Counted from the first letter of the stretch, positions 1-64,000 are shown. The stretch is DNA of 64,000 bases from Vibrio coralliilyticus (GCF_024449095.1 NZ_CP024628.1:372001-436000), one strand, 5' to 3'. Notes: generated by a model from the letters alone, not told the origin. A program made the numbers and translations.

Positions 1-517
1 ATCCAACCGTTGTGATGGTGACGAATGTCCACCAAAACGCATCACCAGCGGTATGAATATTGGCACCCGGCATGTCCTTCTCAAGATAGAGAATATAAAT
101 CGAACCAAACACCATCATCATCAATGAAGTGACCACCATAAAATGCAGTGACGTCGACGCTTTGTTCTCATTGATTGCATGAGAAATCATAGAGATAGAT
201 TTGATCGCACGGATTAGGCGAAACACACGAATCAAACGAGCAAACTGGTTCATCTCCATTAACGGAATACAAGAGATAAGGTCAAGCCAGCCCCATTTCA
301 TGTATTCAAGCTTTGATGGCGCAGCACGATACTGCTGCACAAAATCGATAAAGAAGATCATGCAGATAAAGGTATCTACGTAAATCAATATCTGAAGAAT
401 TTCAGGCGGTAACTTAAAGATAAGTTCAACGGTTAATGAGACCACAACAAACAAAGACAGTATTAAGACTGCCAATTGAAAGCTTGTGATTTGTTCCGGT
501 ACTTTTGGTCGATACAT
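1..517 (-). CDS. Voltage-gated potassium channel-like protein (3' end outside window)
   Basis: Translating the minus strand gives an open frame of 172 codons that runs off the left edge. It has hydrophobic helices, an arginine-rich S4-like helix (RLIRVFRLIRAIKSI) and, at the window edge, a pore helix leading into TITTVG, which is the start of a K+ channel selectivity filter. This matches the six-helix ion-transport family (inner membrane, K+ flux). The start ATG at 517 has no clear Shine-Dalgarno sequence, and the frame stays open upstream into the end of the LtrA gene, so an earlier start is possible. It lies 64 bp after the LtrA stop on the same strand and may be co-transcribed with it. The C-terminal domain, if any, is not visible. 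Confidence 0.8.
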   Translation of the reverse strand, partial: MYRPKVPEQITSFQLAVLILSLFVVVSLTVELIFKLPPEILQILIYVDTFICMIFFIDFVQQYRAAPSKLEYMKWGWLDLISCIPLMEMNQFARLIRVFRLIRAIKSISMISHAINENKASTSLHFMVVTSLMMMVFGSIYILYLEKDMPGANIHTAGDAFWWTFVTITTVG

Positions 518-581
518 AATGGCAATCCAGTAAACCGCAAAGTAGACTGCCCTGCGGTTCAAACAAAAGGGCTTAATCGAG

Positions 582-1784
582 CTATTGCGCAGCTTCTTCA
601 GTCAGGGTTTTAAATGCAGTTCTCACAGGAATGAGGATCTGAGAGAACAATGCTGCTCCCCATACGACATTGGCTACAATTGAAGGAACAAACGACACAA
701 TAGCAAGCGTCACAAAGCACAGCGCAATACCAATATAACGAACTTTAGCAGTAGCAAAACGATGGGCCGTGCGAAGTTCAATCACGTTTTGAATCTGAAG
801 CAAGCAATACAGGTATGTCGCCAAGCCTAAACAACCAATCAACGCATATTTGAATGGGTATTGATCCATAAAGCTAATCTTCACTTCCGCTGACAGTGCA
901 ACACCTATCATGACAGCAGAAAGCATCAAGAACAGGTGAGCGACCGTCCACTTGATGAATGTTTTCGGCTCATTATCACGCGGCTTGCCATTACCAACAA
1001 AGTCAAAATAGATCCAACATAAAACGAAAATAGAGAGACCACCAAATGCGTAATTAACAAACACATCGCCAACCACATCATCGATGCCCTTTTCTGCAAG
1101 AGTAATGACAAGCTTAAAAAAGCCCTCGCCAGCAACGATAAGTAGTAGCAGTACAAAACGTTCCGCCATATGTCCAAAGTGCGGTAAGAATCGCTTGCTG
1201 TAAAGTACGCCAACTTTTGGCGCGACATACAACGCAGCTAAAACCACCATCCCGGCAGCAAAGACCATGTAGCTATATGGCGCAGGGAGAAACGCACTAA
1301 TAAAGAAGATGACTGAGCCAATAGCAAAGTTTCGTGACATGCGACTTGGTAGACAAGTCTCACTATCTTCGACCGTTTTAGCCCTGAAATAGAGCAGTGA
1401 CATAATCGCTCGGTTTATCGCGTAACCTATAGCAAAGTAAGCCCAACCAGCACCATCAATATGCACTATCGCTGATGACATGATCATAATGGTGATAATC
1501 TGCGCCGCCATAATGTAACGGTGCTGGACATCGGTGCTGACATAAATGGAGTTAAAAAGGCTTAAGTCAAACCAGGCAACCCAGATCACGGTAAACAGTG
1601 CAGCAAAAATGGCAAAACCACCAAAGCCAAGATGATGACTTAAGAAGTTCCCAAGAACAAAAATCGATACCACATGGGCTAAATCGTAAAAAAGCTCAAT
1701 CCAATGCACATGATCATTGCTGCTATCTGCATCAATATGATGTTTTGGTTTACGCCACAATGGGTGTTTTTGGGATAAATCCAT
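582..1784 (-). CDS. LtrA family multi-pass membrane protein
   Basis: This 400-residue protein begins with a short polar stretch, then the WIELFYDLAHVVSIFVLG segment typical of the bacterial low-temperature-requirement A family, followed by about ten hydrophobic helices. The length fits the family. The biochemical function of LtrA proteins is not established; the name comes from a Listeria mutant. It is in the inner membrane by prediction. It is divergent from the MdaB-like gene, and the shared 298 bp gap holds two copies of the element proposed as the HxlR operator, one nearer each gene. I infer that this gene belongs to the same redox-stress regulon. Family assignment is firm; role is open. 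Confidence 0.85.
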   Translation of the reverse strand: MDLSQKHPLWRKPKHHIDADSSNDHVHWIELFYDLAHVVSIFVLGNFLSHHLGFGGFAIFAALFTVIWVAWFDLSLFNSIYVSTDVQHRYIMAAQIITIMIMSSAIVHIDGAGWAYFAIGYAINRAIMSLLYFRAKTVEDSETCLPSRMSRNFAIGSVIFFISAFLPAPYSYMVFAAGMVVLAALYVAPKVGVLYSKRFLPHFGHMAERFVLLLLIVAGEGFFKLVITLAEKGIDDVVGDVFVNYAFGGLSIFVLCWIYFDFVGNGKPRDNEPKTFIKWTVAHLFLMLSAVMIGVALSAEVKISFMDQYPFKYALIGCLGLATYLYCLLQIQNVIELRTAHRFATAKVRYIGIALCFVTLAIVSFVPSIVANVVWGAALFSQILIPVRTAFKTLTEEAAQ

Positions 1785-1836
1785 ACAGTTATGTCCTATA
1801 GGTTAGTACTCTATTCTGTTTATGTGGTTTATTATT

Positions 1837-1878
1837 GTAACCTCCGGTGATATTTCAATTAGTATCCTTTTGGTAACC
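1837..1878 (-). promoter_or_regulatory. Putative HxlR-type operator, copy A (upstream of ltrA-like gene)
   Basis: Read on the minus strand, it starts GGTTACCAAAAGGATACTAA and ends GGTTAC, spanning 42 bp. It lies 53-94 bp upstream of the LtrA start. The same 5' half (GGTTACYAAAAGKATACTA) recurs at copies B, C and D nearby. No binding evidence; the link to the HxlR gene is by proximity. Confidence 0.55.
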
Positions 1879-1970
1879 TATTTCTGCTTATCTACGCCCG
1901 CCCTTAACCCTTAAAAAATAAAGTGCCTATTAAACATTAAGTTACTGTCAATTTTACTGAAATTTATAGT

Positions 1971-2013
1971 GGTTACTAAAAGTTAACTAGTTGTAGTCTA
2001 ATTCTAGGTAACC
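1971..2013 (+). promoter_or_regulatory. Putative HxlR-type operator, copy B (upstream of mdaB-like gene)
   Basis: Starts GGTTACTAAAAGTTAACTAG and ends AGGTAACC, with the outer GGTTAC and GTAACC forming an inverted repeat about 36 bp apart. The layout is the same, position for position, as copy D at 5528-5569. It lies about 70 bp upstream of the mdaB-like start codon. Confidence 0.6.
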
Positions 2014-2082
2014 ATAATAAACCGCAAGACAGCGAAATCATTATTCGCTCTGTAAACATCCAAATATTGAAGGGTTAATATC

Positions 2083-2667
2083 ATGAGTAACGTTCTAATC
2101 ATTAACGCACACGAACCATCTCCATTTTCTGAAGGCAAACTAAATGCGGCTTTGGTTGAAAAAGCACGCACTCAGTTAGAATCAAAAGATCACGAAGTTC
2201 GCGTAGTGACAATGCAAGATGACATCGTAGTTGATGAGCAACTGGCGAACTTTGAATGGGCAGACCGAGTGATCCTTCAATCACCTGTCAACTGGATGAC
2301 CATCCCATGGTCTTTCAAGAAATACATGGATGAGGTATTCACTGCGGGGATGGGTGGTGCGCTATGTGCCTTTGATGGCAGAACGCCAGAAGAACCAAAG
2401 AAAAATTATGGAACAGGCGGGACTCGTACAAATACGAAATACATGCTCTCTTTTACCTTCAACGCACCAGAAGAGTCATTTAATGATGATAGCGAGTACC
2501 TATTCCAAGGACGTAGCGTTGATGACTTGATGTTCCACATGCACGCAAACTTCCGCTTCTTTGGCATGTCTGCACTGCCAACGTTCGCTTGTTATGACGT
2601 AATGAAAAATGCGGATGTTGAGAACGACTTTGCTCGCTTTGAAGCGCACCTAGACGCTAACTTCTAA
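2083..2667 (+). CDS. mdaB: MdaB-family NAD(P)H quinone oxidoreductase
   Basis: This 194-residue flavodoxin-fold protein matches E. coli MdaB along its length: N-terminal VLIINAH strand-loop for flavin phosphate, the [29 protein letters not shown] region, the KKNYGTGG and [15 protein letters not shown] segments, and a C-terminal [13 protein letters not shown]. MdaB enzymes use NADPH and FAD to reduce quinones by two electrons in the cytosol, avoiding semiquinone radicals. A good Shine-Dalgarno (GAAGGG) precedes the ATG. It heads a tight run with the AhpD-like gene (10 bp gap) and has a proposed HxlR operator upstream. A broken paralogue lies at 5283-5458. Exact electron acceptor is inferred from the family. 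Confidence 0.88.
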
Positions 2668-2677
2668 GGAGATAACC

Positions 2678-3244
2678 ATGAGCACTGAATTTACTTATTA
2701 CAACGCCGAAACCGCACCTGAAGAGTCTAAAGCTCTGGTAGAACAGTCTCTTAAAGGCTTTGGCATGCTACCCAATCTGCACGCAGTTCTTGCTGAAGCA
2801 CCAGCGACGTACGAAGCATACAACACGGTTTTCGAACTGTTTATCAAGAACACAACATTCAGCCCGATAGAGCAGCAGGTGGTCTTCATGACAGCGAACT
2901 TTGAGAACAACTGTCACTACTGCGTTCCGGGTCATACATGGATGATGAAAGCAGGCAAAATGCCAGATGAAGTGATTGAAGCGCTGCGCGAAGGTACTCC
3001 AATTCCTGATGTGAAGTTACAAGCGTTGCATGATTTTACCAAAGAGCTGCTTGATAACCGTGGTCATATTGGTGATGAAAGACTGCAAGCCTTCCTAGAT
3101 GCAGGTTTCACCAAGCGTCAAGCACTTGAAGTATTGACGGGTTTGTCTGCAAAGCTTATCTCGAACTTCACTAACGCACTGGCACATACTGAACCTGATG
3201 CGCCATTCCAAAAATATGCGTGGACGCATCCTAACGAGCGTTAA
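2678..3244 (+). CDS. AhpD-like / carboxymuconolactone decarboxylase family protein
   Basis: This is a 188-residue all-helical protein with a CHYCVPGH motif (Cys79, Cys82, His86), the CxxCxxxH signature of AhpD-like proteins. Such proteins act as thiol-dependent hydroperoxide reductases or as electron carriers to peroxiredoxins; true decarboxylases of the fold lack the paired cysteines, so a redox role is more likely. The start is set by a strong AAGGAG seven bases upstream of the ATG. It follows the mdaB-like gene by 10 bp and precedes the DsbA-like gene by 75 bp, consistent with one redox-stress operon. The partner reductant is unknown. Confidence 0.82.
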   Translation: MSTEFTYYNAETAPEESKALVEQSLKGFGMLPNLHAVLAEAPATYEAYNTVFELFIKNTTFSPIEQQVVFMTANFENNCHYCVPGHTWMMKAGKMPDEVIEALREGTPIPDVKLQALHDFTKELLDNRGHIGDERLQAFLDAGFTKRQALEVLTGLSAKLISNFTNALAHTEPDAPFQKYAWTHPNER

Positions 3245-3271
3245 TCTAAATCAACAGCAATAACACCACTC

Positions 3272-3302
3272 AAGTACTGTTTGCGTAACGCCTACAGTAC
3301 TT
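3272..3302 (+). other. Intercistronic hairpin
   Basis: A 9 bp stem, AAGTACTGT/ACAGTACTT, separates the AhpD-like and DsbA-like genes. There is no T-tract, so it is more likely an mRNA processing or stability element than a terminator. Confidence 0.4.
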
Positions 3303-3319
3303 TCTAATAAGGAATCATC

Positions 3320-3976
3320 ATGAGTAATATGATTAAACTCGACATTATTAGTGATGTCGTTTGCCCTTGGTGCATTATTGGTTACAACCACTTACAAGCC
3401 GCTATTAAAGAGCTTGGCATTGAAGACTGCATCGATATTGAATGGCAACCTTTTGAGCTCAATCCGGATATGCCTGCTGAGGGAGAAAACCTTCGTCAGC
3501 ACGTTGCACGTAAATATGGCAGTAGCGTAGAGGAAAGTAAAAAGGCGCGTATTCGTATCGCCAGCATTGGCGCGGAGCATGGCTTCAAGTTTAACTACTT
3601 CGATGACATGAAGATGGTGAACACATTTGACGCACACCTTCTGCTTGATTACGCCAAGAGTTTGGGCAAGCAGACTGAACTAAAAATGCGTTTATTTACC
3701 GCATTTTTCAGTGAGCAGAAAGACGTCTCTGACCGCGAGATTCTCAAGCAAGAGCTAATCTTTGTAGGCCTTGACCCTGAAGAAGGAATGCGCTGGCTAA
3801 ATGATGCGGAGCAACGTAGTGCGATACGTAACGCAGAGAAACAATGGCAGCAAATGGGTGTTTCAAGTGTGCCAACGGTCGTCTTCAACCGTGAGTCTGG
3901 CGTTTCTGGGGCGCACCCAGTTGAAGGTTATAAACAAATCCTATCTGAACTGATGGCTAAGGCGGATGCAGAATAA
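3320..3976 (+). CDS. DsbA/FrnE-family thiol oxidoreductase (cytosolic)
   Basis: This 218-residue protein has the thioredoxin-fold redox motif CPWC at Cys15-Cys18 straight after the first strand, then the helical insertion seen in FrnE/2-hydroxychromene-carboxylate isomerase relatives, and a cis-Pro segment (SSVPTVVFN) near residue 185. There is no signal peptide, so it works in the cytosol. FrnE-like proteins are disulfide oxidoreductases linked to oxidative stress. The two active-site cysteines argue against a glutathione-dependent isomerase, which would have serine at this place. AAGGA precedes the ATG. It is third in the MdaB-AhpD-DsbA run. Confidence 0.85.
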   Translation: MSNMIKLDIISDVVCPWCIIGYNHLQAAIKELGIEDCIDIEWQPFELNPDMPAEGENLRQHVARKYGSSVEESKKARIRIASIGAEHGFKFNYFDDMKMVNTFDAHLLLDYAKSLGKQTELKMRLFTAFFSEQKDVSDREILKQELIFVGLDPEEGMRWLNDAEQRSAIRNAEKQWQQMGVSSVPTVVFNRESGVSGAHPVEGYKQILSELMAKADAE

Positions 3977-4027
3977 TGCTTTGCCGTTTTCATCCAGACG
4001 AGGTAGACATTCTCACGCCCATAACTA

Positions 4028-4062
4028 GGTTACTAAAAGTATACCAGTTGCAACTGGTTTCC
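4028..4062 (+). promoter_or_regulatory. Putative HxlR-type operator, copy C (upstream of peroxiredoxin gene)
   Basis: Begins GGTTACTAAAAGTATACCAG and has GGTTTCC some 28 bp later, so the distal half is closer and less regular than in copies B and D. It lies 55-90 bp before the peroxiredoxin start and suggests a separate promoter for that gene. Confidence 0.5.
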
Positions 4063-4115
4063 TAGTGGCTTATCTTTTTATCTACTTAGTTGTAAACCCA
4101 ATTCAAGGAGTCGAG

Positions 4116-4655
4116 ATGACATACTCACAGAAGCTCAAAGCCGGTGACACTTTCCCTACATTAGAAGCAACAACCTTGGATGGGACCAAAGTTACGCTAG
4201 GTCAGCCTCTAGGTGATGCAACATGGCAAGCGGTGTTTATCTATCGTGGTAAGCATTGCCCGCTTTGCACCAAATATCTTAATGAAATTGAGACCTACAA
4301 ACAGGCCTTCAGCGATGCAGGCGTTGATATTTTGGCTGTCTCTGCCGATTCAAAACAACAATTAGAGCAACATCTAGAAAAGCTCGATATCAGTTTCCCA
4401 ATTGCTTATGGTCTAAGTGAGCAACAAATGAAGACGTTAGGGCTTTATATTTCTCTACCGCGTTCTGAAGCAGAAACTGACCATAACTTTGCAGAGCCAG
4501 GGCTGTTTGTCGTCAATGAGCACGGCAATGTCCATGTCGTTGACCTATCAAACAACCCATTTGTAAGGCCTGAGCTTGGCGCATTAACTCGCGGTCTAGC
4601 TTGGATTCGTGATCCAAATAACCATTACCCAATCCGAGGAACGCTAGACTACTAA
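4116..4655 (+). CDS. Peroxiredoxin-like (AhpC/TSA family) protein
   Basis: This is a 179-residue thioredoxin-fold protein with the TFPTLEATTLDG N-terminus of AhpC/TSA relatives and the motif YRGKHCPLC (Cys48, Cys51), a peroxidatic/resolving pair in CxxC arrangement as in peroxiredoxin-like and Bcp-related enzymes. It likely reduces peroxides in the cytosol. I chose the ATG at 4116 because AAGGAG sits five bases upstream; the frame is open 51 bp further up, but that part has no ribosome site and overlaps the promoter. It is preceded by a proposed HxlR operator and followed by an intrinsic terminator. Confidence 0.82.
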   Translation: MTYSQKLKAGDTFPTLEATTLDGTKVTLGQPLGDATWQAVFIYRGKHCPLCTKYLNEIETYKQAFSDAGVDILAVSADSKQQLEQHLEKLDISFPIAYGLSEQQMKTLGLYISLPRSEAETDHNFAEPGLFVVNEHGNVHVVDLSNNPFVRPELGALTRGLAWIRDPNNHYPIRGTLDY

Positions 4656-4685
4656 GTCTCAAACCTCACAAGGCAAGAAAGAAAA

Positions 4686-4714
4686 AAAGCAATCTCGTAA
4701 CAGATTGCCTTTTT
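4686..4714 (+). terminator. Rho-independent terminator after peroxiredoxin gene
   Basis: A stem GCAATCT/AGATTGC with loop CGTAAC is followed by CTTTTT. The preceding A-run makes it usable from both sides, serving also the convergent HxlR gene. Confidence 0.75.
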
Positions 4715-4762
4715 GTATCGGTTGTTCAGTGATTGTTTGAACCAACACTACATAGCTGAACA

Positions 4763-5128
4763 TCATTTAATCTGAATATTGTTACTTTCAGACCACTTCC
4801 TCAATTCATCAAGAATTGTCAGAGCGCTTGTGCCAAACTCAGTCAGCTCATAACTCACCGCTAGAGGCTTGTCATTGATCACGCGACGTACCACCATATT
4901 TTCACTTTCTAGCTCTTTTAGGCGCTGGTCAACCATCTTCTTACTGGCTCCGCCCAACATTCTTGTAAGATCATTAAATCTGACTGGGCCGTCTTTCAGG
5001 TGGTAGATGATGGAACCTTTCCACTTAGAACCCAAGATCCGCATGCCTTTTTCTATCGCACAAGGCTCAGAGCAGGCATCGATAACATTTTTACGCCCTC
5101 TTGGATCTACTTCTACTCTTGCTTTCAT
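4763..5128 (-). CDS. HxlR-family transcriptional regulator, possible thiol redox sensor
   Basis: The 121-residue protein has the HxlR winged-helix pattern: CAIEKGMRILGSKWKGSII, then FNDLTRML, SKKMVDQRLKELESENMV and YELTEFG. Cys19 and Cys23 lie where YodB/HypR/QorR-type members keep their redox-sensing cysteine, so oxidation- or quinone-controlled repression is plausible. It is convergent with the peroxiredoxin gene and close to MdaB-, AhpD- and DsbA-like genes. I infer that it binds the GGTTAC..AAAAG elements (copies A-D). No such element is obvious in front of its own start. Family firm; sensing mode and targets inferred. Confidence 0.85.
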   Translation of the reverse strand: MKARVEVDPRGRKNVIDACSEPCAIEKGMRILGSKWKGSIIYHLKDGPVRFNDLTRMLGGASKKMVDQRLKELESENMVVRRVINDKPLAVSYELTEFGTSALTILDELRKWSESNNIQIK

Positions 5129-5282
5129 ACAACCTCACAAATCAAGAAACCAGATAGCAGGGGTTCATTCATTGAAAGAAGCCACAAGTCCCTAGTTTAA
5201 TTCTTACACTATAGTAGCATTATGCGCTGATTGAATTAAGTTCTCAGTAGAGGCAATTAGCGAACCCTACTGCTTTTGTTAA

Positions 5283-5458
5283 TTAAAATAGCTCGTTAAG
5301 GTGCGATTCAAAGCGTGCAAAGTCATTTTCAATATCGGCATTCTTCATCACGTCATAACAAGCAAAAGTCGGCAATGCTGACATACCAAAGAAGCGTTAA
5401 GTTTACCTTCTGAGAAAGGTGATGGTTCGTGAGCATTGATGATAAGAACATGACTCAT
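5283..5458 (-). pseudogene. mdaB paralogue remnant with internal deletion and frameshift
   Basis: From an ATG at 5458 with a good GGAG site, the reading frame encodes [19 protein letters not shown], nearly identical to the start of the intact MdaB-like protein. It then jumps into sequence matching the last ~37 residues ([27 protein letters not shown]), which lie in another frame down to the stop at 5283. About 135 codons are missing relative to the intact gene. The joint falls in ACGCTTCTTTGG near 5388-5400, where both ends carry similar short sequence. The N-terminal frame stops at 5348 after 36 codons, so no flavoenzyme can be made. It keeps an operator-like element (copy D) upstream. Confidence 0.88.
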
Positions 5459-5527
5459 AGCTAATTACTCCACTAAAAAATAGATTGGATAAACCAATGA
5501 AACCCTCGTCTCTTGCGGTATATATTA

Positions 5528-5569
5528 GTTACCTAATATTGGATTACAATTAGTATACTTTTAGTAACC
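5528..5569 (-). promoter_or_regulatory. Putative HxlR-type operator, copy D (upstream of mdaB remnant)
   Basis: On the minus strand it runs from GGTTACTAAAAGTATACTAA to TTAGGTAAC, 42 bp, with the same spacing of halves as copy B. It lies 70 bp before the start of the mdaB remnant, the position copy B has in front of the intact gene. Its first bases also supply the stop codon of the PEP-mutase fragment. Confidence 0.6.
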
Positions 5570-5745
5570 TACCCTAAAGAGTATTCGGAATTTTCTCCAT
5601 CTGCCTTTCCAAGGTTATTCGCTATAGCTGCGCTAGAAGTACCAATGACAGAAAACCCAACATTTTCGGCAATCTTCGCGCTTGGTATATCCCATACATT
5701 ACAAATAACTATCGGTTCGTCCATTTTATGCATATTCTTGAACAC
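5569..5745 (-). pseudogene. N-terminal fragment of an isocitrate lyase/PEP-mutase family protein
   Basis: A GTG at 5745 with GGAGGT upstream opens a 58-codon frame reading VFKNMHKMDEPIVICNVWD, then PSAKIAENVGFSVIGTSSA and AIANNLGKADGE. This is the N-terminal strand-loop of the PEP mutase/isocitrate lyase superfamily, whose members are usually 250-300 residues. After residue ~52 the similarity stops and the frame ends at a TAG contributed by operator copy D. So the catalytic barrel is lost and the gene is a stub. A short functional peptide is unlikely. The break abuts the mdaB remnant, pointing to a recombination or deletion event. Confidence 0.75.
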
Positions 5746-5914
5746 GTCTCATACCTCCATTTACTTTTGTAGTGAATAGTTTCAGGCAAATGCTATCAAC
5801 GGAACGAAAGAAACGTTCGCTGTTTTCGGAACTGAATAATAAATATTGAAATTGAAGAATATTTAGTCTTTGTTCTACTGTACATCTACAAAAACTGAAA
5901 AAATTTTGAGTGCA

Positions 5915-5941
5915 TGTCGAAAATAGCCAAGCGCAAACGTC
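5915..5941 (+). promoter_or_regulatory. Candidate ECF42-type promoter
   Basis: TGTCGA at 5915-5920 and CGTC at 5938-5941 are separated by 17 bp, about 40 bp before the DGPF start codon. As I recall, ECF42 sigma factors recognise a TGTCGA -35 with a CG(A/T)C-type -10, and control DGPF genes. The match suggests autoregulation of the downstream pair. Confidence 0.5.
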
Positions 5942-5978
5942 CTTGAGTATGAAAGAACAAACCAAAAGGAAACTTAAG

Positions 5979-6338
5979 ATGAAATACATGCTTTTACTTT
6001 ATGCTGCACCAGATCAAGAACCAGCATTTGGTACCCCCGAATTCGACAAGATGATGGAAGACTTTGCCCTCACGACGGAGACTTTTGAAAAGGATGGTGT
6101 ACTTGTTGGCGGAGAAGGTTTACAGGATGTTAATACGGCGACTTCACTGCGGATTAAATCCGGCAAGGTAGAAACTATGGATGGGCCTTTTGCTGAAACA
6201 CGTGAACATTTGGGTGGATACTATATTGTTGATGTCCCCGACTTGGATGCGGCACTGCGATGTGCAGAAATCATTCCCGTGGCTAAGTTTGGTACTATCG
6301 AAGTTCGCCCTTTGTTAGATTATAACGAAGTAGGTTAG
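5979..6338 (+). CDS. DGPF-domain (YCII-related) protein
   Basis: This 119-residue protein has the full YCII-related layout, with the diagnostic DGPFAETREHLGGYYIVDV segment in the second half and MKYMLLLYA at the start. The start at 5979 follows AAAGGAAAC at good spacing; the frame extends upstream through the candidate promoter and is not used. DGPF proteins have a ferredoxin-like fold of uncertain activity and are almost always paired with ECF42 sigma factors, as here: the sigma gene begins three bases after its stop. I infer a joint stress or envelope response module; the signal is unknown. Confidence 0.85.
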   Translation: MKYMLLLYAAPDQEPAFGTPEFDKMMEDFALTTETFEKDGVLVGGEGLQDVNTATSLRIKSGKVETMDGPFAETREHLGGYYIVDVPDLDAALRCAEIIPVAKFGTIEVRPLLDYNEVG

Positions 6339-6341
6339 TGT

Positions 6342-7574
6342 ATGAACCAAGCCTCGTCAAAATCAATTGCCGTTGGCCATGTGATTAATGATGTCTTGAG
6401 CAAAGACAGAGGGCGGCTTTTGGCGGGGCTTATTTCACGCCTTAATGATTTTCAATTAGCCGAAGATGCTCTACAGGAAGCATCAATTGCAGCATTGAAA
6501 CACTGGACGCGATCTGGCCTGCCGCATAACCCAGCAGCTTGGCTGATGAGAGTTGGATTAAACAAGGGAGTAGACCATATTCGTTCGGCGCAACGAGATG
6601 AGAGAAAGGTTCGAGATATGGTTGACAACTTCATGGGTGGTGAGGAATACGGTGTTCCCGAAACGATTCCGGATGAACGTTTGCGCCTTATTTTTACCTG
6701 TTGTCATCCAGCCTTGGAAGAAAAGTCACGTGTCGCTCTAACCTTGCGTACGGTTTGTAATTTGACGACAAAGGAAATTGCTGCTGCTTTTCTTGATAGC
6801 GAGCAAACCATGGGGCAACGCTTGTATCGAGCAAAGGCCAAAATTAAAGCTAAAGGAATTGGGTTCACTATTCCAGAAGCAGATAGATGGGATGAGCGAC
6901 TGGAGACGGTATTAACAACCATTTATTTGATATTCACCACTGGCTATGTCAGGGAGGGTGAATGTCCACGCTTGCTATGCCAAGAGGGGATCTTTTTGGC
7001 TAGGCTTCTTGACAAGCTGCGACCCAATGATCCTGAAATTGAAGGTGTACTTGCCTTAATGTTACTTACGGATGCGAGACGTAAAGCTCGAATAAATGCA
7101 AGTGGAGTGATGGTACCTGTCGAAGAACAGGACACTAGCCTATGGCAGAAAAACAATATTGATGAAGCTCATCTTCTCCTTTCTAATGCCATCAAAAAAA
7201 GACAACCAGGGCCATTTCAGATCAAGGCTGCGATAACAGACTGCCACATGATGAAGCCTAGCCCCGATTGGGAACAAATGTCTTTGCTTTATCAATCGCT
7301 ATGGCAATTCGAGCCCACTTCGGTTATCGCCTTGAATTGGGCAGTCGTGATTGCGGAGACAGGTCACCCAGAACTGGCGCTTACAAAGTTGGATGAGTTA
7401 AAAAAAGACCTTACAGATTACCAACCTTGGTATGCGAGTCGTGCGCATATTCTTAGTCAATTAGGACAAAAAAGAGAGGCTAGCACTTTTTACAAACTGG
7501 CCATTGAAAGTGCGCCAAGTGCGGCAACACGTAAGTTCTTGGAGTTGAGATACGAGACGTTACAAGTTGATTAA
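6342..7574 (+). CDS. ECF42-group RNA polymerase sigma factor with C-terminal TPR-like domain
   Basis: The 410-residue protein is far longer than a plain ECF sigma factor. Residues ~20-90 form sigma region 2 (DFQLAEDALQEASIAALKHW; NPAAWLMRVG), ~110-175 region 4 (RLIFTCCHPAL; LTTKEIAAAF..QRLYRAKAKIK), and ~190-410 a helical extension with repeats such as YASRAHILSQLGQKREASTF, the TPR-type domain of ECF42. This extension is thought to take the place of an anti-sigma factor. It is coupled to the DGPF gene (3 bp gap). It likely drives its own operon from TGTCGA-N17-CGTC. Group assignment is strong; target genes are unknown. Confidence 0.88.
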   Translation: MNQASSKSIAVGHVINDVLSKDRGRLLAGLISRLNDFQLAEDALQEASIAALKHWTRSGLPHNPAAWLMRVGLNKGVDHIRSAQRDERKVRDMVDNFMGGEEYGVPETIPDERLRLIFTCCHPALEEKSRVALTLRTVCNLTTKEIAAAFLDSEQTMGQRLYRAKAKIKAKGIGFTIPEADRWDERLETVLTTIYLIFTTGYVREGECPRLLCQEGIFLARLLDKLRPNDPEIEGVLALMLLTDARRKARINASGVMVPVEEQDTSLWQKNNIDEAHLLLSNAIKKRQPGPFQIKAAITDCHMMKPSPDWEQMSLLYQSLWQFEPTSVIALNWAVVIAETGHPELALTKLDELKKDLTDYQPWYASRAHILSQLGQKREASTFYKLAIESAPSAATRKFLELRYETLQVD

Positions 7575-7595
7575 CATGGTTCAAACACCAAAAAA

Positions 7596-7631
7596 ATAAA
7601 GCAATCTGCCTAGGCTGACAGATTGCTTTAT
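7596..7631. terminator. Bidirectional terminator between sigma factor and yghU
   Basis: A long stem, TAAAGCAATCTG/CAGATTGCTTTA, has A-rich flank on the left and T-rich arms on the right, and separates convergent genes. Confidence 0.75.
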
Positions 7632-7643
7632 GACTAATCCCTC

Positions 7644-8501
7644 TTATGGCTTTAGTTTTAGTACCTTGTCGATGTCATCGGCACTATGGCGCTCTGGTAA
7701 TTGCTCCCATTCTTCACCCATAGTACGGTTGACGATACGACCACGTTGAACGGCTTCACGAGCTTCAATCTGTTTTGCCCAACGCACAACATTCTCATAG
7801 GTATGGACCTGTAAAAACTCAGCGGCATCGTATGCCTTGCCTAACACCAGATTGCCATACCATGGCCAAATCGCCATATCGGCAATTGTATATTCCTCAC
7901 CCGATACGTAAGTGTTTTTGGCAAGTTGCTTATCCAACACATCTAACTGGCGTTTTACTTCCATAGCAAAGCGGTTAATCGGATATTCTTGTTTTTCATC
8001 AGCATAAGCATAGAAATGACCAAACCCGCCGCCTAAAAATGGGGCAGAACCTTGCGCCCAGAATAGCCAGTTAAATGTTTGTGTTCTAGCTGGGCCACTT
8101 TCAGGTAAAAACACACCGAACTTCTCAGCAAGGTGAACCAGTATCGATGCCGATTCAAACACGTTAATTGGCTCATCACCCGACTTATCCACTAAAGCAG
8201 GAATTTTTGAGTTTGGGTTTACCGAAACAAACCCCGATGAGAATTGGTCAGAGTCACCGATATTAATGATATGAGCATCATATTCTGCTTCTTGAATACC
8301 ACGTGCTAAAAGCTCTTCAAACATAATGGTAATTTTTTGACCATTTGGCGTGCCTAATGAGTAAAGCTGAAATGGGTGCTCACCAACGGGCAGTTCTCTT
8401 TCAAATCTTGCTCCTGCTTCTGGACGGTTTATATTTGCCCATTGATTACCTGAACTTGGTTCATTTTTCCATACTTTAGGCGGTACGTATTCGTGAGTCA
8501 T
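7644..8501 (-). CDS. yghU: Glutathione-dependent disulfide-bond oxidoreductase YghU
   Basis: The 285-residue protein aligns end to end with E. coli YghU: VWKNEPSSGNQWANINRP N-terminal extension, PFQLYSLGTPNGQKITIMFEE thioredoxin-like domain, VNPNSKIPALVD (cis-Pro), FESASILVHLAEKFG, then the helical GST C-terminal domain with YTIADMAIWPWYGNLVLG and the RGRIVNRT tail. YghU enzymes bind two glutathiones and reduce disulfides in the cytosol, with low classical transferase activity. It stands alone, convergent with the ECF42 gene. No regulatory site was recognised upstream. Confidence 0.92.
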   Translation of the reverse strand: MTHEYVPPKVWKNEPSSGNQWANINRPEAGARFERELPVGEHPFQLYSLGTPNGQKITIMFEELLARGIQEAEYDAHIINIGDSDQFSSGFVSVNPNSKIPALVDKSGDEPINVFESASILVHLAEKFGVFLPESGPARTQTFNWLFWAQGSAPFLGGGFGHFYAYADEKQEYPINRFAMEVKRQLDVLDKQLAKNTYVSGEEYTIADMAIWPWYGNLVLGKAYDAAEFLQVHTYENVVRWAKQIEAREAVQRGRIVNRTMGEEWEQLPERHSADDIDKVLKLKP

Positions 8502-8648
8502 TGTTCTTCCTTATCCAAAAATGATATCCGGCACTAGTTTAGATGGTGGTGGTGTGAAGAGATAAAAACCCTCCATTATCAGATTATTAGAACCTTTGGT
8601 TATTGCAAATCGGTTAATTGAATAAGGGGTTGCTAATGTAGATAGACT

Positions 8649-8683
8649 ATAGAGGAGCAATCAACTGATATTGCCCCCTCTAT
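8649..8683 (-). terminator. Possible terminator hairpin after HAD gene
   Basis: An imperfect stem (ATAGAGGAGCAAT against ATTGCCCCCTCTAT, one bulge) lies just past the HAD phosphatase stop on the minus strand. There is no T-tract, so termination is uncertain. Confidence 0.35.
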
Positions 8684-8694
8684 CTGTGGTGTGG

Positions 8695-9342
8695 CTAAGC
8701 TTGCTTAAGATGTTCAAGTGCAGAGTGTAGCGAGGGAAGAATATAATGCCCTAACGCCTTTACGTCTGCACAAGGCTCCACCAAGTCGGGAATTTGATAA
8801 GTGGTCATGCTGGCAGCGACCGCACTTTTGACTCCATTATTGGAGTCTTCGAATGCAATACAATGCTGAGCTTGGACATTGAGACGGTCGGCGGCGAGTA
8901 GGTAAATTTCCGGATCGGGTTTACCAACTGAAACTTCACAGCCACAGGTTAGACCATCGAAATATTGGTCTAAGCTTGCCAAGCGCAATTTAACCTCTGC
9001 GATATCACGGTGAGTCGAGGTGGCAACCGCCGTCGGAATTTGGTTCTCTCGTAGCCATTTCAACAGTTCGACTACGCCTTCTTTCACTGGTATTGGTTGG
9101 TGTTTGACAATAGCATCATAATTACGACGCCATTCATCATGAAGCTTATCAAGATCGTCTCCATAGGCGGCACGAAAGATCTTTTCTATACCGGCAGCAT
9201 TACGCCCGATGATTGAGAGATAGACGTCTTCATAAAAAGGTAGGTTGACGTTAACACAAGCTTGTTTGAATACGCGCATGCATACACGTTCTGTGTCTAA
9301 CAGTAGGCCATCCATATCAAAGATAGCGGCTTGAATTTTCAT
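8695..9342 (-). CDS. HAD-superfamily (subfamily IA) phosphatase/phosphoglucomutase-like
   Basis: This 215-residue cytosolic protein has HAD motif I DMDGLLLDT (Asp nucleophile and second Asp), motif II in VATSTH, motif III lysine in SVGKPDPEIY, and motif IV FEDSNNGVKSA. The helical cap between residues ~15 and 85 is of the C1 type shared by beta-phosphoglucomutases and small sugar-phosphate phosphatases. The substrate cannot be told from sequence; it lacks the near-perfect beta-PGM signature that the protein at 39490-40122 has. It stands as a single gene between yghU and the amylase, both on the same strand. Confidence 0.85.
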   Translation of the reverse strand: MKIQAAIFDMDGLLLDTERVCMRVFKQACVNVNLPFYEDVYLSIIGRNAAGIEKIFRAAYGDDLDKLHDEWRRNYDAIVKHQPIPVKEGVVELLKWLRENQIPTAVATSTHRDIAEVKLRLASLDQYFDGLTCGCEVSVGKPDPEIYLLAADRLNVQAQHCIAFEDSNNGVKSAVAASMTTYQIPDLVEPCADVKALGHYILPSLHSALEHLKQA

Positions 9343-9487
9343 AGGTACAGCTTAATCCTTAACAGTTAGGAAGCCCATTCTGGCACACATCATAATTATA
9401 GTAAAAGTGCTGACCTAGACGTGGGTTTGTTGAATGTGAAGGTTATAGGAAGGAAAATGATGAGTAGGCTGAGGGTGATTAAATAAT

Positions 9488-9515
9488 CAAAGGTCTGGTA
9501 TTTACCAGACCTTTG
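9488..9515 (-). terminator. Terminator after alpha-amylase gene
   Basis: Stem CAAAGGTCTGG/CCAGACCTTTG with a short TATTTA loop follows the amylase stop; on the minus strand it is followed by ATTATTT. Confidence 0.65.
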
Positions 9516-9530
9516 TCATTTTAACGGAAA

Positions 9531-10928
9531 TTACAGCATCCACATTCTTGCTGTGCGTGCTGGAATGTTAAACGTATGGTTGCGCGAACTCACGACAGTG
9601 GTATCTCCCGTTAGCGTGTCTTTGTACGAAACGTTCCAATTGAACTCGTGTTGGTACGTATCCACAGTAACGGATTTCGCATCGCCACACTTGTTGATGC
9701 CGACTACGCCTTCCTTACCACGTTTGAAGACCAGCGTGCACTGGTCGCTGTGTAAGACGGTCATTGATTTACCCTGCATCGAGTTGTGGAACTTGAGCAT
9801 GTTAATCATAGTGGCGTCTTTCCAGACGTCAGCCCAGCGACCATTATCTCTATCTTCGCTATCTGGTAGCTCATCACTATAGACAAGTGGCGTACCACCG
9901 TCTTTACCCAAAACGTATGCGTAAGCTAGCTGTTCATCCTTAGGATCCATGATTTGATAACGGAAGCCATCATTGGTTGGGATGTCATGAGTCACGGTGA
10001 AGGTAATGGCGCGTGAGTCCTCTAACGCTTGACCGTAGGCTTGAGGATCATGAAGTTGGTTTAATCCGCCACCGAAAGAGAAAGCGCCACGAATAGAAGC
10101 GAACAGAGGGAAATCGTAAGCGGCGTGATTGGTATTATTCAGGTAAGGTGCCAAAAAGGCTTCATAGCCACTGTCGCCCTTACCACCACTGGTAATGACT
10201 TCACCGAAAACATGCATTCCAGACGTAATATCTGATGTAAAAATCTGATCGATCTGGTACTGACTCATGTGTTTGACAGCATCGATGCGGAAGCCTTTAA
10301 TTCCCATCGATTTGAGTGCCTGAAGGTATATCTTCTGTTGTGACACTACCCAGTTGTTTGGATCTAAATCTGGTAATCCGGTATCGCCATTGTCACCACA
10401 AAGTCGCCAGTACTGAACGTGACCTGGGTCGTTCCAGTTGGTGATACAACCTGCAGCGTGGAAGTCATTGCCAGAGAACAGGTTTTGGCTCAAGTCGCCA
10501 AACAATGTCTGGTTGGCGTAATAACTTGAGCGTGCAGAGTAGTCGTTAAGCACATCGGTGCCAGGGTAATTCAGGTCACCGCGCTTTGACGCTTCGTTGG
10601 CCATATGATTCAGAACGACATCGGCATAAACATCTACGCCTTGCGCTTTAAGTGCAGCAATCATCGCTTCTAAATCTTGCTTATTGCCCAGAGGAGAATC
10701 GATAACACGAAAATCCTGAGGTTGATAACGTGCCCACCATTGGGTGCCACTTGACTTCATAGCGGGTGAAATCAGAACCTTTTTGAATCCGTTTGCGGCG
10801 ATTTGCTGGGCGTTATTCGTTACATCCGAATATTTCCAGTTGAATGCATGCAGGATTGCATCGGCATAAGTGACTTGCGGTACGCTGAGCGCAGCGGTGG
10901 CAGCGAGTAAAGTTGTTATTTTTTTCAT
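9531..10928 (-). CDS. Secreted GH13 alpha-amylase
   Basis: A 465-residue GH13 enzyme with a cleavable signal peptide (MKKITTLLAATAALSVPQVTYA). Conserved regions are DVYADVVLNHMA (region I), GFRIDAVKHM (region II with Asp nucleophile), MHVFGEVI (region III with acid Glu) and FTVTHDIP (region IV with His-Asp). A small C-terminal beta domain follows. It should hydrolyse internal alpha-1,4 bonds of starch or glycogen outside the cytoplasm. No starch-binding module is seen. It is divergent from an SgrR-type regulator across 258 bp, which suggests control by that protein. The start follows GAGAAA only weakly, but the signal peptide supports it. Confidence 0.92.
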   Translation of the reverse strand: MKKITTLLAATAALSVPQVTYADAILHAFNWKYSDVTNNAQQIAANGFKKVLISPAMKSSGTQWWARYQPQDFRVIDSPLGNKQDLEAMIAALKAQGVDVYADVVLNHMANEASKRGDLNYPGTDVLNDYSARSSYYANQTLFGDLSQNLFSGNDFHAAGCITNWNDPGHVQYWRLCGDNGDTGLPDLDPNNWVVSQQKIYLQALKSMGIKGFRIDAVKHMSQYQIDQIFTSDITSGMHVFGEVITSGGKGDSGYEAFLAPYLNNTNHAAYDFPLFASIRGAFSFGGGLNQLHDPQAYGQALEDSRAITFTVTHDIPTNDGFRYQIMDPKDEQLAYAYVLGKDGGTPLVYSDELPDSEDRDNGRWADVWKDATMINMLKFHNSMQGKSMTVLHSDQCTLVFKRGKEGVVGINKCGDAKSVTVDTYQHEFNWNVSYKDTLTGDTTVVSSRNHTFNIPARTARMWML

Positions 10929-11186
10929 AGGGTGTTTCTCGTTATTGATATTCAGGCTAATGATATTTTTATGGCTTGCTATTAGTAGTGCTCGAAATAG
11001 AAGACTGAATTACGGTCACATTCTGTAGGGGTCCAATTTATAAAATTTCTAGTAGAGTAGAACTTTGCAGGGATTGAGGTTGTTTTTTGAACGAAATGTT
11101 CGAAAGTTGTACAAAATGTCAGCTCGAGCACTTTTTTATAACGTTGACGAAACCGTCATTTATTATTTGTTGAGTTAAGGTGGCCA
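10929..11186. promoter_or_regulatory. Divergent promoter region between amylase and sgrR-like gene
   Basis: This AT-rich 258 bp gap holds the promoters of both genes. The only clear symmetric element is GAAC-GAAAT-GTTC at 11089-11101, flanked by further T/A symmetry, a possible operator for the regulator. No convincing -35/-10 pairs were fixed. Confidence 0.35.
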
Positions 11187-12845
11187 TTGAACGACGTAAG
11201 CTTACGCAGACTCCAGCAACTGCTTATAAAATATGAGGCAGGGAAAACATATCATCTGTCGATCGATGAACTGGAGATAGCATTATCAACTTCGAGAAGA
11301 AACACTTCTAATATTCTGAAAAGCTTGTCTGAGATAGGTTGGATCAGTTGGCTTCCCTCTAAGGGAAGAGGAAAACTCAGTCAGTTTAAGATCTTGCATA
11401 ATCTGCAGGGAGCACTAGAGCAAATCTTTTATAAAGAGCTAGAACAAGGGCGCTTTTCTTGTATTTCTCGTTTAATGGATCTGTATGGACACCTTGCGGT
11501 CAAAGCTTTGGCTGAAGCAACGTTAACACAAGCGAGTGTTAACGAGCGTTGTGATAGTTTGCTGATCACTGAATATCCATGGGTAGATACATTAGAACCT
11601 GCTAAGACGTATCGAATTGCAGAAATGCAGGTCATTCGTAGCGTCTATAGTACCTTGTTGACGCAAGATGAATCAGGCCGTATTCAAGCGGGGTTAGCAC
11701 ATAGCTGGAAAGTGGAAGGACGATTTATTCATTTATGGTTGCGGCAAGATATTATTTGCCACGATGGTGAAGTGTTAGAGGCCACTGATGTTTCCGAGTG
11801 TCTACATCGGCTTAAAGTAACGGATGGACCGGTTAAGTACCTTTTTGAACAGGTGATCGGCATACGCGTTCTCGGCGCAGGGCAAGTAACGATGGAGCTC
11901 CAGCAACCTAATCCCTTGTTTTTGCATGTTTTGTGTGTGGTTCATGCTTCAATCTATCGCCTAAAATCTACGTATTTCTCAAGTGGCCTTAGTACGTATA
12001 TAGGAAGTGGGCCTTTCTATCTGAAGGATTGGGACCGAGAGCGCTTGGTGTTGAAACGGCATCGTAATTACTATGCGCAATCAGCCTTGCTGGATAAGAT
12101 CACCTTGTCTTCTTCTTCAGAGCTGAGTGACTTTAGCCTCAGTTTCAATAAGGATGGAGATTGTGAGGAAAGTACGATTAATGCTTTGTCTTACCTTGCT
12201 ATCAATTTAAGGCCTGACGCAGAGGTCAGCCGAAACAACCTTCATCGGCTTGTTGAGTACTTGCGTCGCTGTCGCGCTAATCTGGACTCAGAAACGGTTG
12301 TTAATGATGTCAGTTTTACCCCTTGTTTGGAGCGTATTTCTGATGACGCGCCACCGCGTTTAAACGGGCACTTGGTACTGACCATGCCTCGACTGACCAT
12401 TCCATATCTCAAAAAGATCGCTAAATGGCTAAAGAGCACGATTCTAGAAACCGGGCTGACCCTTGAAATTCTCGAGTTAGAGGATATTAGCAATCCAAGC
12501 TCAGTCAGTGACCATGCCGATATTCTCTTTATCGAAGAAGTCATAGAGCAGCCTGAAGAGTTTGGATTGTATGATTGGCTTCTTGCCTGCTCCGGCCTGA
12601 AATTCATTTATGATCAAACAGAAATGAATACTCATTATGAACAAGTGAAGCATGCAATGAGTGATATTTTGTACGCTTATTCATTACGTAAAATTGAGCA
12701 GGACCTGTATGACAAGAACCTGCTGCTGCCTCTGTTCCATGGTAAAGAAAAAATCACGCGTAGTCTTGAAGTGCATGGCGTTGAAACAAGTAAGTCAGGG
12801 TTGAGTGAGTTCTATAAGCTTTGGATTGATAAGGAAAAACAATAA
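11187..12845 (+). CDS. SgrR-family transcriptional regulator with solute-binding domain
   Basis: This 552-residue protein begins with a winged-helix domain (residues ~1-100; STSRRNTSNILKSLSEIGWISW) of the SgrR N-terminal type, followed by a bacterial extracellular solute-binding family 5-like domain (GLAHSWKVEG..IHLWLRQDIICHDGEVLEATDV) that probably senses a small sugar or peptide in the cytosol. The start is a TTG at 11187, placed by AAGG just upstream and by the family N-terminus. In enterics SgrR answers sugar-phosphate stress through SgrS; here no SgrS is seen, and the gene faces an amylase gene, suggesting control of starch use. Target is inferred. Confidence 0.85.
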   Translation: MNDVSLRRLQQLLIKYEAGKTYHLSIDELEIALSTSRRNTSNILKSLSEIGWISWLPSKGRGKLSQFKILHNLQGALEQIFYKELEQGRFSCISRLMDLYGHLAVKALAEATLTQASVNERCDSLLITEYPWVDTLEPAKTYRIAEMQVIRSVYSTLLTQDESGRIQAGLAHSWKVEGRFIHLWLRQDIICHDGEVLEATDVSECLHRLKVTDGPVKYLFEQVIGIRVLGAGQVTMELQQPNPLFLHVLCVVHASIYRLKSTYFSSGLSTYIGSGPFYLKDWDRERLVLKRHRNYYAQSALLDKITLSSSSELSDFSLSFNKDGDCEESTINALSYLAINLRPDAEVSRNNLHRLVEYLRRCRANLDSETVVNDVSFTPCLERISDDAPPRLNGHLVLTMPRLTIPYLKKIAKWLKSTILETGLTLEILELEDISNPSSVSDHADILFIEEVIEQPEEFGLYDWLLACSGLKFIYDQTEMNTHYEQVKHAMSDILYAYSLRKIEQDLYDKNLLLPLFHGKEKITRSLEVHGVETSKSGLSEFYKLWIDKEKQ

Positions 12846-12876
12846 GTTAATCTTATTTTCTGATAGTAGATGGTTA

Positions 12877-12918
12877 ATAAAACATGCATTATTTCTACCT
12901 GACCCTTTCATGTTTTAT
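12877..12918 (+). other. Hairpin containing duplicated AAAACATGCA element (copy 1)
   Basis: ATAAAACATG and CATGTTTTAT can pair across a 22 nt loop, 28 bp past the SgrR-like stop. It includes AAAACATGCATTATT at 12879, which recurs as AAAACATGCACTATT at 14666, each about 151 bp before a paralogous lipoprotein start. It may be a weak terminator, a regulator site, or both. Confidence 0.45.
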
Positions 12919-13030
12919 GCCTATTAAAGCCTATACCATCAGCACGTGTTACCAATGATTACACATTAGGATGCATTGCTTTGTGCAGTGCAGTTTTACT
13001 CATAGGAAATATGTGTCAGGGCCTATTATC

Positions 13031-14614
13031 ATGACTTCCAAAATTATAGCTATCGCGACTGTTTCTACACTTTTGACTGCTTGCGGTGGAGGTGGTAACG
13101 GAGGAGAAACCTCGTCAGCCACATCGCCATCTTCTCTTCAATCTAAATCAATTCAAGGTGTTGCCATTGATGGTTACATATCAGGTGCAACTGCATTTCT
13201 TGATCTGAATTACAACGGTGAACTGGATAGCGGTGAACCAAAAAGTATTACCGATGCCAATGGTCGATATGAGCTTTCTCTATCAGGAGAGAATGCGGAT
13301 TGTATTGATTATGCGCCAATCGTGGTTGATGTACCTGTTGGCGCCATTGATGCTGACAACCCAAACACTCCGATCGAAGAAGCATATCAGCTGTTCTTTC
13401 CTCCAGTAAAGATGACGACTTCAGGTTCTGAAATTAAGTCAACGACTCCATTGACTTCCATGCTTTGGAACGAGATGAAGCTAAACCTAGATATAGATGA
13501 TAATGCTATGGGTAGTTGTGCAGACCTAAAACTTGCGATTCAGTTGCAAGGCATTACAGACAATAGTATCCAGGAATTAGAAAACGATGTAGCGAACCGG
13601 AACAACGTTAGTGTAGATCAGCTGTATAGTGACTTCATAAAAGAGGATGACAATGAAGTAAAAGCGCTTACACAGAAACTAATGCCAGTAATCAAGGCCT
13701 CTTATCGTGAATCAAAGATGTTAAGACAACAGAATCCGACAGCCGAAGAAGCTTACGTTAGTTACATTGTCCGCAGTGATGAGGATACCAATGACGAGCA
13801 GAACGACCAATGGTATAAAGTTCAAGTGACAAAGAGTGGCTCAAAGGTAGAAAGAAGAACATTTGACGTAACGAGCGAGCTTGTTGACCCTCAATTGATT
13901 GAGCATGTTGTGACATATACAGCCGAGAATAGTGATCTGTCCTATACAAGAGAGTACAGCCTGCGTAGAGAAACCGAGGGTAATCAAGAGTCTATAGAGA
14001 ATCTTCCCTTTAAATGTTCAATTAAACAAACCATTGAGGAAACTCATAAGCTCTATGCAAATTCATGGCTTTATTATGTCGTAACTAATCAATCTGCTAC
14101 TAAACAAGAATCCGAGATGGACGTTTGTCTCAATTATGATGTTGGTGGGGATGATTATGAGCAAACGGTAGAAGTGATGGCGGTTGATAATAGTCAGAAT
14201 CAAGGGACAGTCATTATTGGACATCGTTTTCATTATGATCAATATAAGGCCAATGCTGCATGGGTAGATGTGGATCCTACGTTGAACAACGTCAATGGAA
14301 ACTTGCTGGAAAGTTTTGTTCATATAGATCCCGATTTTCGTGAGAACGAGGGTTACGGTTCATTATTCTGGGTGAGATCGAAAGCAGAGTTTAGTTCGAA
14401 TGAGTCGTCACAAGTTATAACAATCAAGTACTCAGATGATGTCTGGTTTAAGGAAACTGATTACGATGATGGCAGTACAGTCTATGAGTGTTCTGAAAGT
14501 GAATTTGGTGAATGGAATGTATGTGGATATCAGCGTGCTTTTGCCAATAAATATAAGGTTCTTAACGATGATAGACTTCCGGTGCTTAAGGCTTTAGCAA
14601 CGTATTCACAATAA
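13031..14614 (+). CDS. Lipoprotein with prealbumin-like/Ca-binding-type repeat, paralogue 1
   Basis: The 527-residue product has a lipoprotein signal ending LLTAC (Cys18), a Gly/Ser-rich linker, then the segment QGVAIDGYISGATAFLDLN with YNGELDSGEP and DANGRYELSLS, which resembles carboxypeptidase-regulatory or SdrD-B-like beta domains with a DxNxNGxxDxGE loop. The rest is a large Asp/Glu-rich domain without recognised motif. I start at 13031 for the signal; the frame is open 60 bp upstream. It is a tandem paralogue of the gene at 14817, and an outer-membrane lipoprotein by the +2 Gly. Function unknown. Confidence 0.8.
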   Translation: MTSKIIAIATVSTLLTACGGGGNGGETSSATSPSSLQSKSIQGVAIDGYISGATAFLDLNYNGELDSGEPKSITDANGRYELSLSGENADCIDYAPIVVDVPVGAIDADNPNTPIEEAYQLFFPPVKMTTSGSEIKSTTPLTSMLWNEMKLNLDIDDNAMGSCADLKLAIQLQGITDNSIQELENDVANRNNVSVDQLYSDFIKEDDNEVKALTQKLMPVIKASYRESKMLRQQNPTAEEAYVSYIVRSDEDTNDEQNDQWYKVQVTKSGSKVERRTFDVTSELVDPQLIEHVVTYTAENSDLSYTREYSLRRETEGNQESIENLPFKCSIKQTIEETHKLYANSWLYYVVTNQSATKQESEMDVCLNYDVGGDDYEQTVEVMAVDNSQNQGTVIIGHRFHYDQYKANAAWVDVDPTLNNVNGNLLESFVHIDPDFRENEGYGSLFWVRSKAEFSSNESSQVITIKYSDDVWFKETDYDDGSTVYECSESEFGEWNVCGYQRAFANKYKVLNDDRLPVLKALATYSQ

Positions 14615-14665
14615 TGAGCCACTGAAAATAGTGGGTTAAGTGAGAAGGTCGGCCATTTGAATGAA

Positions 14666-14680
14666 AAAACATGCACTATT
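14666..14680 (+). repeat. Duplicated upstream element AAAACATGCAYTATT (copy 2)
   Basis: Matches 12879-12893 at 14 of 15 bases and sits at nearly the same distance (151 versus 152 bp) from the second lipoprotein start. It shows that the duplication included the upstream region or that both genes keep the same regulatory site. Confidence 0.5.
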
Positions 14681-14756
14681 TTGTCCCATTTCTTACGTGT
14701 TTTTCTAAATCTACAGCTGTTAGCATTCGCACTGCGTTAACCACTGCTATAACGCC

Positions 14757-14787
14757 ACGCGCCATTACACTCTAATGGCGCGTTTTT
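14757..14787 (+). terminator. Intrinsic terminator between the two lipoprotein genes
   Basis: Perfect 11 bp stem ACGCGCCATTA/TAATGGCGCGT with loop CACTC, followed by TTTTT. It ends only 30 bp before the next start codon, so readthrough or an attenuation role is possible. Confidence 0.8.
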
Positions 14788-14816
14788 GCCTTTCATTATT
14801 CATCGGGGATTTTGCA

Positions 14817-16277
14817 ATGAACCTTAAACTTATTGCTGTTGTATCCATCTCAGCAGGCCTAGTCGCATGCGGGGGAGGCGGCGACGGTGGTTCACCTAGC
14901 TCTAGTACTTCATCTCAAACACGAAGCCTTCAAGGTGTGGCCATAGATGGATACATCTCTGGCGCGACGGCTTTTCTTGATATCAATTACAACGGTCAGT
15001 TAGACTCTGGTGAGCCTAGTGCTGTAACTAATTCTGAGGGTAGCTATCGATTATCTTTGTCAGGTAGTAACTCTGACTGTATTGATTACGCGCCTATTGT
15101 TGTAAATGTGCCTGTTGGTGCGGTTGATGCGGATCATCCTAATACGCCGATCAGTGAGCCATACCAGCTTGTCTTTCCTCCAGCAATGACACTCAGTTCA
15201 GAGCATGAGATAAAATCTACCACACCTTTAACGACAGTATTGTGGAATCAAATTCAGGAAGACCTAAATGAAAGTGGTATTACCAGTTGTACCGGGTTGA
15301 GGTCTGCTGTAAATACGCAAGAGAAAGTGATCCAGAATGTTAAGGAGCACGATCATCGTATTGCGGCACGTTATAACATCGCAGTAGATAAGATTTACGG
15401 TGATTTCATTAAGGAACAAAATAAAGAGCTGTATGAATTAGCTCAGAAGATGATGCCCGCAATTAGGAAGTCATACAGTGATACTAAGGCACTTCAGCAG
15501 GTAAATCCTGGCGCTCATCAAGCCTATGTAGACTACTATTGGAAATACTGGGACAAAGATACACAGCAAAAAATCGACAAATGGTATAAGGTCAAAACAG
15601 TTTTAACTGACACTAAGCTAGTACACACGGAATACGAAGTCTCAGAAGACTTACAGACCGAAGTATTACTGACTCGTCATACAGAGCGAAATACGAAAAA
15701 GAAAGCAGGGTTTGACTACACTAAGAATGCATCATTATGGATTAATGAAGATAACGCCAGCTACAGCTGTGATATCACCGAGTCAATTGAGCAACTTATT
15801 CAACCCAACTCTCTGAAAACTTATCGTGTGAGTAATAGCTCAAGTACGCAAGAACTGGATTGGGATAGCTGCAAAAACAATAATGTGGGAAGCAATTTCA
15901 CCCAATATTTAGAAGTGATAGTCGTTAATAATTATCGTGATGGTATGTTACGCGCCCAGCATACTTTTAGTTATTATCCCGATCCTAAATATCCTGAATG
16001 GGTAAACGTTGAGCAGAAGATCGATAGTTTTAGCCGTAGCACTTTGGATCAACTAAGTTATATATCTTCAGATTTCAATGACGACTCAGATTACGGGGCC
16101 CACACGTGGGTGAGGTCTAAGCACTCCCAAGTGGCAGTGACACCGTTTAAATTTAACGGTATTGCAATTTCAAGAAACGCCATCGGTGATTGGTGGAAGA
16201 ATACCTATTACTATAATGGTACCTCTTCATTGGAGTGCTCTCCAGATAAAGGAAAGACTTGGTCAAAATGTAAGTAA
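14817..16277 (+). CDS. Lipoprotein with prealbumin-like/Ca-binding-type repeat, paralogue 2
   Basis: This 486-residue protein has a lipobox GLVAC (Cys18), a Gly/Ser linker and the same LQGVAIDGYISGATAFLDIN, YNGQLDSGEP and YAPIVVNVPVGAVDADHPNTP segments as its neighbour at 13031. Similarity is strong for the first ~150 residues and weaker but visible after that (DFIKEQNKELYELAQKMMP; WVRSKHS). I start at 14817 because the upstream frame lies inside a terminator hairpin. It is a tandem duplicate that has since diverged. It ends in a Cys-containing tail. Surface or periplasmic, function unknown. Confidence 0.8.
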   Translation: MNLKLIAVVSISAGLVACGGGGDGGSPSSSTSSQTRSLQGVAIDGYISGATAFLDINYNGQLDSGEPSAVTNSEGSYRLSLSGSNSDCIDYAPIVVNVPVGAVDADHPNTPISEPYQLVFPPAMTLSSEHEIKSTTPLTTVLWNQIQEDLNESGITSCTGLRSAVNTQEKVIQNVKEHDHRIAARYNIAVDKIYGDFIKEQNKELYELAQKMMPAIRKSYSDTKALQQVNPGAHQAYVDYYWKYWDKDTQQKIDKWYKVKTVLTDTKLVHTEYEVSEDLQTEVLLTRHTERNTKKKAGFDYTKNASLWINEDNASYSCDITESIEQLIQPNSLKTYRVSNSSSTQELDWDSCKNNNVGSNFTQYLEVIVVNNYRDGMLRAQHTFSYYPDPKYPEWVNVEQKIDSFSRSTLDQLSYISSDFNDDSDYGAHTWVRSKHSQVAVTPFKFNGIAISRNAIGDWWKNTYYYNGTSSLECSPDKGKTWSKCK

Positions 16278-16293
16278 TGTGTTTTGTTAGATT

Positions 16294-16315
16294 AAGCCCC
16301 TGATTGGGGCTTTTT
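16294..16315 (+). terminator. Rho-independent terminator after lipoprotein 2
   Basis: AAGCCCC/GGGGCTT stem, TGATT loop and a TTTTT tract follow the stop codon by 17 bp. Confidence 0.85.
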
Positions 16316-16412
16316 CTTTATCTGGAATCATTTAATGGGTGTTTGTAGTAAACCAAAGAGAAAATGTTTAGTAGACTGTCCACCTAATTATAAAGCTTAA
16401 AAGGAAATAGGA

Positions 16413-17300
16413 ATGAGTCAGCAGCAAGTCGCGTTTATTGGTCTAGGTGTGATGGGTTACCCGATGGCGGGTTACTTAAGTAAAGCCGGATATTCCACCA
16501 AAGTGTTTAACCGCACTAAAACCAAAGCAGACAAATGGGCTGTGGAATACCAAGGTATTGCGTGTGAGACGCCAAAGCAAGCAGCGCAGGATTGCGATGT
16601 CGTGTTCATTTGTGTGGGCAATGATGATGACGTGCGAAGTGTTGTTTACGGTGAAGATGGCGTACTGGCTGGGTTGAAAGCAGGTGCTGTGCTGGTCGAC
16701 CATACTACAACCTCAGCTGAGCTGGCGGTTGAACTGGCGGCCGCAGCAAAAGAAAACGGTAATCAGTTTATTGATGCGCCAGTTTCTGGTGGTCAAGCGG
16801 GCGCGGAAAACGGCGTGTTGACCATTATGTGTGGTGGTGAGCAAGCAGTGTTCGAGCAAGTCTCACCAGTGATGGATGTGTACGCTAAACAAATGACGCT
16901 ATTGGGGGAAAATGGTCAGGGCCAGCGCTGTAAAATGGTCAACCAAATCTGTATTGGTGGCATTCTGCAAGGGCTTAGTGAAGCGCTACTACTCGCTCAA
17001 AAATCTGGTTTGGATGTTGAGCAAGTGGTCGAGACCTTGAAGCATGGTGCGGCTGGCTCATGGCAAATGGAAAATCGAGCCGTGACAATGTCACAAGATA
17101 AATTCGATTTTGGCTTTGCCATTGACTGGATGCGCAAAGACCTAGGTTTCTGCCTAAAGGAAGCGGAACGAGTCGGGCTTGATTTACCTTTAACCAAGAA
17201 GGTTGATGAGCAATACGCTCAGCTACAACAAGATGGCTATGGGCGTATGGATACTTCTGTTTTGATGAAAGCGGTGGCGAAAACATTAAGCGCTAAATAA
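16413..17300 (+). CDS. Beta-hydroxyacid dehydrogenase (3-hydroxyisobutyrate dehydrogenase family)
   Basis: A 295-residue cytosolic oxidoreductase with the Rossmann motif FIGLGVMGYPMAGYL, the substrate-binding FIDAPVSGGQAGAENG signature, and a GQRCKMVNQ segment carrying the catalytic lysine. NAD(P)-dependent oxidation of a 3-hydroxy acid (3-hydroxyisobutyrate, tartronate semialdehyde or similar) is expected. The second Rossmann strand (VFNRTKTKADK) has an Arg after Asn, which favours NADPH in this family. AAAGGAAA precedes the ATG. Single gene, no neighbours of an evident pathway, so the substrate is open. Confidence 0.87.
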   Translation: MSQQQVAFIGLGVMGYPMAGYLSKAGYSTKVFNRTKTKADKWAVEYQGIACETPKQAAQDCDVVFICVGNDDDVRSVVYGEDGVLAGLKAGAVLVDHTTTSAELAVELAAAAKENGNQFIDAPVSGGQAGAENGVLTIMCGGEQAVFEQVSPVMDVYAKQMTLLGENGQGQRCKMVNQICIGGILQGLSEALLLAQKSGLDVEQVVETLKHGAAGSWQMENRAVTMSQDKFDFGFAIDWMRKDLGFCLKEAERVGLDLPLTKKVDEQYAQLQQDGYGRMDTSVLMKAVAKTLSAK

Positions 17301-17304
17301 AACA

Positions 17305-17338
17305 ATACGCCGATGCGTGCAGGTAGCGATCGGCGTAT
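17305..17338. terminator. Hairpin/terminator downstream of dehydrogenase
   Basis: Perfect 10 bp stem ATACGCCGAT/ATCGGCGTAT. On the plus strand no T-run follows; on the minus strand it leads into TTGTTTTATTT, so it more likely ends transcripts coming from the katG side. Confidence 0.5.
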
Positions 17339-17373
17339 GGATTTCAGTTCTGATTTAAGCGGGTTGCTCAGCA

Positions 17374-17433
17374 TCAGTAGAAGATAAACAGCTCTTTGGT
17401 ATCAAACAACTTAAAGAATTCGAATCCTTTCAT
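17374..17433 (-). CDS. Possible 19-residue small protein downstream of katG
   Basis: On the minus strand GAGGAAG lies 7 bp upstream of an ATG opening a 19-codon frame (MKGFEFFKLFDTKELFIFY) ended by TGA, with a second in-frame TGA two codons on. The peptide is rich in Phe and amphipathic. A hairpin with T-rich tail follows at 17305-17338, completing a plausible mini-gene. It lies 200 bp after katG and could be independent. The 17301-17632 gap holds nothing else I recognise. There is no family match I know of, so this is a low-confidence call. Confidence 0.3.
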   Translation of the reverse strand: MKGFEFFKLFDTKELFIFY

Positions 17434-17632
17434 AGCCAACTTCCTCACTTGTAACATCGAAGGTTAATGGATTAGTGAAGCTCTTATGCGCTTCGTTTCT
17501 TAACTATGGTTACCTCTTTAAATTTAGTGCAACTTGTCGTTATTTGCCAAATTGTTGATGAGTTAGTCACTTGCAAGGTCTGGCTTGTTGATACCCCACG
17601 ACCTATTGTCGGCCGTGGGCTGACAAGCTAAC

Positions 17633-20126
<2,494 letters not shown>

Positions 20127-20744
20127 TTAACCGAATTTAACTTCTAGCTGTTCGGCTTTATTCCAGCTGTCGTGAGTTTTGATCTGAGAAGCGTAGCGAA
20201 TAATATTGGGGTAGCGTTCCAGTAGCCCAAACTTGGTGAGAATATCGACAATGAAGGACATCATGATATCGGCTCCAGTCAACTTATCTGCAACCAGATA
20301 ACGCTTATTCTCCAAGCGTTGGTCAACGTAACTCATAACCTTGTGTAGCTCGATCTCCGCATAATCAGGCAGGAAGTTCATCTGAGCGCCATCCTTCGCG
20401 ATGAACGTCTTTAACAGTAATGGCAGTGCCGCAGAGCTTTCTGCAAAATGCAACCATTGTAAATAATCTAGGTGTTCACTTGAGCCTTTAGGCGGTGCGA
20501 GCCTGTCTGCAGCGTATTTGCCGATCAGGTACTCAGTAATGGCTCCAGACTCGGTAATGACATGCCCGTCTTCTTCAATCACCGGAGATTTACCAAGTGG
20601 ATGAATAGCCTTTAGCTCTGGCGGGGCGAGAAAAGTCACGCTATCGCGATGATAAGGTACGACTTCATAGTTAACTCCCAGTTCTTCCAACAGCCAAATA
20701 ATGCGTTTAGAGCGTGATTGATTGAGATGATGTAATTTAATCAT
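20127..20744 (-). CDS. Glutathione S-transferase family protein
   Basis: The 205-residue protein has an N-terminal thioredoxin-like domain (LHHLNQSRSKRIIWLLEELG; HPLGKSPVIEEDG; ITESGAITEYLIGKY with the Glu-Ser glutathione-binding pair) and a helical C-terminal domain with KLTGADIMMSF. The Ser in LNQSRS is the probable activating residue. It should conjugate or reduce electrophiles with glutathione in the cytosol. It begins 12 bp after the CurA-like gene stop, so it forms an operon with that alkenal/one reductase under the TetR regulator, a coherent electrophile-detoxification unit. Confidence 0.9.
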   Translation of the reverse strand: MIKLHHLNQSRSKRIIWLLEELGVNYEVVPYHRDSVTFLAPPELKAIHPLGKSPVIEEDGHVITESGAITEYLIGKYAADRLAPPKGSSEHLDYLQWLHFAESSAALPLLLKTFIAKDGAQMNFLPDYAEIELHKVMSYVDQRLENKRYLVADKLTGADIMMSFIVDILTKFGLLERYPNIIRYASQIKTHDSWNKAEQLEVKFG

Positions 20745-20756
20745 GTTGGTCTCCGG

Positions 20757-21788
20757 TTACAGTGGGTTGTTGGTTTTTACCACCAGCTTGCCAAAGTTCT
20801 CGCCTTCTAGCAGGCCGATAAAGGCTTGTGGTGCTTTGTCAAAGCCTTCGATTAGATGTTCGCGATAGTGGATTTTTCCTTCTGCTAACCACTGGCTCAT
20901 GTCAGTGGCGAACTCTTCATAACGATGAGCGTAGTCATCAAAAATGATAAAGCCCTGCATTTTGATACGCTTGATAAGAAGTTGTGACATGAGTAGGGAC
21001 ATTCGGTCAGGCCCCTCAGGCAGTGCCGTCGCATTGTATTGAGAAATCAGACCGCAAAGTGGGATTCGAGCGCTGGTATTGAGTAGTGGCATGACGGCGT
21101 CGAAGACTTTACCACCGACGTTTTCAAAGTAGATGTCGATACCTTGGTCACAGACTTTGGCTAATTGCTCGGCAAAATCATCTGCCTTGTGGTCGATACA
21201 TTCGTCGAAGCCTAATTGTTGTTTGGCATATCGGCATTTTTCTTCACCACCGGCTACACCAATCACACGGCAACCTTTCAGTTTGCCGATTTGACCAACC
21301 ATCGAACCGACAGCACCTGTCGCTGCGGCAACCACCAAAGTCTCACCTGATTTGGGTTGGCCAATATCCAGTAAACCCATATATGCGGTAAAGCCTGGCA
21401 TGCCCATCACGCCGAGCGCATAGGAGGGGTGAGTTGGGTTCATGCCCATTTTAATTAGCCCTTCACCGTCTGAAATCGCGTAATCTTGCCAGCCAGCGAA
21501 AGCCAGTACCCATTCCCCAACTGAATAATCAGGATGGTTTGAGGCTTTAACTTGGCACACTGTGCCACCGACCATCACGTCATCAATCGCAACAGGGTCG
21601 GCATAGGATTTGGCATCACTCATACGCCCACGCATGTATGGGTCGAGAGACAGATACACACTTCGTAGTAGTAGCTCACCTTGAGCAGGGACGGGCTTTT
21701 GGGTTTCTTCTAAACGGAAGTTTTCAGCAGTTGGTGCTCCTTTAGGGCGTGAAGCAAGAACGATGCGTCGGTTTACGTTGTTAGTCAT
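20757..21788 (-). CDS. CurA-like NADPH-dependent alkenal/one reductase (MDR superfamily)
   Basis: This 343-residue zinc-free medium-chain reductase has the family N-terminus NRRIVLASRPKGAPTAENFR, the YLSLDPYMRGRM motif, cofactor-binding AAATGAVGSMVGQIGKL, and the NVGGKVFDAV motif. Relatives (CurA, leukotriene B4 dehydrogenase-like) reduce alpha,beta-unsaturated carbonyls with NADPH. It is preceded by an exact copy of the TetR operator (21804-21818) and followed by a GST gene in one operon. Substrate is a reactive enone or enal by inference. Confidence 0.9.
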   Translation of the reverse strand: MTNNVNRRIVLASRPKGAPTAENFRLEETQKPVPAQGELLLRSVYLSLDPYMRGRMSDAKSYADPVAIDDVMVGGTVCQVKASNHPDYSVGEWVLAFAGWQDYAISDGEGLIKMGMNPTHPSYALGVMGMPGFTAYMGLLDIGQPKSGETLVVAAATGAVGSMVGQIGKLKGCRVIGVAGGEEKCRYAKQQLGFDECIDHKADDFAEQLAKVCDQGIDIYFENVGGKVFDAVMPLLNTSARIPLCGLISQYNATALPEGPDRMSLLMSQLLIKRIKMQGFIIFDDYAHRYEEFATDMSQWLAEGKIHYREHLIEGFDKAPQAFIGLLEGENFGKLVVKTNNPL

Positions 21789-21803
21789 TGTGTTTCCTAT
21801 TAT

Positions 21804-21818
21804 TAGACCAGTCGTCTA
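21804..21818. promoter_or_regulatory. TetR-type operator, copy 1 (upstream of curA-like gene)
   Basis: TAGAC-CAGTC-GTCTA is an inverted repeat 15 bp long, 16 bp before the curA-like start. The identical sequence, with matching flanks (TTAGAC..GTCTAGT), is at 22476-22490 ahead of the tetR gene itself. Confidence 0.8.
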
Positions 21819-21830
21819 GTTGTAATTTCA

Positions 21831-21862
21831 AAAAATTCCCGTTGGTTTAGCCAAACGGGAAT
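21831..21862 (-). terminator. Intrinsic terminator after tetR gene
   Basis: On the minus strand ATTCCCGTT pairs with AACGGGAAT and is followed by TTTTTT. It separates tetR from the curA-gst operon, which therefore has its own operator-controlled promoter. Confidence 0.8.
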
Positions 21863-21869
21863 AGGTAAC

Positions 21870-22463
21870 TTAAGTGCTAAGTAGAGACTGAGTGGTCTCT
21901 AAGCTACGTTCAAGATGTGATTGATCCTGAACCAGTTTGTTGAGAAGGCTTGCGCCAAGCCATTGTTGGTAAAGCTGAGCCGCAACCAAATGTGCATCCA
22001 CAGTTTGAATAGACTGATCTTTAATACCAGCCTCTATGCAGCTCGCGATGGAGGCAATGACTGCTCCTGCGCCATTCGCTAGCTTGATACGCATAGGCTC
22101 AGATAGATCAGAAACTTCGGCACTGAGCTTGACCACAAGGCATCGATTGGCATTACAGACACCATTTTCTACGTCTAACCAGCGTGAGAAGTACCCCATT
22201 AAACGCTGATAACCATTGCCTGTATCAGCAGTAAAAATGTCATTAATACGCGCTAAGTAGCTCGTAAAATAATTTTCAATAAGCGCTTCACCAAATTGCT
22301 CTTTGGACTTGAAATAGTGATAGAAGGATCCTTTCGGTACATCTGCGGTCTTGAGCAACTCAGATAAACCCACTGCTGTGAAGCCCTTGTTTACCACTAA
22401 TTCGTAACCCACATTGAGAATATGTTGGCGAGTGTCGTGTGTTCTTTCATTCATAGCGTGCAA
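21870..22463 (-). CDS. TetR/AcrR-family repressor
   Basis: The 197-residue protein has the TetR helix-turn-helix (TRQHILNVGYELVVNKGFTAVGLSELLKTADVPKGSFYHYFKSKEQFGEAL) in its first 60 residues and a ligand domain beyond. The ATG four codons in (MNERTHD) is an equally good start. It is autoregulated by inference, since the TAGAC-N5-GTCTA palindrome lies 13-27 bp upstream. The same palindrome precedes curA-gst. Cys residues in the C-terminal domain (VCNANRCLVV; SIASCIEAG) may sense electrophiles, as in NemR/AcuR-type relatives. Ligand is not established. Confidence 0.9.
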   Translation of the reverse strand: MHAMNERTHDTRQHILNVGYELVVNKGFTAVGLSELLKTADVPKGSFYHYFKSKEQFGEALIENYFTSYLARINDIFTADTGNGYQRLMGYFSRWLDVENGVCNANRCLVVKLSAEVSDLSEPMRIKLANGAGAVIASIASCIEAGIKDQSIQTVDAHLVAAQLYQQWLGASLLNKLVQDQSHLERSLETTQSLLST

Positions 22464-22475
22464 TATAGAATAAAT

Positions 22476-22490
22476 TAGACCAGTCGTCTA
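22476..22490. promoter_or_regulatory. TetR-type operator, copy 2 (autoregulatory)
   Basis: The same TAGAC-CAGTC-GTCTA palindrome as at 21804, 13 bp upstream of the tetR start, so a bound repressor would block its own transcription. Confidence 0.8.
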
Positions 22491-22592
22491 GTGTTGTAGT
22501 GACTTGACTTGACTTGTTTGGTTTGGCCATAAATGCGAACCGTTTAACTGACTCTATCAAAGAGTGGGTTGAACGACTCGCACGCTAAGTGG

Positions 22593-24311
22593 CTAAAGTT
22601 TCAGTGGTAAGACATCTGGGCTGTCTGAATGAGAATCCTTGTTTTGTTGCTTTAGGTAGGATTTTGACTGAGTATGTACGGCCTGGCTTCGGCCATTATT
22701 TTTGGCTTGATACAAAGCGGTATCTGCGGCTTTAATGAGCTCAGTAGTCGAAGTGTTAAGCTCAGGGAAAGTCGTCACCCCGATGGAAACACCGAGTTGC
22801 CCTAATGATAATCCTTTCATGTCTAAGTGCAGATCTCTAACGGAGTCGACAATGTGATTGGCGAGCTCCATTGACTCATCTACTGAGCTACTTGGGCAGA
22901 TCACCGCCAGTTCTTCACCGCCAAGGCGGCAGGCGACGTGTTCGTCGCCTATTTCTCGTTTCAATAGATTGGCCACTTCTTTTAATACGTAATCCCCTGC
23001 ATCATGGCCGAAGTTATCATTAAAGCGTTTGAAATGATCTAAATCCAACATCAGAAGTGATATAGGGCTGTTGTCTTGTGCGGCTTTTGCCCACTCTTTC
23101 TCAAAAATTTCTTCAAAATAACGGCGATTGAATAGGCCTGTTAAAGGATCCCGCATCGCTTGTGAACGAAGCTTCTCTTGTAGGCTTAAGTTCGCCAGTG
23201 CCAAACCAAGGTGCTCTGCGATGGTAAACGAAAGCTGCTTGATATCTTCAGATATCTCTCCAGTTTGGTCATCAAAATACAAGTGAAACATGCCCACTGT
23301 GTTACCATGAGCGGTAAGAGGGATACAAAGAGTGAGCCCATCGGTCGAGGCCTGGTTCATGTGGTTGCATGAGAGGTTATGATGCTTCTCTTTCGATAAA
23401 TGATATTTCCCTTTTCGCAGTGCCCAGCAGTCGTTAGGGGCGTATAGCTTACTTGCGGGCCATTCGCCTCCCCAGTCGAGTTTGACTTCCAACTGGTTGC
23501 GAGAGTCGCGCATGATGGAGACACAGCCATTCACGTTACCTAATACTCTGGGAATGATGTCTGCCACCACAATTTGTGCCTCTTTCACTGTATTGCAGGC
23601 CGCTAGCATGTTGGCTAATTGGTGGAGCAGTTCAATTTCCTGAGTGCTTTTCTGAATACGATATTCCTGCTGATCCCTTTCCGCTTGAACCATCCGGAAT
23701 AATTTACGATGGCTGACCCAAGTTGAAATAACAAGAATTAATACCGAACACGCCATTAAGACGTGTTCGATAAACTTCAAATCAGCCGACATGGCGTAGA
23801 CTGAAGTCATGGGCATCGCGAGACGAAGAATATATGTTGAGTCGTGACCATGGCCGTCTTCAGGGAGTTCAAGCTTTTTAGCTACATAAAGTAATTCTTG
23901 GTTTAAGGATTGGCTAAACCGTTTGGATATGCCTATTTCACCAGATAAGGCGGAAACAAACTCTTGTCGGCGACTGTGATCGTCAAGCCGAGCTATCTCT
24001 CGGTTATTCAATTGGGAGTCGCCCAGTACTTCCCCTGAACTGTGTATGATGGTGAATCGTTGCTCAAAGCTAGATTGTGAAAGTGTATCAAGGAAGCTAT
24101 CTATTTCAGGTTGACTCATATCATAGAGATCAAGGTTCTTGTCTTGAATTTGATGTGAGACGTCATCAATGATGTTTGACATGTAGGTACTGACAATATT
24201 TGTGACCCAATTGTCTAGTGTCTTATCGTAATAGTAGCCACCAACAAGTAAAGAAAGGGTCAGTGCCACAACAGGGAAGTATTGAAAGCGATTAAGAGAA
24301 GAGCGAATCAT
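22593..24311 (-). CDS. Membrane-bound GAF-GGDEF diguanylate cyclase
   Basis: In this 572-residue protein, residues ~10-30 and ~180-205 are membrane helices enclosing a ~150-residue periplasmic sensor. A coiled coil leads to a GAF domain (~225-380) containing NDCWALRKGKYHLS and LTLCIPLTAHG, followed by a GGDEF domain starting at DPLTGLFNRRYFEEIF with the active site RLGGEELAV. The product c-di-GMP would favour attachment over swimming. The inhibitory RxxD site is replaced by GDEH, so product inhibition through that site is not expected. Single gene; the signal for the periplasmic domain is unknown. Confidence 0.92.
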   Translation of the reverse strand: MIRSSLNRFQYFPVVALTLSLLVGGYYYDKTLDNWVTNIVSTYMSNIIDDVSHQIQDKNLDLYDMSQPEIDSFLDTLSQSSFEQRFTIIHSSGEVLGDSQLNNREIARLDDHSRRQEFVSALSGEIGISKRFSQSLNQELLYVAKKLELPEDGHGHDSTYILRLAMPMTSVYAMSADLKFIEHVLMACSVLILVISTWVSHRKLFRMVQAERDQQEYRIQKSTQEIELLHQLANMLAACNTVKEAQIVVADIIPRVLGNVNGCVSIMRDSRNQLEVKLDWGGEWPASKLYAPNDCWALRKGKYHLSKEKHHNLSCNHMNQASTDGLTLCIPLTAHGNTVGMFHLYFDDQTGEISEDIKQLSFTIAEHLGLALANLSLQEKLRSQAMRDPLTGLFNRRYFEEIFEKEWAKAAQDNSPISLLMLDLDHFKRFNDNFGHDAGDYVLKEVANLLKREIGDEHVACRLGGEELAVICPSSSVDESMELANHIVDSVRDLHLDMKGLSLGQLGVSIGVTTFPELNTSTTELIKAADTALYQAKNNGRSQAVHTQSKSYLKQQNKDSHSDSPDVLPLKL

Positions 24312-24496
24312 AAGGTCCCCATACTAACGGCTATAAAGATGGATTTTTACGTAAAAAGTCAAACGATACTCAACAGAGAGATTACTATTAACAATAAGTA
24401 AGTGTAGAAGTTCTCTGACTATATGCAATTGTGTTATTGCTCTTTGGTTTTATAAAACTTTTCCATTAGGTTGTTGATTTATATAAGGGATTCAGG

Positions 24497-25261
24497 ATGA
24501 AAGGGTTACGCTTAGGTATAATGATGCTTGCTCTAGCAGCACTGAAACCTTGTGCTGCAAAGTCCATTGACTTAGTGACGCTTGAGTATCCGCCCTATAT
24601 AGAAATGCAAGGACAGCAAGTCTCAGGCGTTGCTGTAGAGCTCGTAAGATATGTCTTTCATCAGTTAGAAACGCCAGTGAAGATCACGGTGTTACCTTGG
24701 GCGAGAGCACTAACCTTGGTTAAACGCGGCCGTGCTGATGGTATCTTTACTGCGTTCAAAAATCCCGAGCGGGAAAAATTTGCAGATTTTTCGGAAAATG
24801 TGCTCTTCGTTCAAAATATCAGTCTCATGGCTCTCAAAGGAAGTGATTACAAACCTACAGAAGTTTTAGCTGGGGATGTATCCAAAATTGCTCTTTGTGT
24901 CGTCAATGGCGTGAGTTATGGCAAACGTATGGATGAAAAGATCGCGAAGGGGGGCTTTCGGCTTATTTTCCAAAGAAACAGCACGGAAGAGTGCGCTCAT
25001 CTCGTCCGGACGAAACGCGCAGATATATGGGTAAATAATGAGTTTGGTGCGCGTAGTATTCTTGTTCGTGAAGGTTTAGATAATGATATTGAGATTTTAT
25101 CGCCTCCTATTGAAGCGACACCCAGCTATATTGCCTTTTCCAAAGGTCGCAACCACGGCGAATTACTGAAGCGTTTTGATCAAGTCTTATTCAATATGAA
25201 GCAAGACGGACGCTACGAAGCACTCATTTATGACTATTTCGAAAACATGAGAGTAAAGTAA
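24497..25261 (+). CDS. Periplasmic solute-binding protein, family 3-like
   Basis: This 254-residue protein has a signal peptide (MKGLRLGIMMLALAALKPCAAKS) followed by LVTLEYPPYIEMQGQQVSGVAVELVRYVF, the N-lobe pattern of polar amino-acid/family 3 binding proteins, and later RADGIFTAFKNPERE. No permease or ATPase gene is near, so it may be an orphan binding protein or a sensor partner rather than part of a transporter. It is divergent from the diguanylate cyclase gene across 185 bp; a functional link (ligand sensing for the cyclase) is possible but unsupported by sequence. Confidence 0.8.
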   Translation: MKGLRLGIMMLALAALKPCAAKSIDLVTLEYPPYIEMQGQQVSGVAVELVRYVFHQLETPVKITVLPWARALTLVKRGRADGIFTAFKNPEREKFADFSENVLFVQNISLMALKGSDYKPTEVLAGDVSKIALCVVNGVSYGKRMDEKIAKGGFRLIFQRNSTEECAHLVRTKRADIWVNNEFGARSILVREGLDNDIEILSPPIEATPSYIAFSKGRNHGELLKRFDQVLFNMKQDGRYEALIYDYFENMRVK

Positions 25262-25296
25262 GTTGGTCTCTTTGTTTGGCTGGTAGAGTCGGATAA

Positions 25297-25315
25297 CGCC
25301 CGGTTATGCCGGGCG
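25297..25315. other. GC-rich hairpin between convergent genes
   Basis: CGCCCGG/CCGGGCG stem with TTATG loop separates the solute-binding gene from yqfB. No T-tract on either side, so termination is uncertain. Confidence 0.45.
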
Positions 25316-25328
25316 AGTGCTGCACTGC

Positions 25329-25649
25329 TTATGCATTCACCAGTTCATAAGTGATCAAAAACAGATCGTCTGTACTTGGGTAGATCTCACGAATCAGTTG
25401 TTTAAGCTTGGGCAGTTCAATCGCTTCTTGCTCTGCATGAAATTCGTTAATGTCATTGAACTCAAGCGGCTCGACAGCAAGGATTTTTATCTCGCACACC
25501 TTTTCATCTTTCTCCAAAGTGAACACTTCAACCTGAGTGCCTGGCACATAGTGAGACTCCGATTCGTCACGAATGGTAATCGTCTTTTTACCAGAAGTAA
25601 TCAGCGGAGTTAGAAACTCAAAGAAAGTAATTTTAGTTGGTGCGTTCAT
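25329..25649 (-). CDS. yqfB: N4-acetylcytidine amidohydrolase (YqfB, ASCH domain)
   Basis: The 106-residue ASCH-fold protein matches E. coli YqfB: ITFFEFLTPLITSGKKTITIRDESESHYVPG contains the Lys/Thr/Glu residues of the active site, followed by FHAEQEAIELPKLKQLIREIYP. The enzyme removes acetate from N4-acetylcytidine in the cytosol, recycling modified nucleosides. Its ATG overlaps the stop of the RhlE-like gene by 4 bp (ATGA), so the two are translationally coupled, pairing an RNA helicase with a nucleoside-salvage enzyme. Confidence 0.92.
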   Translation of the reverse strand: MNAPTKITFFEFLTPLITSGKKTITIRDESESHYVPGTQVEVFTLEKDEKVCEIKILAVEPLEFNDINEFHAEQEAIELPKLKQLIREIYPSTDDLFLITYELVNA

Positions 25650-26845
25650 TGGGCATCCTTGTCTTGACGCTTGTGCTTAGGTACGTAATTTAGAATAGAA
25701 ATAGGCACGGGTTTACGAGGCTCAAATCCTTCTACTTCTCGGCGTTCAATCAAGTGACCAAGGCGGCTTTCTATCATGCACAAATTTTTGAAGTTGTCTT
25801 TGGAAACAAAAGATATCGCTTCCCCTTTCGCATCTGCACGGCCAGTACGACCAATGCGATGTACATACTCATCCGCTGGGAAGGGCAAGTCATAGTTAAT
25901 GACTCGAGTTAGACCTTCAATATCAATACCACGTGCGCCCACCCCAGTCGCGATCATGTATTGGATTTTTCCAGCCTTAAAGTCTTCTAGTAGCTTTGAT
26001 CGCACGGCTTGGCTGCGGCCACTGTGAAAGGCTTCGGCTTCAATACCGCGCTTTTCTAACTGCTGAGCGAGTTTGGCGGCGCCATGTTTCGTTTCGATAA
26101 AGATCAATGCTTGATCCCAGTTGTTTTCTTTAATCAAGTGACTCAAAAGCGCGGACTTCTTATCTTTATCAACCGTAATTAACCATTGCTCTATGTTCTT
26201 TTTGGATGCTTGGTTAGCGGCAATCGAGATTTCATATGGGTTATGGACGGCTGTTTTCGCTAGGTCGCGAACTTTATTCGAGAGAGTGGCAGAAAACAGC
26301 AGATGCTGAATATCTGTCGGCAGGCGATCAAGGATCTTGTTGATATCATCAATGAAGCCCATATCAAGCATTCGGTCAGCTTCATCTAACACCAACATTT
26401 CTACTTCTTCAAAATGCACTGCACGTTTACCGTACATGTCAATCAGTCGGCCGGGTGTTGCAACCAGAATATCAACGCCTTCAATCAGATCTTGTTTTTG
26501 GCTTTGCTCATCTACACCACCGTACATTGCCAATGATTTCAGAGCAAGGTGTTGTCCGTAGTCACGAACCTTCTTTTCCACCTGAACGGCCAGTTCACGA
26601 GTCGGAGTCAAAATCAGGCCACGAATACGTTTCTTACGTTGAGTCTCACCTTGGCTGAGTTTTTCCAGCATTGGCAGTACAAAACTGGCGGTTTTACCTG
26701 TACCTGTTTGCGCGGCTGCAATGAGATCGTCACCGCGTAAAATCACAGGAATCGCTTTGGTCTGAATCGACGTTGGTTTGTCGTAACCCAGTTGTTGGAT
26801 AGCGTGAATAATTGGTTGGCTTAAGCCGAGCTTAGAGAATGGCAT
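25646..26845 (-). CDS. rhlE: DEAD-box ATP-dependent RNA helicase (RhlE group)
   Basis: The 399-residue protein has all helicase motifs: Q motif (GYDKPTSIQTKAIP), AAQTGTGKT, PTRELA, TPGRL, DEAD (VLDEADRMLDMGF), SAT, and HRIGRTGR. The short basic tail after residue ~365 is of the RhlE type and lacks the RNA-binding domain of DbpA or CsdA. It unwinds RNA in the cytosol, often in ribosome maturation and cold. It overlaps yqfB by 4 bp. The RhlE versus other DEAD-box label is probable rather than certain. Confidence 0.9.
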   Translation of the reverse strand: MPFSKLGLSQPIIHAIQQLGYDKPTSIQTKAIPVILRGDDLIAAAQTGTGKTASFVLPMLEKLSQGETQRKKRIRGLILTPTRELAVQVEKKVRDYGQHLALKSLAMYGGVDEQSQKQDLIEGVDILVATPGRLIDMYGKRAVHFEEVEMLVLDEADRMLDMGFIDDINKILDRLPTDIQHLLFSATLSNKVRDLAKTAVHNPYEISIAANQASKKNIEQWLITVDKDKKSALLSHLIKENNWDQALIFIETKHGAAKLAQQLEKRGIEAEAFHSGRSQAVRSKLLEDFKAGKIQYMIATGVGARGIDIEGLTRVINYDLPFPADEYVHRIGRTGRADAKGEAISFVSKDNFKNLCMIESRLGHLIERREVEGFEPRKPVPISILNYVPKHKRQDKDAQ

Positions 26846-26966
26846 CTATACACTCTGAATTTGAATAGTGAAGCAGGGAAATCCTGTGTTTGGCGCGAGT
26901 TTAGCATGATTACGCCAATCACGGGATCTCTGCCGGCCTTAATTCTTAGCCCGAACTATTAATGAT

Positions 26967-27437
26967 TTAGGCAGTAAGAATCTCTGTTACGATTTCTGTT
27001 TTCACTGAGTTGGCGATGAAACAGTGTTGGTGGGCAAGGTGATGCATCTTCTCTAACTGGGCATAATCAGGTTGCTTGCTACCAGAAAATATGATGTTAG
27101 GTCTGAGGGTTACTTTTGTTACCGAAGTTCGACCTTTGTCATCTTCTTCCATAATGCCTATGGCTTCATCAACATAAGAGTCGATGACGTAACGGCGCTT
27201 AGCGGCAATCCCTAGAAAAGTCAGCATGTGACAGCTTGAAATAGCGGCAATAAATGCTTCTTCTGGGTCAACGTTTTCCTCGACCGCATAAGGTAATGGA
27301 ACCACATGAGGGGAAGCCGAAGCAGGGACACTCACGCCGCCGTCAAATTGCCACTGGTGTCCACGACTGTATTGGTTATCGCTGAACGTTTCATGTTCAG
27401 CTCGCTGCCAGCGAATGGTGGCGCTGTAATCTGACAT
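26967..27437 (-). CDS. OsmC/Ohr-family thiol peroxidase-like protein
   Basis: This 156-residue protein has an OsmC fold pattern: SATIRWQRAEHE at the start, VDPEEAFIAAISSCHMLTFLGIAAKRRYVIDSYVDEAIG with one conserved Cys, and HCFIANSVKTEI near the end, where a second Cys residue would be the resolving partner in Ohr-type enzymes but is displaced here. Reduction of organic hydroperoxides in the cytosol is the usual role. It is the third peroxide-related gene set in this window but is not near the HxlR elements. Confidence 0.85.
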   Translation of the reverse strand: MSDYSATIRWQRAEHETFSDNQYSRGHQWQFDGGVSVPASASPHVVPLPYAVEENVDPEEAFIAAISSCHMLTFLGIAAKRRYVIDSYVDEAIGIMEEDDKGRTSVTKVTLRPNIIFSGSKQPDYAQLEKMHHLAHQHCFIANSVKTEIVTEILTA

Positions 27438-27704
27438 GCATTCCTCCGTGAATATGATGCAATGTAATTGAAGTCAACCACCGTAGAGTATCTCATCACA
27501 GGGTAGTGACCTAGACGGAAGATGCATAATCTTGATGAGCATATCTGATTGTATTTCTTGCAGCACAAGTTGGCACGAAGGCACGGCTTTTGTTAAATCG
27601 GATAATGACCATTCTTCATACATTCCAATGACTTGTTAGGCTGTAAAGTGAGTCTAGCCCTATACTGTGGTGCGTGAGGGATGAATAACAAGGAATCCAA
27701 ACTA

Positions 27705-29378
27705 ATGAAATGTGCTGTCACTCTGATACTAGTTGCGAGTTTAACTATGACTGCTCGTGTTTGCGTAGCCAGCTCTGCAGATAGGGTGTTAACCAATGCG
27801 AGTATTTACGGTTACCCTTCAGCAGACTCGATTGCTATCGCCAATGGGAAAATTCTCTATGTCGGCTCACAAGAAGACATGAATAGTTTACAGAGCTCAG
27901 CGACTGAAACCATAGATTTGGACGGCGGCTTTGTTGTACCAGGATTTATCGACAACCATAACCATGTGTTTGAGGCGGCTTCAGAAGCGGGAGGTCAGTG
28001 TGAGCTGGGCATGGATGCAGGCCTTGAAGCGCAAATTTCTTACCTCAAAGCGTGTCGTAAAGATGCTCGTCGAGGCGAGTGGGTCATGGGCTATGGTTTT
28101 TCTATAGAAGCTTTGCTGGCAGAAGAGAATAAACGTACACCACTAGAGGTGATTGATTCGGTTTTCCCAGATCAACCTGTGATTATTATGGAGCAAACAT
28201 CCCACTCGATGTGGGTCAATTCCGTCGCCTTGAGCATCGCAGGAATCAATAAGCATTCACCAGATCCACAGGGAGGTAAGATCCTGAAAGATGAAGGCAC
28301 AGGTGAGCTCAATGGCATCCTGCTTGATAACGCCGGTGATATTGTGATGGAAATAGCTTGGAACAGCCTTGAAGAGCAGTTTGATCAAAGCTATGAAGGT
28401 ATGATGGCAGGCTTGGATGAGGCCCGAAGACATGGAATCACCACCATAGGTGATGGGCGACTTTACTGGAAACGTGGCTGGTACGAAGTATGGAAGGAAG
28501 CCGAAAAGCGGGGTGACCTGACGGCACGTATTTCCCTGAGGCCTTGGATTTACCCGACGGACTCAATGCAGTCGCAACTCGCTTTTTTATCCAAGGTACT
28601 GACCACAGACAAATCTCGGCTTCTACTGGTGGATCAGGTTAAAATGTACAGTGATGGCATTCTGGTTAATGGATCAGCCAAGACGCTTGATCCTTATCTG
28701 GATACTTACATCCCAGATGAGCCTTATGGCATCAACTACATCCCACCTGAGGCGATGGAAGAGTGGCTCAAAGCATTGGATAAGATTGGCTATGGTGCCC
28801 ACATCCATGCGATAGGTGATGGTGCGATTCGTGAATCACTCAATGCGATTGAAGCGATGCGTCAGCAAGGCGGTGCAAAGGATTACACACTGACACACGT
28901 TGAGTTGGTGAACTCTAAAGATGTAGAACGTTTTGCTAAACTGAATGTGACTGCGGATTTTCAAGTCGGTTCAGATTACGTTGCTTATCATGATCATCAA
29001 TGGGCAGAAGCGTTTCTTGGAGCCAAGCGTACACGTGCATTGATGAACCTGAAAGCCATTTTCGATACAGGTGCTAACGTCTCCTTAAGCAGTGACTGGA
29101 ATGTGCATGATATCAACCCGCTTGTAGGGATTGGCAATAGCCTTATCATGGGAAAAACAGGCCTGCCAAGTGTTGAAGATGCCATAGACGCTTATACCAT
29201 CAATGCAGCAGTGAGCTTAGGTATCGATGATGTGACAGGGTCAATTGAAGTGGGGAAGGCCGCAGATTTTGCCATTTTGTCGCGCGATATTACCAAATTA
29301 TCTGCGGAGAAAATCAAACAGACCGATATTTGGATGACGATGCTAAACGGTCAAATCGTCTACAGTATTGATGAATAA
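27705..29378 (+). CDS. Exported YtcJ-like metal-dependent amidohydrolase
   Basis: A 557-residue TIM-barrel amidohydrolase. GFIDNHNHVFEA supplies the HxH metal ligands, EQTSHSMWVNSVAL is typical of the YtcJ/AepA branch, and ITTIGDGR, HAIGDGAIRESLNAIE and SLSSDWNVHDINPL give further ligands. I chose the ATG at 27705 since it follows AGGAAT at suitable spacing and opens a signal peptide (MKCAVTLILVASLTMTARVCVASS), implying periplasmic action; an ATG at 27681 is in frame. The substrate in this branch is unknown, likely an amide or ester. Confidence 0.85.
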   Translation: MKCAVTLILVASLTMTARVCVASSADRVLTNASIYGYPSADSIAIANGKILYVGSQEDMNSLQSSATETIDLDGGFVVPGFIDNHNHVFEAASEAGGQCELGMDAGLEAQISYLKACRKDARRGEWVMGYGFSIEALLAEENKRTPLEVIDSVFPDQPVIIMEQTSHSMWVNSVALSIAGINKHSPDPQGGKILKDEGTGELNGILLDNAGDIVMEIAWNSLEEQFDQSYEGMMAGLDEARRHGITTIGDGRLYWKRGWYEVWKEAEKRGDLTARISLRPWIYPTDSMQSQLAFLSKVLTTDKSRLLLVDQVKMYSDGILVNGSAKTLDPYLDTYIPDEPYGINYIPPEAMEEWLKALDKIGYGAHIHAIGDGAIRESLNAIEAMRQQGGAKDYTLTHVELVNSKDVERFAKLNVTADFQVGSDYVAYHDHQWAEAFLGAKRTRALMNLKAIFDTGANVSLSSDWNVHDINPLVGIGNSLIMGKTGLPSVEDAIDAYTINAAVSLGIDDVTGSIEVGKAADFAILSRDITKLSAEKIKQTDIWMTMLNGQIVYSIDE

Positions 29379-29428
29379 ACCACCATGCCGTGCTGGAAAG
29401 AGCACGCGTTTTAGTATGAAGGAGTAGA

Positions 29429-29836
29429 GTGTTGAAATCCCCGATATTTTTGGCCGAAGTAGCTGTTAAACAAGCATTAATCTTAATGTTTGCTGTGCCT
29501 ATGTTGTTTGAGATGACGTTTGAAGCAATGCAAGACATGGATAAAAGCAACCAAGCTTCCATTTTGGCGGTAGTGGGGTTATTGATGGCAGCGGCTATTG
29601 TGGGGGTATTCGAAGCCACATATCAGAAAACCAATATCCAGCAGAAAGCGCATCGTTTTCTTGCTCATATAACTAAAGCATTGCTTTTCATCGGTATTTC
29701 GGAGTTGATGATGTTAGCTGTAACGGCAATTGGTACTACGGAAAACATATACGATGATCCATTACTTTGGGCCTTGGTACCCATTTATCTAGCTTTATAC
29801 CTCTATGATTGGTGGGACGCATTAGTCTCTGACTAG
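29429..29836 (+). CDS. Small multi-pass membrane protein of unknown function
   Basis: This 135-residue protein starts at GTG, five bases after GAAGGAG. Hydrophobic helices are near residues 10-30, 42-62, 80-105 and 110-128, with an amphipathic link (YQKTNIQQKAHRFLAHITKAL) and a C-terminal LYLYDWWDALVSD tail. No family is recognised. It begins 50 bp after the amidohydrolase and could be co-transcribed; it ends at a bidirectional terminator. It is probably in the inner membrane. Confidence 0.65.
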   Translation: MLKSPIFLAEVAVKQALILMFAVPMLFEMTFEAMQDMDKSNQASILAVVGLLMAAAIVGVFEATYQKTNIQQKAHRFLAHITKALLFIGISELMMLAVTAIGTTENIYDDPLLWALVPIYLALYLYDWWDALVSD

Positions 29837-29864
29837 TGAAGACGTTCAAGTTACCTGTCCAAAT

Positions 29865-29890
29865 GAAAGCTGGCATTGAAGCCAGCTTTC
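29865..29890. terminator. Bidirectional hairpin terminator
   Basis: Perfect 10 bp stem GAAAGCTGGC/GCCAGCTTTC with ATTGAA loop between convergent genes; flanks are modestly T-rich (TTTCATTC). Confidence 0.65.
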
Positions 29891-29907
29891 ATTCGGGATA
29901 GCGGACC

Positions 29908-31845
29908 TTAATCAATAGAAAATTGGGTGACAACAGCGCCATGATCTGATGGGTGCATCTCGCTGTGACCATCATCTAGGAGGCAGTAACTTTCTTCAGC
30001 GTTCAAGCCCTCTCCCTTATACAGAATAAAATCGATCCTTCCTGCGCCTGAATTCCCTTTGAAGAAAGGCGTCCAAGTAATGCATTTCTTATTCAGTACA
30101 TCTGGGTTAATTTGGCGATAACTGTCAACGTAGTTGTGACTATCCGCGACTCTCAAGGTCGGCAAGTCGATATTACCGCGACCAAAGATATTGGTTTCTT
30201 CAGTGGTATCGACATAGGACAAGGTATTAAAGTCACCACCAATAATGACAGGAATAGTCGGCTCAGAGTCAGCTTCTATTTGGGTCAGAATATTGTTGAG
30301 TGGCTGTGCTCTGGCTGCATCGTCTTTGGAGATGAGCTCTTCGTTTGTATATGAAGGATCTGGGAGTAAATTGACGATGTCATCACTTGATGTTAGCCAG
30401 ATAGAATAAGTGTCTACTTGTTTACCATTACCCATATCAATTCGCACGCCACAAATGTGACTAGTACAATCGCCTAACTCTTTCTCTATCGGGTAGCGAC
30501 TGAAAATGGCCAGATTACCATCTGAAGCGGATGTTCGATATTCAAACCCTAGACGGTTAGCCAGTGCCTCCTGATAGCCATAGGCTTCTTGCATAAAAAT
30601 AACATCGGCACCGGAGTGGATGATTTGCTCATAAACATATTCTTGGCTACGCAGAGGGTCTGGCGCAGAGCCGGCATGCCATATGTTGTATGCCATAGTT
30701 GTGAGCTCATCTGGATTCTGATGCGCAGCTTCCGTGGTGAATTGCCAAGTGTCTCCGGTGATTGTGCTGGAAGATGACTCAACGTCAACACGCCAGAAGT
30801 ACTGGGTATCTGGTAACAAACCACTCGTCTGGATTTCTTTGTCAGTTGTTGTCTTTTGATAAAGCACATTTGAGAAGTCTGCACGATCAGAAATCAACAC
30901 AGTATAGGTCATGTCTTGCTCGGCTTTAAACTCGTCAGGATGTGACCACTGCAGGCGAGTATCTGTCGTGGTTACTCCAGTCGTTCCCGTTGACGGAACG
31001 GGGTTGTTAGTCGGTAATGTGTGTCTTTCGCCTAAATCATAGTGATAGAGTGCGTTGATATATCGTGCCCCCATACTTTGCGAATACACGCGGATGTTAT
31101 CCATCGCCATATTAGCAGAAGGTATGTCTTCCAAGTGACTGTCATAGCCCGGGCTCGCTCCGAAAGCGAGATGCATCGATGCGAGTGAAATTGGTGCACC
31201 TGTTGCGACGCGGTTCCCATTGAGGTAAAGGTGGGTTGAGTTTTGATTACTCGCCATCGTGATATGAACCCACTCCCCACGAGGCACTTTAACGCCGGAA
31301 AGAAGTTGGGTGGGGAGTTGGGTATCTGGAATTTGCGTGCCTTCGTATTTGCGCCATAACTCTAATGTGTCGTTTTGAGTATTCAGTAACAAAACCGGCT
31401 CTCGACTTCTTGCTTCGCCATGAGAACCGTTCATTAGAGATAAGACTGCTTGTTCCGGCTGGTCTTCTTCGAGTTTGAACCAAAAGCTGACGGTTCTATG
31501 TTCTGATGCTCTCAAATCGGAAAAGCGAAGGCTGTTGAGCTCTGTAAATGACTTAGCCAATGAACCATCGAAGGAAGTGACACTTGGTAGAGATCCTAGT
31601 TCCTCAATATTAACAGGGTATTTTTTCCCCACATTTTGAGGGTCTACTTTCGAGCCGGTGGGTGGGTTATCGAAATCCATACCAATCGTCAGGTTGAAGT
31701 TGGTTGCTCGTGGGGGAATGTCGAGATCACGAGTTTCTTGTTCAACAATAACGTCTTCATCACAGCCAACAAGGATACCCATGAGTGATAGGGTAACCAA
31801 AGATCGTTTATTGAACAGTGAAGTCAAAGGTGTAGGTAATTGCAT
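29908..31845 (-). CDS. Lipoprotein with LamG-like, fibronectin-like and EEP phosphohydrolase domains
   Basis: The 645-residue protein starts with a lipoprotein signal (lipobox LVGC, Cys28) followed by Asp, the residue that usually retains lipoproteins in the inner membrane. Residues ~45-265 resemble a LamG/concanavalin-like domain (SFWFKLEEDQP; VHITMASNQNSTHLYLNGNRV; MDNIRVYSQ), ~280-375 a fibronectin-type domain (LQWSHPDEFK; DTQYFWRVDV), and ~385-645 an endonuclease/exonuclease/phosphatase fold (MAYNIWHAG; VIFMQEAYG; IGGDFNTLS; HPSDHGAVV). Metal-dependent phosphodiester or sphingomyelinase-like hydrolysis in the periplasm is inferred. Monocistronic, convergent with the 29429 gene. Confidence 0.85.
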   Translation of the reverse strand: MQLPTPLTSLFNKRSLVTLSLMGILVGCDEDVIVEQETRDLDIPPRATNFNLTIGMDFDNPPTGSKVDPQNVGKKYPVNIEELGSLPSVTSFDGSLAKSFTELNSLRFSDLRASEHRTVSFWFKLEEDQPEQAVLSLMNGSHGEARSREPVLLLNTQNDTLELWRKYEGTQIPDTQLPTQLLSGVKVPRGEWVHITMASNQNSTHLYLNGNRVATGAPISLASMHLAFGASPGYDSHLEDIPSANMAMDNIRVYSQSMGARYINALYHYDLGERHTLPTNNPVPSTGTTGVTTTDTRLQWSHPDEFKAEQDMTYTVLISDRADFSNVLYQKTTTDKEIQTSGLLPDTQYFWRVDVESSSSTITGDTWQFTTEAAHQNPDELTTMAYNIWHAGSAPDPLRSQEYVYEQIIHSGADVIFMQEAYGYQEALANRLGFEYRTSASDGNLAIFSRYPIEKELGDCTSHICGVRIDMGNGKQVDTYSIWLTSSDDIVNLLPDPSYTNEELISKDDAARAQPLNNILTQIEADSEPTIPVIIGGDFNTLSYVDTTEETNIFGRGNIDLPTLRVADSHNYVDSYRQINPDVLNKKCITWTPFFKGNSGAGRIDFILYKGEGLNAEESYCLLDDGHSEMHPSDHGAVVTQFSID

Positions 31846-32239
31846 AGCCTTGTATCCTCAGTAAAAGATGAACCTGAGAATAAGTGCAGAGTGTTAACGT
31901 TTTACTTAAATAGTAATAACCAAAAGTAACGACGCTAAATAGATTTTTTATTGGGTGGTTTAATGAATGATTTTGGTGGATTTATTTTATAATTCATATG
32001 CTTATGGTTCATACTTTTTTAAGTGAAGCAAAATATAACATTTACAACTAATCTTACTTTTGTTGTCAACACTTGATTGTCCCGCTAGCAACGCCTTGAT
32101 GAGTTTATTCATCCTTCATTACAAACTTGTTGTCGACCATTTATTTGCCGGCAAGTTTCTTTACGTAAATTAAGCTTGAAATTTTCTCTTGCGCGAAGAT
32201 AATGAACGTAAAGTTTACGTTTTATGGTGGGAGAGCGCC
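31846..32239. promoter_or_regulatory. 394 bp control region with LacI-type palindromes
   Basis: The AT-rich gap upstream of lacI-A has two palindromes: TTTACGTAAA at 32160-32169 and AACGTAAA-G-TTTACGTT at 32205-32221, 18 bp before the GTG start. Both resemble the operator at 33315, so autoregulation is likely. The left part also holds the EEP-lipoprotein promoter; nothing else is recognised. Confidence 0.55.
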
Positions 32240-33217
32240 GTGAGTGCACCAAAAACAGATGCAGAGCTCAAGAAAGCTACGATACATGAAGCGGCGAAAA
32301 TCGCTGGTGTATCAATAGCTTCTGTTAGTAGAGCCTTGAATAACAAACCCGGAATCAGCGAGAAAACGAGAAAGAAAATACTCGAGATATGTAAAGAGTT
32401 GGGTTACGTCCCTAGTACCTCGGCGCGAGAACTTACCGGTAGCCACAAGAATACAATTGCTATTTCTCTGGGACCACATGACTTTTACGCGTCTCGTTAC
32501 CTTGGAATGCTTTGGCCATCATTGTCGGCTGCTATTCGTAATTCAGGTCGGAATCTATTACCAGTCAGCTTTGGTGAAGTGGAGCTTGAACAGATTGGCG
32601 GAGCGGTGCTCCTTGGTATCACCAATGACGATCCGAGAATTGAAGCGTGTAAGAAAATGGAATTACCCTTCGTTTGTATTGGGATGAGTGAAGGTTCGTT
32701 TTGGGTTGCACCTGATGACTTCAATGGTGGTCGAGAAGCGACACAACACCTTGTAGATAAAGGTCTGACCGATATTTGCTTCGTCACACCAACCACTTAT
32801 GGCGATGGTTATCAGTTTAGACATCAAGGTTACATGTCCGTCATGGCAAGCAACGCTTTACCTGTCAGAGAGCTACGGACTGGTGCAGAACCGTTGGGAG
32901 AAATCGCGGCGTATCGCTTCTTTACGCAAATGGAACGTAAACAGCTTGAAGGCTATCAAGGTTTTGTATGTGAGTGTGATGAAACCGCTTTGGGCGTGAT
33001 TGCGGCATTAAAAGACCGTGGTTACTCGATTCCTGAAGATTTTTCCGTAGTTGGTTACGACGGGTTACCGGGGATATCGAAGGAGCTGACAACCGTTGTT
33101 CAAGATACGGATAAAATTGCTGAACGCGTAGCGAGCATGCTAGAACAAGCGATTTTGCGAGAGCAACCTGTAGGTTCTATCGTTCCTGTAGGCTTAAAAT
33201 TGGGTAAAACGACGTAA
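32240..33217 (+). CDS. LacI-family transcriptional regulator of carbohydrate locus A
   Basis: This 325-residue repressor has a helix-turn-helix (ATIHEAAKIAGVSIASVSRALNNKPGISEKTRKKI) with hinge LGYVPSTSARELTG, followed by a periplasmic-binding-protein-like effector domain. I start at GTG 32240 (GGGAG upstream); an earlier TTG start at 32189 would run through the palindromic operator. It precedes the ABC-GH65 locus and faces the same direction, ending at a strong terminator before the operator at 33315. The inducer is probably a disaccharide or its breakdown product. Operators with ACGTAA half-sites are assigned to it by position. Confidence 0.88.
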   Translation: MSAPKTDAELKKATIHEAAKIAGVSIASVSRALNNKPGISEKTRKKILEICKELGYVPSTSARELTGSHKNTIAISLGPHDFYASRYLGMLWPSLSAAIRNSGRNLLPVSFGEVELEQIGGAVLLGITNDDPRIEACKKMELPFVCIGMSEGSFWVAPDDFNGGREATQHLVDKGLTDICFVTPTTYGDGYQFRHQGYMSVMASNALPVRELRTGAEPLGEIAAYRFFTQMERKQLEGYQGFVCECDETALGVIAALKDRGYSIPEDFSVVGYDGLPGISKELTTVVQDTDKIAERVASMLEQAILREQPVGSIVPVGLKLGKTT

Positions 33218-33246
33218 AAATAGATCAAATAATTAACAGAACACTC

Positions 33247-33277
33247 AAAAAGCATGACTTAAGTCATGCTTTTTTTA
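33247..33277 (+). terminator. Rho-independent terminator after lacI-A
   Basis: A perfect palindromic stem, AAAAGCATGACTTAAGTCATGC, broken here as AAAAGCATGAC and GTCATGCTTTT, with a run of seven T. It isolates the regulator from the locus A operon. Confidence 0.85.
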
Positions 33278-33314
33278 TTCTTAAACGTCATGAAAGCGTA
33301 ATGTGATCAACTTA

Positions 33315-33330
33315 ACGTAAGCGCTTACGT
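33315..33330. promoter_or_regulatory. LacI-A operator, ACGTAAGCGCTTACGT
   Basis: Perfect 16 bp palindrome, extended by TTA/TAA-like flanks, 51 bp before the binding-protein start. A TAATAC -10-like hexamer lies 10 bp on, so a bound repressor would cover the promoter. The half-site ACGTAAG differs at its centre from locus B (GTAACC). Confidence 0.75.
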
Positions 33331-33380
33331 AAAATGCGCATAATACTCTCAGATTTAAAGAAACGAGATTTGAGGGCACG

Positions 33381-34619
33381 ATGAAAAAAACAATATTAGC
33401 AGTATCCCTACTTGCTGCTGGCCTTTCTGCAAAAGTAGTCGCAAATACAGAAGTGACCATCGCCGGATGGGGTGGTAACGATGTTGTGGTTCTGAACAAG
33501 TTAGTGAACGAAGTTCTGACCGAAGATTTTAAGAAAGCAGGGCTTACTGTTAAGTATCAAGCTGTGGAAGGTGATTTCTCTCAGTTCATCACTAACTCTC
33601 TTTCCGCAGGAACCGCGCCAGATGCTTTCTACATCGATGTTGTAATGGCCAACGCGTTAGTTGGCTCGGGTAAGGTTGCTGTTAATGCGCCACAACTGGA
33701 CAAAGTCAGTACTAACATTATTCCAAGCCTAAACTCCGCGTTTACTCTCGAAGGTAAGCAGTACGGCGTCGCTAAAGATTTCAACACCATTGCACTGCAA
33801 TACAACAAAGACATCTTTGATGATGCGGAAGTTGCTTATCCAACGAATAAAGATTCATGGGAAGACTTACGTAAAAAACTTCTTGATGTGAAAGATGCTT
33901 TAGCGGATGAGGTATCAGGCATTTGTGTCATGCCTGATTATGCCCGTTTTGCGCCTTTTGCACTCTCAACTGGTTGGAAGCCATTCAATGAAGAAGGCAA
34001 AACCATTTTGGATGAAAACTTCGAACGTGCATTTAACTTCTACACTGGATTAGTAACAGAAGACAAAGTGGGTATTCTGGCAACGGACCTTGGTCAGGGT
34101 TGGGGTGGTGGTTGTTTCGGTACCGAAGAAACGGCTATTGCGTTAGAAGGTAACTGGATCAGTGGCTACTTACGCGATAAGGCACCGAACCTGCCTTACG
34201 GCACGACCTTGATGCCAAAAGATCCAGTAAGTGGTGAACGCGGAAACTTATTGTTCACTGTCGCTTGGGGCGTTAACGCAGATGGTAAGAACGTCGAAGC
34301 AACGCAAAAAGCGGTAGAAATTTTGACGAGCCAGAAAGCGCAGGAATGGGTATTGGATTCAGGCCTTGCTTTGCCAAGTCGTGAAGCTCTTGGTAAATCA
34401 GAGTTCTTCGCACAGCAGAAAGCAGAAAATGAACTTGCAAAACAAGTGTTTGATGGTGCTCTTGAAGGAAATGTAGAGCCATTCGCATTTGGAAATTACG
34501 GCACGGCATGGATGACTCCAATTAACGAAGCATTGAATTCAGTGTTGCTTGGTCAGATGACACAAAAAGAAGCGATCAAAATGGCACAAGCGAAATACGA
34601 TACACTGACAGCGAAGTAA
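33381..34619 (+). CDS. Locus A sugar-binding periplasmic protein (CUT1 ABC)
   Basis: This 412-residue binding protein has a signal peptide cleaved after about residue 22 (AKVVA-N) and the family 1 extracellular solute-binding fold (VTIAGWGGNDVVVLNKLVNEV; YGVAKDFNTIALQYNKDIF; ALEGNWISGYL). It captures an oligosaccharide in the periplasm and delivers it to the two permeases that follow. It is the first structural gene after the LacI-A operator, and is followed by only 11 bp before the first permease. Specificity is not readable; the cytosolic enzymes suggest an alpha-glucoside. Confidence 0.9.
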   Translation: MKKTILAVSLLAAGLSAKVVANTEVTIAGWGGNDVVVLNKLVNEVLTEDFKKAGLTVKYQAVEGDFSQFITNSLSAGTAPDAFYIDVVMANALVGSGKVAVNAPQLDKVSTNIIPSLNSAFTLEGKQYGVAKDFNTIALQYNKDIFDDAEVAYPTNKDSWEDLRKKLLDVKDALADEVSGICVMPDYARFAPFALSTGWKPFNEEGKTILDENFERAFNFYTGLVTEDKVGILATDLGQGWGGGCFGTEETAIALEGNWISGYLRDKAPNLPYGTTLMPKDPVSGERGNLLFTVAWGVNADGKNVEATQKAVEILTSQKAQEWVLDSGLALPSREALGKSEFFAQQKAENELAKQVFDGALEGNVEPFAFGNYGTAWMTPINEALNSVLLGQMTQKEAIKMAQAKYDTLTAK

Positions 34620-34630
34620 CGGGGCGAGTG

Positions 34631-35725
34631 ATGAACTCTTTACGTTTACGCCAACAAGTTTATGGATGGCTCCTTGCTGGGCCATTTGTACTGACTTTGG
34701 TGGTGTTCTTTCTTTATGCGTTGGTTAGAACGGTTTACTTCAGTTTTACTGAGTACGACTTGTTCAGCGATGCAATCTGGGTCGGTCTGGCAAACTTCAA
34801 AGCACTGCTTACCGATGATCTGTTTTTACTTTCTTTGGCTAACACCGTTTGGTTTTCTCTGATTGTAACGTGTGTGCAAACTGTTTTGGCACTCGGCTTA
34901 GCAATTTTAGTCAACTCAAAAATTCGTGCCAAAAGCTTCTTTAGAACGGCATTTTACTTACCGAGTATTTTGTCGAGTGCCGCTGTCACCTTGATCTTCA
35001 TTTGGTTCTACCAAAAGAACGGTTACTTAAATGGCTTTGTGACGGATGTTGTCAATCACTACCCGCACCTGAGCTGCTTTGCGCTTGTGGCCATTGTGAC
35101 TCAGTTTGTCTTGGTGACGAAAGACCGGATGAAAGGTCTGCCTGTCGGTTGGTTTGATCCAGCATGGGCGATACTTTCCTTCATCATTGCGGGCGTAGCG
35201 ACTTTTGTGGCGAGTGCAGTGGGTTGGATTGAAGTGACGAAAGACGTGGTTGAGGTCAACTGGCTCAACACTCGTGATAACGTCGGTCCAATGCCTTTGA
35301 CTCTGTGGGCAATTGTCATTCAGAACATTTACACCACGATTCCAACTTTCATGTTGTTGTTCTTAGCCGGTTTACAAGGCATTCCGGGTGAGCTTTATGA
35401 AGCGGCTCATATTGATGGTGCAAACAAATGGCAGCAGCACTGGAACATTACGATTCCTCAGCTTGCACCAGTGACATTTGTTGTCGTGACTTTCTCAATC
35501 ATTGGTACGTTGCAGATGTTTGACCAAGTGGCACTGCTTGGCTCGGCAGCACCATTAGAGTCTCGCATTACTCTGGCGTACTACGTATATCACAATGCGT
35601 TCCCACCAGGTGGCACTCCGCAAATTGGTATGGCAAGCGCAGCGGCATTGGTATTGGCGTTTATCACGCTGGCAGTGGTTTATCTGCAGAAAATCTTTGG
35701 AGTGAAGGAGAAAGCAGATGGCTAA
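34631..35725 (+). CDS. Locus A ABC permease, MalF-type with membrane insertion
   Basis: The 364-residue permease has the EAA loop (ELYEAAHIDGANKWQQHWNITIP) that docks the ATPase. Length exceeds the usual ~295 because residues ~130-215 carry an insert with two extra hydrophobic helices (FALVAIVTQFVLV; AWAILSFIIAGVATFVASAVGWI) before NTRDNVGPMPLTLWAI. Start chosen at ATG 34631 after GGGGCG; GTG 34628 is just upstream. It overlaps the next permease by 8 bp, giving coupled translation. Family firm; the role of the insert is unknown. Confidence 0.88.
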   Translation: MNSLRLRQQVYGWLLAGPFVLTLVVFFLYALVRTVYFSFTEYDLFSDAIWVGLANFKALLTDDLFLLSLANTVWFSLIVTCVQTVLALGLAILVNSKIRAKSFFRTAFYLPSILSSAAVTLIFIWFYQKNGYLNGFVTDVVNHYPHLSCFALVAIVTQFVLVTKDRMKGLPVGWFDPAWAILSFIIAGVATFVASAVGWIEVTKDVVEVNWLNTRDNVGPMPLTLWAIVIQNIYTTIPTFMLLFLAGLQGIPGELYEAAHIDGANKWQQHWNITIPQLAPVTFVVVTFSIIGTLQMFDQVALLGSAAPLESRITLAYYVYHNAFPPGGTPQIGMASAAALVLAFITLAVVYLQKIFGVKEKADG

Positions 35726-37136
35726 CCAAATGTCAGCAATCAACCATGAGGATGCAAAACCTATGGCATCTATGGAAGAGATTTCAAAGTTTCAAGCGCG
35801 TCGTCGCTGGGCGAAAGTAGCTTGGGTTTACAGTGCCTTACTACTCGTGGCTACAGTGATGTTAGGGACCTTCGTGGTGGCGTTCTTGGCGAGTCTGAAA
35901 GATGACCCGTTGGAGCAGCCATTTAAGTTCAACTTTGCTCAGGTTCAGCCTAGTAACTGGGGCGCGGCTTACCAGCTCGGTAAAGAAGGTAACGATGCGC
36001 CAATGTTCGGTGGTTTCGCTCCGGGCGCAGAAGTGAACTTCACCGTGACTTACGCGGTGGAAGACGGCAAGGAACTGAAAATACCTGAAATTGAAGTGCC
36101 ACGTCGTCGCCCTGGTACAGGTATGGCTGCGGCTATCGTGACCGACTTTGCTGCTGATTACGCAAAAGTCAGCGAGCCAGTGTTGGTAGACACTAACGAC
36201 AACGTGACGTTTGTAGAGAAGCGTGGTCGTCGTGAACTGACTAAGCAAGGCCACAGCCAAACGTGGGCATTTTCCATCAAGTATCAAGGTCAAGGTCCTG
36301 AGATTGCAACGCTACCACTAACCGTAGAAGCGCCGCGCGGGCAGGTTCTGATTGATAGCACACTAGCACCAAGCAAGATGGAACGTCGTGGTCGTGTAGC
36401 GGCTTGGGATAACGCAGCACCGGGTGTGATTGGTTACGTGTTTAAGTCTTACGTTCGCGTGTACACCGAGTCAGTCAGTTTAGAGACCGGTAAGAGCCTG
36501 TTCATGAGCTGGACCATCAACTCGTTCTTCATAGCGATTGGTAAGGTCATTCTGACCTTGTTCTTTGCATGTACTGCTGGTTATGCCTTAGCTCGATTGA
36601 AGTTCACTGGTGCCCGTGCTGTGTTTGCCTTCATGTTGTTCAGCATGATGATTCCGGGACAAGTAACCTTCATCTCTAACTACCTAATTTATAAAGATAT
36701 CGGCTTATTGAATACGCCATGGGCGGTCATTACGGCGGTCGTTGCTTCGGGTCAGGTCCTGATCATGAAACAGTTCTTCGAGAACATTCCGAAAGAACTG
36801 GAAGAAGCGGCAATCGTAGATGGCGCAAGCCCTGCTGTGATTCTTTGGAAGGTATTTATGCCACTGGCGAAGCCAGCCATCTTGTCGGTGACCATCCTTG
36901 GATTCCAAGGGGCATGGAACGACTTCTTCTGGCCTCTGGTGGTGATCAACAGCCCAGCTGATGCATTCACGCTTCCTGTTGGCCTATTGAGTTTACGTAA
37001 CGCCTATGGCGTAGCAGGTGACTGGAACCTGATCTTGGCGGGGGCTTTCCTGTCAACAATCCCAGTACTGATTGTATTTATGGTTTTCCAACGTTACTTC
37101 GTGGGTAACGATATTTCTTCCGCTGTTAAAGGTTAA
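35718..37136 (+). CDS. Locus A ABC permease, MalG-type with large periplasmic insertion
   Basis: This 472-residue protein is far longer than a typical MalG (~290). After a first membrane helix (residues ~32-58) comes an extracytoplasmic stretch, residues ~85-255, of beta-rich character (PGAEVNFTVTYAVEDGKEL; RRELTKQGHSQTWAFSIKY), then the normal permease core with EAA loop EEAAIVDGASPAVILWKVFMP. The insert faces the periplasm by topology and may bind the solute receptor or the sugar, like the P2 loop of MalF but in the other subunit. It overlaps the preceding permease by 8 bp. Confidence 0.88.
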   Translation: MANQMSAINHEDAKPMASMEEISKFQARRRWAKVAWVYSALLLVATVMLGTFVVAFLASLKDDPLEQPFKFNFAQVQPSNWGAAYQLGKEGNDAPMFGGFAPGAEVNFTVTYAVEDGKELKIPEIEVPRRRPGTGMAAAIVTDFAADYAKVSEPVLVDTNDNVTFVEKRGRRELTKQGHSQTWAFSIKYQGQGPEIATLPLTVEAPRGQVLIDSTLAPSKMERRGRVAAWDNAAPGVIGYVFKSYVRVYTESVSLETGKSLFMSWTINSFFIAIGKVILTLFFACTAGYALARLKFTGARAVFAFMLFSMMIPGQVTFISNYLIYKDIGLLNTPWAVITAVVASGQVLIMKQFFENIPKELEEAAIVDGASPAVILWKVFMPLAKPAILSVTILGFQGAWNDFFWPLVVINSPADAFTLPVGLLSLRNAYGVAGDWNLILAGAFLSTIPVLIVFMVFQRYFVGNDISSAVKG

Positions 37137-37154
37137 ATTTCGGGGATATTTAAG

Positions 37155-39497
37155 ATGTTTATGAACTACAACGCTGGTCAAGGCGAACTAAAAAACTGGA
37201 TCGTTGAAGAGACGGCTTTTGACTCAGCTTTCCAAGGTAAATGTGAAGTAGTAATGAGCCAAGGAAATGGCTACATGGGCGCGCGTAGTGCAACGGAAGA
37301 AAAATACGTGGGACAGGTTCGCAACCTTTTTGTTGCGGGTACTTACAACAAGTTTGACGCAGACGAAGTGACCGAGCTGCCAAACTCTGCAGACATGAGT
37401 GCGATTGAAATCTTCATTGATGGCCGTCGTTTTCACCTAGAAACAGGCGAGGTAAGCAACTACTCTCGTCGTCTGAACGTGAAAAACGGTGAACTCATCC
37501 GTGAATTCACTTGGACAAACACAGAAGGCAAGAGCTTCGAGATGCGCTTCCGCCGTTTCTTCTCGCAAGCAAACCTTCATCTAATGGCATTCGACGTTCA
37601 AGTTAAAGCTTTAAACAGCGATGCGAAAATCGAAATCCGCTCTGGTGTGGACGCGCAGCTTTCTAACTCAGGCGCACAGCACTTCCACGAAGGTGAAAAG
37701 CGTATTTACGACAAGCGTTTTATCGAGCTTCTGCAGCACACCACAGAAAGCAAAGTAGACTTTGTATTCCTAACATCTCACCGCTACCTTGTGGATGGTC
37801 AGGAAATTGAGATTGACCCAGGTCTGCAAATGGACCGCCGTAAAGTATGGCTAAACATCCACCACGATCTGAAAGCGGGCGAAACGTTCGGTACAGAGAA
37901 AGTTGGTGTGGTGCACACCTCTCGCGATAAGCAGTTCGACGTTGAAGGATACGAACTTCAGGCTTTGCGTGACCATGCGTTGACTAACCTTAAAAACAAT
38001 GCAGACCGCAGCTTTGATGAGCTTTTAGAAGAGAGTGCAGCAGAGTGGGACAAGCGTTGGGCAGGCATGAACATCACCATCGGTGGTAATGACTTTGACC
38101 AACTGGCGATTCGTTTTGCGCAGTACCAACTGAACATCTTCACGCCAATGCACGATTCTCGTTTCGGTATCGGTGCGAAAGGTCTGTCTGGCGAAGGCTA
38201 CAAAGGCCACTCGTTCTGGGATACAGAAGTTTTCATGCTTCCGTTCTTCATCTACACAATGCCAGAAGTGGCTCGCAGCCTACTAGAGTACCGCTTCCGC
38301 ACGCTAGGAGGCGCACGTAAGAAAGCAGCAGACAACGGTTACCTAGGTGCACAGTTCCCATGGGAATCAGCGCTAACAGGTGAAGAAGTAACGCCAGTAT
38401 GGGGCGCGGTAGATATCATTACAGGTAAGTCGACTAAGATCTGGTCTGGCTTTATCGAGCAGCACATCACATGTGACATCACTTACGCATTGTGGCAGTA
38501 CTACCAAATCACAGGTGACCAGAAGTTCATGGACGACATGGGCTACGAGATCATGTTCGACACAGCAACGTTCTGGACTAGCCGTCTAGAGTGGCTAGAA
38601 GATCGAGAGATGTGGGGCATCTGCAATGTTATCGGTCCTGATGAGTACAAAGAGCACATCGACAATAATGCGTTCACTAACTACATGGCAGTAGAGAACA
38701 TCAAGCTGGCGATTCGTTACTACGAAGATCTAGAAACGTCTAACCCAGAACTACTGGCTAAGCTTTCTGACAAGCTAAACCTAATTGAAGCTCGCAAGAT
38801 GTGGCTAGAGCGCGTAGACAACATCTACCTGCCACAGCCACGTGAAGAAGATAAGGTTATTCCACAGGATGACACTTACCTGCAGAAAGAAATCATTGAC
38901 CTGACTAAGTACAAAGAGCAGCCATTCGTCGGTGGTCTGTTCCAGGACTACAACCTAGAGCAGGTTAACGAGATGCAGGTTTCTAAGCAGGCGGACATCA
39001 TGGTGCTGTTCCTTCAGCAAGAAGATAAGTTCGACCTTGAAACTAAGCTAGCAAACTGGAACTACTACGAGCCGAAGACGCTACACGATTCATCGCTGAG
39101 CTTATCTACGCACTCGGTATTGGCGTCAGATGTGGGTAACCCAGAGCTGTCTTACGATCTGTTCCAACAGGCTGCATCTATCGACATCGGCCAGAACATG
39201 AAGAGTTCGGATCACGGTATTCACGCGGCGTCTATCGGCGGCATGTGGCAGTGTGTAGTTTACGGTTTTGGTGGCGTACGTATGCTAGGTGGCAACCTGC
39301 GTATTAACCCTAACCTTCCAAAAGAGTGGGACAGCCTGAACTTCCCAATCTACTGGAAAGGTGAGCGTTTGGAAGTAACGGTAGATCAAGAGCAAGTTCG
39401 TATTGAACGCCCTGAATTCAACGGCCAAGCGCTAAACATCGAAGTTGCAGGCGAGCCACGTGTTATCGATTCAACAGAGGTGACTTTCAATGTGTAA
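37155..39497 (+). CDS. GH65 disaccharide phosphorylase
   Basis: A cytosolic 780-residue inverting phosphorylase. It has the GH65 N-terminal beta-sandwich, the (alpha/alpha)6 barrel with the acid Glu497 in NVIGPDEYKEHIDNNAFTNY, phosphate-site residues in LHDSSLSLSTHSVLASDVG and the C-terminal GFGGVRMLGG segment. It splits an alpha-glucoside with phosphate into beta-glucose-1-phosphate, which the next gene's mutase turns into glucose-6-phosphate. GH65 members act on maltose, trehalose, kojibiose, nigerose or glucosylglycerol; I cannot tell which, since the specificity loop (~residues 410-430) matches none with certainty. Overlaps pgmB by 8 bp. Confidence 0.93.
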   Translation: MFMNYNAGQGELKNWIVEETAFDSAFQGKCEVVMSQGNGYMGARSATEEKYVGQVRNLFVAGTYNKFDADEVTELPNSADMSAIEIFIDGRRFHLETGEVSNYSRRLNVKNGELIREFTWTNTEGKSFEMRFRRFFSQANLHLMAFDVQVKALNSDAKIEIRSGVDAQLSNSGAQHFHEGEKRIYDKRFIELLQHTTESKVDFVFLTSHRYLVDGQEIEIDPGLQMDRRKVWLNIHHDLKAGETFGTEKVGVVHTSRDKQFDVEGYELQALRDHALTNLKNNADRSFDELLEESAAEWDKRWAGMNITIGGNDFDQLAIRFAQYQLNIFTPMHDSRFGIGAKGLSGEGYKGHSFWDTEVFMLPFFIYTMPEVARSLLEYRFRTLGGARKKAADNGYLGAQFPWESALTGEEVTPVWGAVDIITGKSTKIWSGFIEQHITCDITYALWQYYQITGDQKFMDDMGYEIMFDTATFWTSRLEWLEDREMWGICNVIGPDEYKEHIDNNAFTNYMAVENIKLAIRYYEDLETSNPELLAKLSDKLNLIEARKMWLERVDNIYLPQPREEDKVIPQDDTYLQKEIIDLTKYKEQPFVGGLFQDYNLEQVNEMQVSKQADIMVLFLQQEDKFDLETKLANWNYYEPKTLHDSSLSLSTHSVLASDVGNPELSYDLFQQAASIDIGQNMKSSDHGIHAASIGGMWQCVVYGFGGVRMLGGNLRINPNLPKEWDSLNFPIYWKGERLEVTVDQEQVRIERPEFNGQALNIEVAGEPRVIDSTEVTFNV

Positions 39498-40122
39498 GGC
39501 ATTCATTTTCGACCTAGATGGCGTCATTACCGATACCGCAGAGCTGCACTACCAAGCGTGGCAACGTATGGCGAACGAAGAAGGTTACTACTTCGACCGC
39601 GAAATCAACGAACAGCTGCGTGGTGTGTCTCGTCAGGCGTCTTTGAACATCATCCTGAACGGGAAAGAGATCAGCGAAGAGAAGTTTGCAGAGTTGATGA
39701 AGCGCAAGAACGATTATTACGTGGATCTGCTGAATACGATTTCTGCAAAAGACGTTCTACCAGGTATTGAGCAATTTCTACTTGAGTTAAATGCACGTGG
39801 CATCAAAGTCGCGTTGGCGTCAGCAAGTAAGAATGCTCGTCCTATTCTTCACCGCCTTGGCCTAACGCCACTGTTTGATGCGATTGGTGACGGCTGGTCA
39901 GTGCAGCGCTCTAAACCAGCGCCGGACGTGTTCATCCATGCGGCGGGCCAAGTTGGTGTAAACGCTGACGAGTGCATCGTGGTTGAAGATGCAGAAGCAG
40001 GTGTAGACGCGGCAAAAGAAGCGGGAATGCGTGTTGTCGGTATTGGTCCTAACGACCGAGTTGGTCACGCGACATGGCGCTTCGATGATACTGCCAAGCT
40101 GACTTTGGCTGAAATCCTGTAG
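39490..40122 (+). CDS. pgmB: Beta-phosphoglucomutase
   Basis: This 210-residue HAD enzyme has the beta-PGM signature: FIFDLDGVITDTAELHYQAW (nucleophile Asp8, acid/base Asp10), cap-domain LRGVSRQASLNIIL, VALASASKNA, SKPAPDVF and VVEDAEAGVDAA. It interconverts beta-glucose-1-phosphate and glucose-6-phosphate. Its overlap with the GH65 gene fits a shared pathway feeding glycolysis. A hairpin follows at 40136-40153 before the ATPase gene. Confidence 0.95.
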   Translation: MCKAFIFDLDGVITDTAELHYQAWQRMANEEGYYFDREINEQLRGVSRQASLNIILNGKEISEEKFAELMKRKNDYYVDLLNTISAKDVLPGIEQFLLELNARGIKVALASASKNARPILHRLGLTPLFDAIGDGWSVQRSKPAPDVFIHAAGQVGVNADECIVVEDAEAGVDAAKEAGMRVVGIGPNDRVGHATWRFDDTAKLTLAEIL

Positions 40123-40135
40123 CAACAATAACAAT

Positions 40136-40153
40136 GGGCGAGCTTGCTCGCCC
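40136..40153 (+). other. Intercistronic hairpin
   Basis: GGGCGAG/CTCGCCC with CTTG loop, extended by AATG/CATT partial pairing, lies between pgmB and the ATPase gene. There is no T-tract, so it likely shapes mRNA stability. Confidence 0.5.
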
Positions 40154-40176
40154 TCATTAAAGACGTAGGTAGAACA

Positions 40177-41310
40177 ATGGCACGTTTAGAACTGAAGAAC
40201 ATCAATAAAATCTATCCTGATGGTGCACACATCATCAAGGATGCCAACCTGACCATTGAAGACGGAGAGTTCACGGTATTCGTTGGCCCATCAGGGTGTG
40301 GTAAGTCAACCATGCTACGTATGGTGGCTGGCTTGGAGGAGATTTCATCAGGAGAGATGTGCTTAGATGGTGAAGTGGTGAACAACCTTTCGCCTACAGA
40401 CCGTGGCATCGGCATGGTGTTCCAATCTTATGCGCTTTATCCGCATATGACGGTCTACGAAAATATTGCTTTCGGCCTGAAACTGGCAAAGAAAAGCAAA
40501 GAAGACATTGATTCAGCAGTTCGTCAGGTAGCGGAAATGCTGGAACTGACTAACCTGCTGAAGCAGAAACCTAGCCAGCTATCAGGTGGTCAACGTCAAC
40601 GCGTGGCAATTGGCCGAGCGATTGTACGCAACCCTAAGCTTTTCCTACTCGATGAACCGCTATCAAACTTAGATGCTTCGCTGCGTGTTCGCATGCGTCT
40701 ACAGTTGGCGGAATATCACCAGAAACTGAAGTCGACGGTTATTTATGTCACGCATGATCAAGTAGAAGCGATGACGTTGGCGGATAAAATAGTTGTCCTT
40801 CGTGCCGGTGTGGTAGAGCAAGTCGGCTCGCCTCTGGAGCTGTACTACTTCCCACAAACTCTGTTTGTCGCCGGTTTCATCGGATCGCCGAAAATGAACT
40901 TGCTGCCAGCAACATTGGTTGAGGCGACTGGCGATCAGGCAAGGGTAGAAGTGGGTGATTACACATTTGAAGCCGATGTTGACGCGACTGCTGCAACACA
41001 GGGCGCGCTAATGACTTTGGGCATCAGACCAGAAGATATCCACCTCGATGAGCAGGGAGTGGGCGTTATTGTTGAAGGTCTAGAGCGTCTGGGAACGGAA
41101 TCGCTGCTTTACACTACACTGGTTCGTGGCGGTCAGGAAGTCTTGGTGCGTGTGCCGGGGACTGTCCACGTTGAAATCGGTCAAAGGCTAAATATCCGAA
41201 TTCCTGCTGAGAAGTGTCATCTTTTCGATAGCAAAGGGCTGGCGTTTAAGCGTGGTAAAACCATTGATGACCTGATAACGCTTCCACCGCAAATTCAGCA
41301 AGCCAGCTAG
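40177..41310 (+). CDS. Locus A ABC ATPase (MalK/UgpC type)
   Basis: The 377-residue ATPase has Walker A GPSGCGKST, the signature LSGGQRQRVAIGRAIVRNP, Walker B LFLLDEPLSNLDASLRVRMR and switch His in YVTHDQVEAMT, then the regulatory TOBE-like C-terminal domain (GIRPEDIH). It powers import through the two permeases. I start at 40177 (AGGTAGA upstream), not at the hairpin-proximal in-frame start. It is the last gene before a non-coding stretch with three hairpins and a porin gene. Confidence 0.93.
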   Translation: MARLELKNINKIYPDGAHIIKDANLTIEDGEFTVFVGPSGCGKSTMLRMVAGLEEISSGEMCLDGEVVNNLSPTDRGIGMVFQSYALYPHMTVYENIAFGLKLAKKSKEDIDSAVRQVAEMLELTNLLKQKPSQLSGGQRQRVAIGRAIVRNPKLFLLDEPLSNLDASLRVRMRLQLAEYHQKLKSTVIYVTHDQVEAMTLADKIVVLRAGVVEQVGSPLELYYFPQTLFVAGFIGSPKMNLLPATLVEATGDQARVEVGDYTFEADVDATAATQGALMTLGIRPEDIHLDEQGVGVIVEGLERLGTESLLYTTLVRGGQEVLVRVPGTVHVEIGQRLNIRIPAEKCHLFDSKGLAFKRGKTIDDLITLPPQIQQAS

Positions 41311-41339
41311 TTACCCCTAAATCATAACAACGATAAAAA

Positions 41340-41457
41340 AGCCCGCTTGGCGGCGGGCTCTGGATTACTGCATTCAAAATTCAGCTTTCGACTGATTTGA
41401 ATGTGCACTTAATGCCTGTTGGCGCAGGCATCAAAAAACTATCCCGTTGGCGCGGGA
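41340..41457 (+). repeat. Three hairpins with identical TTGGCG loops
   Basis: Stems AGCCCGC/GCGGGCT (41340-41359), ATGCCTG/CAGGCAT (41412-41431) and TCCCG/CGGGA (41442-41457) each enclose the same six-base loop TTGGCG. The stems differ, so loop identity looks selected. The first has a T-run only on the minus strand. They sit in the 181 bp gap before the porin start. See findings for interpretation. Confidence 0.6.
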
Positions 41458-41491
41458 CAGACAGTAACACTGAGATAATAAGGTATACCTC

Positions 41492-42502
41492 ATGAAAAAG
41501 ACAGTAGTGGCATCCTCTGTACTTCTTGCACTCACAATTTCCGGCGTGGCAATCGCCAACGAAAAAGTTAACCCTGAAGAAGCTGAGCTGAAAGCCAAGC
41601 TGAGCGCGCTAGAAAACGAGTATTCGAAAGCTGAGTTGTTAACAGCATTGAATGCTGAGCCTCGTGAAGACAGCAAACTGCACGGTACGATTGGCACCAA
41701 CGTTGAAATCGAGCAGTGGAAAGAAGTCAAAAACGGCGAAGTGCTGAACAATGGCGGTAAAGTCAAATACTCACTGGCGAACGGCAACTTCCGCCATGAA
41801 GACTGGGCAGGTGTGGATTTTGGCTTCTACATGGCTCGAGAGTTTAACTACTCAGGAGAGCTGTTTAGTGCCGATCATGATGGAGTGAATGACATTACAG
41901 AGATATACCTGAATAAACCTTACGCCATTGATAATGGCAGCATCGGTTGGGGTGTGAAATACGCTCAGGAAAGCGCGGATAAGCGAAGCACGCCTGAAGG
42001 TAAAGTATTTGGCTCATACCAGATTAACGATTGGCTAGATTTTCACGGCTACGCTCTGTATCACGTCGAGATTAAGCAAAACCTCGGAAACTTTGACTAC
42101 TACGAGCTAGAACCTGGCTTTGGCTTCAAGATCGCAGAAAACATGGGAGCGTGGATTAACTTCCGCTACCAGCAAGGTGTTTGGGACGCTAAAGGTGACG
42201 CCGATAAAGAAGTTGAAACGGAAACCATCATTAAACCGGGGATGTGGTACAGCTTCGGTCACTGGAGCGCGGCTCTCTTCGCTGAAATCGGCAAGTTCGA
42301 CAAAGAAAATGACCGTACTGGGGCCAGCCTGCACTCTGAGGATTACGTCAAGCTAGGTGCGTCGGCTAACTATCCTATTTCGAAAAACTGGAGCGTATTT
42401 GGCGAGTTCAGCTACAAAACAGTTGATGTAGTCTTCGACGATGGTCAAGACGGTGAAAACACCCTGCCATTTGGTCTGATTGGCGTGAACTACAGCTTCT
42501 AA
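41492..42502 (+). CDS. Outer-membrane porin of locus A
   Basis: The 336-residue protein has a signal peptide (cleaved after about AIA-22), a short helical, heptad-like N-terminal stretch (PEEAELKAKLSALENEYSKA, residues ~27-46) reminiscent of ScrY, then alternating beta strands typical of a small monomeric barrel (OmpG/KdgM-like) ending in Phe. It should admit the sugar through the outer membrane for the locus A ABC system. The coding start follows AAGGTATACCTC after the three hairpins. Channel specificity is not readable. Confidence 0.8.
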   Translation: MKKTVVASSVLLALTISGVAIANEKVNPEEAELKAKLSALENEYSKAELLTALNAEPREDSKLHGTIGTNVEIEQWKEVKNGEVLNNGGKVKYSLANGNFRHEDWAGVDFGFYMAREFNYSGELFSADHDGVNDITEIYLNKPYAIDNGSIGWGVKYAQESADKRSTPEGKVFGSYQINDWLDFHGYALYHVEIKQNLGNFDYYELEPGFGFKIAENMGAWINFRYQQGVWDAKGDADKEVETETIIKPGMWYSFGHWSAALFAEIGKFDKENDRTGASLHSEDYVKLGASANYPISKNWSVFGEFSYKTVDVVFDDGQDGENTLPFGLIGVNYSF

Positions 42503-42508
42503 AATGAC

Positions 42509-42535
42509 CTCTCCTCCTGATGCTCAGGAGGAGAG
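42509..42535 (+). other. Hairpin after porin gene
   Basis: A perfect 12 bp stem CTCTCCTCCTGA/TCAGGAGGAGAG with TGC loop begins 7 bp past the porin stop. The short TTT after it is too weak to be a sure terminator; it may protect the 3' end. Confidence 0.55.
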
Positions 42536-42594
42536 TTTCCACTGCATTTAATATTTCTGGTTTTGGACTGACATTGGCAGCTTTGAGTCCGTTT

Positions 42595-42618
42595 GGAGCC
42601 TGTCCGGCTCCTTTTTTT
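42595..42618 (+). terminator. Intrinsic terminator just upstream of GH32 gene
   Basis: GGAGCC/GGCTCC stem, TGTCC loop, seven T. It ends 42 bp before the GH32 start with no room for a full promoter after it, so GH32 and GH13 need readthrough or a promoter overlapping the hairpin. Confidence 0.85.
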
Positions 42619-42660
42619 GAACCAAACCCAGACGTATTCAACGACTTTACAGGTTGGAAA

Positions 42661-44142
42661 ATGACAGAAAAATACCGCCCATACCTTCACATGACACCGG
42701 ATTCGGGTTGGATGAATGATCCAAACGGATTAGTGTTCTTCAATGGTCATTATCACCAGTTCTACCAGTATTACCCAAACGACACCGTTTGGGGGCCAAT
42801 GCACTGGGGGCACAAAATCAGTACCAACCTGATTGATTGGCAAGAGCTTGAGCCTGCGCTTTATCCCGATGAATCTGGCATGTGTTTCTCGGGAAGTGCG
42901 ATTGTTGATTGGCATAACACTTCAGGCTTATTCGAGAAGGGTAAACCAGGCTTATTGGCGTTCTACACGTCGTTCATTCAACCTAAAGTGACATTGGCCA
43001 ATGGCACTGAAGTGGAAGACCCTATTCAGCAGCAGTCACTTGCTTATAGCCAAGATGGTTTAACGTGGAAAAAATACGCTGATGGAGCACCGATCATCAC
43101 AGCACGTGGTAACCCAGATTTCCGTGATCCTAAGGTGATTTGGCATGAGCAAAGCCAAGCGTGGGTGATGGCGGTGTCTTGCGGTCAACATATTGAGTTC
43201 TACCGTTCAACTAACTTATTGGACTGGCGTTTGGTGAGCGAGTTTGGTTACCGCCACGGTGCCCACAGCAAAGGCCCTTGGGAATGCCCAGACTTGTTTG
43301 AACTGCCGATCGAAGGCTCACAAGAAACGCGTTGGGTGTTGGTGGTTGGCATTGGTGAGGGCGCACACTGTGGTGGTGCAGGAACGCAGTACTTCGTTGG
43401 TGACTTTGATGGCGAAACCTTTGTGAATCATAATCACCCAGAGACTATATTGTGGCTCGATTTCGGTCGTGATTACTACGCGACTCAGTCATTTTCTGAC
43501 ATCCCCAAAGCAGAAGGTCGCCGAATTGTCAGCACATGGATGAGCAACCATCAGTACTCACTTGAGCTGCCAACTCAACAGTTCCGCAGTTCGATGGCCA
43601 TGCCTCGTGAACTCTTCCTGTTTGACGGTAAAGCAGGGCTACGCGTAGGACAACGTTTTGTTAAAGAGCTTAATCAGGCGTTAAGCCTTGATGTACAAAC
43701 GCCAGAGCCAAGTGATGAACAAGCGATTAGCCTCTATAGCCAACAAGAAGTCATGAAGTTCAGCGCGGATGTGGCTCTACAAGATACACAAACGTTGCAC
43801 TTGAATGCTTACCAAGATAATCCGGTTTACTTTGAGTTTGTTCTTGTAGAGCAAGGGGTTGAGGTGCGTTCAGTGCGCCGTGGTCAGTTTGGCACTGAAC
43901 GGATTGATGAGCACTTCCCACATGACTATCGGGTGACTTTACCGATTGATAACAAATTCCAAGTCGAAGTGTTGATAGACAAAGGCTCGGTCGAGCTACT
44001 GATCAACGCTGGCCAATTCAGCTTTACCAACCTTGTTTATGCCAAAGAGACGCAAGCAAGTGTCGCCCTAAGCGTGGATAGCGGCTCGCTAGCACTTCGC
44101 AACGTTCAAGTATCTAGCTTGGCAGGAGAGAAAACATGTTAA
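42661..44142 (+). CDS. GH32 beta-fructofuranosidase (sucrase/invertase-like)
   Basis: A 493-residue GH32 enzyme with the three catalytic motifs: WMNDPNG (Asp nucleophile), FRDPKV (transition-state Asp) and WECPDLF (acid Glu), followed by a beta-sandwich. No signal peptide, so sucrose or a fructoside must enter first. No PTS gene is near, so substrate is probably free rather than phosphorylated sucrose. ATG at 42661 has AGGTTGGA upstream; the upstream frame crosses a terminator. Stop overlaps the GH13 start by 7 bp. Confidence 0.93.
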   Translation: MTEKYRPYLHMTPDSGWMNDPNGLVFFNGHYHQFYQYYPNDTVWGPMHWGHKISTNLIDWQELEPALYPDESGMCFSGSAIVDWHNTSGLFEKGKPGLLAFYTSFIQPKVTLANGTEVEDPIQQQSLAYSQDGLTWKKYADGAPIITARGNPDFRDPKVIWHEQSQAWVMAVSCGQHIEFYRSTNLLDWRLVSEFGYRHGAHSKGPWECPDLFELPIEGSQETRWVLVVGIGEGAHCGGAGTQYFVGDFDGETFVNHNHPETILWLDFGRDYYATQSFSDIPKAEGRRIVSTWMSNHQYSLELPTQQFRSSMAMPRELFLFDGKAGLRVGQRFVKELNQALSLDVQTPEPSDEQAISLYSQQEVMKFSADVALQDTQTLHLNAYQDNPVYFEFVLVEQGVEVRSVRRGQFGTERIDEHFPHDYRVTLPIDNKFQVEVLIDKGSVELLINAGQFSFTNLVYAKETQASVALSVDSGSLALRNVQVSSLAGEKTC

Positions 44143-46115
44143 ACGAATTACAAACTAAGCAAGCACTCCAACAAGTGCTTGATTCAGTAGAGCTACCTAA
44201 ACTCACCAAAAAAGACGAAAAGGTGTTTCTTGAACGCCTAGCACAGCATTTCCCATCTTTGGTTGGGCAACTACACACGCTTTACGGCGAGCGTTATGAT
44301 TTTTTCTTGCACCTACAAAATCTGGTGGTAGTGCTTGCCAAGGCCTTTTCTGGTCGTAAACGTAAGTGGAAGAACCTTGATGAGAAACGACTTAAAGATC
44401 CAACTTGGTATCGCAGTGAAAAGATGCTCGGCATGGCTGTATATGTGGATCTGTTTGCTGGAGATTTACAGAAGCTGAAGCAGAAAATTCCTTACCTAAA
44501 ATCACTGGGTGTTAACTATCTGCACCTCATGCCGCTTTACAAAGCGCCAGAAGGCGACAGCGATGGTGGATATGCAGTATCGGACTATCGCAAGGTTGAT
44601 CCCAAACTGGGTACGGAGAAAGATCTGGCGCAGCTCGCTGAGGCGTTGAGTGATGAAGGCATCAGTTTGGTGCTGGATTTTGTATTCAATCATACCTCTG
44701 ATGAGCACAAATGGGCGGTTGAGGCACGCAGAGGTAACCCCGAGTTTGAAGATTTTTATTACTTCTTCACCGATAAAAAGGAAGTGGATGAGTACAACCA
44801 AACCTGCCGAGAGATCTTCCCAACCGTTCGTCGTGGCAGCTTTACATTCTTAGAGGATGTAGAGAAGTACGTTTGGACCACATTCAACAGCTTCCAATGG
44901 GATCTCAACTACTCAAATCCAGCGGTGTTTAACGCCATTACCGATGAAATGTTGTTCCTCGCCAATATTGGTTGTGAAGGGTTACGTCTTGATGCGCTCG
45001 CGTTCATTTGGAAAGAGAAATGGACCCAATGTGAAAGCTTGCCGAAAGCACACACGCTGATTCAGTGTTTCAACACCTGTTTACAGATCGCAGCGCCTGC
45101 TGTGTTGTTCAAATCAGAAGCGATTGTGCACCCAGACGAAGTGGCACAGTATATCGACAAGCAAGAGTGTCAGTTATCCTACAACCCATTAATGATGGCG
45201 CTGATGTGGGAAAGTTTGGCAACACGTGAAACCAAGCTACTGACAGCGTCTCTAAAGAAAAGCTTCGAGATCTCAGACCAATGCTCATGGGTCAACTACA
45301 TTCGTTGTCACGATGATATTGGTTGGACATTTGATGATGCGGTAGCTGAGCAGCTTGGCATTAACGGCTATGATCACCGCCGCTTCCTAAATCAGTTTTA
45401 TACCGGCAAGTTTGAGGGTTCATTCTCTCAGGGCGTGCCGTTCCAAGAAAACCCGACTACGGGCGATTGTAGAGTGTGCGGCTCGTTAGCATCTCTAGCG
45501 GGCGTAGAAAAAGCGATTGAAGCTGACGATTCACAAGCAATTGAGTTTGCACTTAAACGTATTCGCCTATTGAACAGCATCAACCTTAGCATTGGCGGTA
45601 TTCCGTTGATTTATCAGGGAGACGAGCTCGGTATTTTAAATGACCACAGCTACCTAGGTGATGAATTCAAACGCGATGACGCACGCTGGGTTAATCGTCC
45701 AGAAATAACGCCAGATTCGATCGAGTTGGCTAATACTCTTGGCACTTATCAAAATCGTGTTTATTCTGATCTTAACCATATGATCAAACTACGCAAAACC
45801 AACGAAGTGTTTGGTTCAGCGAAAACGCAAATTTTGGACACCTATCGCCCGCATCTGTTTGCGTACTGCCGCGAACATGAAAATGGCAGTAAGCTTCTGG
45901 CAATTTGTAATTTCAGCGAGCATACGCAAACTTTGCCGGTTTCGATTTGCGACATCTTACATGCTGATAAGAACCAAGGCTGCAAACAAACACAAGTTGT
46001 CGATAAGCTGACAGGTAATCGTATGACTGGCGACCTGTTAGAGCTAGCGGCTTACGATGTGCTTTGGTTAGAGCTAAATGAAGGTATGAATGAGGTGACT
46101 TCAAACCGAGTTTGA
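44136..46115 (+). CDS. Amylosucrase-like GH13_4 enzyme, copy A
   Basis: A cytosolic 659-residue enzyme that aligns along its length with amylosucrase. The catalytic set falls at Asp286 (GLRLDALAF), Glu328 (FKSEAIVHP) and Asp393 (CHDDIGW), the same numbers as in the Neisseria polysaccharea enzyme; SDGGYAV and DDARWVNRP keep the acidic/Arg pair closing the sucrose pocket. It may hydrolyse sucrose or transfer glucose to glucan. It shares a near-identical 1.5 kb block with the copy at 57308, but the last ~135 residues diverge. It ends the locus A run. Confidence 0.88.
   Translation: MLNELQTKQALQQVLDSVELPKLTKKDEKVFLERLAQHFPSLVGQLHTLYGERYDFFLHLQNLVVVLAKAFSGRKRKWKNLDEKRLKDPTWYRSEKMLGMAVYVDLFAGDLQKLKQKIPYLKSLGVNYLHLMPLYKAPEGDSDGGYAVSDYRKVDPKLGTEKDLAQLAEALSDEGISLVLDFVFNHTSDEHKWAVEARRGNPEFEDFYYFFTDKKEVDEYNQTCREIFPTVRRGSFTFLEDVEKYVWTTFNSFQWDLNYSNPAVFNAITDEMLFLANIGCEGLRLDALAFIWKEKWTQCESLPKAHTLIQCFNTCLQIAAPAVLFKSEAIVHPDEVAQYIDKQECQLSYNPLMMALMWESLATRETKLLTASLKKSFEISDQCSWVNYIRCHDDIGWTFDDAVAEQLGINGYDHRRFLNQFYTGKFEGSFSQGVPFQENPTTGDCRVCGSLASLAGVEKAIEADDSQAIEFALKRIRLLNSINLSIGGIPLIYQGDELGILNDHSYLGDEFKRDDARWVNRPEITPDSIELANTLGTYQNRVYSDLNHMIKLRKTNEVFGSAKTQILDTYRPHLFAYCREHENGSKLLAICNFSEHTQTLPVSICDILHADKNQGCKQTQVVDKLTGNRMTGDLLELAAYDVLWLELNEGMNEVTSNRV
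44166..45700 (+). repeat. Duplicated GH13_4 block, copy A (pairs with 57338-58872)
   Basis: No indels appear across 1535 bp relative to the copy at +13172. The core 44601-45128 shows only three silent differences by eye, while both flanks have more. Similarity drops abruptly at each end. Confidence 0.85.
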
Positions 46116-46212
46116 GTGATTGGTGACGCCGCAGAAAGGGGCTATGACGGTTTTGCCAACGTTACATTCGCTACAACAAAAGCTGGCCTAAACAAAGTGT
46201 TATAGAATACAA

Positions 46213-46242
46213 AAAACGCGATACCGATTGGTATCGCGTTTT
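46213..46242. terminator. Bidirectional terminator closing locus A
   Basis: Stem AAAACGCGATACC/GGTATCGCGTTTT with GATT loop, A-rich on one side and T-rich on the other, between convergent GH13 and lacI-B genes. Confidence 0.85.
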
Positions 46243-46287
46243 AGTTTGTACATGGTATTTCGAGCCTATAGTGAGCAAAATTTATCA

Positions 46288-47253
46288 CTAACCCGTTAGA
46301 CGGGAAATCACCTCGACAGGGCTTATAACGCCAAAAGGCTCTTGTCCGGTTTTTGCTAAGTCGAGGCATTCAACGGCTTTGCTGGCAATATGAGCCAAAT
46401 CTTGACGAACGGTTGTCAGATCGGTTGATACCACTGGTAGATCGTCAAAACCTGTAATGGCGATGTCATCTGGGATAGCTCGATTCTGAGTACTTATTGA
46501 TTCTGCGACACCAAGAGCAATTTCATCAGAATGACAAACAAACGCATCAAATTGATCCAATAACTCAGGATTGCGGAAAAAATAGGAGCAAGCATGCATT
46601 CCTTGGAAATGCCTACCTTCAAATATAATCGCTTTGCTCGGTAGACCAACACTATCCAAAGCACTCTTATATCCTTGAAAACGCAAGCTTTCTTCTACAG
46701 GGTTATTATCTCTTGCAATAACAAAGGCAATGCGTTTTTTACCTTTATTTACCAAGTTAAGGGTGATTTGTCTGATCCCCATGTATTCATCTGGCGCGAC
46801 CCACCACCCATCGACTTTTTTGCCGACGTTAACATAAGGCACTTGTTGTTGTTTTAATGAAGCAAGGCGCTCATCTCCTTCCGTCGCATCAATGACAATG
46901 CACCCACAAGCACGCTGTTTAATGGTATCGACTTCTTCGTGATAGACGATTTCTGGAGCTAAACCTCGTTTGTTTAATTCATCCAGTAGATTGCTATACA
47001 TCAATGTCATGTATGGAGAAAGTTGTGTGTCGTTACGACTTAGAAGGATGGCGATACTGATATCTTTTCCGCTCGACAACTTACGAGCAGTTAGACTTGG
47101 GTTGTAATTAAGAGCTTTACAGGTATCCAGCACTTTCTGTCGTGTGGACTCACTGATACCACCTTTGCCATTGAGTGATCGACTAACAGATGCGACGGAC
47201 ACGCCGGCAATTTCGGCCACTTTTTTTATATTGAGTTTGGGTTCTTGAGTCAT
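46288..47253 (-). CDS. LacI-family regulator of carbohydrate locus B
   Basis: This 321-residue protein has a LacI helix-turn-helix (NIKKVAEIAGVSVASVSRSLNGKGGISESTRQKV), hinge LNYNPSLTARKLS, and a sugar-sensing domain (FDDLPVVSTDLTTVRQDL at its end). It is divergent from the locus B porin. The perfect inverted repeat at 47296-47331 and palindromes at 47444 and 49035 share the GTAAYCGGTTWC core; these are its likely operators, giving autoregulation and control of the locus. It is related to but distinct from the locus A regulator. Inducer unknown. Confidence 0.88.
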   Translation of the reverse strand: MTQEPKLNIKKVAEIAGVSVASVSRSLNGKGGISESTRQKVLDTCKALNYNPSLTARKLSSGKDISIAILLSRNDTQLSPYMTLMYSNLLDELNKRGLAPEIVYHEEVDTIKQRACGCIVIDATEGDERLASLKQQQVPYVNVGKKVDGWWVAPDEYMGIRQITLNLVNKGKKRIAFVIARDNNPVEESLRFQGYKSALDSVGLPSKAIIFEGRHFQGMHACSYFFRNPELLDQFDAFVCHSDEIALGVAESISTQNRAIPDDIAITGFDDLPVVSTDLTTVRQDLAHIASKAVECLDLAKTGQEPFGVISPVEVISRLTG

Positions 47254-47295
47254 AACCGCTTTTTAAGGCTCTGAATTTGTGGTCACTATAACATG

Positions 47296-47331
47296 AGTAA
47301 TCGGTTTCACAATCATGAGAAACCGATTACT
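47296..47331. promoter_or_regulatory. Twin LacI-B operator (13 bp inverted repeat)
   Basis: AGTAATCGGTTTC and its exact inverse GAAACCGATTACT are separated by 10 bp. Each arm resembles GTAACCGGTTAC at two mismatches, so two repressor sites face each other 43-78 bp upstream of the lacI-B start. Confidence 0.65.
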
Positions 47332-47443
47332 TGATTTTGAGCACAATAAATTTAAATGAGCGTATTTATTGTCTTTTTCCTGTGTTGATATCAAATATTC
47401 GCCTAAAATTTGAACTTTTGTCACATTATTTACTTATTTGTAA

Positions 47444-47455
47444 GTAACCGGTTAC
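47444..47455. promoter_or_regulatory. LacI-B operator GTAACCGGTTAC (porin side)
   Basis: Perfect 12 bp palindrome about 240 bp before the porin start; the core is shared with the site at 49035. Confidence 0.7.
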
Positions 47456-47692
47456 GTTGTGTGTTCATCATCACAGATCAGACTTTAGTGGTTCTGATAA
47501 CTTAAAAATGCAAACTGGATTGATTAGGACGCTCTAATGCAAACATAGTTCGGTGGATTTATACACTCCCTGAAGGTTTATATTGTCTTAAAGGTAATAT
47601 TAAAATCATATATTACTTAATTCCTAAATTGTAACTCGTGATATTTAAATATTAACAAATTAAACTTATATTTATAGGCTCATAAATTAACT

Positions 47693-48547
47693 ATGAATAA
47701 TGTGAATAAAAAAACTCTAGCAAAATTATTTTCAGTGGGAGCATTACTTACTTCTTCTTCGACCTTTTCTGCAACCTTGAACTTTGATGGAGTAACAGAA
47801 GCTGCAACCATATATAACTTTTCCGGTCTGGAATTCGAGTACTTCGACAATGATGACGGAACTACAGAGTTATTCAGTAAGCAAGTATTTATTGATGGTG
47901 CTGTCACCATTCCAAATACAAACTGGAGAATGGGTATACTGGCAGCAACTTTTCAAAATAATCCTTCTGATTCAGAAACCACTCACGCGACGGAATTGGA
48001 AATAAAACCCACCTATGAGATTTCGATAAGTGACTCATTGAATATTGGTAGCGAGTTTGCTTATGGCTCAGTCGGAGAGGATGGTAGCTCATATTGGTTT
48101 AAGCCATTCTTATTTAAGAAGTTTGATAATGATGTAAGTGTTTATAGTGAAGTGCTCTTAAAGCATTGGGATGGAGGTAAAGAAGGAGTAAATGAAAATA
48201 TTGTTCATCCAATGTATGAAATAAGCGAGAATGTTACTATAGGTGCTGAGCTATTTTATGCACATGGATTACAAGAAGCAACTTATACAGAGTTTGCCGT
48301 TAGACCCAATATTGCTTATACCTTTGATGGTGAAAAAATGCTTTGGGCTAAAGTCGAAATTGGTCAGCAAGGGGACCACGAAGATAGCAATGTCGATGGC
48401 GATTATATGAAATATATTATTGGATATAATATGAAGCTTAATGATACTTTTGCACTAATATCAGAGTTTTCAGTATATAACTGGGATAAGTCATATAATA
48501 ATACTAGTGGAAACAACTACTTTGCAAAATTTGGGTTAGCTTACTAA
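47693..48547 (+). CDS. Outer-membrane porin of locus B
   Basis: A 284-residue protein with a signal peptide (cleaved near residue 27 after TFSA) and alternating beta strands ending in LAY, a barrel C-terminus with terminal aromatic. It looks like a small OmpG/KdgM-type barrel of about the same design as the locus A porin but with little direct similarity. It lies on its own transcript between the operators and the small secreted protein gene. Start follows a weak ribosome site. Substrate inferred from the locus. Confidence 0.75.
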   Translation: MNNVNKKTLAKLFSVGALLTSSSTFSATLNFDGVTEAATIYNFSGLEFEYFDNDDGTTELFSKQVFIDGAVTIPNTNWRMGILAATFQNNPSDSETTHATELEIKPTYEISISDSLNIGSEFAYGSVGEDGSSYWFKPFLFKKFDNDVSVYSEVLLKHWDGGKEGVNENIVHPMYEISENVTIGAELFYAHGLQEATYTEFAVRPNIAYTFDGEKMLWAKVEIGQQGDHEDSNVDGDYMKYIIGYNMKLNDTFALISEFSVYNWDKSYNNTSGNNYFAKFGLAY

Positions 48548-48564
48548 TATCCGAACCCTATTAA

Positions 48565-48595
48565 TCCTTCCGTTGTGATATATACAACGGAAGGA
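48565..48595 (+). other. Hairpin after locus B porin
   Basis: Perfect 12 bp stem TCCTTCCGTTGT/ACAACGGAAGGA with a TA-rich loop follows the porin stop by 17 bp, without a T-tract. It separates the porin from the convergent small gene. Confidence 0.55.
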
Positions 48596-48601
48596 ATATA
48601 A

Positions 48602-48796
48602 TCACTTATTACCTAGGGTAGGATTGTTTTTTATAACTATGCCTTTATTGGCAAAGCACCAGTAGTGTTTATGTTGAACAAGTTTTTGGCAGTAAGCGAA
48701 TTGAGGGAGTTGAGCATTTTTTATATCCTTGATCTCCGTGGATATGCTACTGCCCGCATAAATGGTGAAAAGTATCGCCACTGTGAGTGCTTTCAT
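48602..48796 (-). CDS. Small secreted two-cysteine protein
   Basis: The 64-residue product has a signal peptide (MKALTVAILFTIYAGSSIS) and a ~45-residue mature part with two cysteines (AYCQ; YWCF) 11 residues apart that could form a disulfide. CGGAGT lies 8 bp upstream of the ATG. It sits on the opposite strand inside locus B, between the porin and binding-protein genes. No family is recognised. A periplasmic location is likely; role unknown. Confidence 0.55.
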   Translation of the reverse strand: MKALTVAILFTIYAGSSISTEIKDIKNAQLPQFAYCQKLVQHKHYWCFANKGIVIKNNPTLGNK

Positions 48797-49151
48797 TTTA
48801 TTACTCCGTTCTATTTTCTATCCTAAGGCTAGAAGCCTGTCTCTTTTAAGTCAAATATACAGTGACATTAAATCAATTGAAATATTATTTATCCTATTGA
48901 TTTACTTATATTAAGTATGGGTTGTCGTTTGGTGGTAGCTCTAGTTATAGCACGCTTTGAACTAGGCGTTCGCAGTGGTTGTAAGCTGGGTGCTTATTTG
49001 AGTGTGTGATCATTGTCACGTCCATGATTTGTTTTTACGTAACCGGTTACGTAATTTGTTGGAGATCACAGAATGGCATCGGAATATGGTTATACTCGTC
49101 AGTGTGAAGAAAGATTAAAACGATAAAAATCGAGACTAACGGAGCAAAACT
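48797..49151. promoter_or_regulatory. 355 bp promoter region of the locus B operon
   Basis: AT-rich. Contains the 20 bp LacI-B operator at 49035 and a TATACT -10-like hexamer at 49091-49096, with only a poor -35. The left end carries the promoter of the small secreted protein. Nothing else stands out. Confidence 0.45.
49035..49054. promoter_or_regulatory. LacI-B operator, TTACGTAACCGGTTACGTAA
   Basis: Perfect 20 bp palindrome 98 bp before the binding-protein start. It shares its core with 47444, and its ACGTAA outer bases with the locus A operators, while the central bases differ (CCGG versus GCGC). Confidence 0.8.
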
Positions 49152-50426
49152 ATGAAACAGGCACTTGTCCTACTCGTTCCTACTCTTTTACTGGCCGGAT
49201 GTGGGGGAGAAAATACTTCTTCGTCATCGGATAGAACACAAGTGACCATCTTGGGCACTATTAAAGCTGAGATTGGCCCTCATTTCGAACAGGCATTGGA
49301 GACTTATAATGCCTCGCAAAGTGAGTATGAGATTGTTTCTCTACCGATTGATGGTAATACTTATGAAAAAATGACGGCTTTGTACGCATCAAATAATGCA
49401 CCAACTATTATGGTAATGGGGCAAGAAGCCCAAGAGTTGAAAGATAGGCTTATGGATTTTAGCCAATCAGAACTGATTAAAAATGCGTATCCAGGCACCT
49501 ATGATGTAGTAAAAGATGGTGAGCGTGTATTGGGTGTGCCAATCACTGTTGAGTCGTTTGGTTTTTTATATAACAAAGCGGTTCTGGACCAAGCGGTTGG
49601 AGGAGAGTTTAACCCTTCAACCATTAATACTCAGGAGAAGCTAGCTAAACTTTTTGAACAAATCTCGGCTTTAGATAATGTTGATGCCGTGAGTGTTTCA
49701 CCTATGGATTGGTCGCTTGGGGCGCATTTCTCCAATGTACTGTTTGCTAACCAAGGCAATGGGCTTGCTGCTAATCTTGAAGCACTTGAAGCCATTAAAG
49801 CTGGTGAAATCTCTCTGCAAAAAAATGATGTCTACAACGGTTGGGTGGACACTTTTGACCTGATGAAAGAATACAACCGTTCGAAGCGTTCGCCATTAGC
49901 ACCAACCTATGATGAGAGTGCCATGGCTTTGGCACAAGGCCAAGTCGGTATGTGGTTCCAAGGCAACTGGGCTTACGCAATTTTGAATGAATTAAATGCC
50001 GATGGAGAGTTTGGCATTTTACCTGTTCCAGTTAACAATGACGAAGACTTCAAAGGTAATAACGCCCTTTCTGTTGGTGTTCCTATGTATTTCACGATTG
50101 ATGCTGCTCAATCAACAGAAGCAGAGCGTGAGGGAGCACAAGACTTTTTGAATTGGTTGTTTACATCAGAAGCGGGAATTGACGCTTATGTGAACAAGAT
50201 GAATTTCATTCCTGTATATGAAAATATCACAATCGAGCCTGCTGATGAGTTGTCACGGACAATATTAGCTAAAATGCAAGCGGGCGAAACGCTTAACTGG
50301 ATTAACATGTATTATCCAGGTGATGCTTTCCCGTCTATGGGGGCATCTATGCAGAAATATTTAGGAGACGTGATTGACCGGCCCGCTCTGGCTGGAGAAT
50401 TAGAGAAGTACTGGACTTCTAAATAA
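49152..50426 (+). CDS. Locus B sugar-binding lipoprotein (CUT1 ABC)
   Basis: A 424-residue family 1 solute-binding protein with a lipoprotein signal ending LLLAGC (Cys17), which is unusual for a Gram-negative binding protein, usually soluble. The +2 Gly does not retain it in the inner membrane, so an outer-membrane or unsorted state is possible. The mature protein has VTILGTIKAEIGPHFEQAL, GVPITVESFGFLYNKAVLD and MWFQGNWAY. It delivers sugar to the permeases downstream. Promoter with a LacI-B operator at 49035. A hairpin follows at 50437. Confidence 0.88.
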   Translation: MKQALVLLVPTLLLAGCGGENTSSSSDRTQVTILGTIKAEIGPHFEQALETYNASQSEYEIVSLPIDGNTYEKMTALYASNNAPTIMVMGQEAQELKDRLMDFSQSELIKNAYPGTYDVVKDGERVLGVPITVESFGFLYNKAVLDQAVGGEFNPSTINTQEKLAKLFEQISALDNVDAVSVSPMDWSLGAHFSNVLFANQGNGLAANLEALEAIKAGEISLQKNDVYNGWVDTFDLMKEYNRSKRSPLAPTYDESAMALAQGQVGMWFQGNWAYAILNELNADGEFGILPVPVNNDEDFKGNNALSVGVPMYFTIDAAQSTEAEREGAQDFLNWLFTSEAGIDAYVNKMNFIPVYENITIEPADELSRTILAKMQAGETLNWINMYYPGDAFPSMGASMQKYLGDVIDRPALAGELEKYWTSK

Positions 50427-50436
50427 TCTTGTTAAA

Positions 50437-50457
50437 ACAGGCAGGGCTCCTGCCTGT
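50437..50457 (+). other. Intercistronic hairpin after binding-protein gene
   Basis: ACAGGCAGG/CCTGCCTGT stem with GCT loop, no T-run, in the 75 bp gap to the permeases. Placed like the stabilising hairpin after malE, it may raise binding-protein mRNA over permease mRNA. Confidence 0.55.
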
Positions 50458-50501
50458 CATTACCGTCAAGCGGTTTCTACGCTTTATTTAGGACATTTAT
50501 T

Positions 50502-51377
50502 ATGCTGTTTAGCACCATACGCAAAGATGGTGTGAAGGACTTCTTTACCTTCGCATTTATCCCTTTATTTGCTTTCACTACAGTGCTGTTTATCCCGTTT
50601 ATCATGGGTATTGTGCTGACTTTTACCAACTGGAATGGCTTTAGTTTTGGTGAGTTTGTTGGCCTACAAAATTACGTGGATGCATTTAGTGATGAAAACT
50701 TTCTCAAGATCTTTACCACAACACTTAAATATGTTCTCTACTGCTTGGTGTTTACTAACATTATTGGTTTTGGCTTAGCATTACTGATTACATCAGGAAT
50801 CAAAGGCCAAAATGGACTGCGTTCAGTATTCTTTATGCCAAACTTGATTGGCGGTATTTTGCTGGGCTTTATCTGGCAGTTTATCTTTAATCGAATTTTT
50901 GTCACGGTGGGTGATATTACAGGCTTTGAGCTGTTGCTAGAACCATGGTTATCTGAGCCAGATAAAGCATTCTGGGCATTAGTGATTGTCAGTGTATGGC
51001 AGCAGTCAGGTTATATGATGTTGATCTACATTGCTGGCATTATGGGTGTTCAAAAGTCTTTGCTTGAAGCGGCCAGCATTGATGGAGCAAGTAAAGGTCA
51101 AATCCTTCGTGCTATCAAGATCCCAATGATGATGCAGTCGTTCACTATCTGTCTGTTTTTAACCCTTAAGAACGCATTTATGATGTTTGATGTCAACTTG
51201 GCTCTGACCAATGGTGGACCATATCGCTCTACAGAATTACTGACATTAAATATCTACAACGAAGCATTTCTATACCAAAACTACGGAACAGCACAGGCAA
51301 AAGCGATCTTGCTATTTGTTGTGGTCGTGATTGTGGCGTTGGCACAAGTCTACTTCACCAAGAAGAAAGAGGTTTAA
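50502..51377 (+). CDS. Locus B ABC permease, MalF/UgpA type
   Basis: A 291-residue permease of standard size with six helices and the EAA loop (SLLEAASIDGASKGQILRAIKIP). Unlike the locus A counterpart it has no insertions. It forms the membrane channel with the next permease, which starts 4 bp after its stop codon. Start is an ATG at 50502 after TTAGGACA. Confidence 0.9.
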   Translation: MLFSTIRKDGVKDFFTFAFIPLFAFTTVLFIPFIMGIVLTFTNWNGFSFGEFVGLQNYVDAFSDENFLKIFTTTLKYVLYCLVFTNIIGFGLALLITSGIKGQNGLRSVFFMPNLIGGILLGFIWQFIFNRIFVTVGDITGFELLLEPWLSEPDKAFWALVIVSVWQQSGYMMLIYIAGIMGVQKSLLEAASIDGASKGQILRAIKIPMMMQSFTICLFLTLKNAFMMFDVNLALTNGGPYRSTELLTLNIYNEAFLYQNYGTAQAKAILLFVVVVIVALAQVYFTKKKEV

Positions 51378-51381
51378 AGTG

Positions 51382-52194
51382 ATGAAAAGCAAATCTCGAG
51401 GCGTGTTTGTTGTCACGTTAGTTTTGGCATTAATTTATGTTTTTCCTTTTGCCATCCTTATTATTAACTCATTAAAAACCAAGTTCGAAATCTTAAAGAA
51501 TCCACTCGCACTACCGACAGAGTTTAATTTCGATAACTTTGTTGAAGCCTTTGTCCGTATGGACTTTCTGAGTGCCGTTAGTAACTCGCTCTATATCACG
51601 CTACTGGGCTTAGTGGTGTTAACTGTTTTCCCTGCGATGCTGGCGTATTATCTAGAACGTGAGCCAAGCAAATTTAAGAACATCATTTTCTACGTGTTGG
51701 TAGGTTCTATGATTATTCCTTTTCAGGCGGTCATGATCCCGTTTGTTAGTTTATTTGGAAAGATAGGCTTTTTGAACGGAAAGGTACCATTGGTTTACTT
51801 CTATCTCGGTTTCGGCGTCGCACTGTCTACTTTCATGTATCGCAGTTTCATCGCGAAGATCCCTAAGTCTCTTGACGAATCAGGTGCGATCGAAGGAGCC
51901 AGTAAGTTTACGGTATTTTGGAAAATTATCTTCCCGCAGCTCAAGCCAATTACGGCCACTATGTTAGTGCTGAATGCGCTGTGGTTATGGAATGATTACC
52001 TATTGCCTTCATTAACGCTACACCAAGATGATCGTACGTTGCCCCTGATGACTTATAGCTTCTTTGGTAAGTACACCAGTAACTATGGTTTAGCGATGGC
52101 TGGTCTTGTGCTTTCTATCGTGCCGATCATCATTTTCTATTTGATCATGCAACGTCAGATTGTTAGCGGCATTACCGATGGTGCTGTGAAGTAA
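51382..52194 (+). CDS. Locus B ABC permease, MalG/UgpE type
   Basis: A 270-residue permease with the EAA loop SLDESGAIEGASKFTVFWKIIFPQL (Glu-Ser-Gly in place of the usual Glu-Ala-Ala). Standard length, no periplasmic insert. The ATG at 51382 fits best: the frame extends upstream into the preceding permease gene, but AAAGAGG lies near and the family N-terminus begins here. Precedes the ATPase by 79 bp. Confidence 0.9.
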   Translation: MKSKSRGVFVVTLVLALIYVFPFAILIINSLKTKFEILKNPLALPTEFNFDNFVEAFVRMDFLSAVSNSLYITLLGLVVLTVFPAMLAYYLEREPSKFKNIIFYVLVGSMIIPFQAVMIPFVSLFGKIGFLNGKVPLVYFYLGFGVALSTFMYRSFIAKIPKSLDESGAIEGASKFTVFWKIIFPQLKPITATMLVLNALWLWNDYLLPSLTLHQDDRTLPLMTYSFFGKYTSNYGLAMAGLVLSIVPIIIFYLIMQRQIVSGITDGAVK

Positions 52195-52273
52195 CCAGTA
52201 CTAACTACTTTTTATACAAATTGATGCGTGAGGCGAGTTGGCGGCACGCTTAGAAAAATTGATAGGTAAAACT

Positions 52274-53398
52274 ATGGCAGCAGTAACCCTTAAGGGCATT
52301 GAAAAACAGTATGACAACGGTTTTAAGGCCGTGCATGGCATTGATCTCGATATCAAAGAAGGTGAGTTCATGGTCTTTGTCGGCCCATCAGGCTGTGCAA
52401 AATCCACTACACTTCGCATGATCGCTGGGTTGGAGAGTATTTCGGGAGGTGAGCTACACATTGGTGGTCGGTGCATGAATGATGTGCCATCGAAAGACCG
52501 TGGTATTGCTATGGTGTTCCAAGATTACGCTCTGTATCCACATATGACAGTGTATGACAACATGTCATTTGGTCTTAAAGTGGCGAAGTTACCTAAAAAC
52601 GAGATCGATCAACGGGTGCGCGAAGCGGCAGAAAAACTTCAAATCACAGACCTCCTTGATCGCAAACCTTCAGAAATGTCGGGAGGGCAACGTCAGCGTG
52701 TTGCGGTCGGACGAGCCATTGTGCGTAAGCCCGATGTGTTTTTATTCGATGAACCATTATCAAATTTAGACGCTAAGCTACGTGTCTCGATGCGTGTACG
52801 TATTACCAGTTTACATAGAGAGTTAAAGAAATCAGGTCAGCCAGCCACCATGATATACGTGACTCATGACCAGGTCGAATCGATGACGATGGGTGACCGT
52901 ATCTGTGTGCTTAACCAAGGGCGCATCATGCAGGTGGATACTCCAATGAATTTATATAACTACCCAGCCAACAAGTTTGTAGCGGGTTTCATTGGCTCCC
53001 CTGCGATGAATCTAATGAAAGCCAAACTGGTCCAAGAGGGAGGTGATATCGCAGTTGAACTTGGTAAACATCGTTTCACCCTGCCAGCCGAAAAAGCTAC
53101 GAAAGTACAAACTCACGTAGGAAAAGAGATATGGTTTGGCTCTCGCCCTGAATACATAGGTAATGCGGAAACGCACCCTGAATGTGTAGAAAACAGTTTT
53201 ACAGAAGAGATCTTAACCCTTGAGAGAATGGGCTTTGAAGAAAATATTTACTTCGAAGTTGATGGACAGCCGTGTAGTGCACGGATCCCACATGAAAAAG
53301 CAGGGGAAAGTGATGTGGGTAATCAATACACATTCTGCATCGACATGAATAAATGCCATATCTTCGATATGGAAACTGAACAAAATATTTCACTGTAA
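52274..53398 (+). CDS. Locus B ABC ATPase (MalK/UgpC type), Walker A variant
   Basis: The 374-residue ATPase has signature MSGGQRQRVAVGRAIVRKP, Walker B VFLFDEPLSNLDAKLRVSMR, switch His in THDQVESMT and a C-terminal TOBE-like domain. Its Walker A is GPSGCAKST, with Ala in place of the last Gly before Lys (codon GCA). The Lys and Ser are kept, so nucleotide binding is probably intact. The ATG at 52274 follows TAGGTAAA; a frame extends upstream without a good ribosome site. Precedes the GH3 gene by 14 bp. Confidence 0.92.
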   Translation: MAAVTLKGIEKQYDNGFKAVHGIDLDIKEGEFMVFVGPSGCAKSTTLRMIAGLESISGGELHIGGRCMNDVPSKDRGIAMVFQDYALYPHMTVYDNMSFGLKVAKLPKNEIDQRVREAAEKLQITDLLDRKPSEMSGGQRQRVAVGRAIVRKPDVFLFDEPLSNLDAKLRVSMRVRITSLHRELKKSGQPATMIYVTHDQVESMTMGDRICVLNQGRIMQVDTPMNLYNYPANKFVAGFIGSPAMNLMKAKLVQEGGDIAVELGKHRFTLPAEKATKVQTHVGKEIWFGSRPEYIGNAETHPECVENSFTEEILTLERMGFEENIYFEVDGQPCSARIPHEKAGESDVGNQYTFCIDMNKCHIFDMETEQNISL

Positions 53399-53412
53399 GG
53401 GCGAGAAGTAGC

Positions 53413-55728
53413 ATGAGTATTACGCCACGAGAAATCGACATACAACAGCAAGTTGAATTATGGATGCAAGAACTTACGGTCAGTGAGAAATGTTCGCTGC
53501 TTTCAGGCTCGGGCTTTTGGCATTCGCAAAACGTTGATCGACTAAATATTCCTAAGTTAATGCTAACGGATGGCCCACATGGTTTACGTAAACAAGGTGA
53601 AAAAGAAGATCACCTAGGTCAAAACGAGAGTGTACCGGCCACTTGTTTTCCTTCGGAAGCTGGTTTAGCGGCGTCATGGAGCCGAGAACTTGCTTATGCC
53701 CAAGGTCGTGCGATTGGCGTAGAGTGCCGTGCGGAAAATGTCAATGTCATCCTTGGTCCTGGCCTGAATATCAAACGCTCACCATTATGCGGACGCAATT
53801 TTGAGTATTTGTCTGAAGACCCGTATCTGTCATCACACATAGGTGCAGCTTACATTCAAGGTGCGCAGTCTGTAGGCGTTGGTACATCAGCGAAGCATTT
53901 TGCTTGTAATAACCAAGAGACCAAACGTTTAACAATTAATGCAAAAATTGACCAGCGCACATTGAACGAAATTTATTTGGCAAGCTTTGAAACAGCAGTT
54001 AAAGAAGCTAACCCTTATACCATCATGTGTGCCTACAATCAGGTTAATGGAGAGTACGGCGCAGAGAGTCAGTTCCTGCTTAATGAGGTACTACGCAAGC
54101 AGTGGAACTGGGATGGTGTGGTAGTAACTGATTGGGGCGCAACCAACAGCCGCATTAAGGGCTTGCTAGCAAGCATGGATCTTGAGATGCCTTCATGTGG
54201 CGGTGTCAACGATAAAAAGGTAGAAGCGGCTTTAGAGGGTAATGCAGAGCTAATGTTAGCGCTTGATGAGTCAGTTCGTCGTATTTTGATGCTAATACTG
54301 CGTACCACATACAATCTGCCAGAAGTCGAAGGATTTGATGCCCAGCGTCATCATGAAATTGCTCGGGAAATTGCCCATGAGAGTATGGTCCTGCTTAAGA
54401 ATGAACAGCAAGTTCTCCCATTGAAAGTAAGTGATTCAATCGCGGTATTGGGCGAGTTTGCACAAACACCTCGTTATCAAGGGGGAGGTAGTTCGCACAC
54501 TAATCCAACGAAGGTCACGAGCACTTGGGATTCAATGCAGCAGTACTCGCAATCTCTCGAGTTCATGCAAGGTTTTGGGATCTATGATGAAAAGTGTGAT
54601 GCTGCTAAGTTAGAGCAAGCTAAAGCCCTAGCTGCAAGCAAAGACAAGGTAGTTATTTGTGGCGGCTTACCTGAGCGTTATGAGACGGAAGGTATTGATC
54701 GTACACACCTTAGCTTGCCGAAAGCGCAGCTAGAGTTCATCGCAGAAATCACTAAAGTAAACCCTAATGTTGTCGTGGTACTAAACAATGGGGCTCCGGT
54801 AGAGATGCCTTTCGCCAACGAAGTTAAAGCCATTTTGGAAGCTTACCTGCCGGGGCAGGCAGGGGGAGATGCCATTGCTGATGTATTGTTTGGAGTGGTA
54901 TCCCCAAGTGGCAAATTAGCAGAAACTTTCCCACTTAAACTCGAGCACACTTCAAGTTATGAGTATTTTCCAGGTGAGGGCTATGAAGTCACGTATCGTG
55001 AAGGGATTTACGTTGGTTATCGTTTCTTTGAAACCAAGAAGTTGCCTGTGCTATTTCCGTTCGGCCATGGTTTAAGCTACAGCCACTTCAAATACCACAA
55101 CCTGCGCCTTTCGCAACGTCATATTCGTGATGATCAGACGCTACAAGTGTCGGTTGATGTCACGAATAGTGGTGACATTGACGCGAAAGAAGTGGTACAG
55201 CTTTATATCTCAGATCATCAATCGGAAGTATTACGGCCAGAGATTGAATTAAAAGGGTTTGAGAAGCTCAGCCTACGTGCTGGCGAGACTCAAACGGCGC
55301 ATTTCGTACTAGACAAACGTAGTTTTGCCTTCTTTGATGAAAAGTTAGCAGACTGGCGTGTTCAAAGTGGTCAGTTTGATATTCGTATTGGAGCCTCATG
55401 CCAGGATATTAGACTAACGGAAACCGTCAGTGTTGAGTCGACAACAAAAATTCCGTTTATTGTTCATCCCAATACCACCTTTGGTGAGCTGCGTGCTCAT
55501 CCGGCAACGAAAGCGTATGCTGATGAGCTGATAGAGTATTTTATTGAGCATTCAGGGATCGATTTCAATCTTGGTGATAATGACGAGAACTTCGCAGAAA
55601 CGGTGATTTCATTCTTCCCAATCAAAAATATGGTGTTGTTCTGTAAATCGAAGTTCACTGAATCAGAGCTTGAGCAAGCGTTAGATACGTTAACTATGCA
55701 AGTAGCTGACTTTGAAGAGGTAGTGTAA
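53413..55728 (+). CDS. GH3 beta-glucosidase (cytosolic)
   Basis: A 771-residue GH3 enzyme: N-terminal TIM barrel with substrate-binding GPHGLRKQ and CGRNFEYLSEDPYLSS, nucleophile Asp240 in GVVVTDWGATNSR, alpha/beta sandwich with GGGSSHTNP, fibronectin-III-like domain (VSVDVTNSGDIDAKEVVQLY), and a C-terminal helical extension of ~80 residues. No signal peptide, so it cleaves beta-glucosides after import. The specific linkage is not evident. Its stop TAA overlaps the ATG of the next gene by one base. Confidence 0.92.
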   Translation: MSITPREIDIQQQVELWMQELTVSEKCSLLSGSGFWHSQNVDRLNIPKLMLTDGPHGLRKQGEKEDHLGQNESVPATCFPSEAGLAASWSRELAYAQGRAIGVECRAENVNVILGPGLNIKRSPLCGRNFEYLSEDPYLSSHIGAAYIQGAQSVGVGTSAKHFACNNQETKRLTINAKIDQRTLNEIYLASFETAVKEANPYTIMCAYNQVNGEYGAESQFLLNEVLRKQWNWDGVVVTDWGATNSRIKGLLASMDLEMPSCGGVNDKKVEAALEGNAELMLALDESVRRILMLILRTTYNLPEVEGFDAQRHHEIAREIAHESMVLLKNEQQVLPLKVSDSIAVLGEFAQTPRYQGGGSSHTNPTKVTSTWDSMQQYSQSLEFMQGFGIYDEKCDAAKLEQAKALAASKDKVVICGGLPERYETEGIDRTHLSLPKAQLEFIAEITKVNPNVVVVLNNGAPVEMPFANEVKAILEAYLPGQAGGDAIADVLFGVVSPSGKLAETFPLKLEHTSSYEYFPGEGYEVTYREGIYVGYRFFETKKLPVLFPFGHGLSYSHFKYHNLRLSQRHIRDDQTLQVSVDVTNSGDIDAKEVVQLYISDHQSEVLRPEIELKGFEKLSLRAGETQTAHFVLDKRSFAFFDEKLADWRVQSGQFDIRIGASCQDIRLTETVSVESTTKIPFIVHPNTTFGELRAHPATKAYADELIEYFIEHSGIDFNLGDNDENFAETVISFFPIKNMVLFCKSKFTESELEQALDTLTMQVADFEEVV

Positions 55729-57248
55729 TGGGCTGGATGGACGAAGCAGAAAAAGGCATTGCCATTGTTCATGAGCAGAAACAGACCAATTTCGTGGAGC
55801 TGTATGTTGACTCTGAAGTACGCGGTGACAATGTTTTTATTGGCAAGGAAGCAGAGGGCAGACCTCTGCCAAGTTTTGAGCAGATACAAGATAAATTACC
55901 AGTCATTGAGTGGGGTTCTAGCCCTGATGTGGTCGCAGGATATTGGAAAACTTGGCAAATTGCGTTCAGTAACCTGCGTCAACCTACGCGAGAGAATGGG
56001 TTTGTCTCTAACTTTATTGACACGGCATTTAATGGTCATTTGTTCATGTGGGACAGTGCGTTCATTACCATGTTTGGTAAATATGCTCACCATTTATTCC
56101 CTTTTATTGGGACGTTAGACAATCTGTATGCTAAGCAGATGCTTGATGGTTTTATCGGACGTGAGCTGTCAATTGAAACAGGTCAGAACCATTTTCACCG
56201 TCATGACCCGAGCTCTACAGGGCCGAATATCTTGCCATGGGCGGAGTGGCAACATTATCAACAAATGGGTGATAAACAGCGATTAAGTGATGTTTTTGTT
56301 CCTATTTTGGCGCTTCATCGGTGGATCGCAGACAACCGTACTTGGAAAGATGGGACGTATTGGGGATGTGGCTGGTCATGTGGTATGGACAACCAACTGA
56401 GGGTCGATAAGAAAAAGTACGATTATTCACATCATAGCCACTCATCGTGGATTGATGTGACTTTGCATCAATATTTGTCCGCTACTTTACTGCTTAAAAT
56501 GCAGGAAGAGTTAAATACTGATGAGAATCTGTCTGATATTGAAGCAGAAGTGGAAAACCTCAAGCAGGTTGTTAACGAGAAAATGTGGGATGAATCTCGC
56601 CAGTTTTATTTTGATACTTTGCGTGATGATTCTTTCTCATCGATTAAATCGATTGCTCCTTATTGGGCGCTATTGACGGATATGGTTCCCGATGAGCGAT
56701 TAGCACCGTTTGTTGCTCATCTTAATGACGAGAACAGTTTCAAAAGACCGCATCGAATACCCACGATGTCTGCAGATTGCGAACACTATACACAAACTGG
56801 CGATTATTGGCGTGGTGGTGTATGGGCACCAACTAACTATATGGTGCTCAAAGGACTTGAAGAGAAGGGGTTCCACGATCTTGCATTTGATATCGCCACC
56901 AATCATGTTGCCCATGTAGCTAAGGTTTTTTCTCAGACAGGAACGTTATGGGAAAACTATGCTCCAGAGATTATTCAACAAGGAACACCTGCGAAAAGTG
57001 ATTTTGTTGGTTGGACAGGGTTAAGTTTAGTCAGCATTCTGATCGAGTTTGTGTTTGGCATTAAGATCGATGTTCCGAATAACAAGCTTGTTATTCGTCC
57101 CAAACTTGCTGATGAGTATGCGATAACTCAATTGCAGTTTGGTCCATTAGGTCAAGTCGACATTCATGTTGCCGCGAAAGCAAAGAGCATTGGCTCTCGC
57201 GTTACGGTTACCACAGACCTTGATATTGAAATTGAAGTGATCGAATAA
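55728..57248 (+). CDS. GH63/GH37-like (MGH-type) alpha-glycosidase
   Basis: This 506-residue cytosolic (alpha/alpha)6-barrel protein has GHLFMWDSAFITMFGKY (candidate acid Asp109) and GTLWENYAPE (candidate base Glu409), plus YWRGGVWAPTNYMVLKGL, the pattern of the trehalase/mannosylglycerate-hydrolase-like group. Members hydrolyse alpha-mannosyl- or glucosylglycerate, trehalose or other alpha-glucosides by inversion. Which one applies is not evident. It overlaps the GH3 stop by one base (TAATG) and is followed by a hairpin and the second GH13_4 gene. Confidence 0.8.
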   Translation: MGWMDEAEKGIAIVHEQKQTNFVELYVDSEVRGDNVFIGKEAEGRPLPSFEQIQDKLPVIEWGSSPDVVAGYWKTWQIAFSNLRQPTRENGFVSNFIDTAFNGHLFMWDSAFITMFGKYAHHLFPFIGTLDNLYAKQMLDGFIGRELSIETGQNHFHRHDPSSTGPNILPWAEWQHYQQMGDKQRLSDVFVPILALHRWIADNRTWKDGTYWGCGWSCGMDNQLRVDKKKYDYSHHSHSSWIDVTLHQYLSATLLLKMQEELNTDENLSDIEAEVENLKQVVNEKMWDESRQFYFDTLRDDSFSSIKSIAPYWALLTDMVPDERLAPFVAHLNDENSFKRPHRIPTMSADCEHYTQTGDYWRGGVWAPTNYMVLKGLEEKGFHDLAFDIATNHVAHVAKVFSQTGTLWENYAPEIIQQGTPAKSDFVGWTGLSLVSILIEFVFGIKIDVPNNKLVIRPKLADEYAITQLQFGPLGQVDIHVAAKAKSIGSRVTVTTDLDIEIEVIE

Positions 57249-57249
57249 A

Positions 57250-57272
57250 AGTAGGTGGGTTTCCCACCTACT
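57250..57272 (+). other. Hairpin between GH63-like and GH13_4 genes
   Basis: AGTAGGTGGG/CCCACCTACT stem with TTT loop two bases past the stop, without a strong T-tract. It could partly end the upstream transcript. Confidence 0.5.
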
Positions 57273-57307
57273 CCTGTTAAGTAGTCCATTTAAGTATTAA
57301 AAATGCC

Positions 57308-59233
57308 ATGTTAAATGAAAAGCAAACCCAACAAGCTCTCCAACAAGTGCTTGATTCAGTAGAGCTACCTAAATTCACCAAAAAAGACGAAAAGGTGTTT
57401 CTTGAACGCCTAGCACAGCATTTCCCATCTTTGGTTGGGCAACTGCACACGCTTTACGGCGAACGTTATGATTTTTTCTTGCACCTACAAAATCTGGTGG
57501 TGGTGCTTGCCAAGGCCTTTTCTAGTCGTAAGCGTAAATGGAAAAACCTGGATGAGAAGCGACTTAAAGATCCAGCTTGGTATCGTAGTGAAAAGATGCT
57601 CGGCATGGCCGTGTATGTGGATCTGTTTGCTGGAGACTTGCAGAAGCTGAAGCAGAAAATTCCTTACCTAAAATCACTGGGTGTTAACTATCTGCATCTG
57701 ATGCCGCTCTACAAAGCGCCCGAAGGGGATAGCGATGGTGGCTATGCGGTATCGGACTACCGCAAAGTGGATCCCAAACTGGGTACGGAGAAAGATCTGG
57801 CGCAGCTCGCTGAGGCGTTGAGTGATGAAGGCATCAGTTTGGTGCTGGATTTTGTATTCAATCATACCTCTGATGAGCATAAATGGGCGGTTGAGGCACG
57901 CAGAGGTAACCCCGAGTTTGAAGATTTTTATTACTTCTTCACCGATAAAAAGGAAGTGGATGAGTACAACCAAACCTGCCGAGAGATCTTCCCAACCGTT
58001 CGTCGTGGCAGCTTTACATTCTTAGAGGATGTAGAGAAGTACGTTTGGACCACATTCAACAGCTTCCAATGGGATCTCAATTACTCAAATCCAGCGGTGT
58101 TTAACGCCATTACCGATGAAATGTTGTTCCTCGCCAATATTGGTTGTGAAGGGTTACGTCTTGATGCGCTCGCATTCATTTGGAAAGAGAAATGGACCCA
58201 ATGTGAAAGCTTGCCGAAAGCACACACGCTGATTCAGTGTTTCAACACCTGTTTACAGATCGCAGCGCCTGCTGTGTTGTTCAAATCAGAAGCGATTGTT
58301 CACCCTGACGAAGTGGCACAGTACATCGACAAGCAAGAGTGTCAGTTATCCTACAACCCACTGATGATGGCATTGATGTGGGAGAGCTTGGCAACACGTG
58401 AAACCAAGCTACTGACAGCATCTCTAAAGAAAAGCTTCGAGATTTCAGACCAATGTTCATGGGTCAACTACATTCGTTGTCATGATGATATTGGCTGGAC
58501 GTTTGATGATGCGGTGGCAGAGCAGCAAGGTATTAACGGCTATGATCACCGTCGCTTTTTGAATCAGTTCTATACCGGCAAGTTTGAAGGCTCATTCTCA
58601 CAAGGTGTGCCATTCCAAGAAAACCCGACGACGGGTGATTGCCGCGTGTGTGGCTCATTAGCATCTCTAGCGGGTTTAGAAAAAGCGATAGACACAGATG
58701 ATGCACAAGCGATTGAACATGCTTTGAAGCGTATCCGCTTGCTTAACAGCATCAACCTTAGCATCGGTGGTATTCCGTTGATTTACCAAGGAGACGAACT
58801 GGGTATTTTAAATGACCACAGCTACTTGAATGATAAGTTCAAACGCGATGATGCACGTTGGGTAAATCGTCCTGCTATTTCGCCAGCGGCAGTTGAACTT
58901 GCTGAGCAAAAAGGGAGTTATCAACACCGTATTAATCAAGAACTAAAACAGATGATAGCTTTACGCCAAAATCACCCAGAGTTAGGGAATGCCAAAACAG
59001 AAATTCTAGAAACTTATCGTTCGCAACTTTTTGCTTACTGCCGTACTAACGCAAAGGGTGAGCAACTTCTCGCTCTGTGTAATTTTGGTGAAATGGAGCA
59101 AACAATCCCTGCATCAATATGCGATATTTTGGGCACTCGACAGACGAAGGATCTGCTTTCTGGCAAGTATTTCCTCGGCGATGAGATTGTTTTATCAGCC
59201 TACGATGTGCTGTGGTTAAAGGTAAATGCGTAA
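57308..59233 (+). CDS. Amylosucrase-like GH13_4 enzyme, copy B
   Basis: A 641-residue amylosucrase-like enzyme with the same catalytic positions as copy A (Asp286, Glu328, Asp393) and all pocket motifs. Within the shared block it differs from copy A only at a few residues (for example Phe for Leu in LPKFTKKDE; Ser for Gly in FSSRK; EQQGING). From DDARWVNRP onward the C-terminal domain is clearly different, and copy B lacks an insert. It would work on sucrose in the cytosol. Ribosome site is weak; the ATG overlaps nothing. The Maa gene start overlaps its stop (TAATG). Confidence 0.88.
   Translation: MLNEKQTQQALQQVLDSVELPKFTKKDEKVFLERLAQHFPSLVGQLHTLYGERYDFFLHLQNLVVVLAKAFSSRKRKWKNLDEKRLKDPAWYRSEKMLGMAVYVDLFAGDLQKLKQKIPYLKSLGVNYLHLMPLYKAPEGDSDGGYAVSDYRKVDPKLGTEKDLAQLAEALSDEGISLVLDFVFNHTSDEHKWAVEARRGNPEFEDFYYFFTDKKEVDEYNQTCREIFPTVRRGSFTFLEDVEKYVWTTFNSFQWDLNYSNPAVFNAITDEMLFLANIGCEGLRLDALAFIWKEKWTQCESLPKAHTLIQCFNTCLQIAAPAVLFKSEAIVHPDEVAQYIDKQECQLSYNPLMMALMWESLATRETKLLTASLKKSFEISDQCSWVNYIRCHDDIGWTFDDAVAEQQGINGYDHRRFLNQFYTGKFEGSFSQGVPFQENPTTGDCRVCGSLASLAGLEKAIDTDDAQAIEHALKRIRLLNSINLSIGGIPLIYQGDELGILNDHSYLNDKFKRDDARWVNRPAISPAAVELAEQKGSYQHRINQELKQMIALRQNHPELGNAKTEILETYRSQLFAYCRTNAKGEQLLALCNFGEMEQTIPASICDILGTRQTKDLLSGKYFLGDEIVLSAYDVLWLKVNA
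57338..58872 (+). repeat. Duplicated GH13_4 block, copy B (pairs with 44166-45700)
   Basis: Partner of the locus A block, offset 13172 bp, same orientation and length. A direct repeat this long could support deletion or duplication of the intervening 13 kb by recombination. Confidence 0.85.
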
Positions 59234-59790
59234 TGAGAAGTGAAAAAGAAAAAATGCTCGCTGGTGAGCCCTATGATGCATGGGACAAGCAACTTTATGG
59301 TGAGCGTATTGAATGTCGCAAAGTGTTGCAAAAGCTCAATAATAGCATTCCTGATACGGCTGAATGGCGAGACGCAATAGACACCCTAATTCCTGGCTCT
59401 GAAGGTGCCTTTTTAGAACCACCATTTCGCTGTGATTATGGCTCCAATATTAAGTTGGGTAAAAACTTCTACGCCAACTTTAACTGTGTTGTGCTAGACG
59501 TTGCAGAAGTTCGTATCGGTGACAACGTATTGTTTGCACCGAATGTACAAATCTATACCGCTGGTCACCCATTAGATGTTAAAGGTCGAGTGGAGGAGGG
59601 GGTGGAGTTTGGCACGCCTATTACCATTGGCGACAATGTATGGCTGGGTGGCGGTGTTATCGTCTGTCCGGGCGTATCCATTGGTGAGAACAGTGTGATC
59701 GGTGCAGGCAGTGTGGTGACGAAAGAGATTCCACCTAATGTCGTTGCGGCAGGAAACCCTTGCAAAGTAATAAAACCAATTGAGCAATAA
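59233..59790 (+). CDS. maa: Maltose O-acetyltransferase homologue
   Basis: A 185-residue hexapeptide-repeat acetyltransferase. It aligns with E. coli Maa: SEKEKMLAGEPYDAWDKQL, AFLEPPFRCDYGSNIKLG, the active-site His in IYTAGHPLD, and the left-handed helix repeats (IGDNVWLGGGVIVCPGVSIGENSVIGAGSVV). It acetylates maltose, glucose or related sugars with acetyl-CoA in the cytosol, perhaps to relieve sugar excess. Its ATG at 59233 overlaps the GH13_4 stop by one base, so it belongs to locus B and is translationally coupled. Confidence 0.9.
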   Translation: MRSEKEKMLAGEPYDAWDKQLYGERIECRKVLQKLNNSIPDTAEWRDAIDTLIPGSEGAFLEPPFRCDYGSNIKLGKNFYANFNCVVLDVAEVRIGDNVLFAPNVQIYTAGHPLDVKGRVEEGVEFGTPITIGDNVWLGGGVIVCPGVSIGENSVIGAGSVVTKEIPPNVVAAGNPCKVIKPIEQ

Positions 59791-59852
59791 AAATAAGTAA
59801 TATTAATATTGCTTATCTATATTTAAACGGCTGAGTAAATATAGGAGGTAGT

Positions 59853-60344
59853 ATGAAAAGGATATTTATTTCATTGGGTTTGCTGCTAAGCTCTGTTGCT
59901 TACCTGCCACACGCCAATGCTTCCCTAGATGGCATCTATAAGGGGTGTGGCTTGGGGCACTGGATTGCCAATGGTTTTGCAAATGGCTGGTTGGCTGTCA
60001 CTACTAACGTGACATGGGACTTAGGTACTACGGCATCGATCTCTTACTATTCCACCCCAGCCTCTTGTTCGGGGCCATTTTATGCTGCCGCTCAATTTAT
60101 CGACAGAACCTACCCAGAACTGGAACGAGAAACGGTACAGGGGGAAGGTGAACATATGATGGCGATGTTGAACATTCTTGGGTGCGGACAAACAGAGCAA
60201 CAACTGGTACGTCAAGGAGTACGGAGCGATTTCGCAAAAGTATTGGCCAAGGATAACTATGCTGAAATGCCCCATCACGAAAAGGCTGATAGTTATTACC
60301 GTATAGTGGCCAAACATGCTTCACAACAGTGCTCGGCATCTTAA
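59853..60344 (+). CDS. DUF3015 periplasmic protein
   Basis: This 163-residue exported protein (signal peptide MKRIFISLGLLLSSVAYLPHANA) has the DUF3015 pattern: GCGLGHWIANG, TWDLGTTASISYYSTPASCSGPF, ILGCGQTEQQ. AGGAGGT precedes the ATG at 59853. The family is of unknown function and usually paired with a DUF4105 protein, as here, where the genes overlap by 16 bp. It lies outside the sugar loci by content. Confidence 0.85.
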   Translation: MKRIFISLGLLLSSVAYLPHANASLDGIYKGCGLGHWIANGFANGWLAVTTNVTWDLGTTASISYYSTPASCSGPFYAAAQFIDRTYPELERETVQGEGEHMMAMLNILGCGQTEQQLVRQGVRSDFAKVLAKDNYAEMPHHEKADSYYRIVAKHASQQCSAS

Positions 60345-62200
60345 ACCACACTAACAAACGGGTGGTGCGTTATGGTGTATCGCCCGTTTTGTGTTTGTTA
60401 CTCTTTGCAGGGTCAATGTATCCTTGGCCAGCCTCTGGCTCTGTTTCACTTAGTGAAACACAGATGAATCAGTGGACCAAACTGCTGCATTTTAAAAATG
60501 GCAGCAGTACCATCTCCAGCCCTGATTTCTTCCTTTCCGAAAATGGTCGTTTTGATGCTGAAGTAGAACTGAGCGCTACTGTGAACGCTTTTACCAGAAC
60601 ATCAGAAATGGTTCATTGCCGCTACCCTGCGCGCTATATCTGGCTTAAAGACAACTTCGGCTCTGATTTTGGGCTGTCTTTGCAAGATTGTGACGATTAT
60701 CAGCAATGGATTCAACATAGTAAAACTGAGTCGGTCAGTGTGGTTTATGTCACGGGCTATCTTGGAAATCCGGCCTCATTTTTTGGTCACCTGATGATGA
60801 AATTCAACCGACAGGGTGACAGTAAAACGGATATTGAACTGCTGGATACCGGTATTAACTTCGGGGCGAATGCTCACCCTGATGACAATCCGGTTAAGTA
60901 TGTGTTGTATGGTATATTCGGTGGCTACAGTGCTAGTTACACGACAGCCACATACTATCTTCATACTGCAAGCTATGCTGAGAATGAGCAGCGGGAGTTA
61001 TGGGAATATGAACTTAGCCTAACCAGGCAAGAAGTTGCGCTGGTACAAGCGCACCTGTTTGAGCTGCAGGAGGTTGATTTCAGCTATTACTTCCTGAGCG
61101 ACAACTGCTCCACTGCGTTTAAAGATATTTTGAATATCGTACTGGAACAGCCTCTCAATACAGGATCTCAGCCATGGGATATGCCCGTTGATATATTCCA
61201 TGCTCTTCCAAATGTTATGCATCATGGACAACCTTTGGTCAAAGCGGTTAGCCAGCGTCAGTCTAAGTACAGCCGTATTCAAAATAAGTACCTTGCCCTT
61301 AGTGATAAAGAAAAGCAGCAAACAATTACGATCGCTAAAGATCTTTCAGAGCTGACCCCCTTTATGCAGTCCGATGATTTTTCTGATTATGAAAAAGCTA
61401 AAGTCCTAGATGTTTTAACTGAGTACACAGAACTGTTATTGGTCACAGAGGATGAGTCTGAGCGCAACTACAAGGAGCAAAAGCGTCAGTTGCTCCTGAC
61501 AAGGCTACAGTTAGACAGCTTTAGTGTCGATTGGCCGGAGAGTAAAGCCAAACCGCCCCATTTAGCTCAGTTACCTATTAATCTTGGTCTAGGGACAGGC
61601 TATAGCGACAACTATGGTGGATATCTCAGCTTACGGGGTTTTGCTGCTTATTATGATTTTCTGTCAATCGATGTTGCTCGATTAAAAGATTCAGCTCTTA
61701 CTGTTTTGGATACTGAGCTTCATATAACCGATGATAAGGTGCGCCTTAAAAAACTGGATTTTCTCAATGTTGCTTCACTCAATACCAATGATGTGAATTT
61801 GTTTGAAAATGATCGCTTAGCATGGCAATTGGCTCTTTCACTTGAGCAGAGTGAGTGCCATGATGATGAATGTTACCGCCCGTATTTTAAAGGCTATTTA
61901 GGCTTGGCTGAACATCGGTTTAATCGCCTTTCAGCCTACACTATGTTCGGTGGACAGGTCGATTTCGTTGACTTCGATGACTCAGAACTTCAGCTTCCAG
62001 CAGGCGTGCTTTATCGCTGGTCCGATAGTTGGAAAACACACCTGAGAGTGGTCCCTTCTCTGGGTTTGAATGGTAATGGCTGGGACTTTGCCCTGTATGG
62101 GGACACATGCTTTAGTATCAGTAATAAAGCTGACATTCGTGTACGCTTCGAGAAAAGCTACGACAAGCTGGTAGGGATTTACTTCAACCGATACTTTTAA
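60329..62200 (+). CDS. DUF4105 (Lnb N-terminal-like) exported protein
   Basis: The 623-residue protein has a signal-type hydrophobic N-terminus (VLCLLLFAGSMYPWPASG), followed by the DUF4105 domain with VSVVYVTGYLGNPASFFGHLMMKFN, and DTGINFGAN, SDNCSTAFKDILNIVLEQP; the His and Cys in FFGHLMM and SDNCST are candidate catalytic residues of a papain-like fold. The C-terminal third has beta-barrel-like alternation (LNLGLGTGYSDNYGG..YFNRYF), ending in Phe, so it may insert in the outer membrane. The start is uncertain: GTG 60329 overlaps DUF3015, or GTG 60362 without overlap. Role unknown. Confidence 0.8.
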   Translation: MLGILNHTNKRVVRYGVSPVLCLLLFAGSMYPWPASGSVSLSETQMNQWTKLLHFKNGSSTISSPDFFLSENGRFDAEVELSATVNAFTRTSEMVHCRYPARYIWLKDNFGSDFGLSLQDCDDYQQWIQHSKTESVSVVYVTGYLGNPASFFGHLMMKFNRQGDSKTDIELLDTGINFGANAHPDDNPVKYVLYGIFGGYSASYTTATYYLHTASYAENEQRELWEYELSLTRQEVALVQAHLFELQEVDFSYYFLSDNCSTAFKDILNIVLEQPLNTGSQPWDMPVDIFHALPNVMHHGQPLVKAVSQRQSKYSRIQNKYLALSDKEKQQTITIAKDLSELTPFMQSDDFSDYEKAKVLDVLTEYTELLLVTEDESERNYKEQKRQLLLTRLQLDSFSVDWPESKAKPPHLAQLPINLGLGTGYSDNYGGYLSLRGFAAYYDFLSIDVARLKDSALTVLDTELHITDDKVRLKKLDFLNVASLNTNDVNLFENDRLAWQLALSLEQSECHDDECYRPYFKGYLGLAEHRFNRLSAYTMFGGQVDFVDFDDSELQLPAGVLYRWSDSWKTHLRVVPSLGLNGNGWDFALYGDTCFSISNKADIRVRFEKSYDKLVGIYFNRYF

Positions 62201-62439
62201 AGGGCCATAGTCTGTGGAGCATAATACACGGCCAAGCTTAAATAGAACTCGATACTCTTTGACAAACTCTCCTAGTCTTATTTAAATCTGCTCTATTTCA
62301 CACTTCAATATGCAACTTAATGCTTTTTTCTGATAGGTTGATTTTTGAAAGGTGCACACTCATTTATGTCTGTTATAGTCATGCTTTTCATGGGGTTACA
62401 AACATATCTGTACCTATTGCTATAAATTAGAGGAATTCG

Positions 62440-63150
62440 ATGGATATCATTTTTGGGGATGTGCTGCTTTTAAATGGGGTAGGTAAGCTATCAAAGCCTA
62501 ATAAAATTTTTCAGACTAAACGTAGAAAAAACGAAGCGGCTTATAGCCATGTTGCACTGTGTTTAGGGCCAAATATCGTGGCTCATGCGATGCCTAAGCA
62601 AGGCGTCCACATCGTGACATTCGAATCCATCTTAGAAGAGTTTGGTGAAGACTGGATGGTAATACGGAACAAGACATTAGCTGCAACTGCAAAAGATTCA
62701 GTGGTTGGAGCAGAATATGCCATGGATGCACTTTACCACTTAGGGAAAAGATATGATTTATTGACGATTTTCTCTGGTAAAAAAGCGGATGAGTCGTTTG
62801 TTTGTTCTAACTTTGTTGCTGCTTGCCTAAATACTCACAACATTAAAGTAGGCAGAACCGCCAATGATGTACTGCCTGTTGATTTCCAATTATGTCTAGA
62901 GAGTGATGAGTGGGCTGATGTTACTTCAGAGCACAAAGGTTTCTACAAATATAGCTGCAACGATTATGCGGAACAACAAATCGAAACGTATTATCAGATT
63001 TGGAATAACGCTAAGTCACTCGCCAAATTGTACGAGTTAGCTCGAAAGTTTGATGAAGCACATAAGCGCCTAGACAAAATCGTAGGCTATCAGCCAGTTG
63101 AGCTTGAACAGCCAGATCTTGGGTTTTGGGATACCGATCTTCGAAAGTAA
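62440..63150 (+). CDS. YiiX-like permuted papain-fold protein
   Basis: The 236-residue cytosolic protein has GDVLLLNGVG, AYSHVALCLGPNIVAHAM (His37) and DESFVCSNFVAACL (Cys122), with His before Cys as in permuted NlpC/P60 (YiiX/LRAT-like) folds. Such proteins are thiol hydrolases or acyltransferases acting on peptides or lipids; the target here is unknown. No signal peptide. It is preceded by a 239 bp gap without other features and followed by a hairpin and an alpha/beta-hydrolase-like gene on the same strand, which may be a partner. Confidence 0.78.
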   Translation: MDIIFGDVLLLNGVGKLSKPNKIFQTKRRKNEAAYSHVALCLGPNIVAHAMPKQGVHIVTFESILEEFGEDWMVIRNKTLAATAKDSVVGAEYAMDALYHLGKRYDLLTIFSGKKADESFVCSNFVAACLNTHNIKVGRTANDVLPVDFQLCLESDEWADVTSEHKGFYKYSCNDYAEQQIETYYQIWNNAKSLAKLYELARKFDEAHKRLDKIVGYQPVELEQPDLGFWDTDLRK

Positions 63151-63157
63151 TTGATGA

Positions 63158-63190
63158 CGAATAGAGTGTGTTAGCCGGTCACTCTATTCG
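63158..63190 (+). other. Hairpin between YiiX-like and hydrolase genes
   Basis: A perfect 11 bp stem, CGAATAGAGTG/CACTCTATTCG, with an 11-base loop, lies 7 bp past the stop. No T-tract follows; a weak terminator or mRNA end is possible. Confidence 0.5.
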
Positions 63191-63255
63191 GTAGAAACGT
63201 ACTATCTAATGAGTTGATCCTCTGCAGTTAATGACTCTTTATGAAGGAAAACAGA

Positions 63256-64000
63256 ATGAAAGAAGTGGCTTTAATCACACTTCACGGCATGGGGAAAATA
63301 AAGCCTGATTACTATGATGTGCTTGAGGAACATTTGAAGGAAGAGCTAGGTTCAGAGTGGGCTAAGGTATCATTTCAAAACGTTCAGTATGCACCTATTT
63401 TACAACAGCCAGAAGATGAGCTTTGGCAAGCGATGACCTCAGAACCGAGTAATGAGCTCGATGCCATTCGATTAAGACAGTTCTTTCTATATGGATTCGG
63501 AGATGCTGGATCACTTGAGCACAGTGCCAGCAGGCAAAACGAAAAATATCTTGCAGTTCAGGAGGCTATTTTTAATACACTTGAACATGCGTATATAGAT
63601 ATAGGGCACAAGGCGAGTAGACCGGTGATCATCATTGCTCAATCTTTAGGTTGTCAGGTGATTTCGAATTATATATGGGATGCTCAACACGATCTTAATA
63701 AGTTCGAGAACTATAATGATGATGACCACAAGAAATCCTTCATGAAGTTAGAAACTTGTGAAAACCTCATTACCACGGGTTGTAATATTCCTCTGTTTAA
63801 TGCAGGACTGCAGAATAGAGTATGTTTTGCAAAGCCGACAACCTCATTCCGTTGGGATAATTATTATGATCCCGATGATGTACTTGGCTGGCCTTTGAGG
63901 CAATTAGGTAACACTTATGACTTGATAGTTAAAGATCACCCGATAAATTCAGGTGGTTTGATGTCGTCTTGGAATTTATTCAGCCATGCACGGTATTGGA
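63256..64000 (+). CDS. Alpha/beta-hydrolase-like protein (3' end outside window)
   Basis: From ATG 63256 (AAGGAAAA upstream) an open frame of 248 codons runs off the right edge with no stop. It starts MKEVALITLHGMGKIKPDYY, an oxyanion-type HGMG loop, and has VIIIAQSLGCQVISNYIWD near residue 130, where Ser in AQSLG is the likely nucleophile of an alpha/beta-hydrolase (Ala in place of Gly in the usual GxSxG). The His/Asp partners are not sure. Substrate unknown; lipase or esterase activity is plausible. It follows the YiiX-like gene at 105 bp. Confidence 0.75.
   Translation, partial: MKEVALITLHGMGKIKPDYYDVLEEHLKEELGSEWAKVSFQNVQYAPILQQPEDELWQAMTSEPSNELDAIRLRQFFLYGFGDAGSLEHSASRQNEKYLAVQEAIFNTLEHAYIDIGHKASRPVIIIAQSLGCQVISNYIWDAQHDLNKFENYNDDDHKKSFMKLETCENLITTGCNIPLFNAGLQNRVCFAKPTTSFRWDNYYDPDDVLGWPLRQLGNTYDLIVKDHPINSGGLMSSWNLFSHARYW

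Follow-up and report, generated by a model that had tools for sequence, protein, structure and literature searches.

The 64,000-nucleotide stretch of Vibrio coralliilyticus DNA analyzed here (the window) carries two sugar import and breakdown loci: locus A at 32240-46115 and locus B at 46288-59790. Both encode a LacI regulator, cytosolic glycosidases and a CUT1 importer, together with a porin (locus A) or a porin-like protein (locus B). On balance, we favor a reading in which locus A serves the use of α-1,2-glucosylsucrose and related α-1,2-glucosides, and locus B is a β-glucoside module that recombined into it via the GH13_4 gene. The substrates named here for both loci are predictions from sequence. 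The gene grouping is not due to chance, as each of the two modules is found again as a unit in further Vibrio genomes. An earlier note on this DNA had described two adjacent, parallel loci. Two import and breakdown loci are indeed present, as are the genes it assigned to each (the locus B 'porin' as a presumptive, porin-like protein), but the loci do not appear to be parallel siblings, since locus B seems to have been inserted, splitting the tail of locus A.

Gene content of locus A and candidate operators

Locus A lies on the plus strand and begins with a LacI-family regulator (32240-33217; PF00356, PF13377). The longest open reading frame of this gene begins at 32189, and the 325-aa length of its relatives agrees with the start at 32240 proposed earlier. 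The sugar-binding protein (SBP; 33381-34619) had no Pfam match at 0.001 and was assigned because phmmer matched it to sugar-binding proteins in PDB, with 5f7v the best at 1.9e-15. It is followed by permeases 1 (34628-35725) and 2 (35718-37136), both PF00528, a GH65 enzyme of the kojibiose-phosphorylase (KP) type (37155-39497; PF03632, 393.8 bits, 9.4e-118), β-phosphoglucomutase (β-PGM; 39490-40122; TIGR01990, 251.6 bits, cut-off 189.4), a MalK-type ABC ATPase (40144-41310; PF00005, PF17912, PF08402) and an OmpG-family porin (41492-42502; PF16946, 381.8 bits, 2.9e-114). A cytosolic GH32 enzyme (42661-44142; PF00251; motifs WMNDPNG, RDP and EC) comes next. The longest reading frame of GH32 opens at 42520, and its start is probably 42661, giving 493 aa as in genomes G033 and G242; the GH32 of other relatives is longer, with a 540-aa frame in G128. 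The pairing of GH65 with GH32 that the earlier note reported is borne out by the PF03632 and PF00251 matches at these positions. The series ends in GH13_4 copy 1 (44136-46115), and a terminator-like hairpin with a 13-pair stem (46213-46242, listed on the minus strand) occupies the gap before the LacI gene of locus B.

Operons of the locus A type are conserved in Vibrio, with a patchy distribution, and are kin to E. coli ycj-ompG. GH32 lies beside a GH65 of the locus A type in 8/8 other Vibrio loci examined, which include all 5 that were detected by GH65 alone among 137 others. The usual end is GH32-GH13, sometimes with Maa after it, as in G033, G206 and G128. No GH13 adjoins locus A in G240, and GH65, the ATPase and GH13 are each split in G001.

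An operator candidate, GTAAGCGCTTAC, is found at 33317-33328, about 50 bp upstream of the SBP start, and one GTAA[GA]CGCTTAC is present in all seven locus A relatives examined. In locus B, two imperfect candidates (47297-47330) lie upstream of the LacI gene, and GTAACCGGTTAC occurs upstream of both the porin-like gene (47444-47455) and the SBP gene (49039-49050); this palindrome is shared by 3/3 locus B relatives examined. From these conserved operator-like palindromes we infer that a LacI repressor would act on the putative operator GTAAGCGCTTAC to control locus A, and that locus B would be governed by its own LacI through the putative operator GTAACCGGTTAC.

GH65 specificity and the predicted substrate of locus A

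The GH65 enzyme bears the fingerprint EEAPWN at CsKP positions 64, 392, 394, 402, 416 and 585, in keeping with EEAPxx, the KP motif as given in an excerpt of PMC8537180. EEAP is present in the 120 listed of 3090 GH65 homologues; in contrast, a 31% homologue bears a maltose-type motif. W403 and E404 are retained, and S431 aligns with CsKP T417, which, from our own alignment, we take to be the equivalent of the +1-subsite Thr of FjGH65A. YcjT, a confirmed KP, likewise has Ser at this position. For the +1 subsite of FjGH65A, PMC8626586 names Trp391, Glu392 and the Thr, and describes them as shared by CsKP. We consider it probable, judging from the fingerprint with W403 and E404, that the GH65 of locus A is active on α-1,2-glucosides. 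A glucosylglycerol role had been raised earlier, and a GH65 glucosylglycerol phosphorylase does exist (4ktp, 353 bits to the locus A enzyme); however, the score to the nearest PDB entry, the kojibiose phosphorylase 3wiq, is higher (439 bits), and CsKP positions 392 and 394 are E and A in the window's enzyme but I and G in the 2-O-α-glucosylglycerol phosphorylase of B. selenitireducens. Because these two residues are not matched, glucosylglycerol phosphorylase is not supported as an assignment.

The best PDB match of GH13 copy 1 is the amylosucrase of Neisseria polysaccharea (NpAS; 658 bits), with which it agrees at all 20 positions compared. These include the catalytic D286/E328 and sucrose-pocket residues; among those kept are H392, D393, D394, R226, R415, R446 and R509. 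Three catalytic motifs are also present in copy 2, and GH13_4 is predicted to be an amylosucrase-type enzyme. With GH32, GH65 and the GH3 of locus B, the window holds enzymes of the types needed for the sucrose, α-glucoside and β-glucoside processing that the earlier note foresaw.

Glucosylsucroses are α-1,2 derivatives of sucrose for which an annual figure of 1.5 to 3 billion tons has been estimated; they are reported for Anabaena/Nostoc and from a Thermosynechococcus enzyme, according to excerpts of PMC4390843 and PMC9909042 (the latter for the estimate). The KP of T. brockii attaches glucose to sucrose at position 2 of its glucosyl unit (PMC1994063). The parts of a putative glucosylsucrose operon are present in locus A, namely a phosphorylase of the α-1,2-glucoside type, β-PGM, a sucrose-cleaving enzyme and an operator-like site, and the combination of GH65, β-PGM, GH32 and amylosucrase fits the breakdown of α-1,2-glucosylsucrose (sucroglucan, a salt-induced cyanobacterial solute). 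The OmpG-type porin and CUT1 importer would take the oligosaccharide into the cell, where GH65 would phosphorolyze each α-1,2-linked glucose to β-glucose 1-phosphate and β-PGM would convert this to glucose 6-phosphate. The sucrose core might then be cleaved by GH32 or taken by GH13_4, which would transfer the glucose to glucan or water and free the fructose. The reactions would presumably run in these directions. That glucosylsucrose is the main substrate of locus A we propose tentatively, and the earlier idea of foraging on algal or cyanobacterial osmolytes is retained in modified form, as a hypothesis about photosynthate osmolytes.

Kojibiose and a number of other acceptors are also used by KPs. 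GH65 could therefore handle α-1,2-glucosides of various origin, with plain sucrose left to GH32 and GH13, and locus A would then be a generalist α-glucoside and sucrose operon. GH32 was detected by BLAST within about 8 kb in 0/27 loci of Bacillales GH65 relatives (51-59%), and none is annotated within 9 kb of the Cetobacterium relative (60%); the GH65 clade is therefore not generally tied to sucrose. Against a generalist operon, all genes of the series share a single importer and a single operator site, and the GH65-GH32 linkage holds in every one of the other Vibrio loci examined. Further, a separate PTS IIBC/ScrB-type pair lies elsewhere in the V. coralliilyticus genome, on C1, and 7/8 other locus A carriers possess a further GH32. 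We regard the generalist operon as somewhat improbable.

Locus B and its probable insertion into the GH13 gene of locus A

The LacI-family regulator of locus B (46288-47253; PF00356, PF13377) is on the minus strand and the remaining genes are on the plus strand. The first of these (47693-48547) encodes an orphan, putatively porin-like 284-aa protein with a signal-like N-terminus and a C-terminal Tyr. It had no Pfam match, a protein search gave no homologue other than a single 99% entry, a type of entry that stands for the window's own protein, and the gene is absent in all 3 locus B relatives (L048, L049 and L051). The importer comprises an SBP (49152-50426; PF13416; PDB 9xor, 3.9e-32), permeases 1 (50502-51377) and 2 (51382-52194, start set by 270-aa relatives, longest frame from 51331), both PF00528, and an ABC ATPase (52238-53398; PF00005, PF17912). 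It is followed by a GH3 enzyme of the β-glucosidase B type (53413-55728; PF00933, PF01915, PF14310; PDB 7ms2, 804.7 bits), an MGH1/GH63-like glycosidase of an uncharacterized subfamily (55728-57248; PF22422, 129.2 bits, 3.6e-37), GH13_4 copy 2 (57308-59233) and Maa, a maltose O-acetyltransferase-like protein (59212-59790; PF12464; NF007499, 224.9 bits, below the cut-off of 314).

PF22422 is named for mannosylglycerate hydrolase, and when the single MGH-like sequence was compared with PDB, TTHA0978 (2z07), which we take to be the Thermus mannosylglycerate hydrolase, was second-best (4.8e-8). A profile of 18 relatives, however, placed YgjK first (1e-19) and TTHA0978 next (2.2e-13), and the score to the glucosylglycerate/mannosylglycerate hydrolase model NF047898 was 37.1 bits against a cut-off of 550, for which reason glucosylglycerate hydrolase, the basis of another role suggested earlier, is not supported. 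Foraging on glucosylglycerol or glucosylglycerate, whether through GH65 or through the GH63-like enzyme, is accordingly very improbable in our estimation. D221 and E409 of the MGH-like protein are invariant in the alignment, and E409 aligns with YgjK E727; the catalytic Asp/Glu pair and substrate residues of MhGgH are described in an excerpt of PMC6608630.

G158, G163 and G165 have locus B by itself. In V. maritimus (G165) it carries its own GH13 after MGH, a gene order that would suit an α-glucosidic or mixed heteroside on which the GH63-like enzyme did the main work and GH3 attacked the second part. The GH63 relatives matched, YgjK and processing glucosidase, act on α-glucosides. The GH3, however, is of the β-glucosidase B type, the locus B of G158 and G163 is without GH13, and in V. 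mediterranei the MGH gene lies near genes for an ExoP-type GH3 and an Opp-type importer. We find such a heteroside an unlikely target and consider it fairly likely that locus B, with its GH3 and uncharacterized GH63-like enzyme, is directed at β-glucosides. Outside Vibrio, the MGH-like enzyme had no consistent neighbors in the loci compared; Epulopiscium has an importer-MGH cluster.

Window positions 32161-45701 align to G128 as one piece (13.5 kb, 96.4%), and 57307-59885 align again to the same GH13-Maa stretch (87.3%). G128 is without locus B, and its only MGH-family match scores 32.2 bits. In comparison with G128, copy 1 is 97% identical in its 5’ flank and 81-98% to about column 1600 but 33-65% beyond, whereas copy 2 is 50% identical in its 5’ flank, 63-94% in its body and, beyond about column 1700, 84-97%. 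Copy 1 is thus locus A-like in its 5’ part with a 3’ end of another lineage, and copy 2 has a donor-like 5’ flank and a locus A-like 3’ end. Since the match to G128 lies on the 5’ side in copy 1 and on the 3’ side in copy 2, locus B very probably entered by homologous recombination inside GH13: an incoming locus B with its own GH13_4 would have recombined with the GH13_4 of locus A, leaving two chimeric direct-repeat genes. The donor would have been in circular or tandem form. No exact donor was found for the insert; locus A and locus B are on different contigs in G158.

The repeats lie 13,172 bp apart and are 88% identical, and identity of 90-100% over columns 100-1300, with a 200-bp exact stretch and no exact donor known, would also suit a duplication within the genome after which locus B transposed into the space separating the two copies. 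Simple duplication would not yield the 3’ end of copy 1, however, which is unlike G128 and nearest to G001 (80.7%; a locus A rather than a locus B), and the locus B of V. maritimus already has a GH13 behind MGH. We judge this sequence of events quite unlikely. Under recombination into GH13, Maa and the 3’ part of copy 2 would be the original tail of locus A by descent; the earlier grouping of GH3, the GH63/MGH-like enzyme and Maa in locus B therefore holds for the presence of the genes but apparently not for the origin of Maa. The fusion would illustrate a route to combine sugar operons, in which a shared enzyme gene provides the homology for insertion and chimeric repeats remain.

Comparison with known systems

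The earlier note knew of no described system with this layout. The core of locus A is that of the described ycj-ompG system; no description was found of this core joined to GH32 and amylosucrase, of a fusion of locus A with locus B, or, in the open-licence literature, of a utilization operon or bacterial consumption pathway for glucosylsucroses. Locus A may, speculatively, be the first recognized dedicated catabolic operon for α-1,2-glucosylsucroses (cyanobacterial salt- and heat-stress solutes), spread horizontally among vibrios, with a recombinogenic amylosucrase gene as its point of fusion to a β-glucoside module; the resulting 13.17-kb direct-repeat structure could undergo excision or amplification. 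If locus A is such an operon, it would connect cyanobacterial stress physiology with vibrio nutrition and supply a set of enzymes acting on a rare sugar.

E. coli ycj-ompG (YcjMNOPQRSTUV, OmpG, YcjW) shares with locus A a LacI regulator, a CUT1 SBP with two permeases, an OmpG porin, a GH65 KP (37% identity), β-PGM (47%) and an ATPase gene (a pseudogene in K-12), and the set of GH65, β-PGM, CUT1 importer, OmpG-type porin and LacI is complete in locus A. The OmpG of locus A had no BLAST match to E. coli OmpG at E 1e-3. YcjQ, YcjR and YcjS had no match among 26 window proteins compared, and GH13 is only 26% identical to YcjM; in place of the YcjQRS dehydrogenases/epimerase and a close YcjM, locus A has GH32 and an amylosucrase-type GH13_4. 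The GH65 fingerprint is EEAPWN in locus A and EEAPAS in YcjT.

Sucrose genes vary in presence within the Vibrionaceae and move horizontally as scr PTS clusters of Vibrio and Photobacterium (PMC7690375, in excerpt). As described there, these consist of PTS IIBC, ScrB, ScrK and ScrR, unlike the ABC import of locus A, and the text of that paper makes no mention of 'ABC transporter', 'phosphorylase' or 'amylosucrase'.

Cetobacterium somerae has an operon with the same order, LacI-SBP-permease-permease-GH65-βPGM-OmpG (GH65 60%, OmpG 28%), but unlike locus A no GH32, GH13 or ATPase is annotated alongside. Plasmid p1-UTDF19-27C of Exiguobacterium acetylicum, known here from annotation alone, carries a GH65 (55.5%, with EEAPWN) overlapped by GH32, together with β-PGM, a CUT1 importer and LacI; this Gram-positive cluster differs in having no porin, in an alpha-glucosidase that replaces GH13_4, and in the placement of importer, β-PGM and alpha-glucosidase on the opposite strand. 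The amylosucrase of Neisseria polysaccharea shares the residues compared, whereas the GH13_4 of locus A lies in an import operon with GH32.

Two adjacent loci and their candidate operators

Both loci lie on contig C2 of a Vibrio-type genome of 5.02 Mb in total. Locus A extends from its LacI gene at 32240 to the end of a GH13 gene at 46115, and locus B from a minus-strand LacI gene (46288-47253) to the end of a Maa gene at 59790; families were assigned by Pfam, NCBIfam and PDB sequence searches. Between OmpG and the probable GH32 start (42661) there is a terminator-like hairpin (42595-42611) that has a T tract. Because of this hairpin, GH32 and GH13 may be partly uncoupled from the remainder of locus A.

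Locus A is a conserved operon with a patchy distribution. When 227 Vibrio genomes (own included) were searched for GH13, matches were found in 28 of the 226 others (E 1e-80), and the surroundings were fetched for 17 of these. In seven of the 17 (G033, G052, G001, G206, G128, G242 and G158) GH13 ends the series LacI, SBP, two permeases, GH65, beta-PGM, ATPase, OmpG, GH32, GH13, with a Maa gene directly after it in G033, G206 and G128. The stretch fetched from G240 consists of the second permease, GH65, beta-PGM, ATPase, OmpG, GH32 and Maa, with no GH13 adjoining. GH32 adjoins the locus A-type GH65 in all eight other Vibrio loci, seven of which were found through GH13, a route that could favour GH65-GH32 linkage. 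As a check, 138 Vibrio genomes (own included) were searched by GH65 alone at E 1e-200; 5 of the 137 others matched (G001, G033, G052, G158 and G240), and GH32 adjoined in 5/5. At E 1e-220, GH65 was found in none of 393 other genomes sampled across the order. In the G001 copy (L044), GH65, ATPase and GH13 each occupy two frames; these splits may be real, reflecting a decaying operon, or an assembly fault.

The palindrome GTAANCGNTTAC occurs exactly three times in the window, and the operator candidates are GTAAGCGCTTAC at 33317 in locus A and GTAACCGGTTAC at 47444 and 49039 in locus B. Three more sites have one mismatch, and two of these are next to the LacI gene of locus B (47297-47330). The six matches in total compare with a shuffle mean of 1.52, and six were reached in 1 of 100 shuffles, a chance estimate that is optimistic since the pattern was picked after the repeats had been seen. 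Relatives are the better test: the seven locus A stretches of relatives each hold one GTAA[GA]CGCTTAC, and GTAACCGGTTAC is present in 3/3 locus B stretches. Neither palindrome occurs in L052 or L053, two further stretches that lie close to a GH13 or MGH gene. Across 2.80 Mb of other fetched loci there were eight matches, all inside further copies of locus A or B (L022, L045, L062, L064, L148 and L168). That the palindromes are related but different suggests that A and B are separately controlled modules.

Two copies of the operator region flank a porin-like gene at 47693-48547. This gene has no counterpart in three locus B relatives, where nothing lies between the LacI and SBP genes, and its product gave no family in Pfam and no useful homologue beyond its apparent own entry in the protein search.

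Origin of the GH13 pair and probable spread of locus A

Four of the 226 other Vibrio genomes (G158, V. maerlii G163, V. maritimus G165 and V. mediterranei G035) carry the MGH-like gene (55728-57248) at 70-86% identity; 62 further genomes gave matches, all weak. The series LacI, SBP, two permeases, ATPase, GH3, MGH is free-standing in G158 and G163, without GH13, and locus B of G165 terminates in its own GH13. G158 carries loci A and B on separate contigs, and among the locus A and B genomes compared the two are adjacent only in the window. In G163, a separate importer cluster (L052) lies beside another GH13_4, with two GH32, LacI genes and two dehydrogenase-type genes; by its gene content it appears to be a different locus of sucrose or fructan type.

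On sequence comparison, locus B reads as an insertion into locus A. The relative G128, which has locus A without locus B, preserves the undisturbed site, GH32-GH13-Maa, and its GH13 stretch is matched twice by the window. In 100-column steps, GH13 copy 1 (44136-46115) matches G128 at 97% in its 5' flank and at 81-98% to column 1600, then at 33-65%, whereas copy 2 (57308-59233) has an unrelated 5' flank (50%) and matches at 84-97% from column 1700 on, into Maa. The left copy is thus a host-donor chimera and the right copy a donor-host chimera. The two copies share 90-100% identity over columns 100-1300, with exact stretches of at most 200 bp; their proteins are 88% identical, at 94-100% per 100 residues to residue 500 and at most 59% thereafter. 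At its 3' end, copy 1 comes closest to G001 (80.7%) and so derives from another lineage; G001 itself carries locus A.

Two such chimeric copies, which in the window are spaced 13,172 bp apart, are what would remain after a locus B with its own GH13 had integrated through homologous recombination; the donor would have been a circular or tandem form. The exact donor was not found among the genomes searched. A and B were also considered as ancient paralogous siblings, and this reading was dropped: the ATPases are 50%, the LacI proteins 37% and the permeases ~30% identical, so that the GH13 genes are the one close pair, and recombination accounts for their closeness.

Locus A itself probably moved between lineages after the genomes diverged, since window positions 32161-45701 are 96.4% identical to G128 and the two flank stretches compared (30028-31952 and 63227-63999) only 76-78%. 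The arrangement in G128 recurs in Vibrio sp. THAF64. Of 3090 GH65 homologues, the 120 listed include proteins whose names point to V. owensii (96%), Aeromonas enteropelogenes (89% and 73%), Serratia fonticola (79%) and an Enterobacter (78%).

Candidate substrates of the two loci

GH65 specificity is reported to be legible at six correlated positions, which read EEAPxx in kojibiose phosphorylases and KV[MF]NES in maltose phosphorylases (PMC8537180). At these positions, taken from the kojibiose phosphorylase CsKP, the window GH65 reads EEAPWN. EEAPWN or EEAPWS was present in all six Vibrio relatives aligned, EEAPAS in E. coli YcjT, also a kojibiose phosphorylase, and EEAP in every one of the 120 homologues listed. 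A distant homologue in G079 (28-31%) reads KVFN, the maltose type; six other gammaproteobacterial homologues (31-35%, by BLAST) had EEAP in one case and a change at the first or third position in five. The kojibiose-binding site is described as including Trp391 and Glu392 (PMC8626586). Their equivalents in the window GH65 are W403 and E404, and the third position is S instead of T. The SSLS stretch of CsKP, which marks a phosphate site, is kept (LHDSSLS at 643).

The earlier note had named glucosylglycerol and glucosylglycerate as possible substrates. Neither was retained as a leading candidate, given the kojibiose-type GH65 fingerprint and the score of the MGH-like protein, which falls far under the glucosylglycerate hydrolase (GgH) model.

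In locus A, the beta-PGM after GH65 scores above the curated cut-off, GH13 has the residues of N. polysaccharea amylosucrase at 20/20 positions compared, and GH32 carries the motifs WMNDPNG, RDP and EC. Together, the enzymes of locus A would split both an alpha-1,2-glucosyl linkage and that of sucrose. Kojibiose phosphorylase from T. brockii reportedly glucosylates position 2 of the glucose in raffinose, stachyose, 1-kestose, nystose and sucrose (PMC1994063), and because it does so on sucrose, phosphorolysis of glucosylsucrose, the reverse of this transfer, is chemically expected. Sucroglucans are reported from salt-stressed Anabaena (PMC4390843) and as products of a sucrose alpha-1,2-glucosyltransferase (PMC9909042).

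Plain sucrose may be handled elsewhere in the genome by a PTS IIBC/ScrB-type pair on contig C1 (2217300-2221200; L167). TIGR01996 is the best model for the IIBC protein (430 bits, below the 559-bit cut-off), and the adjoining ScrB-type GH32 scores 493.9 bits (cut-off 356.4). The pair is preceded by a GntR/UTRA-type regulator, not a LacI-type ScrR. A further GH32 was found in 7 of the 8 other locus A carriers among 11 genomes searched.

We tentatively propose glucosylsucrose as the substrate of locus A, with somewhat less than an even chance of being right. Locus A could instead be a generalist alpha-glucoside/sucrose operon with no single glucosylsucrose substrate, a reading that we rate as slightly less likely. 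The generalist reading draws on GH65 loci outside Vibrio. In a Bacillales sample, the order of a Paenibacillus genome (296 genomes), GH65 at 51-59% identity was found in 27; all 27 loci include a CUT1 importer part, but a BLAST search for GH32 up to about 8 kb away found it in 0/27, counter to a general GH65-sucrose link. A Cetobacterium cluster shares even the OmpG gene, yet is without GH32. An Exiguobacterium cluster resembles locus A, with GH32 beside GH65 (overlapping there) and the fingerprint EEAPWN. Because GH32 linkage differs among Bacillales, Cetobacterium, Exiguobacterium and Vibrio, the GH65 clade would thus serve more than one alpha-1,2-glucoside, with the sucrose link a local coupling. 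It is this clade evidence against the sucrose link that sets our ratings of glucosylsucrose and of the generalist operon. Many GH65 operons of the Paenibacillus order (L193-L209) have a 730-770 aa protein; the two scanned, in L193 and L197, gave weak MGH1-like/rhamnosidase-like matches.

For locus B, a beta-glucoside is the best guess at the substrate, to judge from its enzymes. GH3 is nearest to beta-glucosidase B type enzymes (7ms2). The 506-aa MGH-like protein represents an uncharacterised subfamily of PF22422. Searched singly against PDB, it matched a Chaetomium alpha-glucosidase (4.5e-10), TTHA0978 (4.8e-8), presumably the Thermus mannosylglycerate hydrolase, and YgjK (3.8e-7); a profile of 18 members had E. 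coli YgjK as its top match (1e-19), with TTHA0978 at 2.2e-13. Its Glu409 aligned with Glu727 of YgjK. A neighbour survey covered 73 of the 80 loci kept from 401 confirmed, excluding the 3 Vibrio loci and 4 more. Beside MGH homologues of other phyla, no Pfam family occurred in more than three cases (56 scanned of 78 adjoining same-strand ORFs). Eight of the 80 loci contain a GH3 homologue at some position, five of them outside Vibrio (weak support). Two genomic contexts are informative. In V. mediterranei, the MGH gene lies beside ExoP-type GH3 and Opp-type importer genes. In Epulopiscium sp., a symbiont living in surgeonfish guts, SBP and two permease genes precede MGH (L140, 6875-11506), and the importer parts are 51-62.5% identical to those of locus B.

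Relation to known layouts

In the open-licence literature searched, a limited negative, we found neither the replacement by GH32 and GH13_4, nor the glucosylsucrose reading, nor the A-B fusion. The layout of E. coli ycj-ompG is the core of locus A; compared with it, locus A has GH32 and GH13_4 in place of YcjM and YcjQRS.
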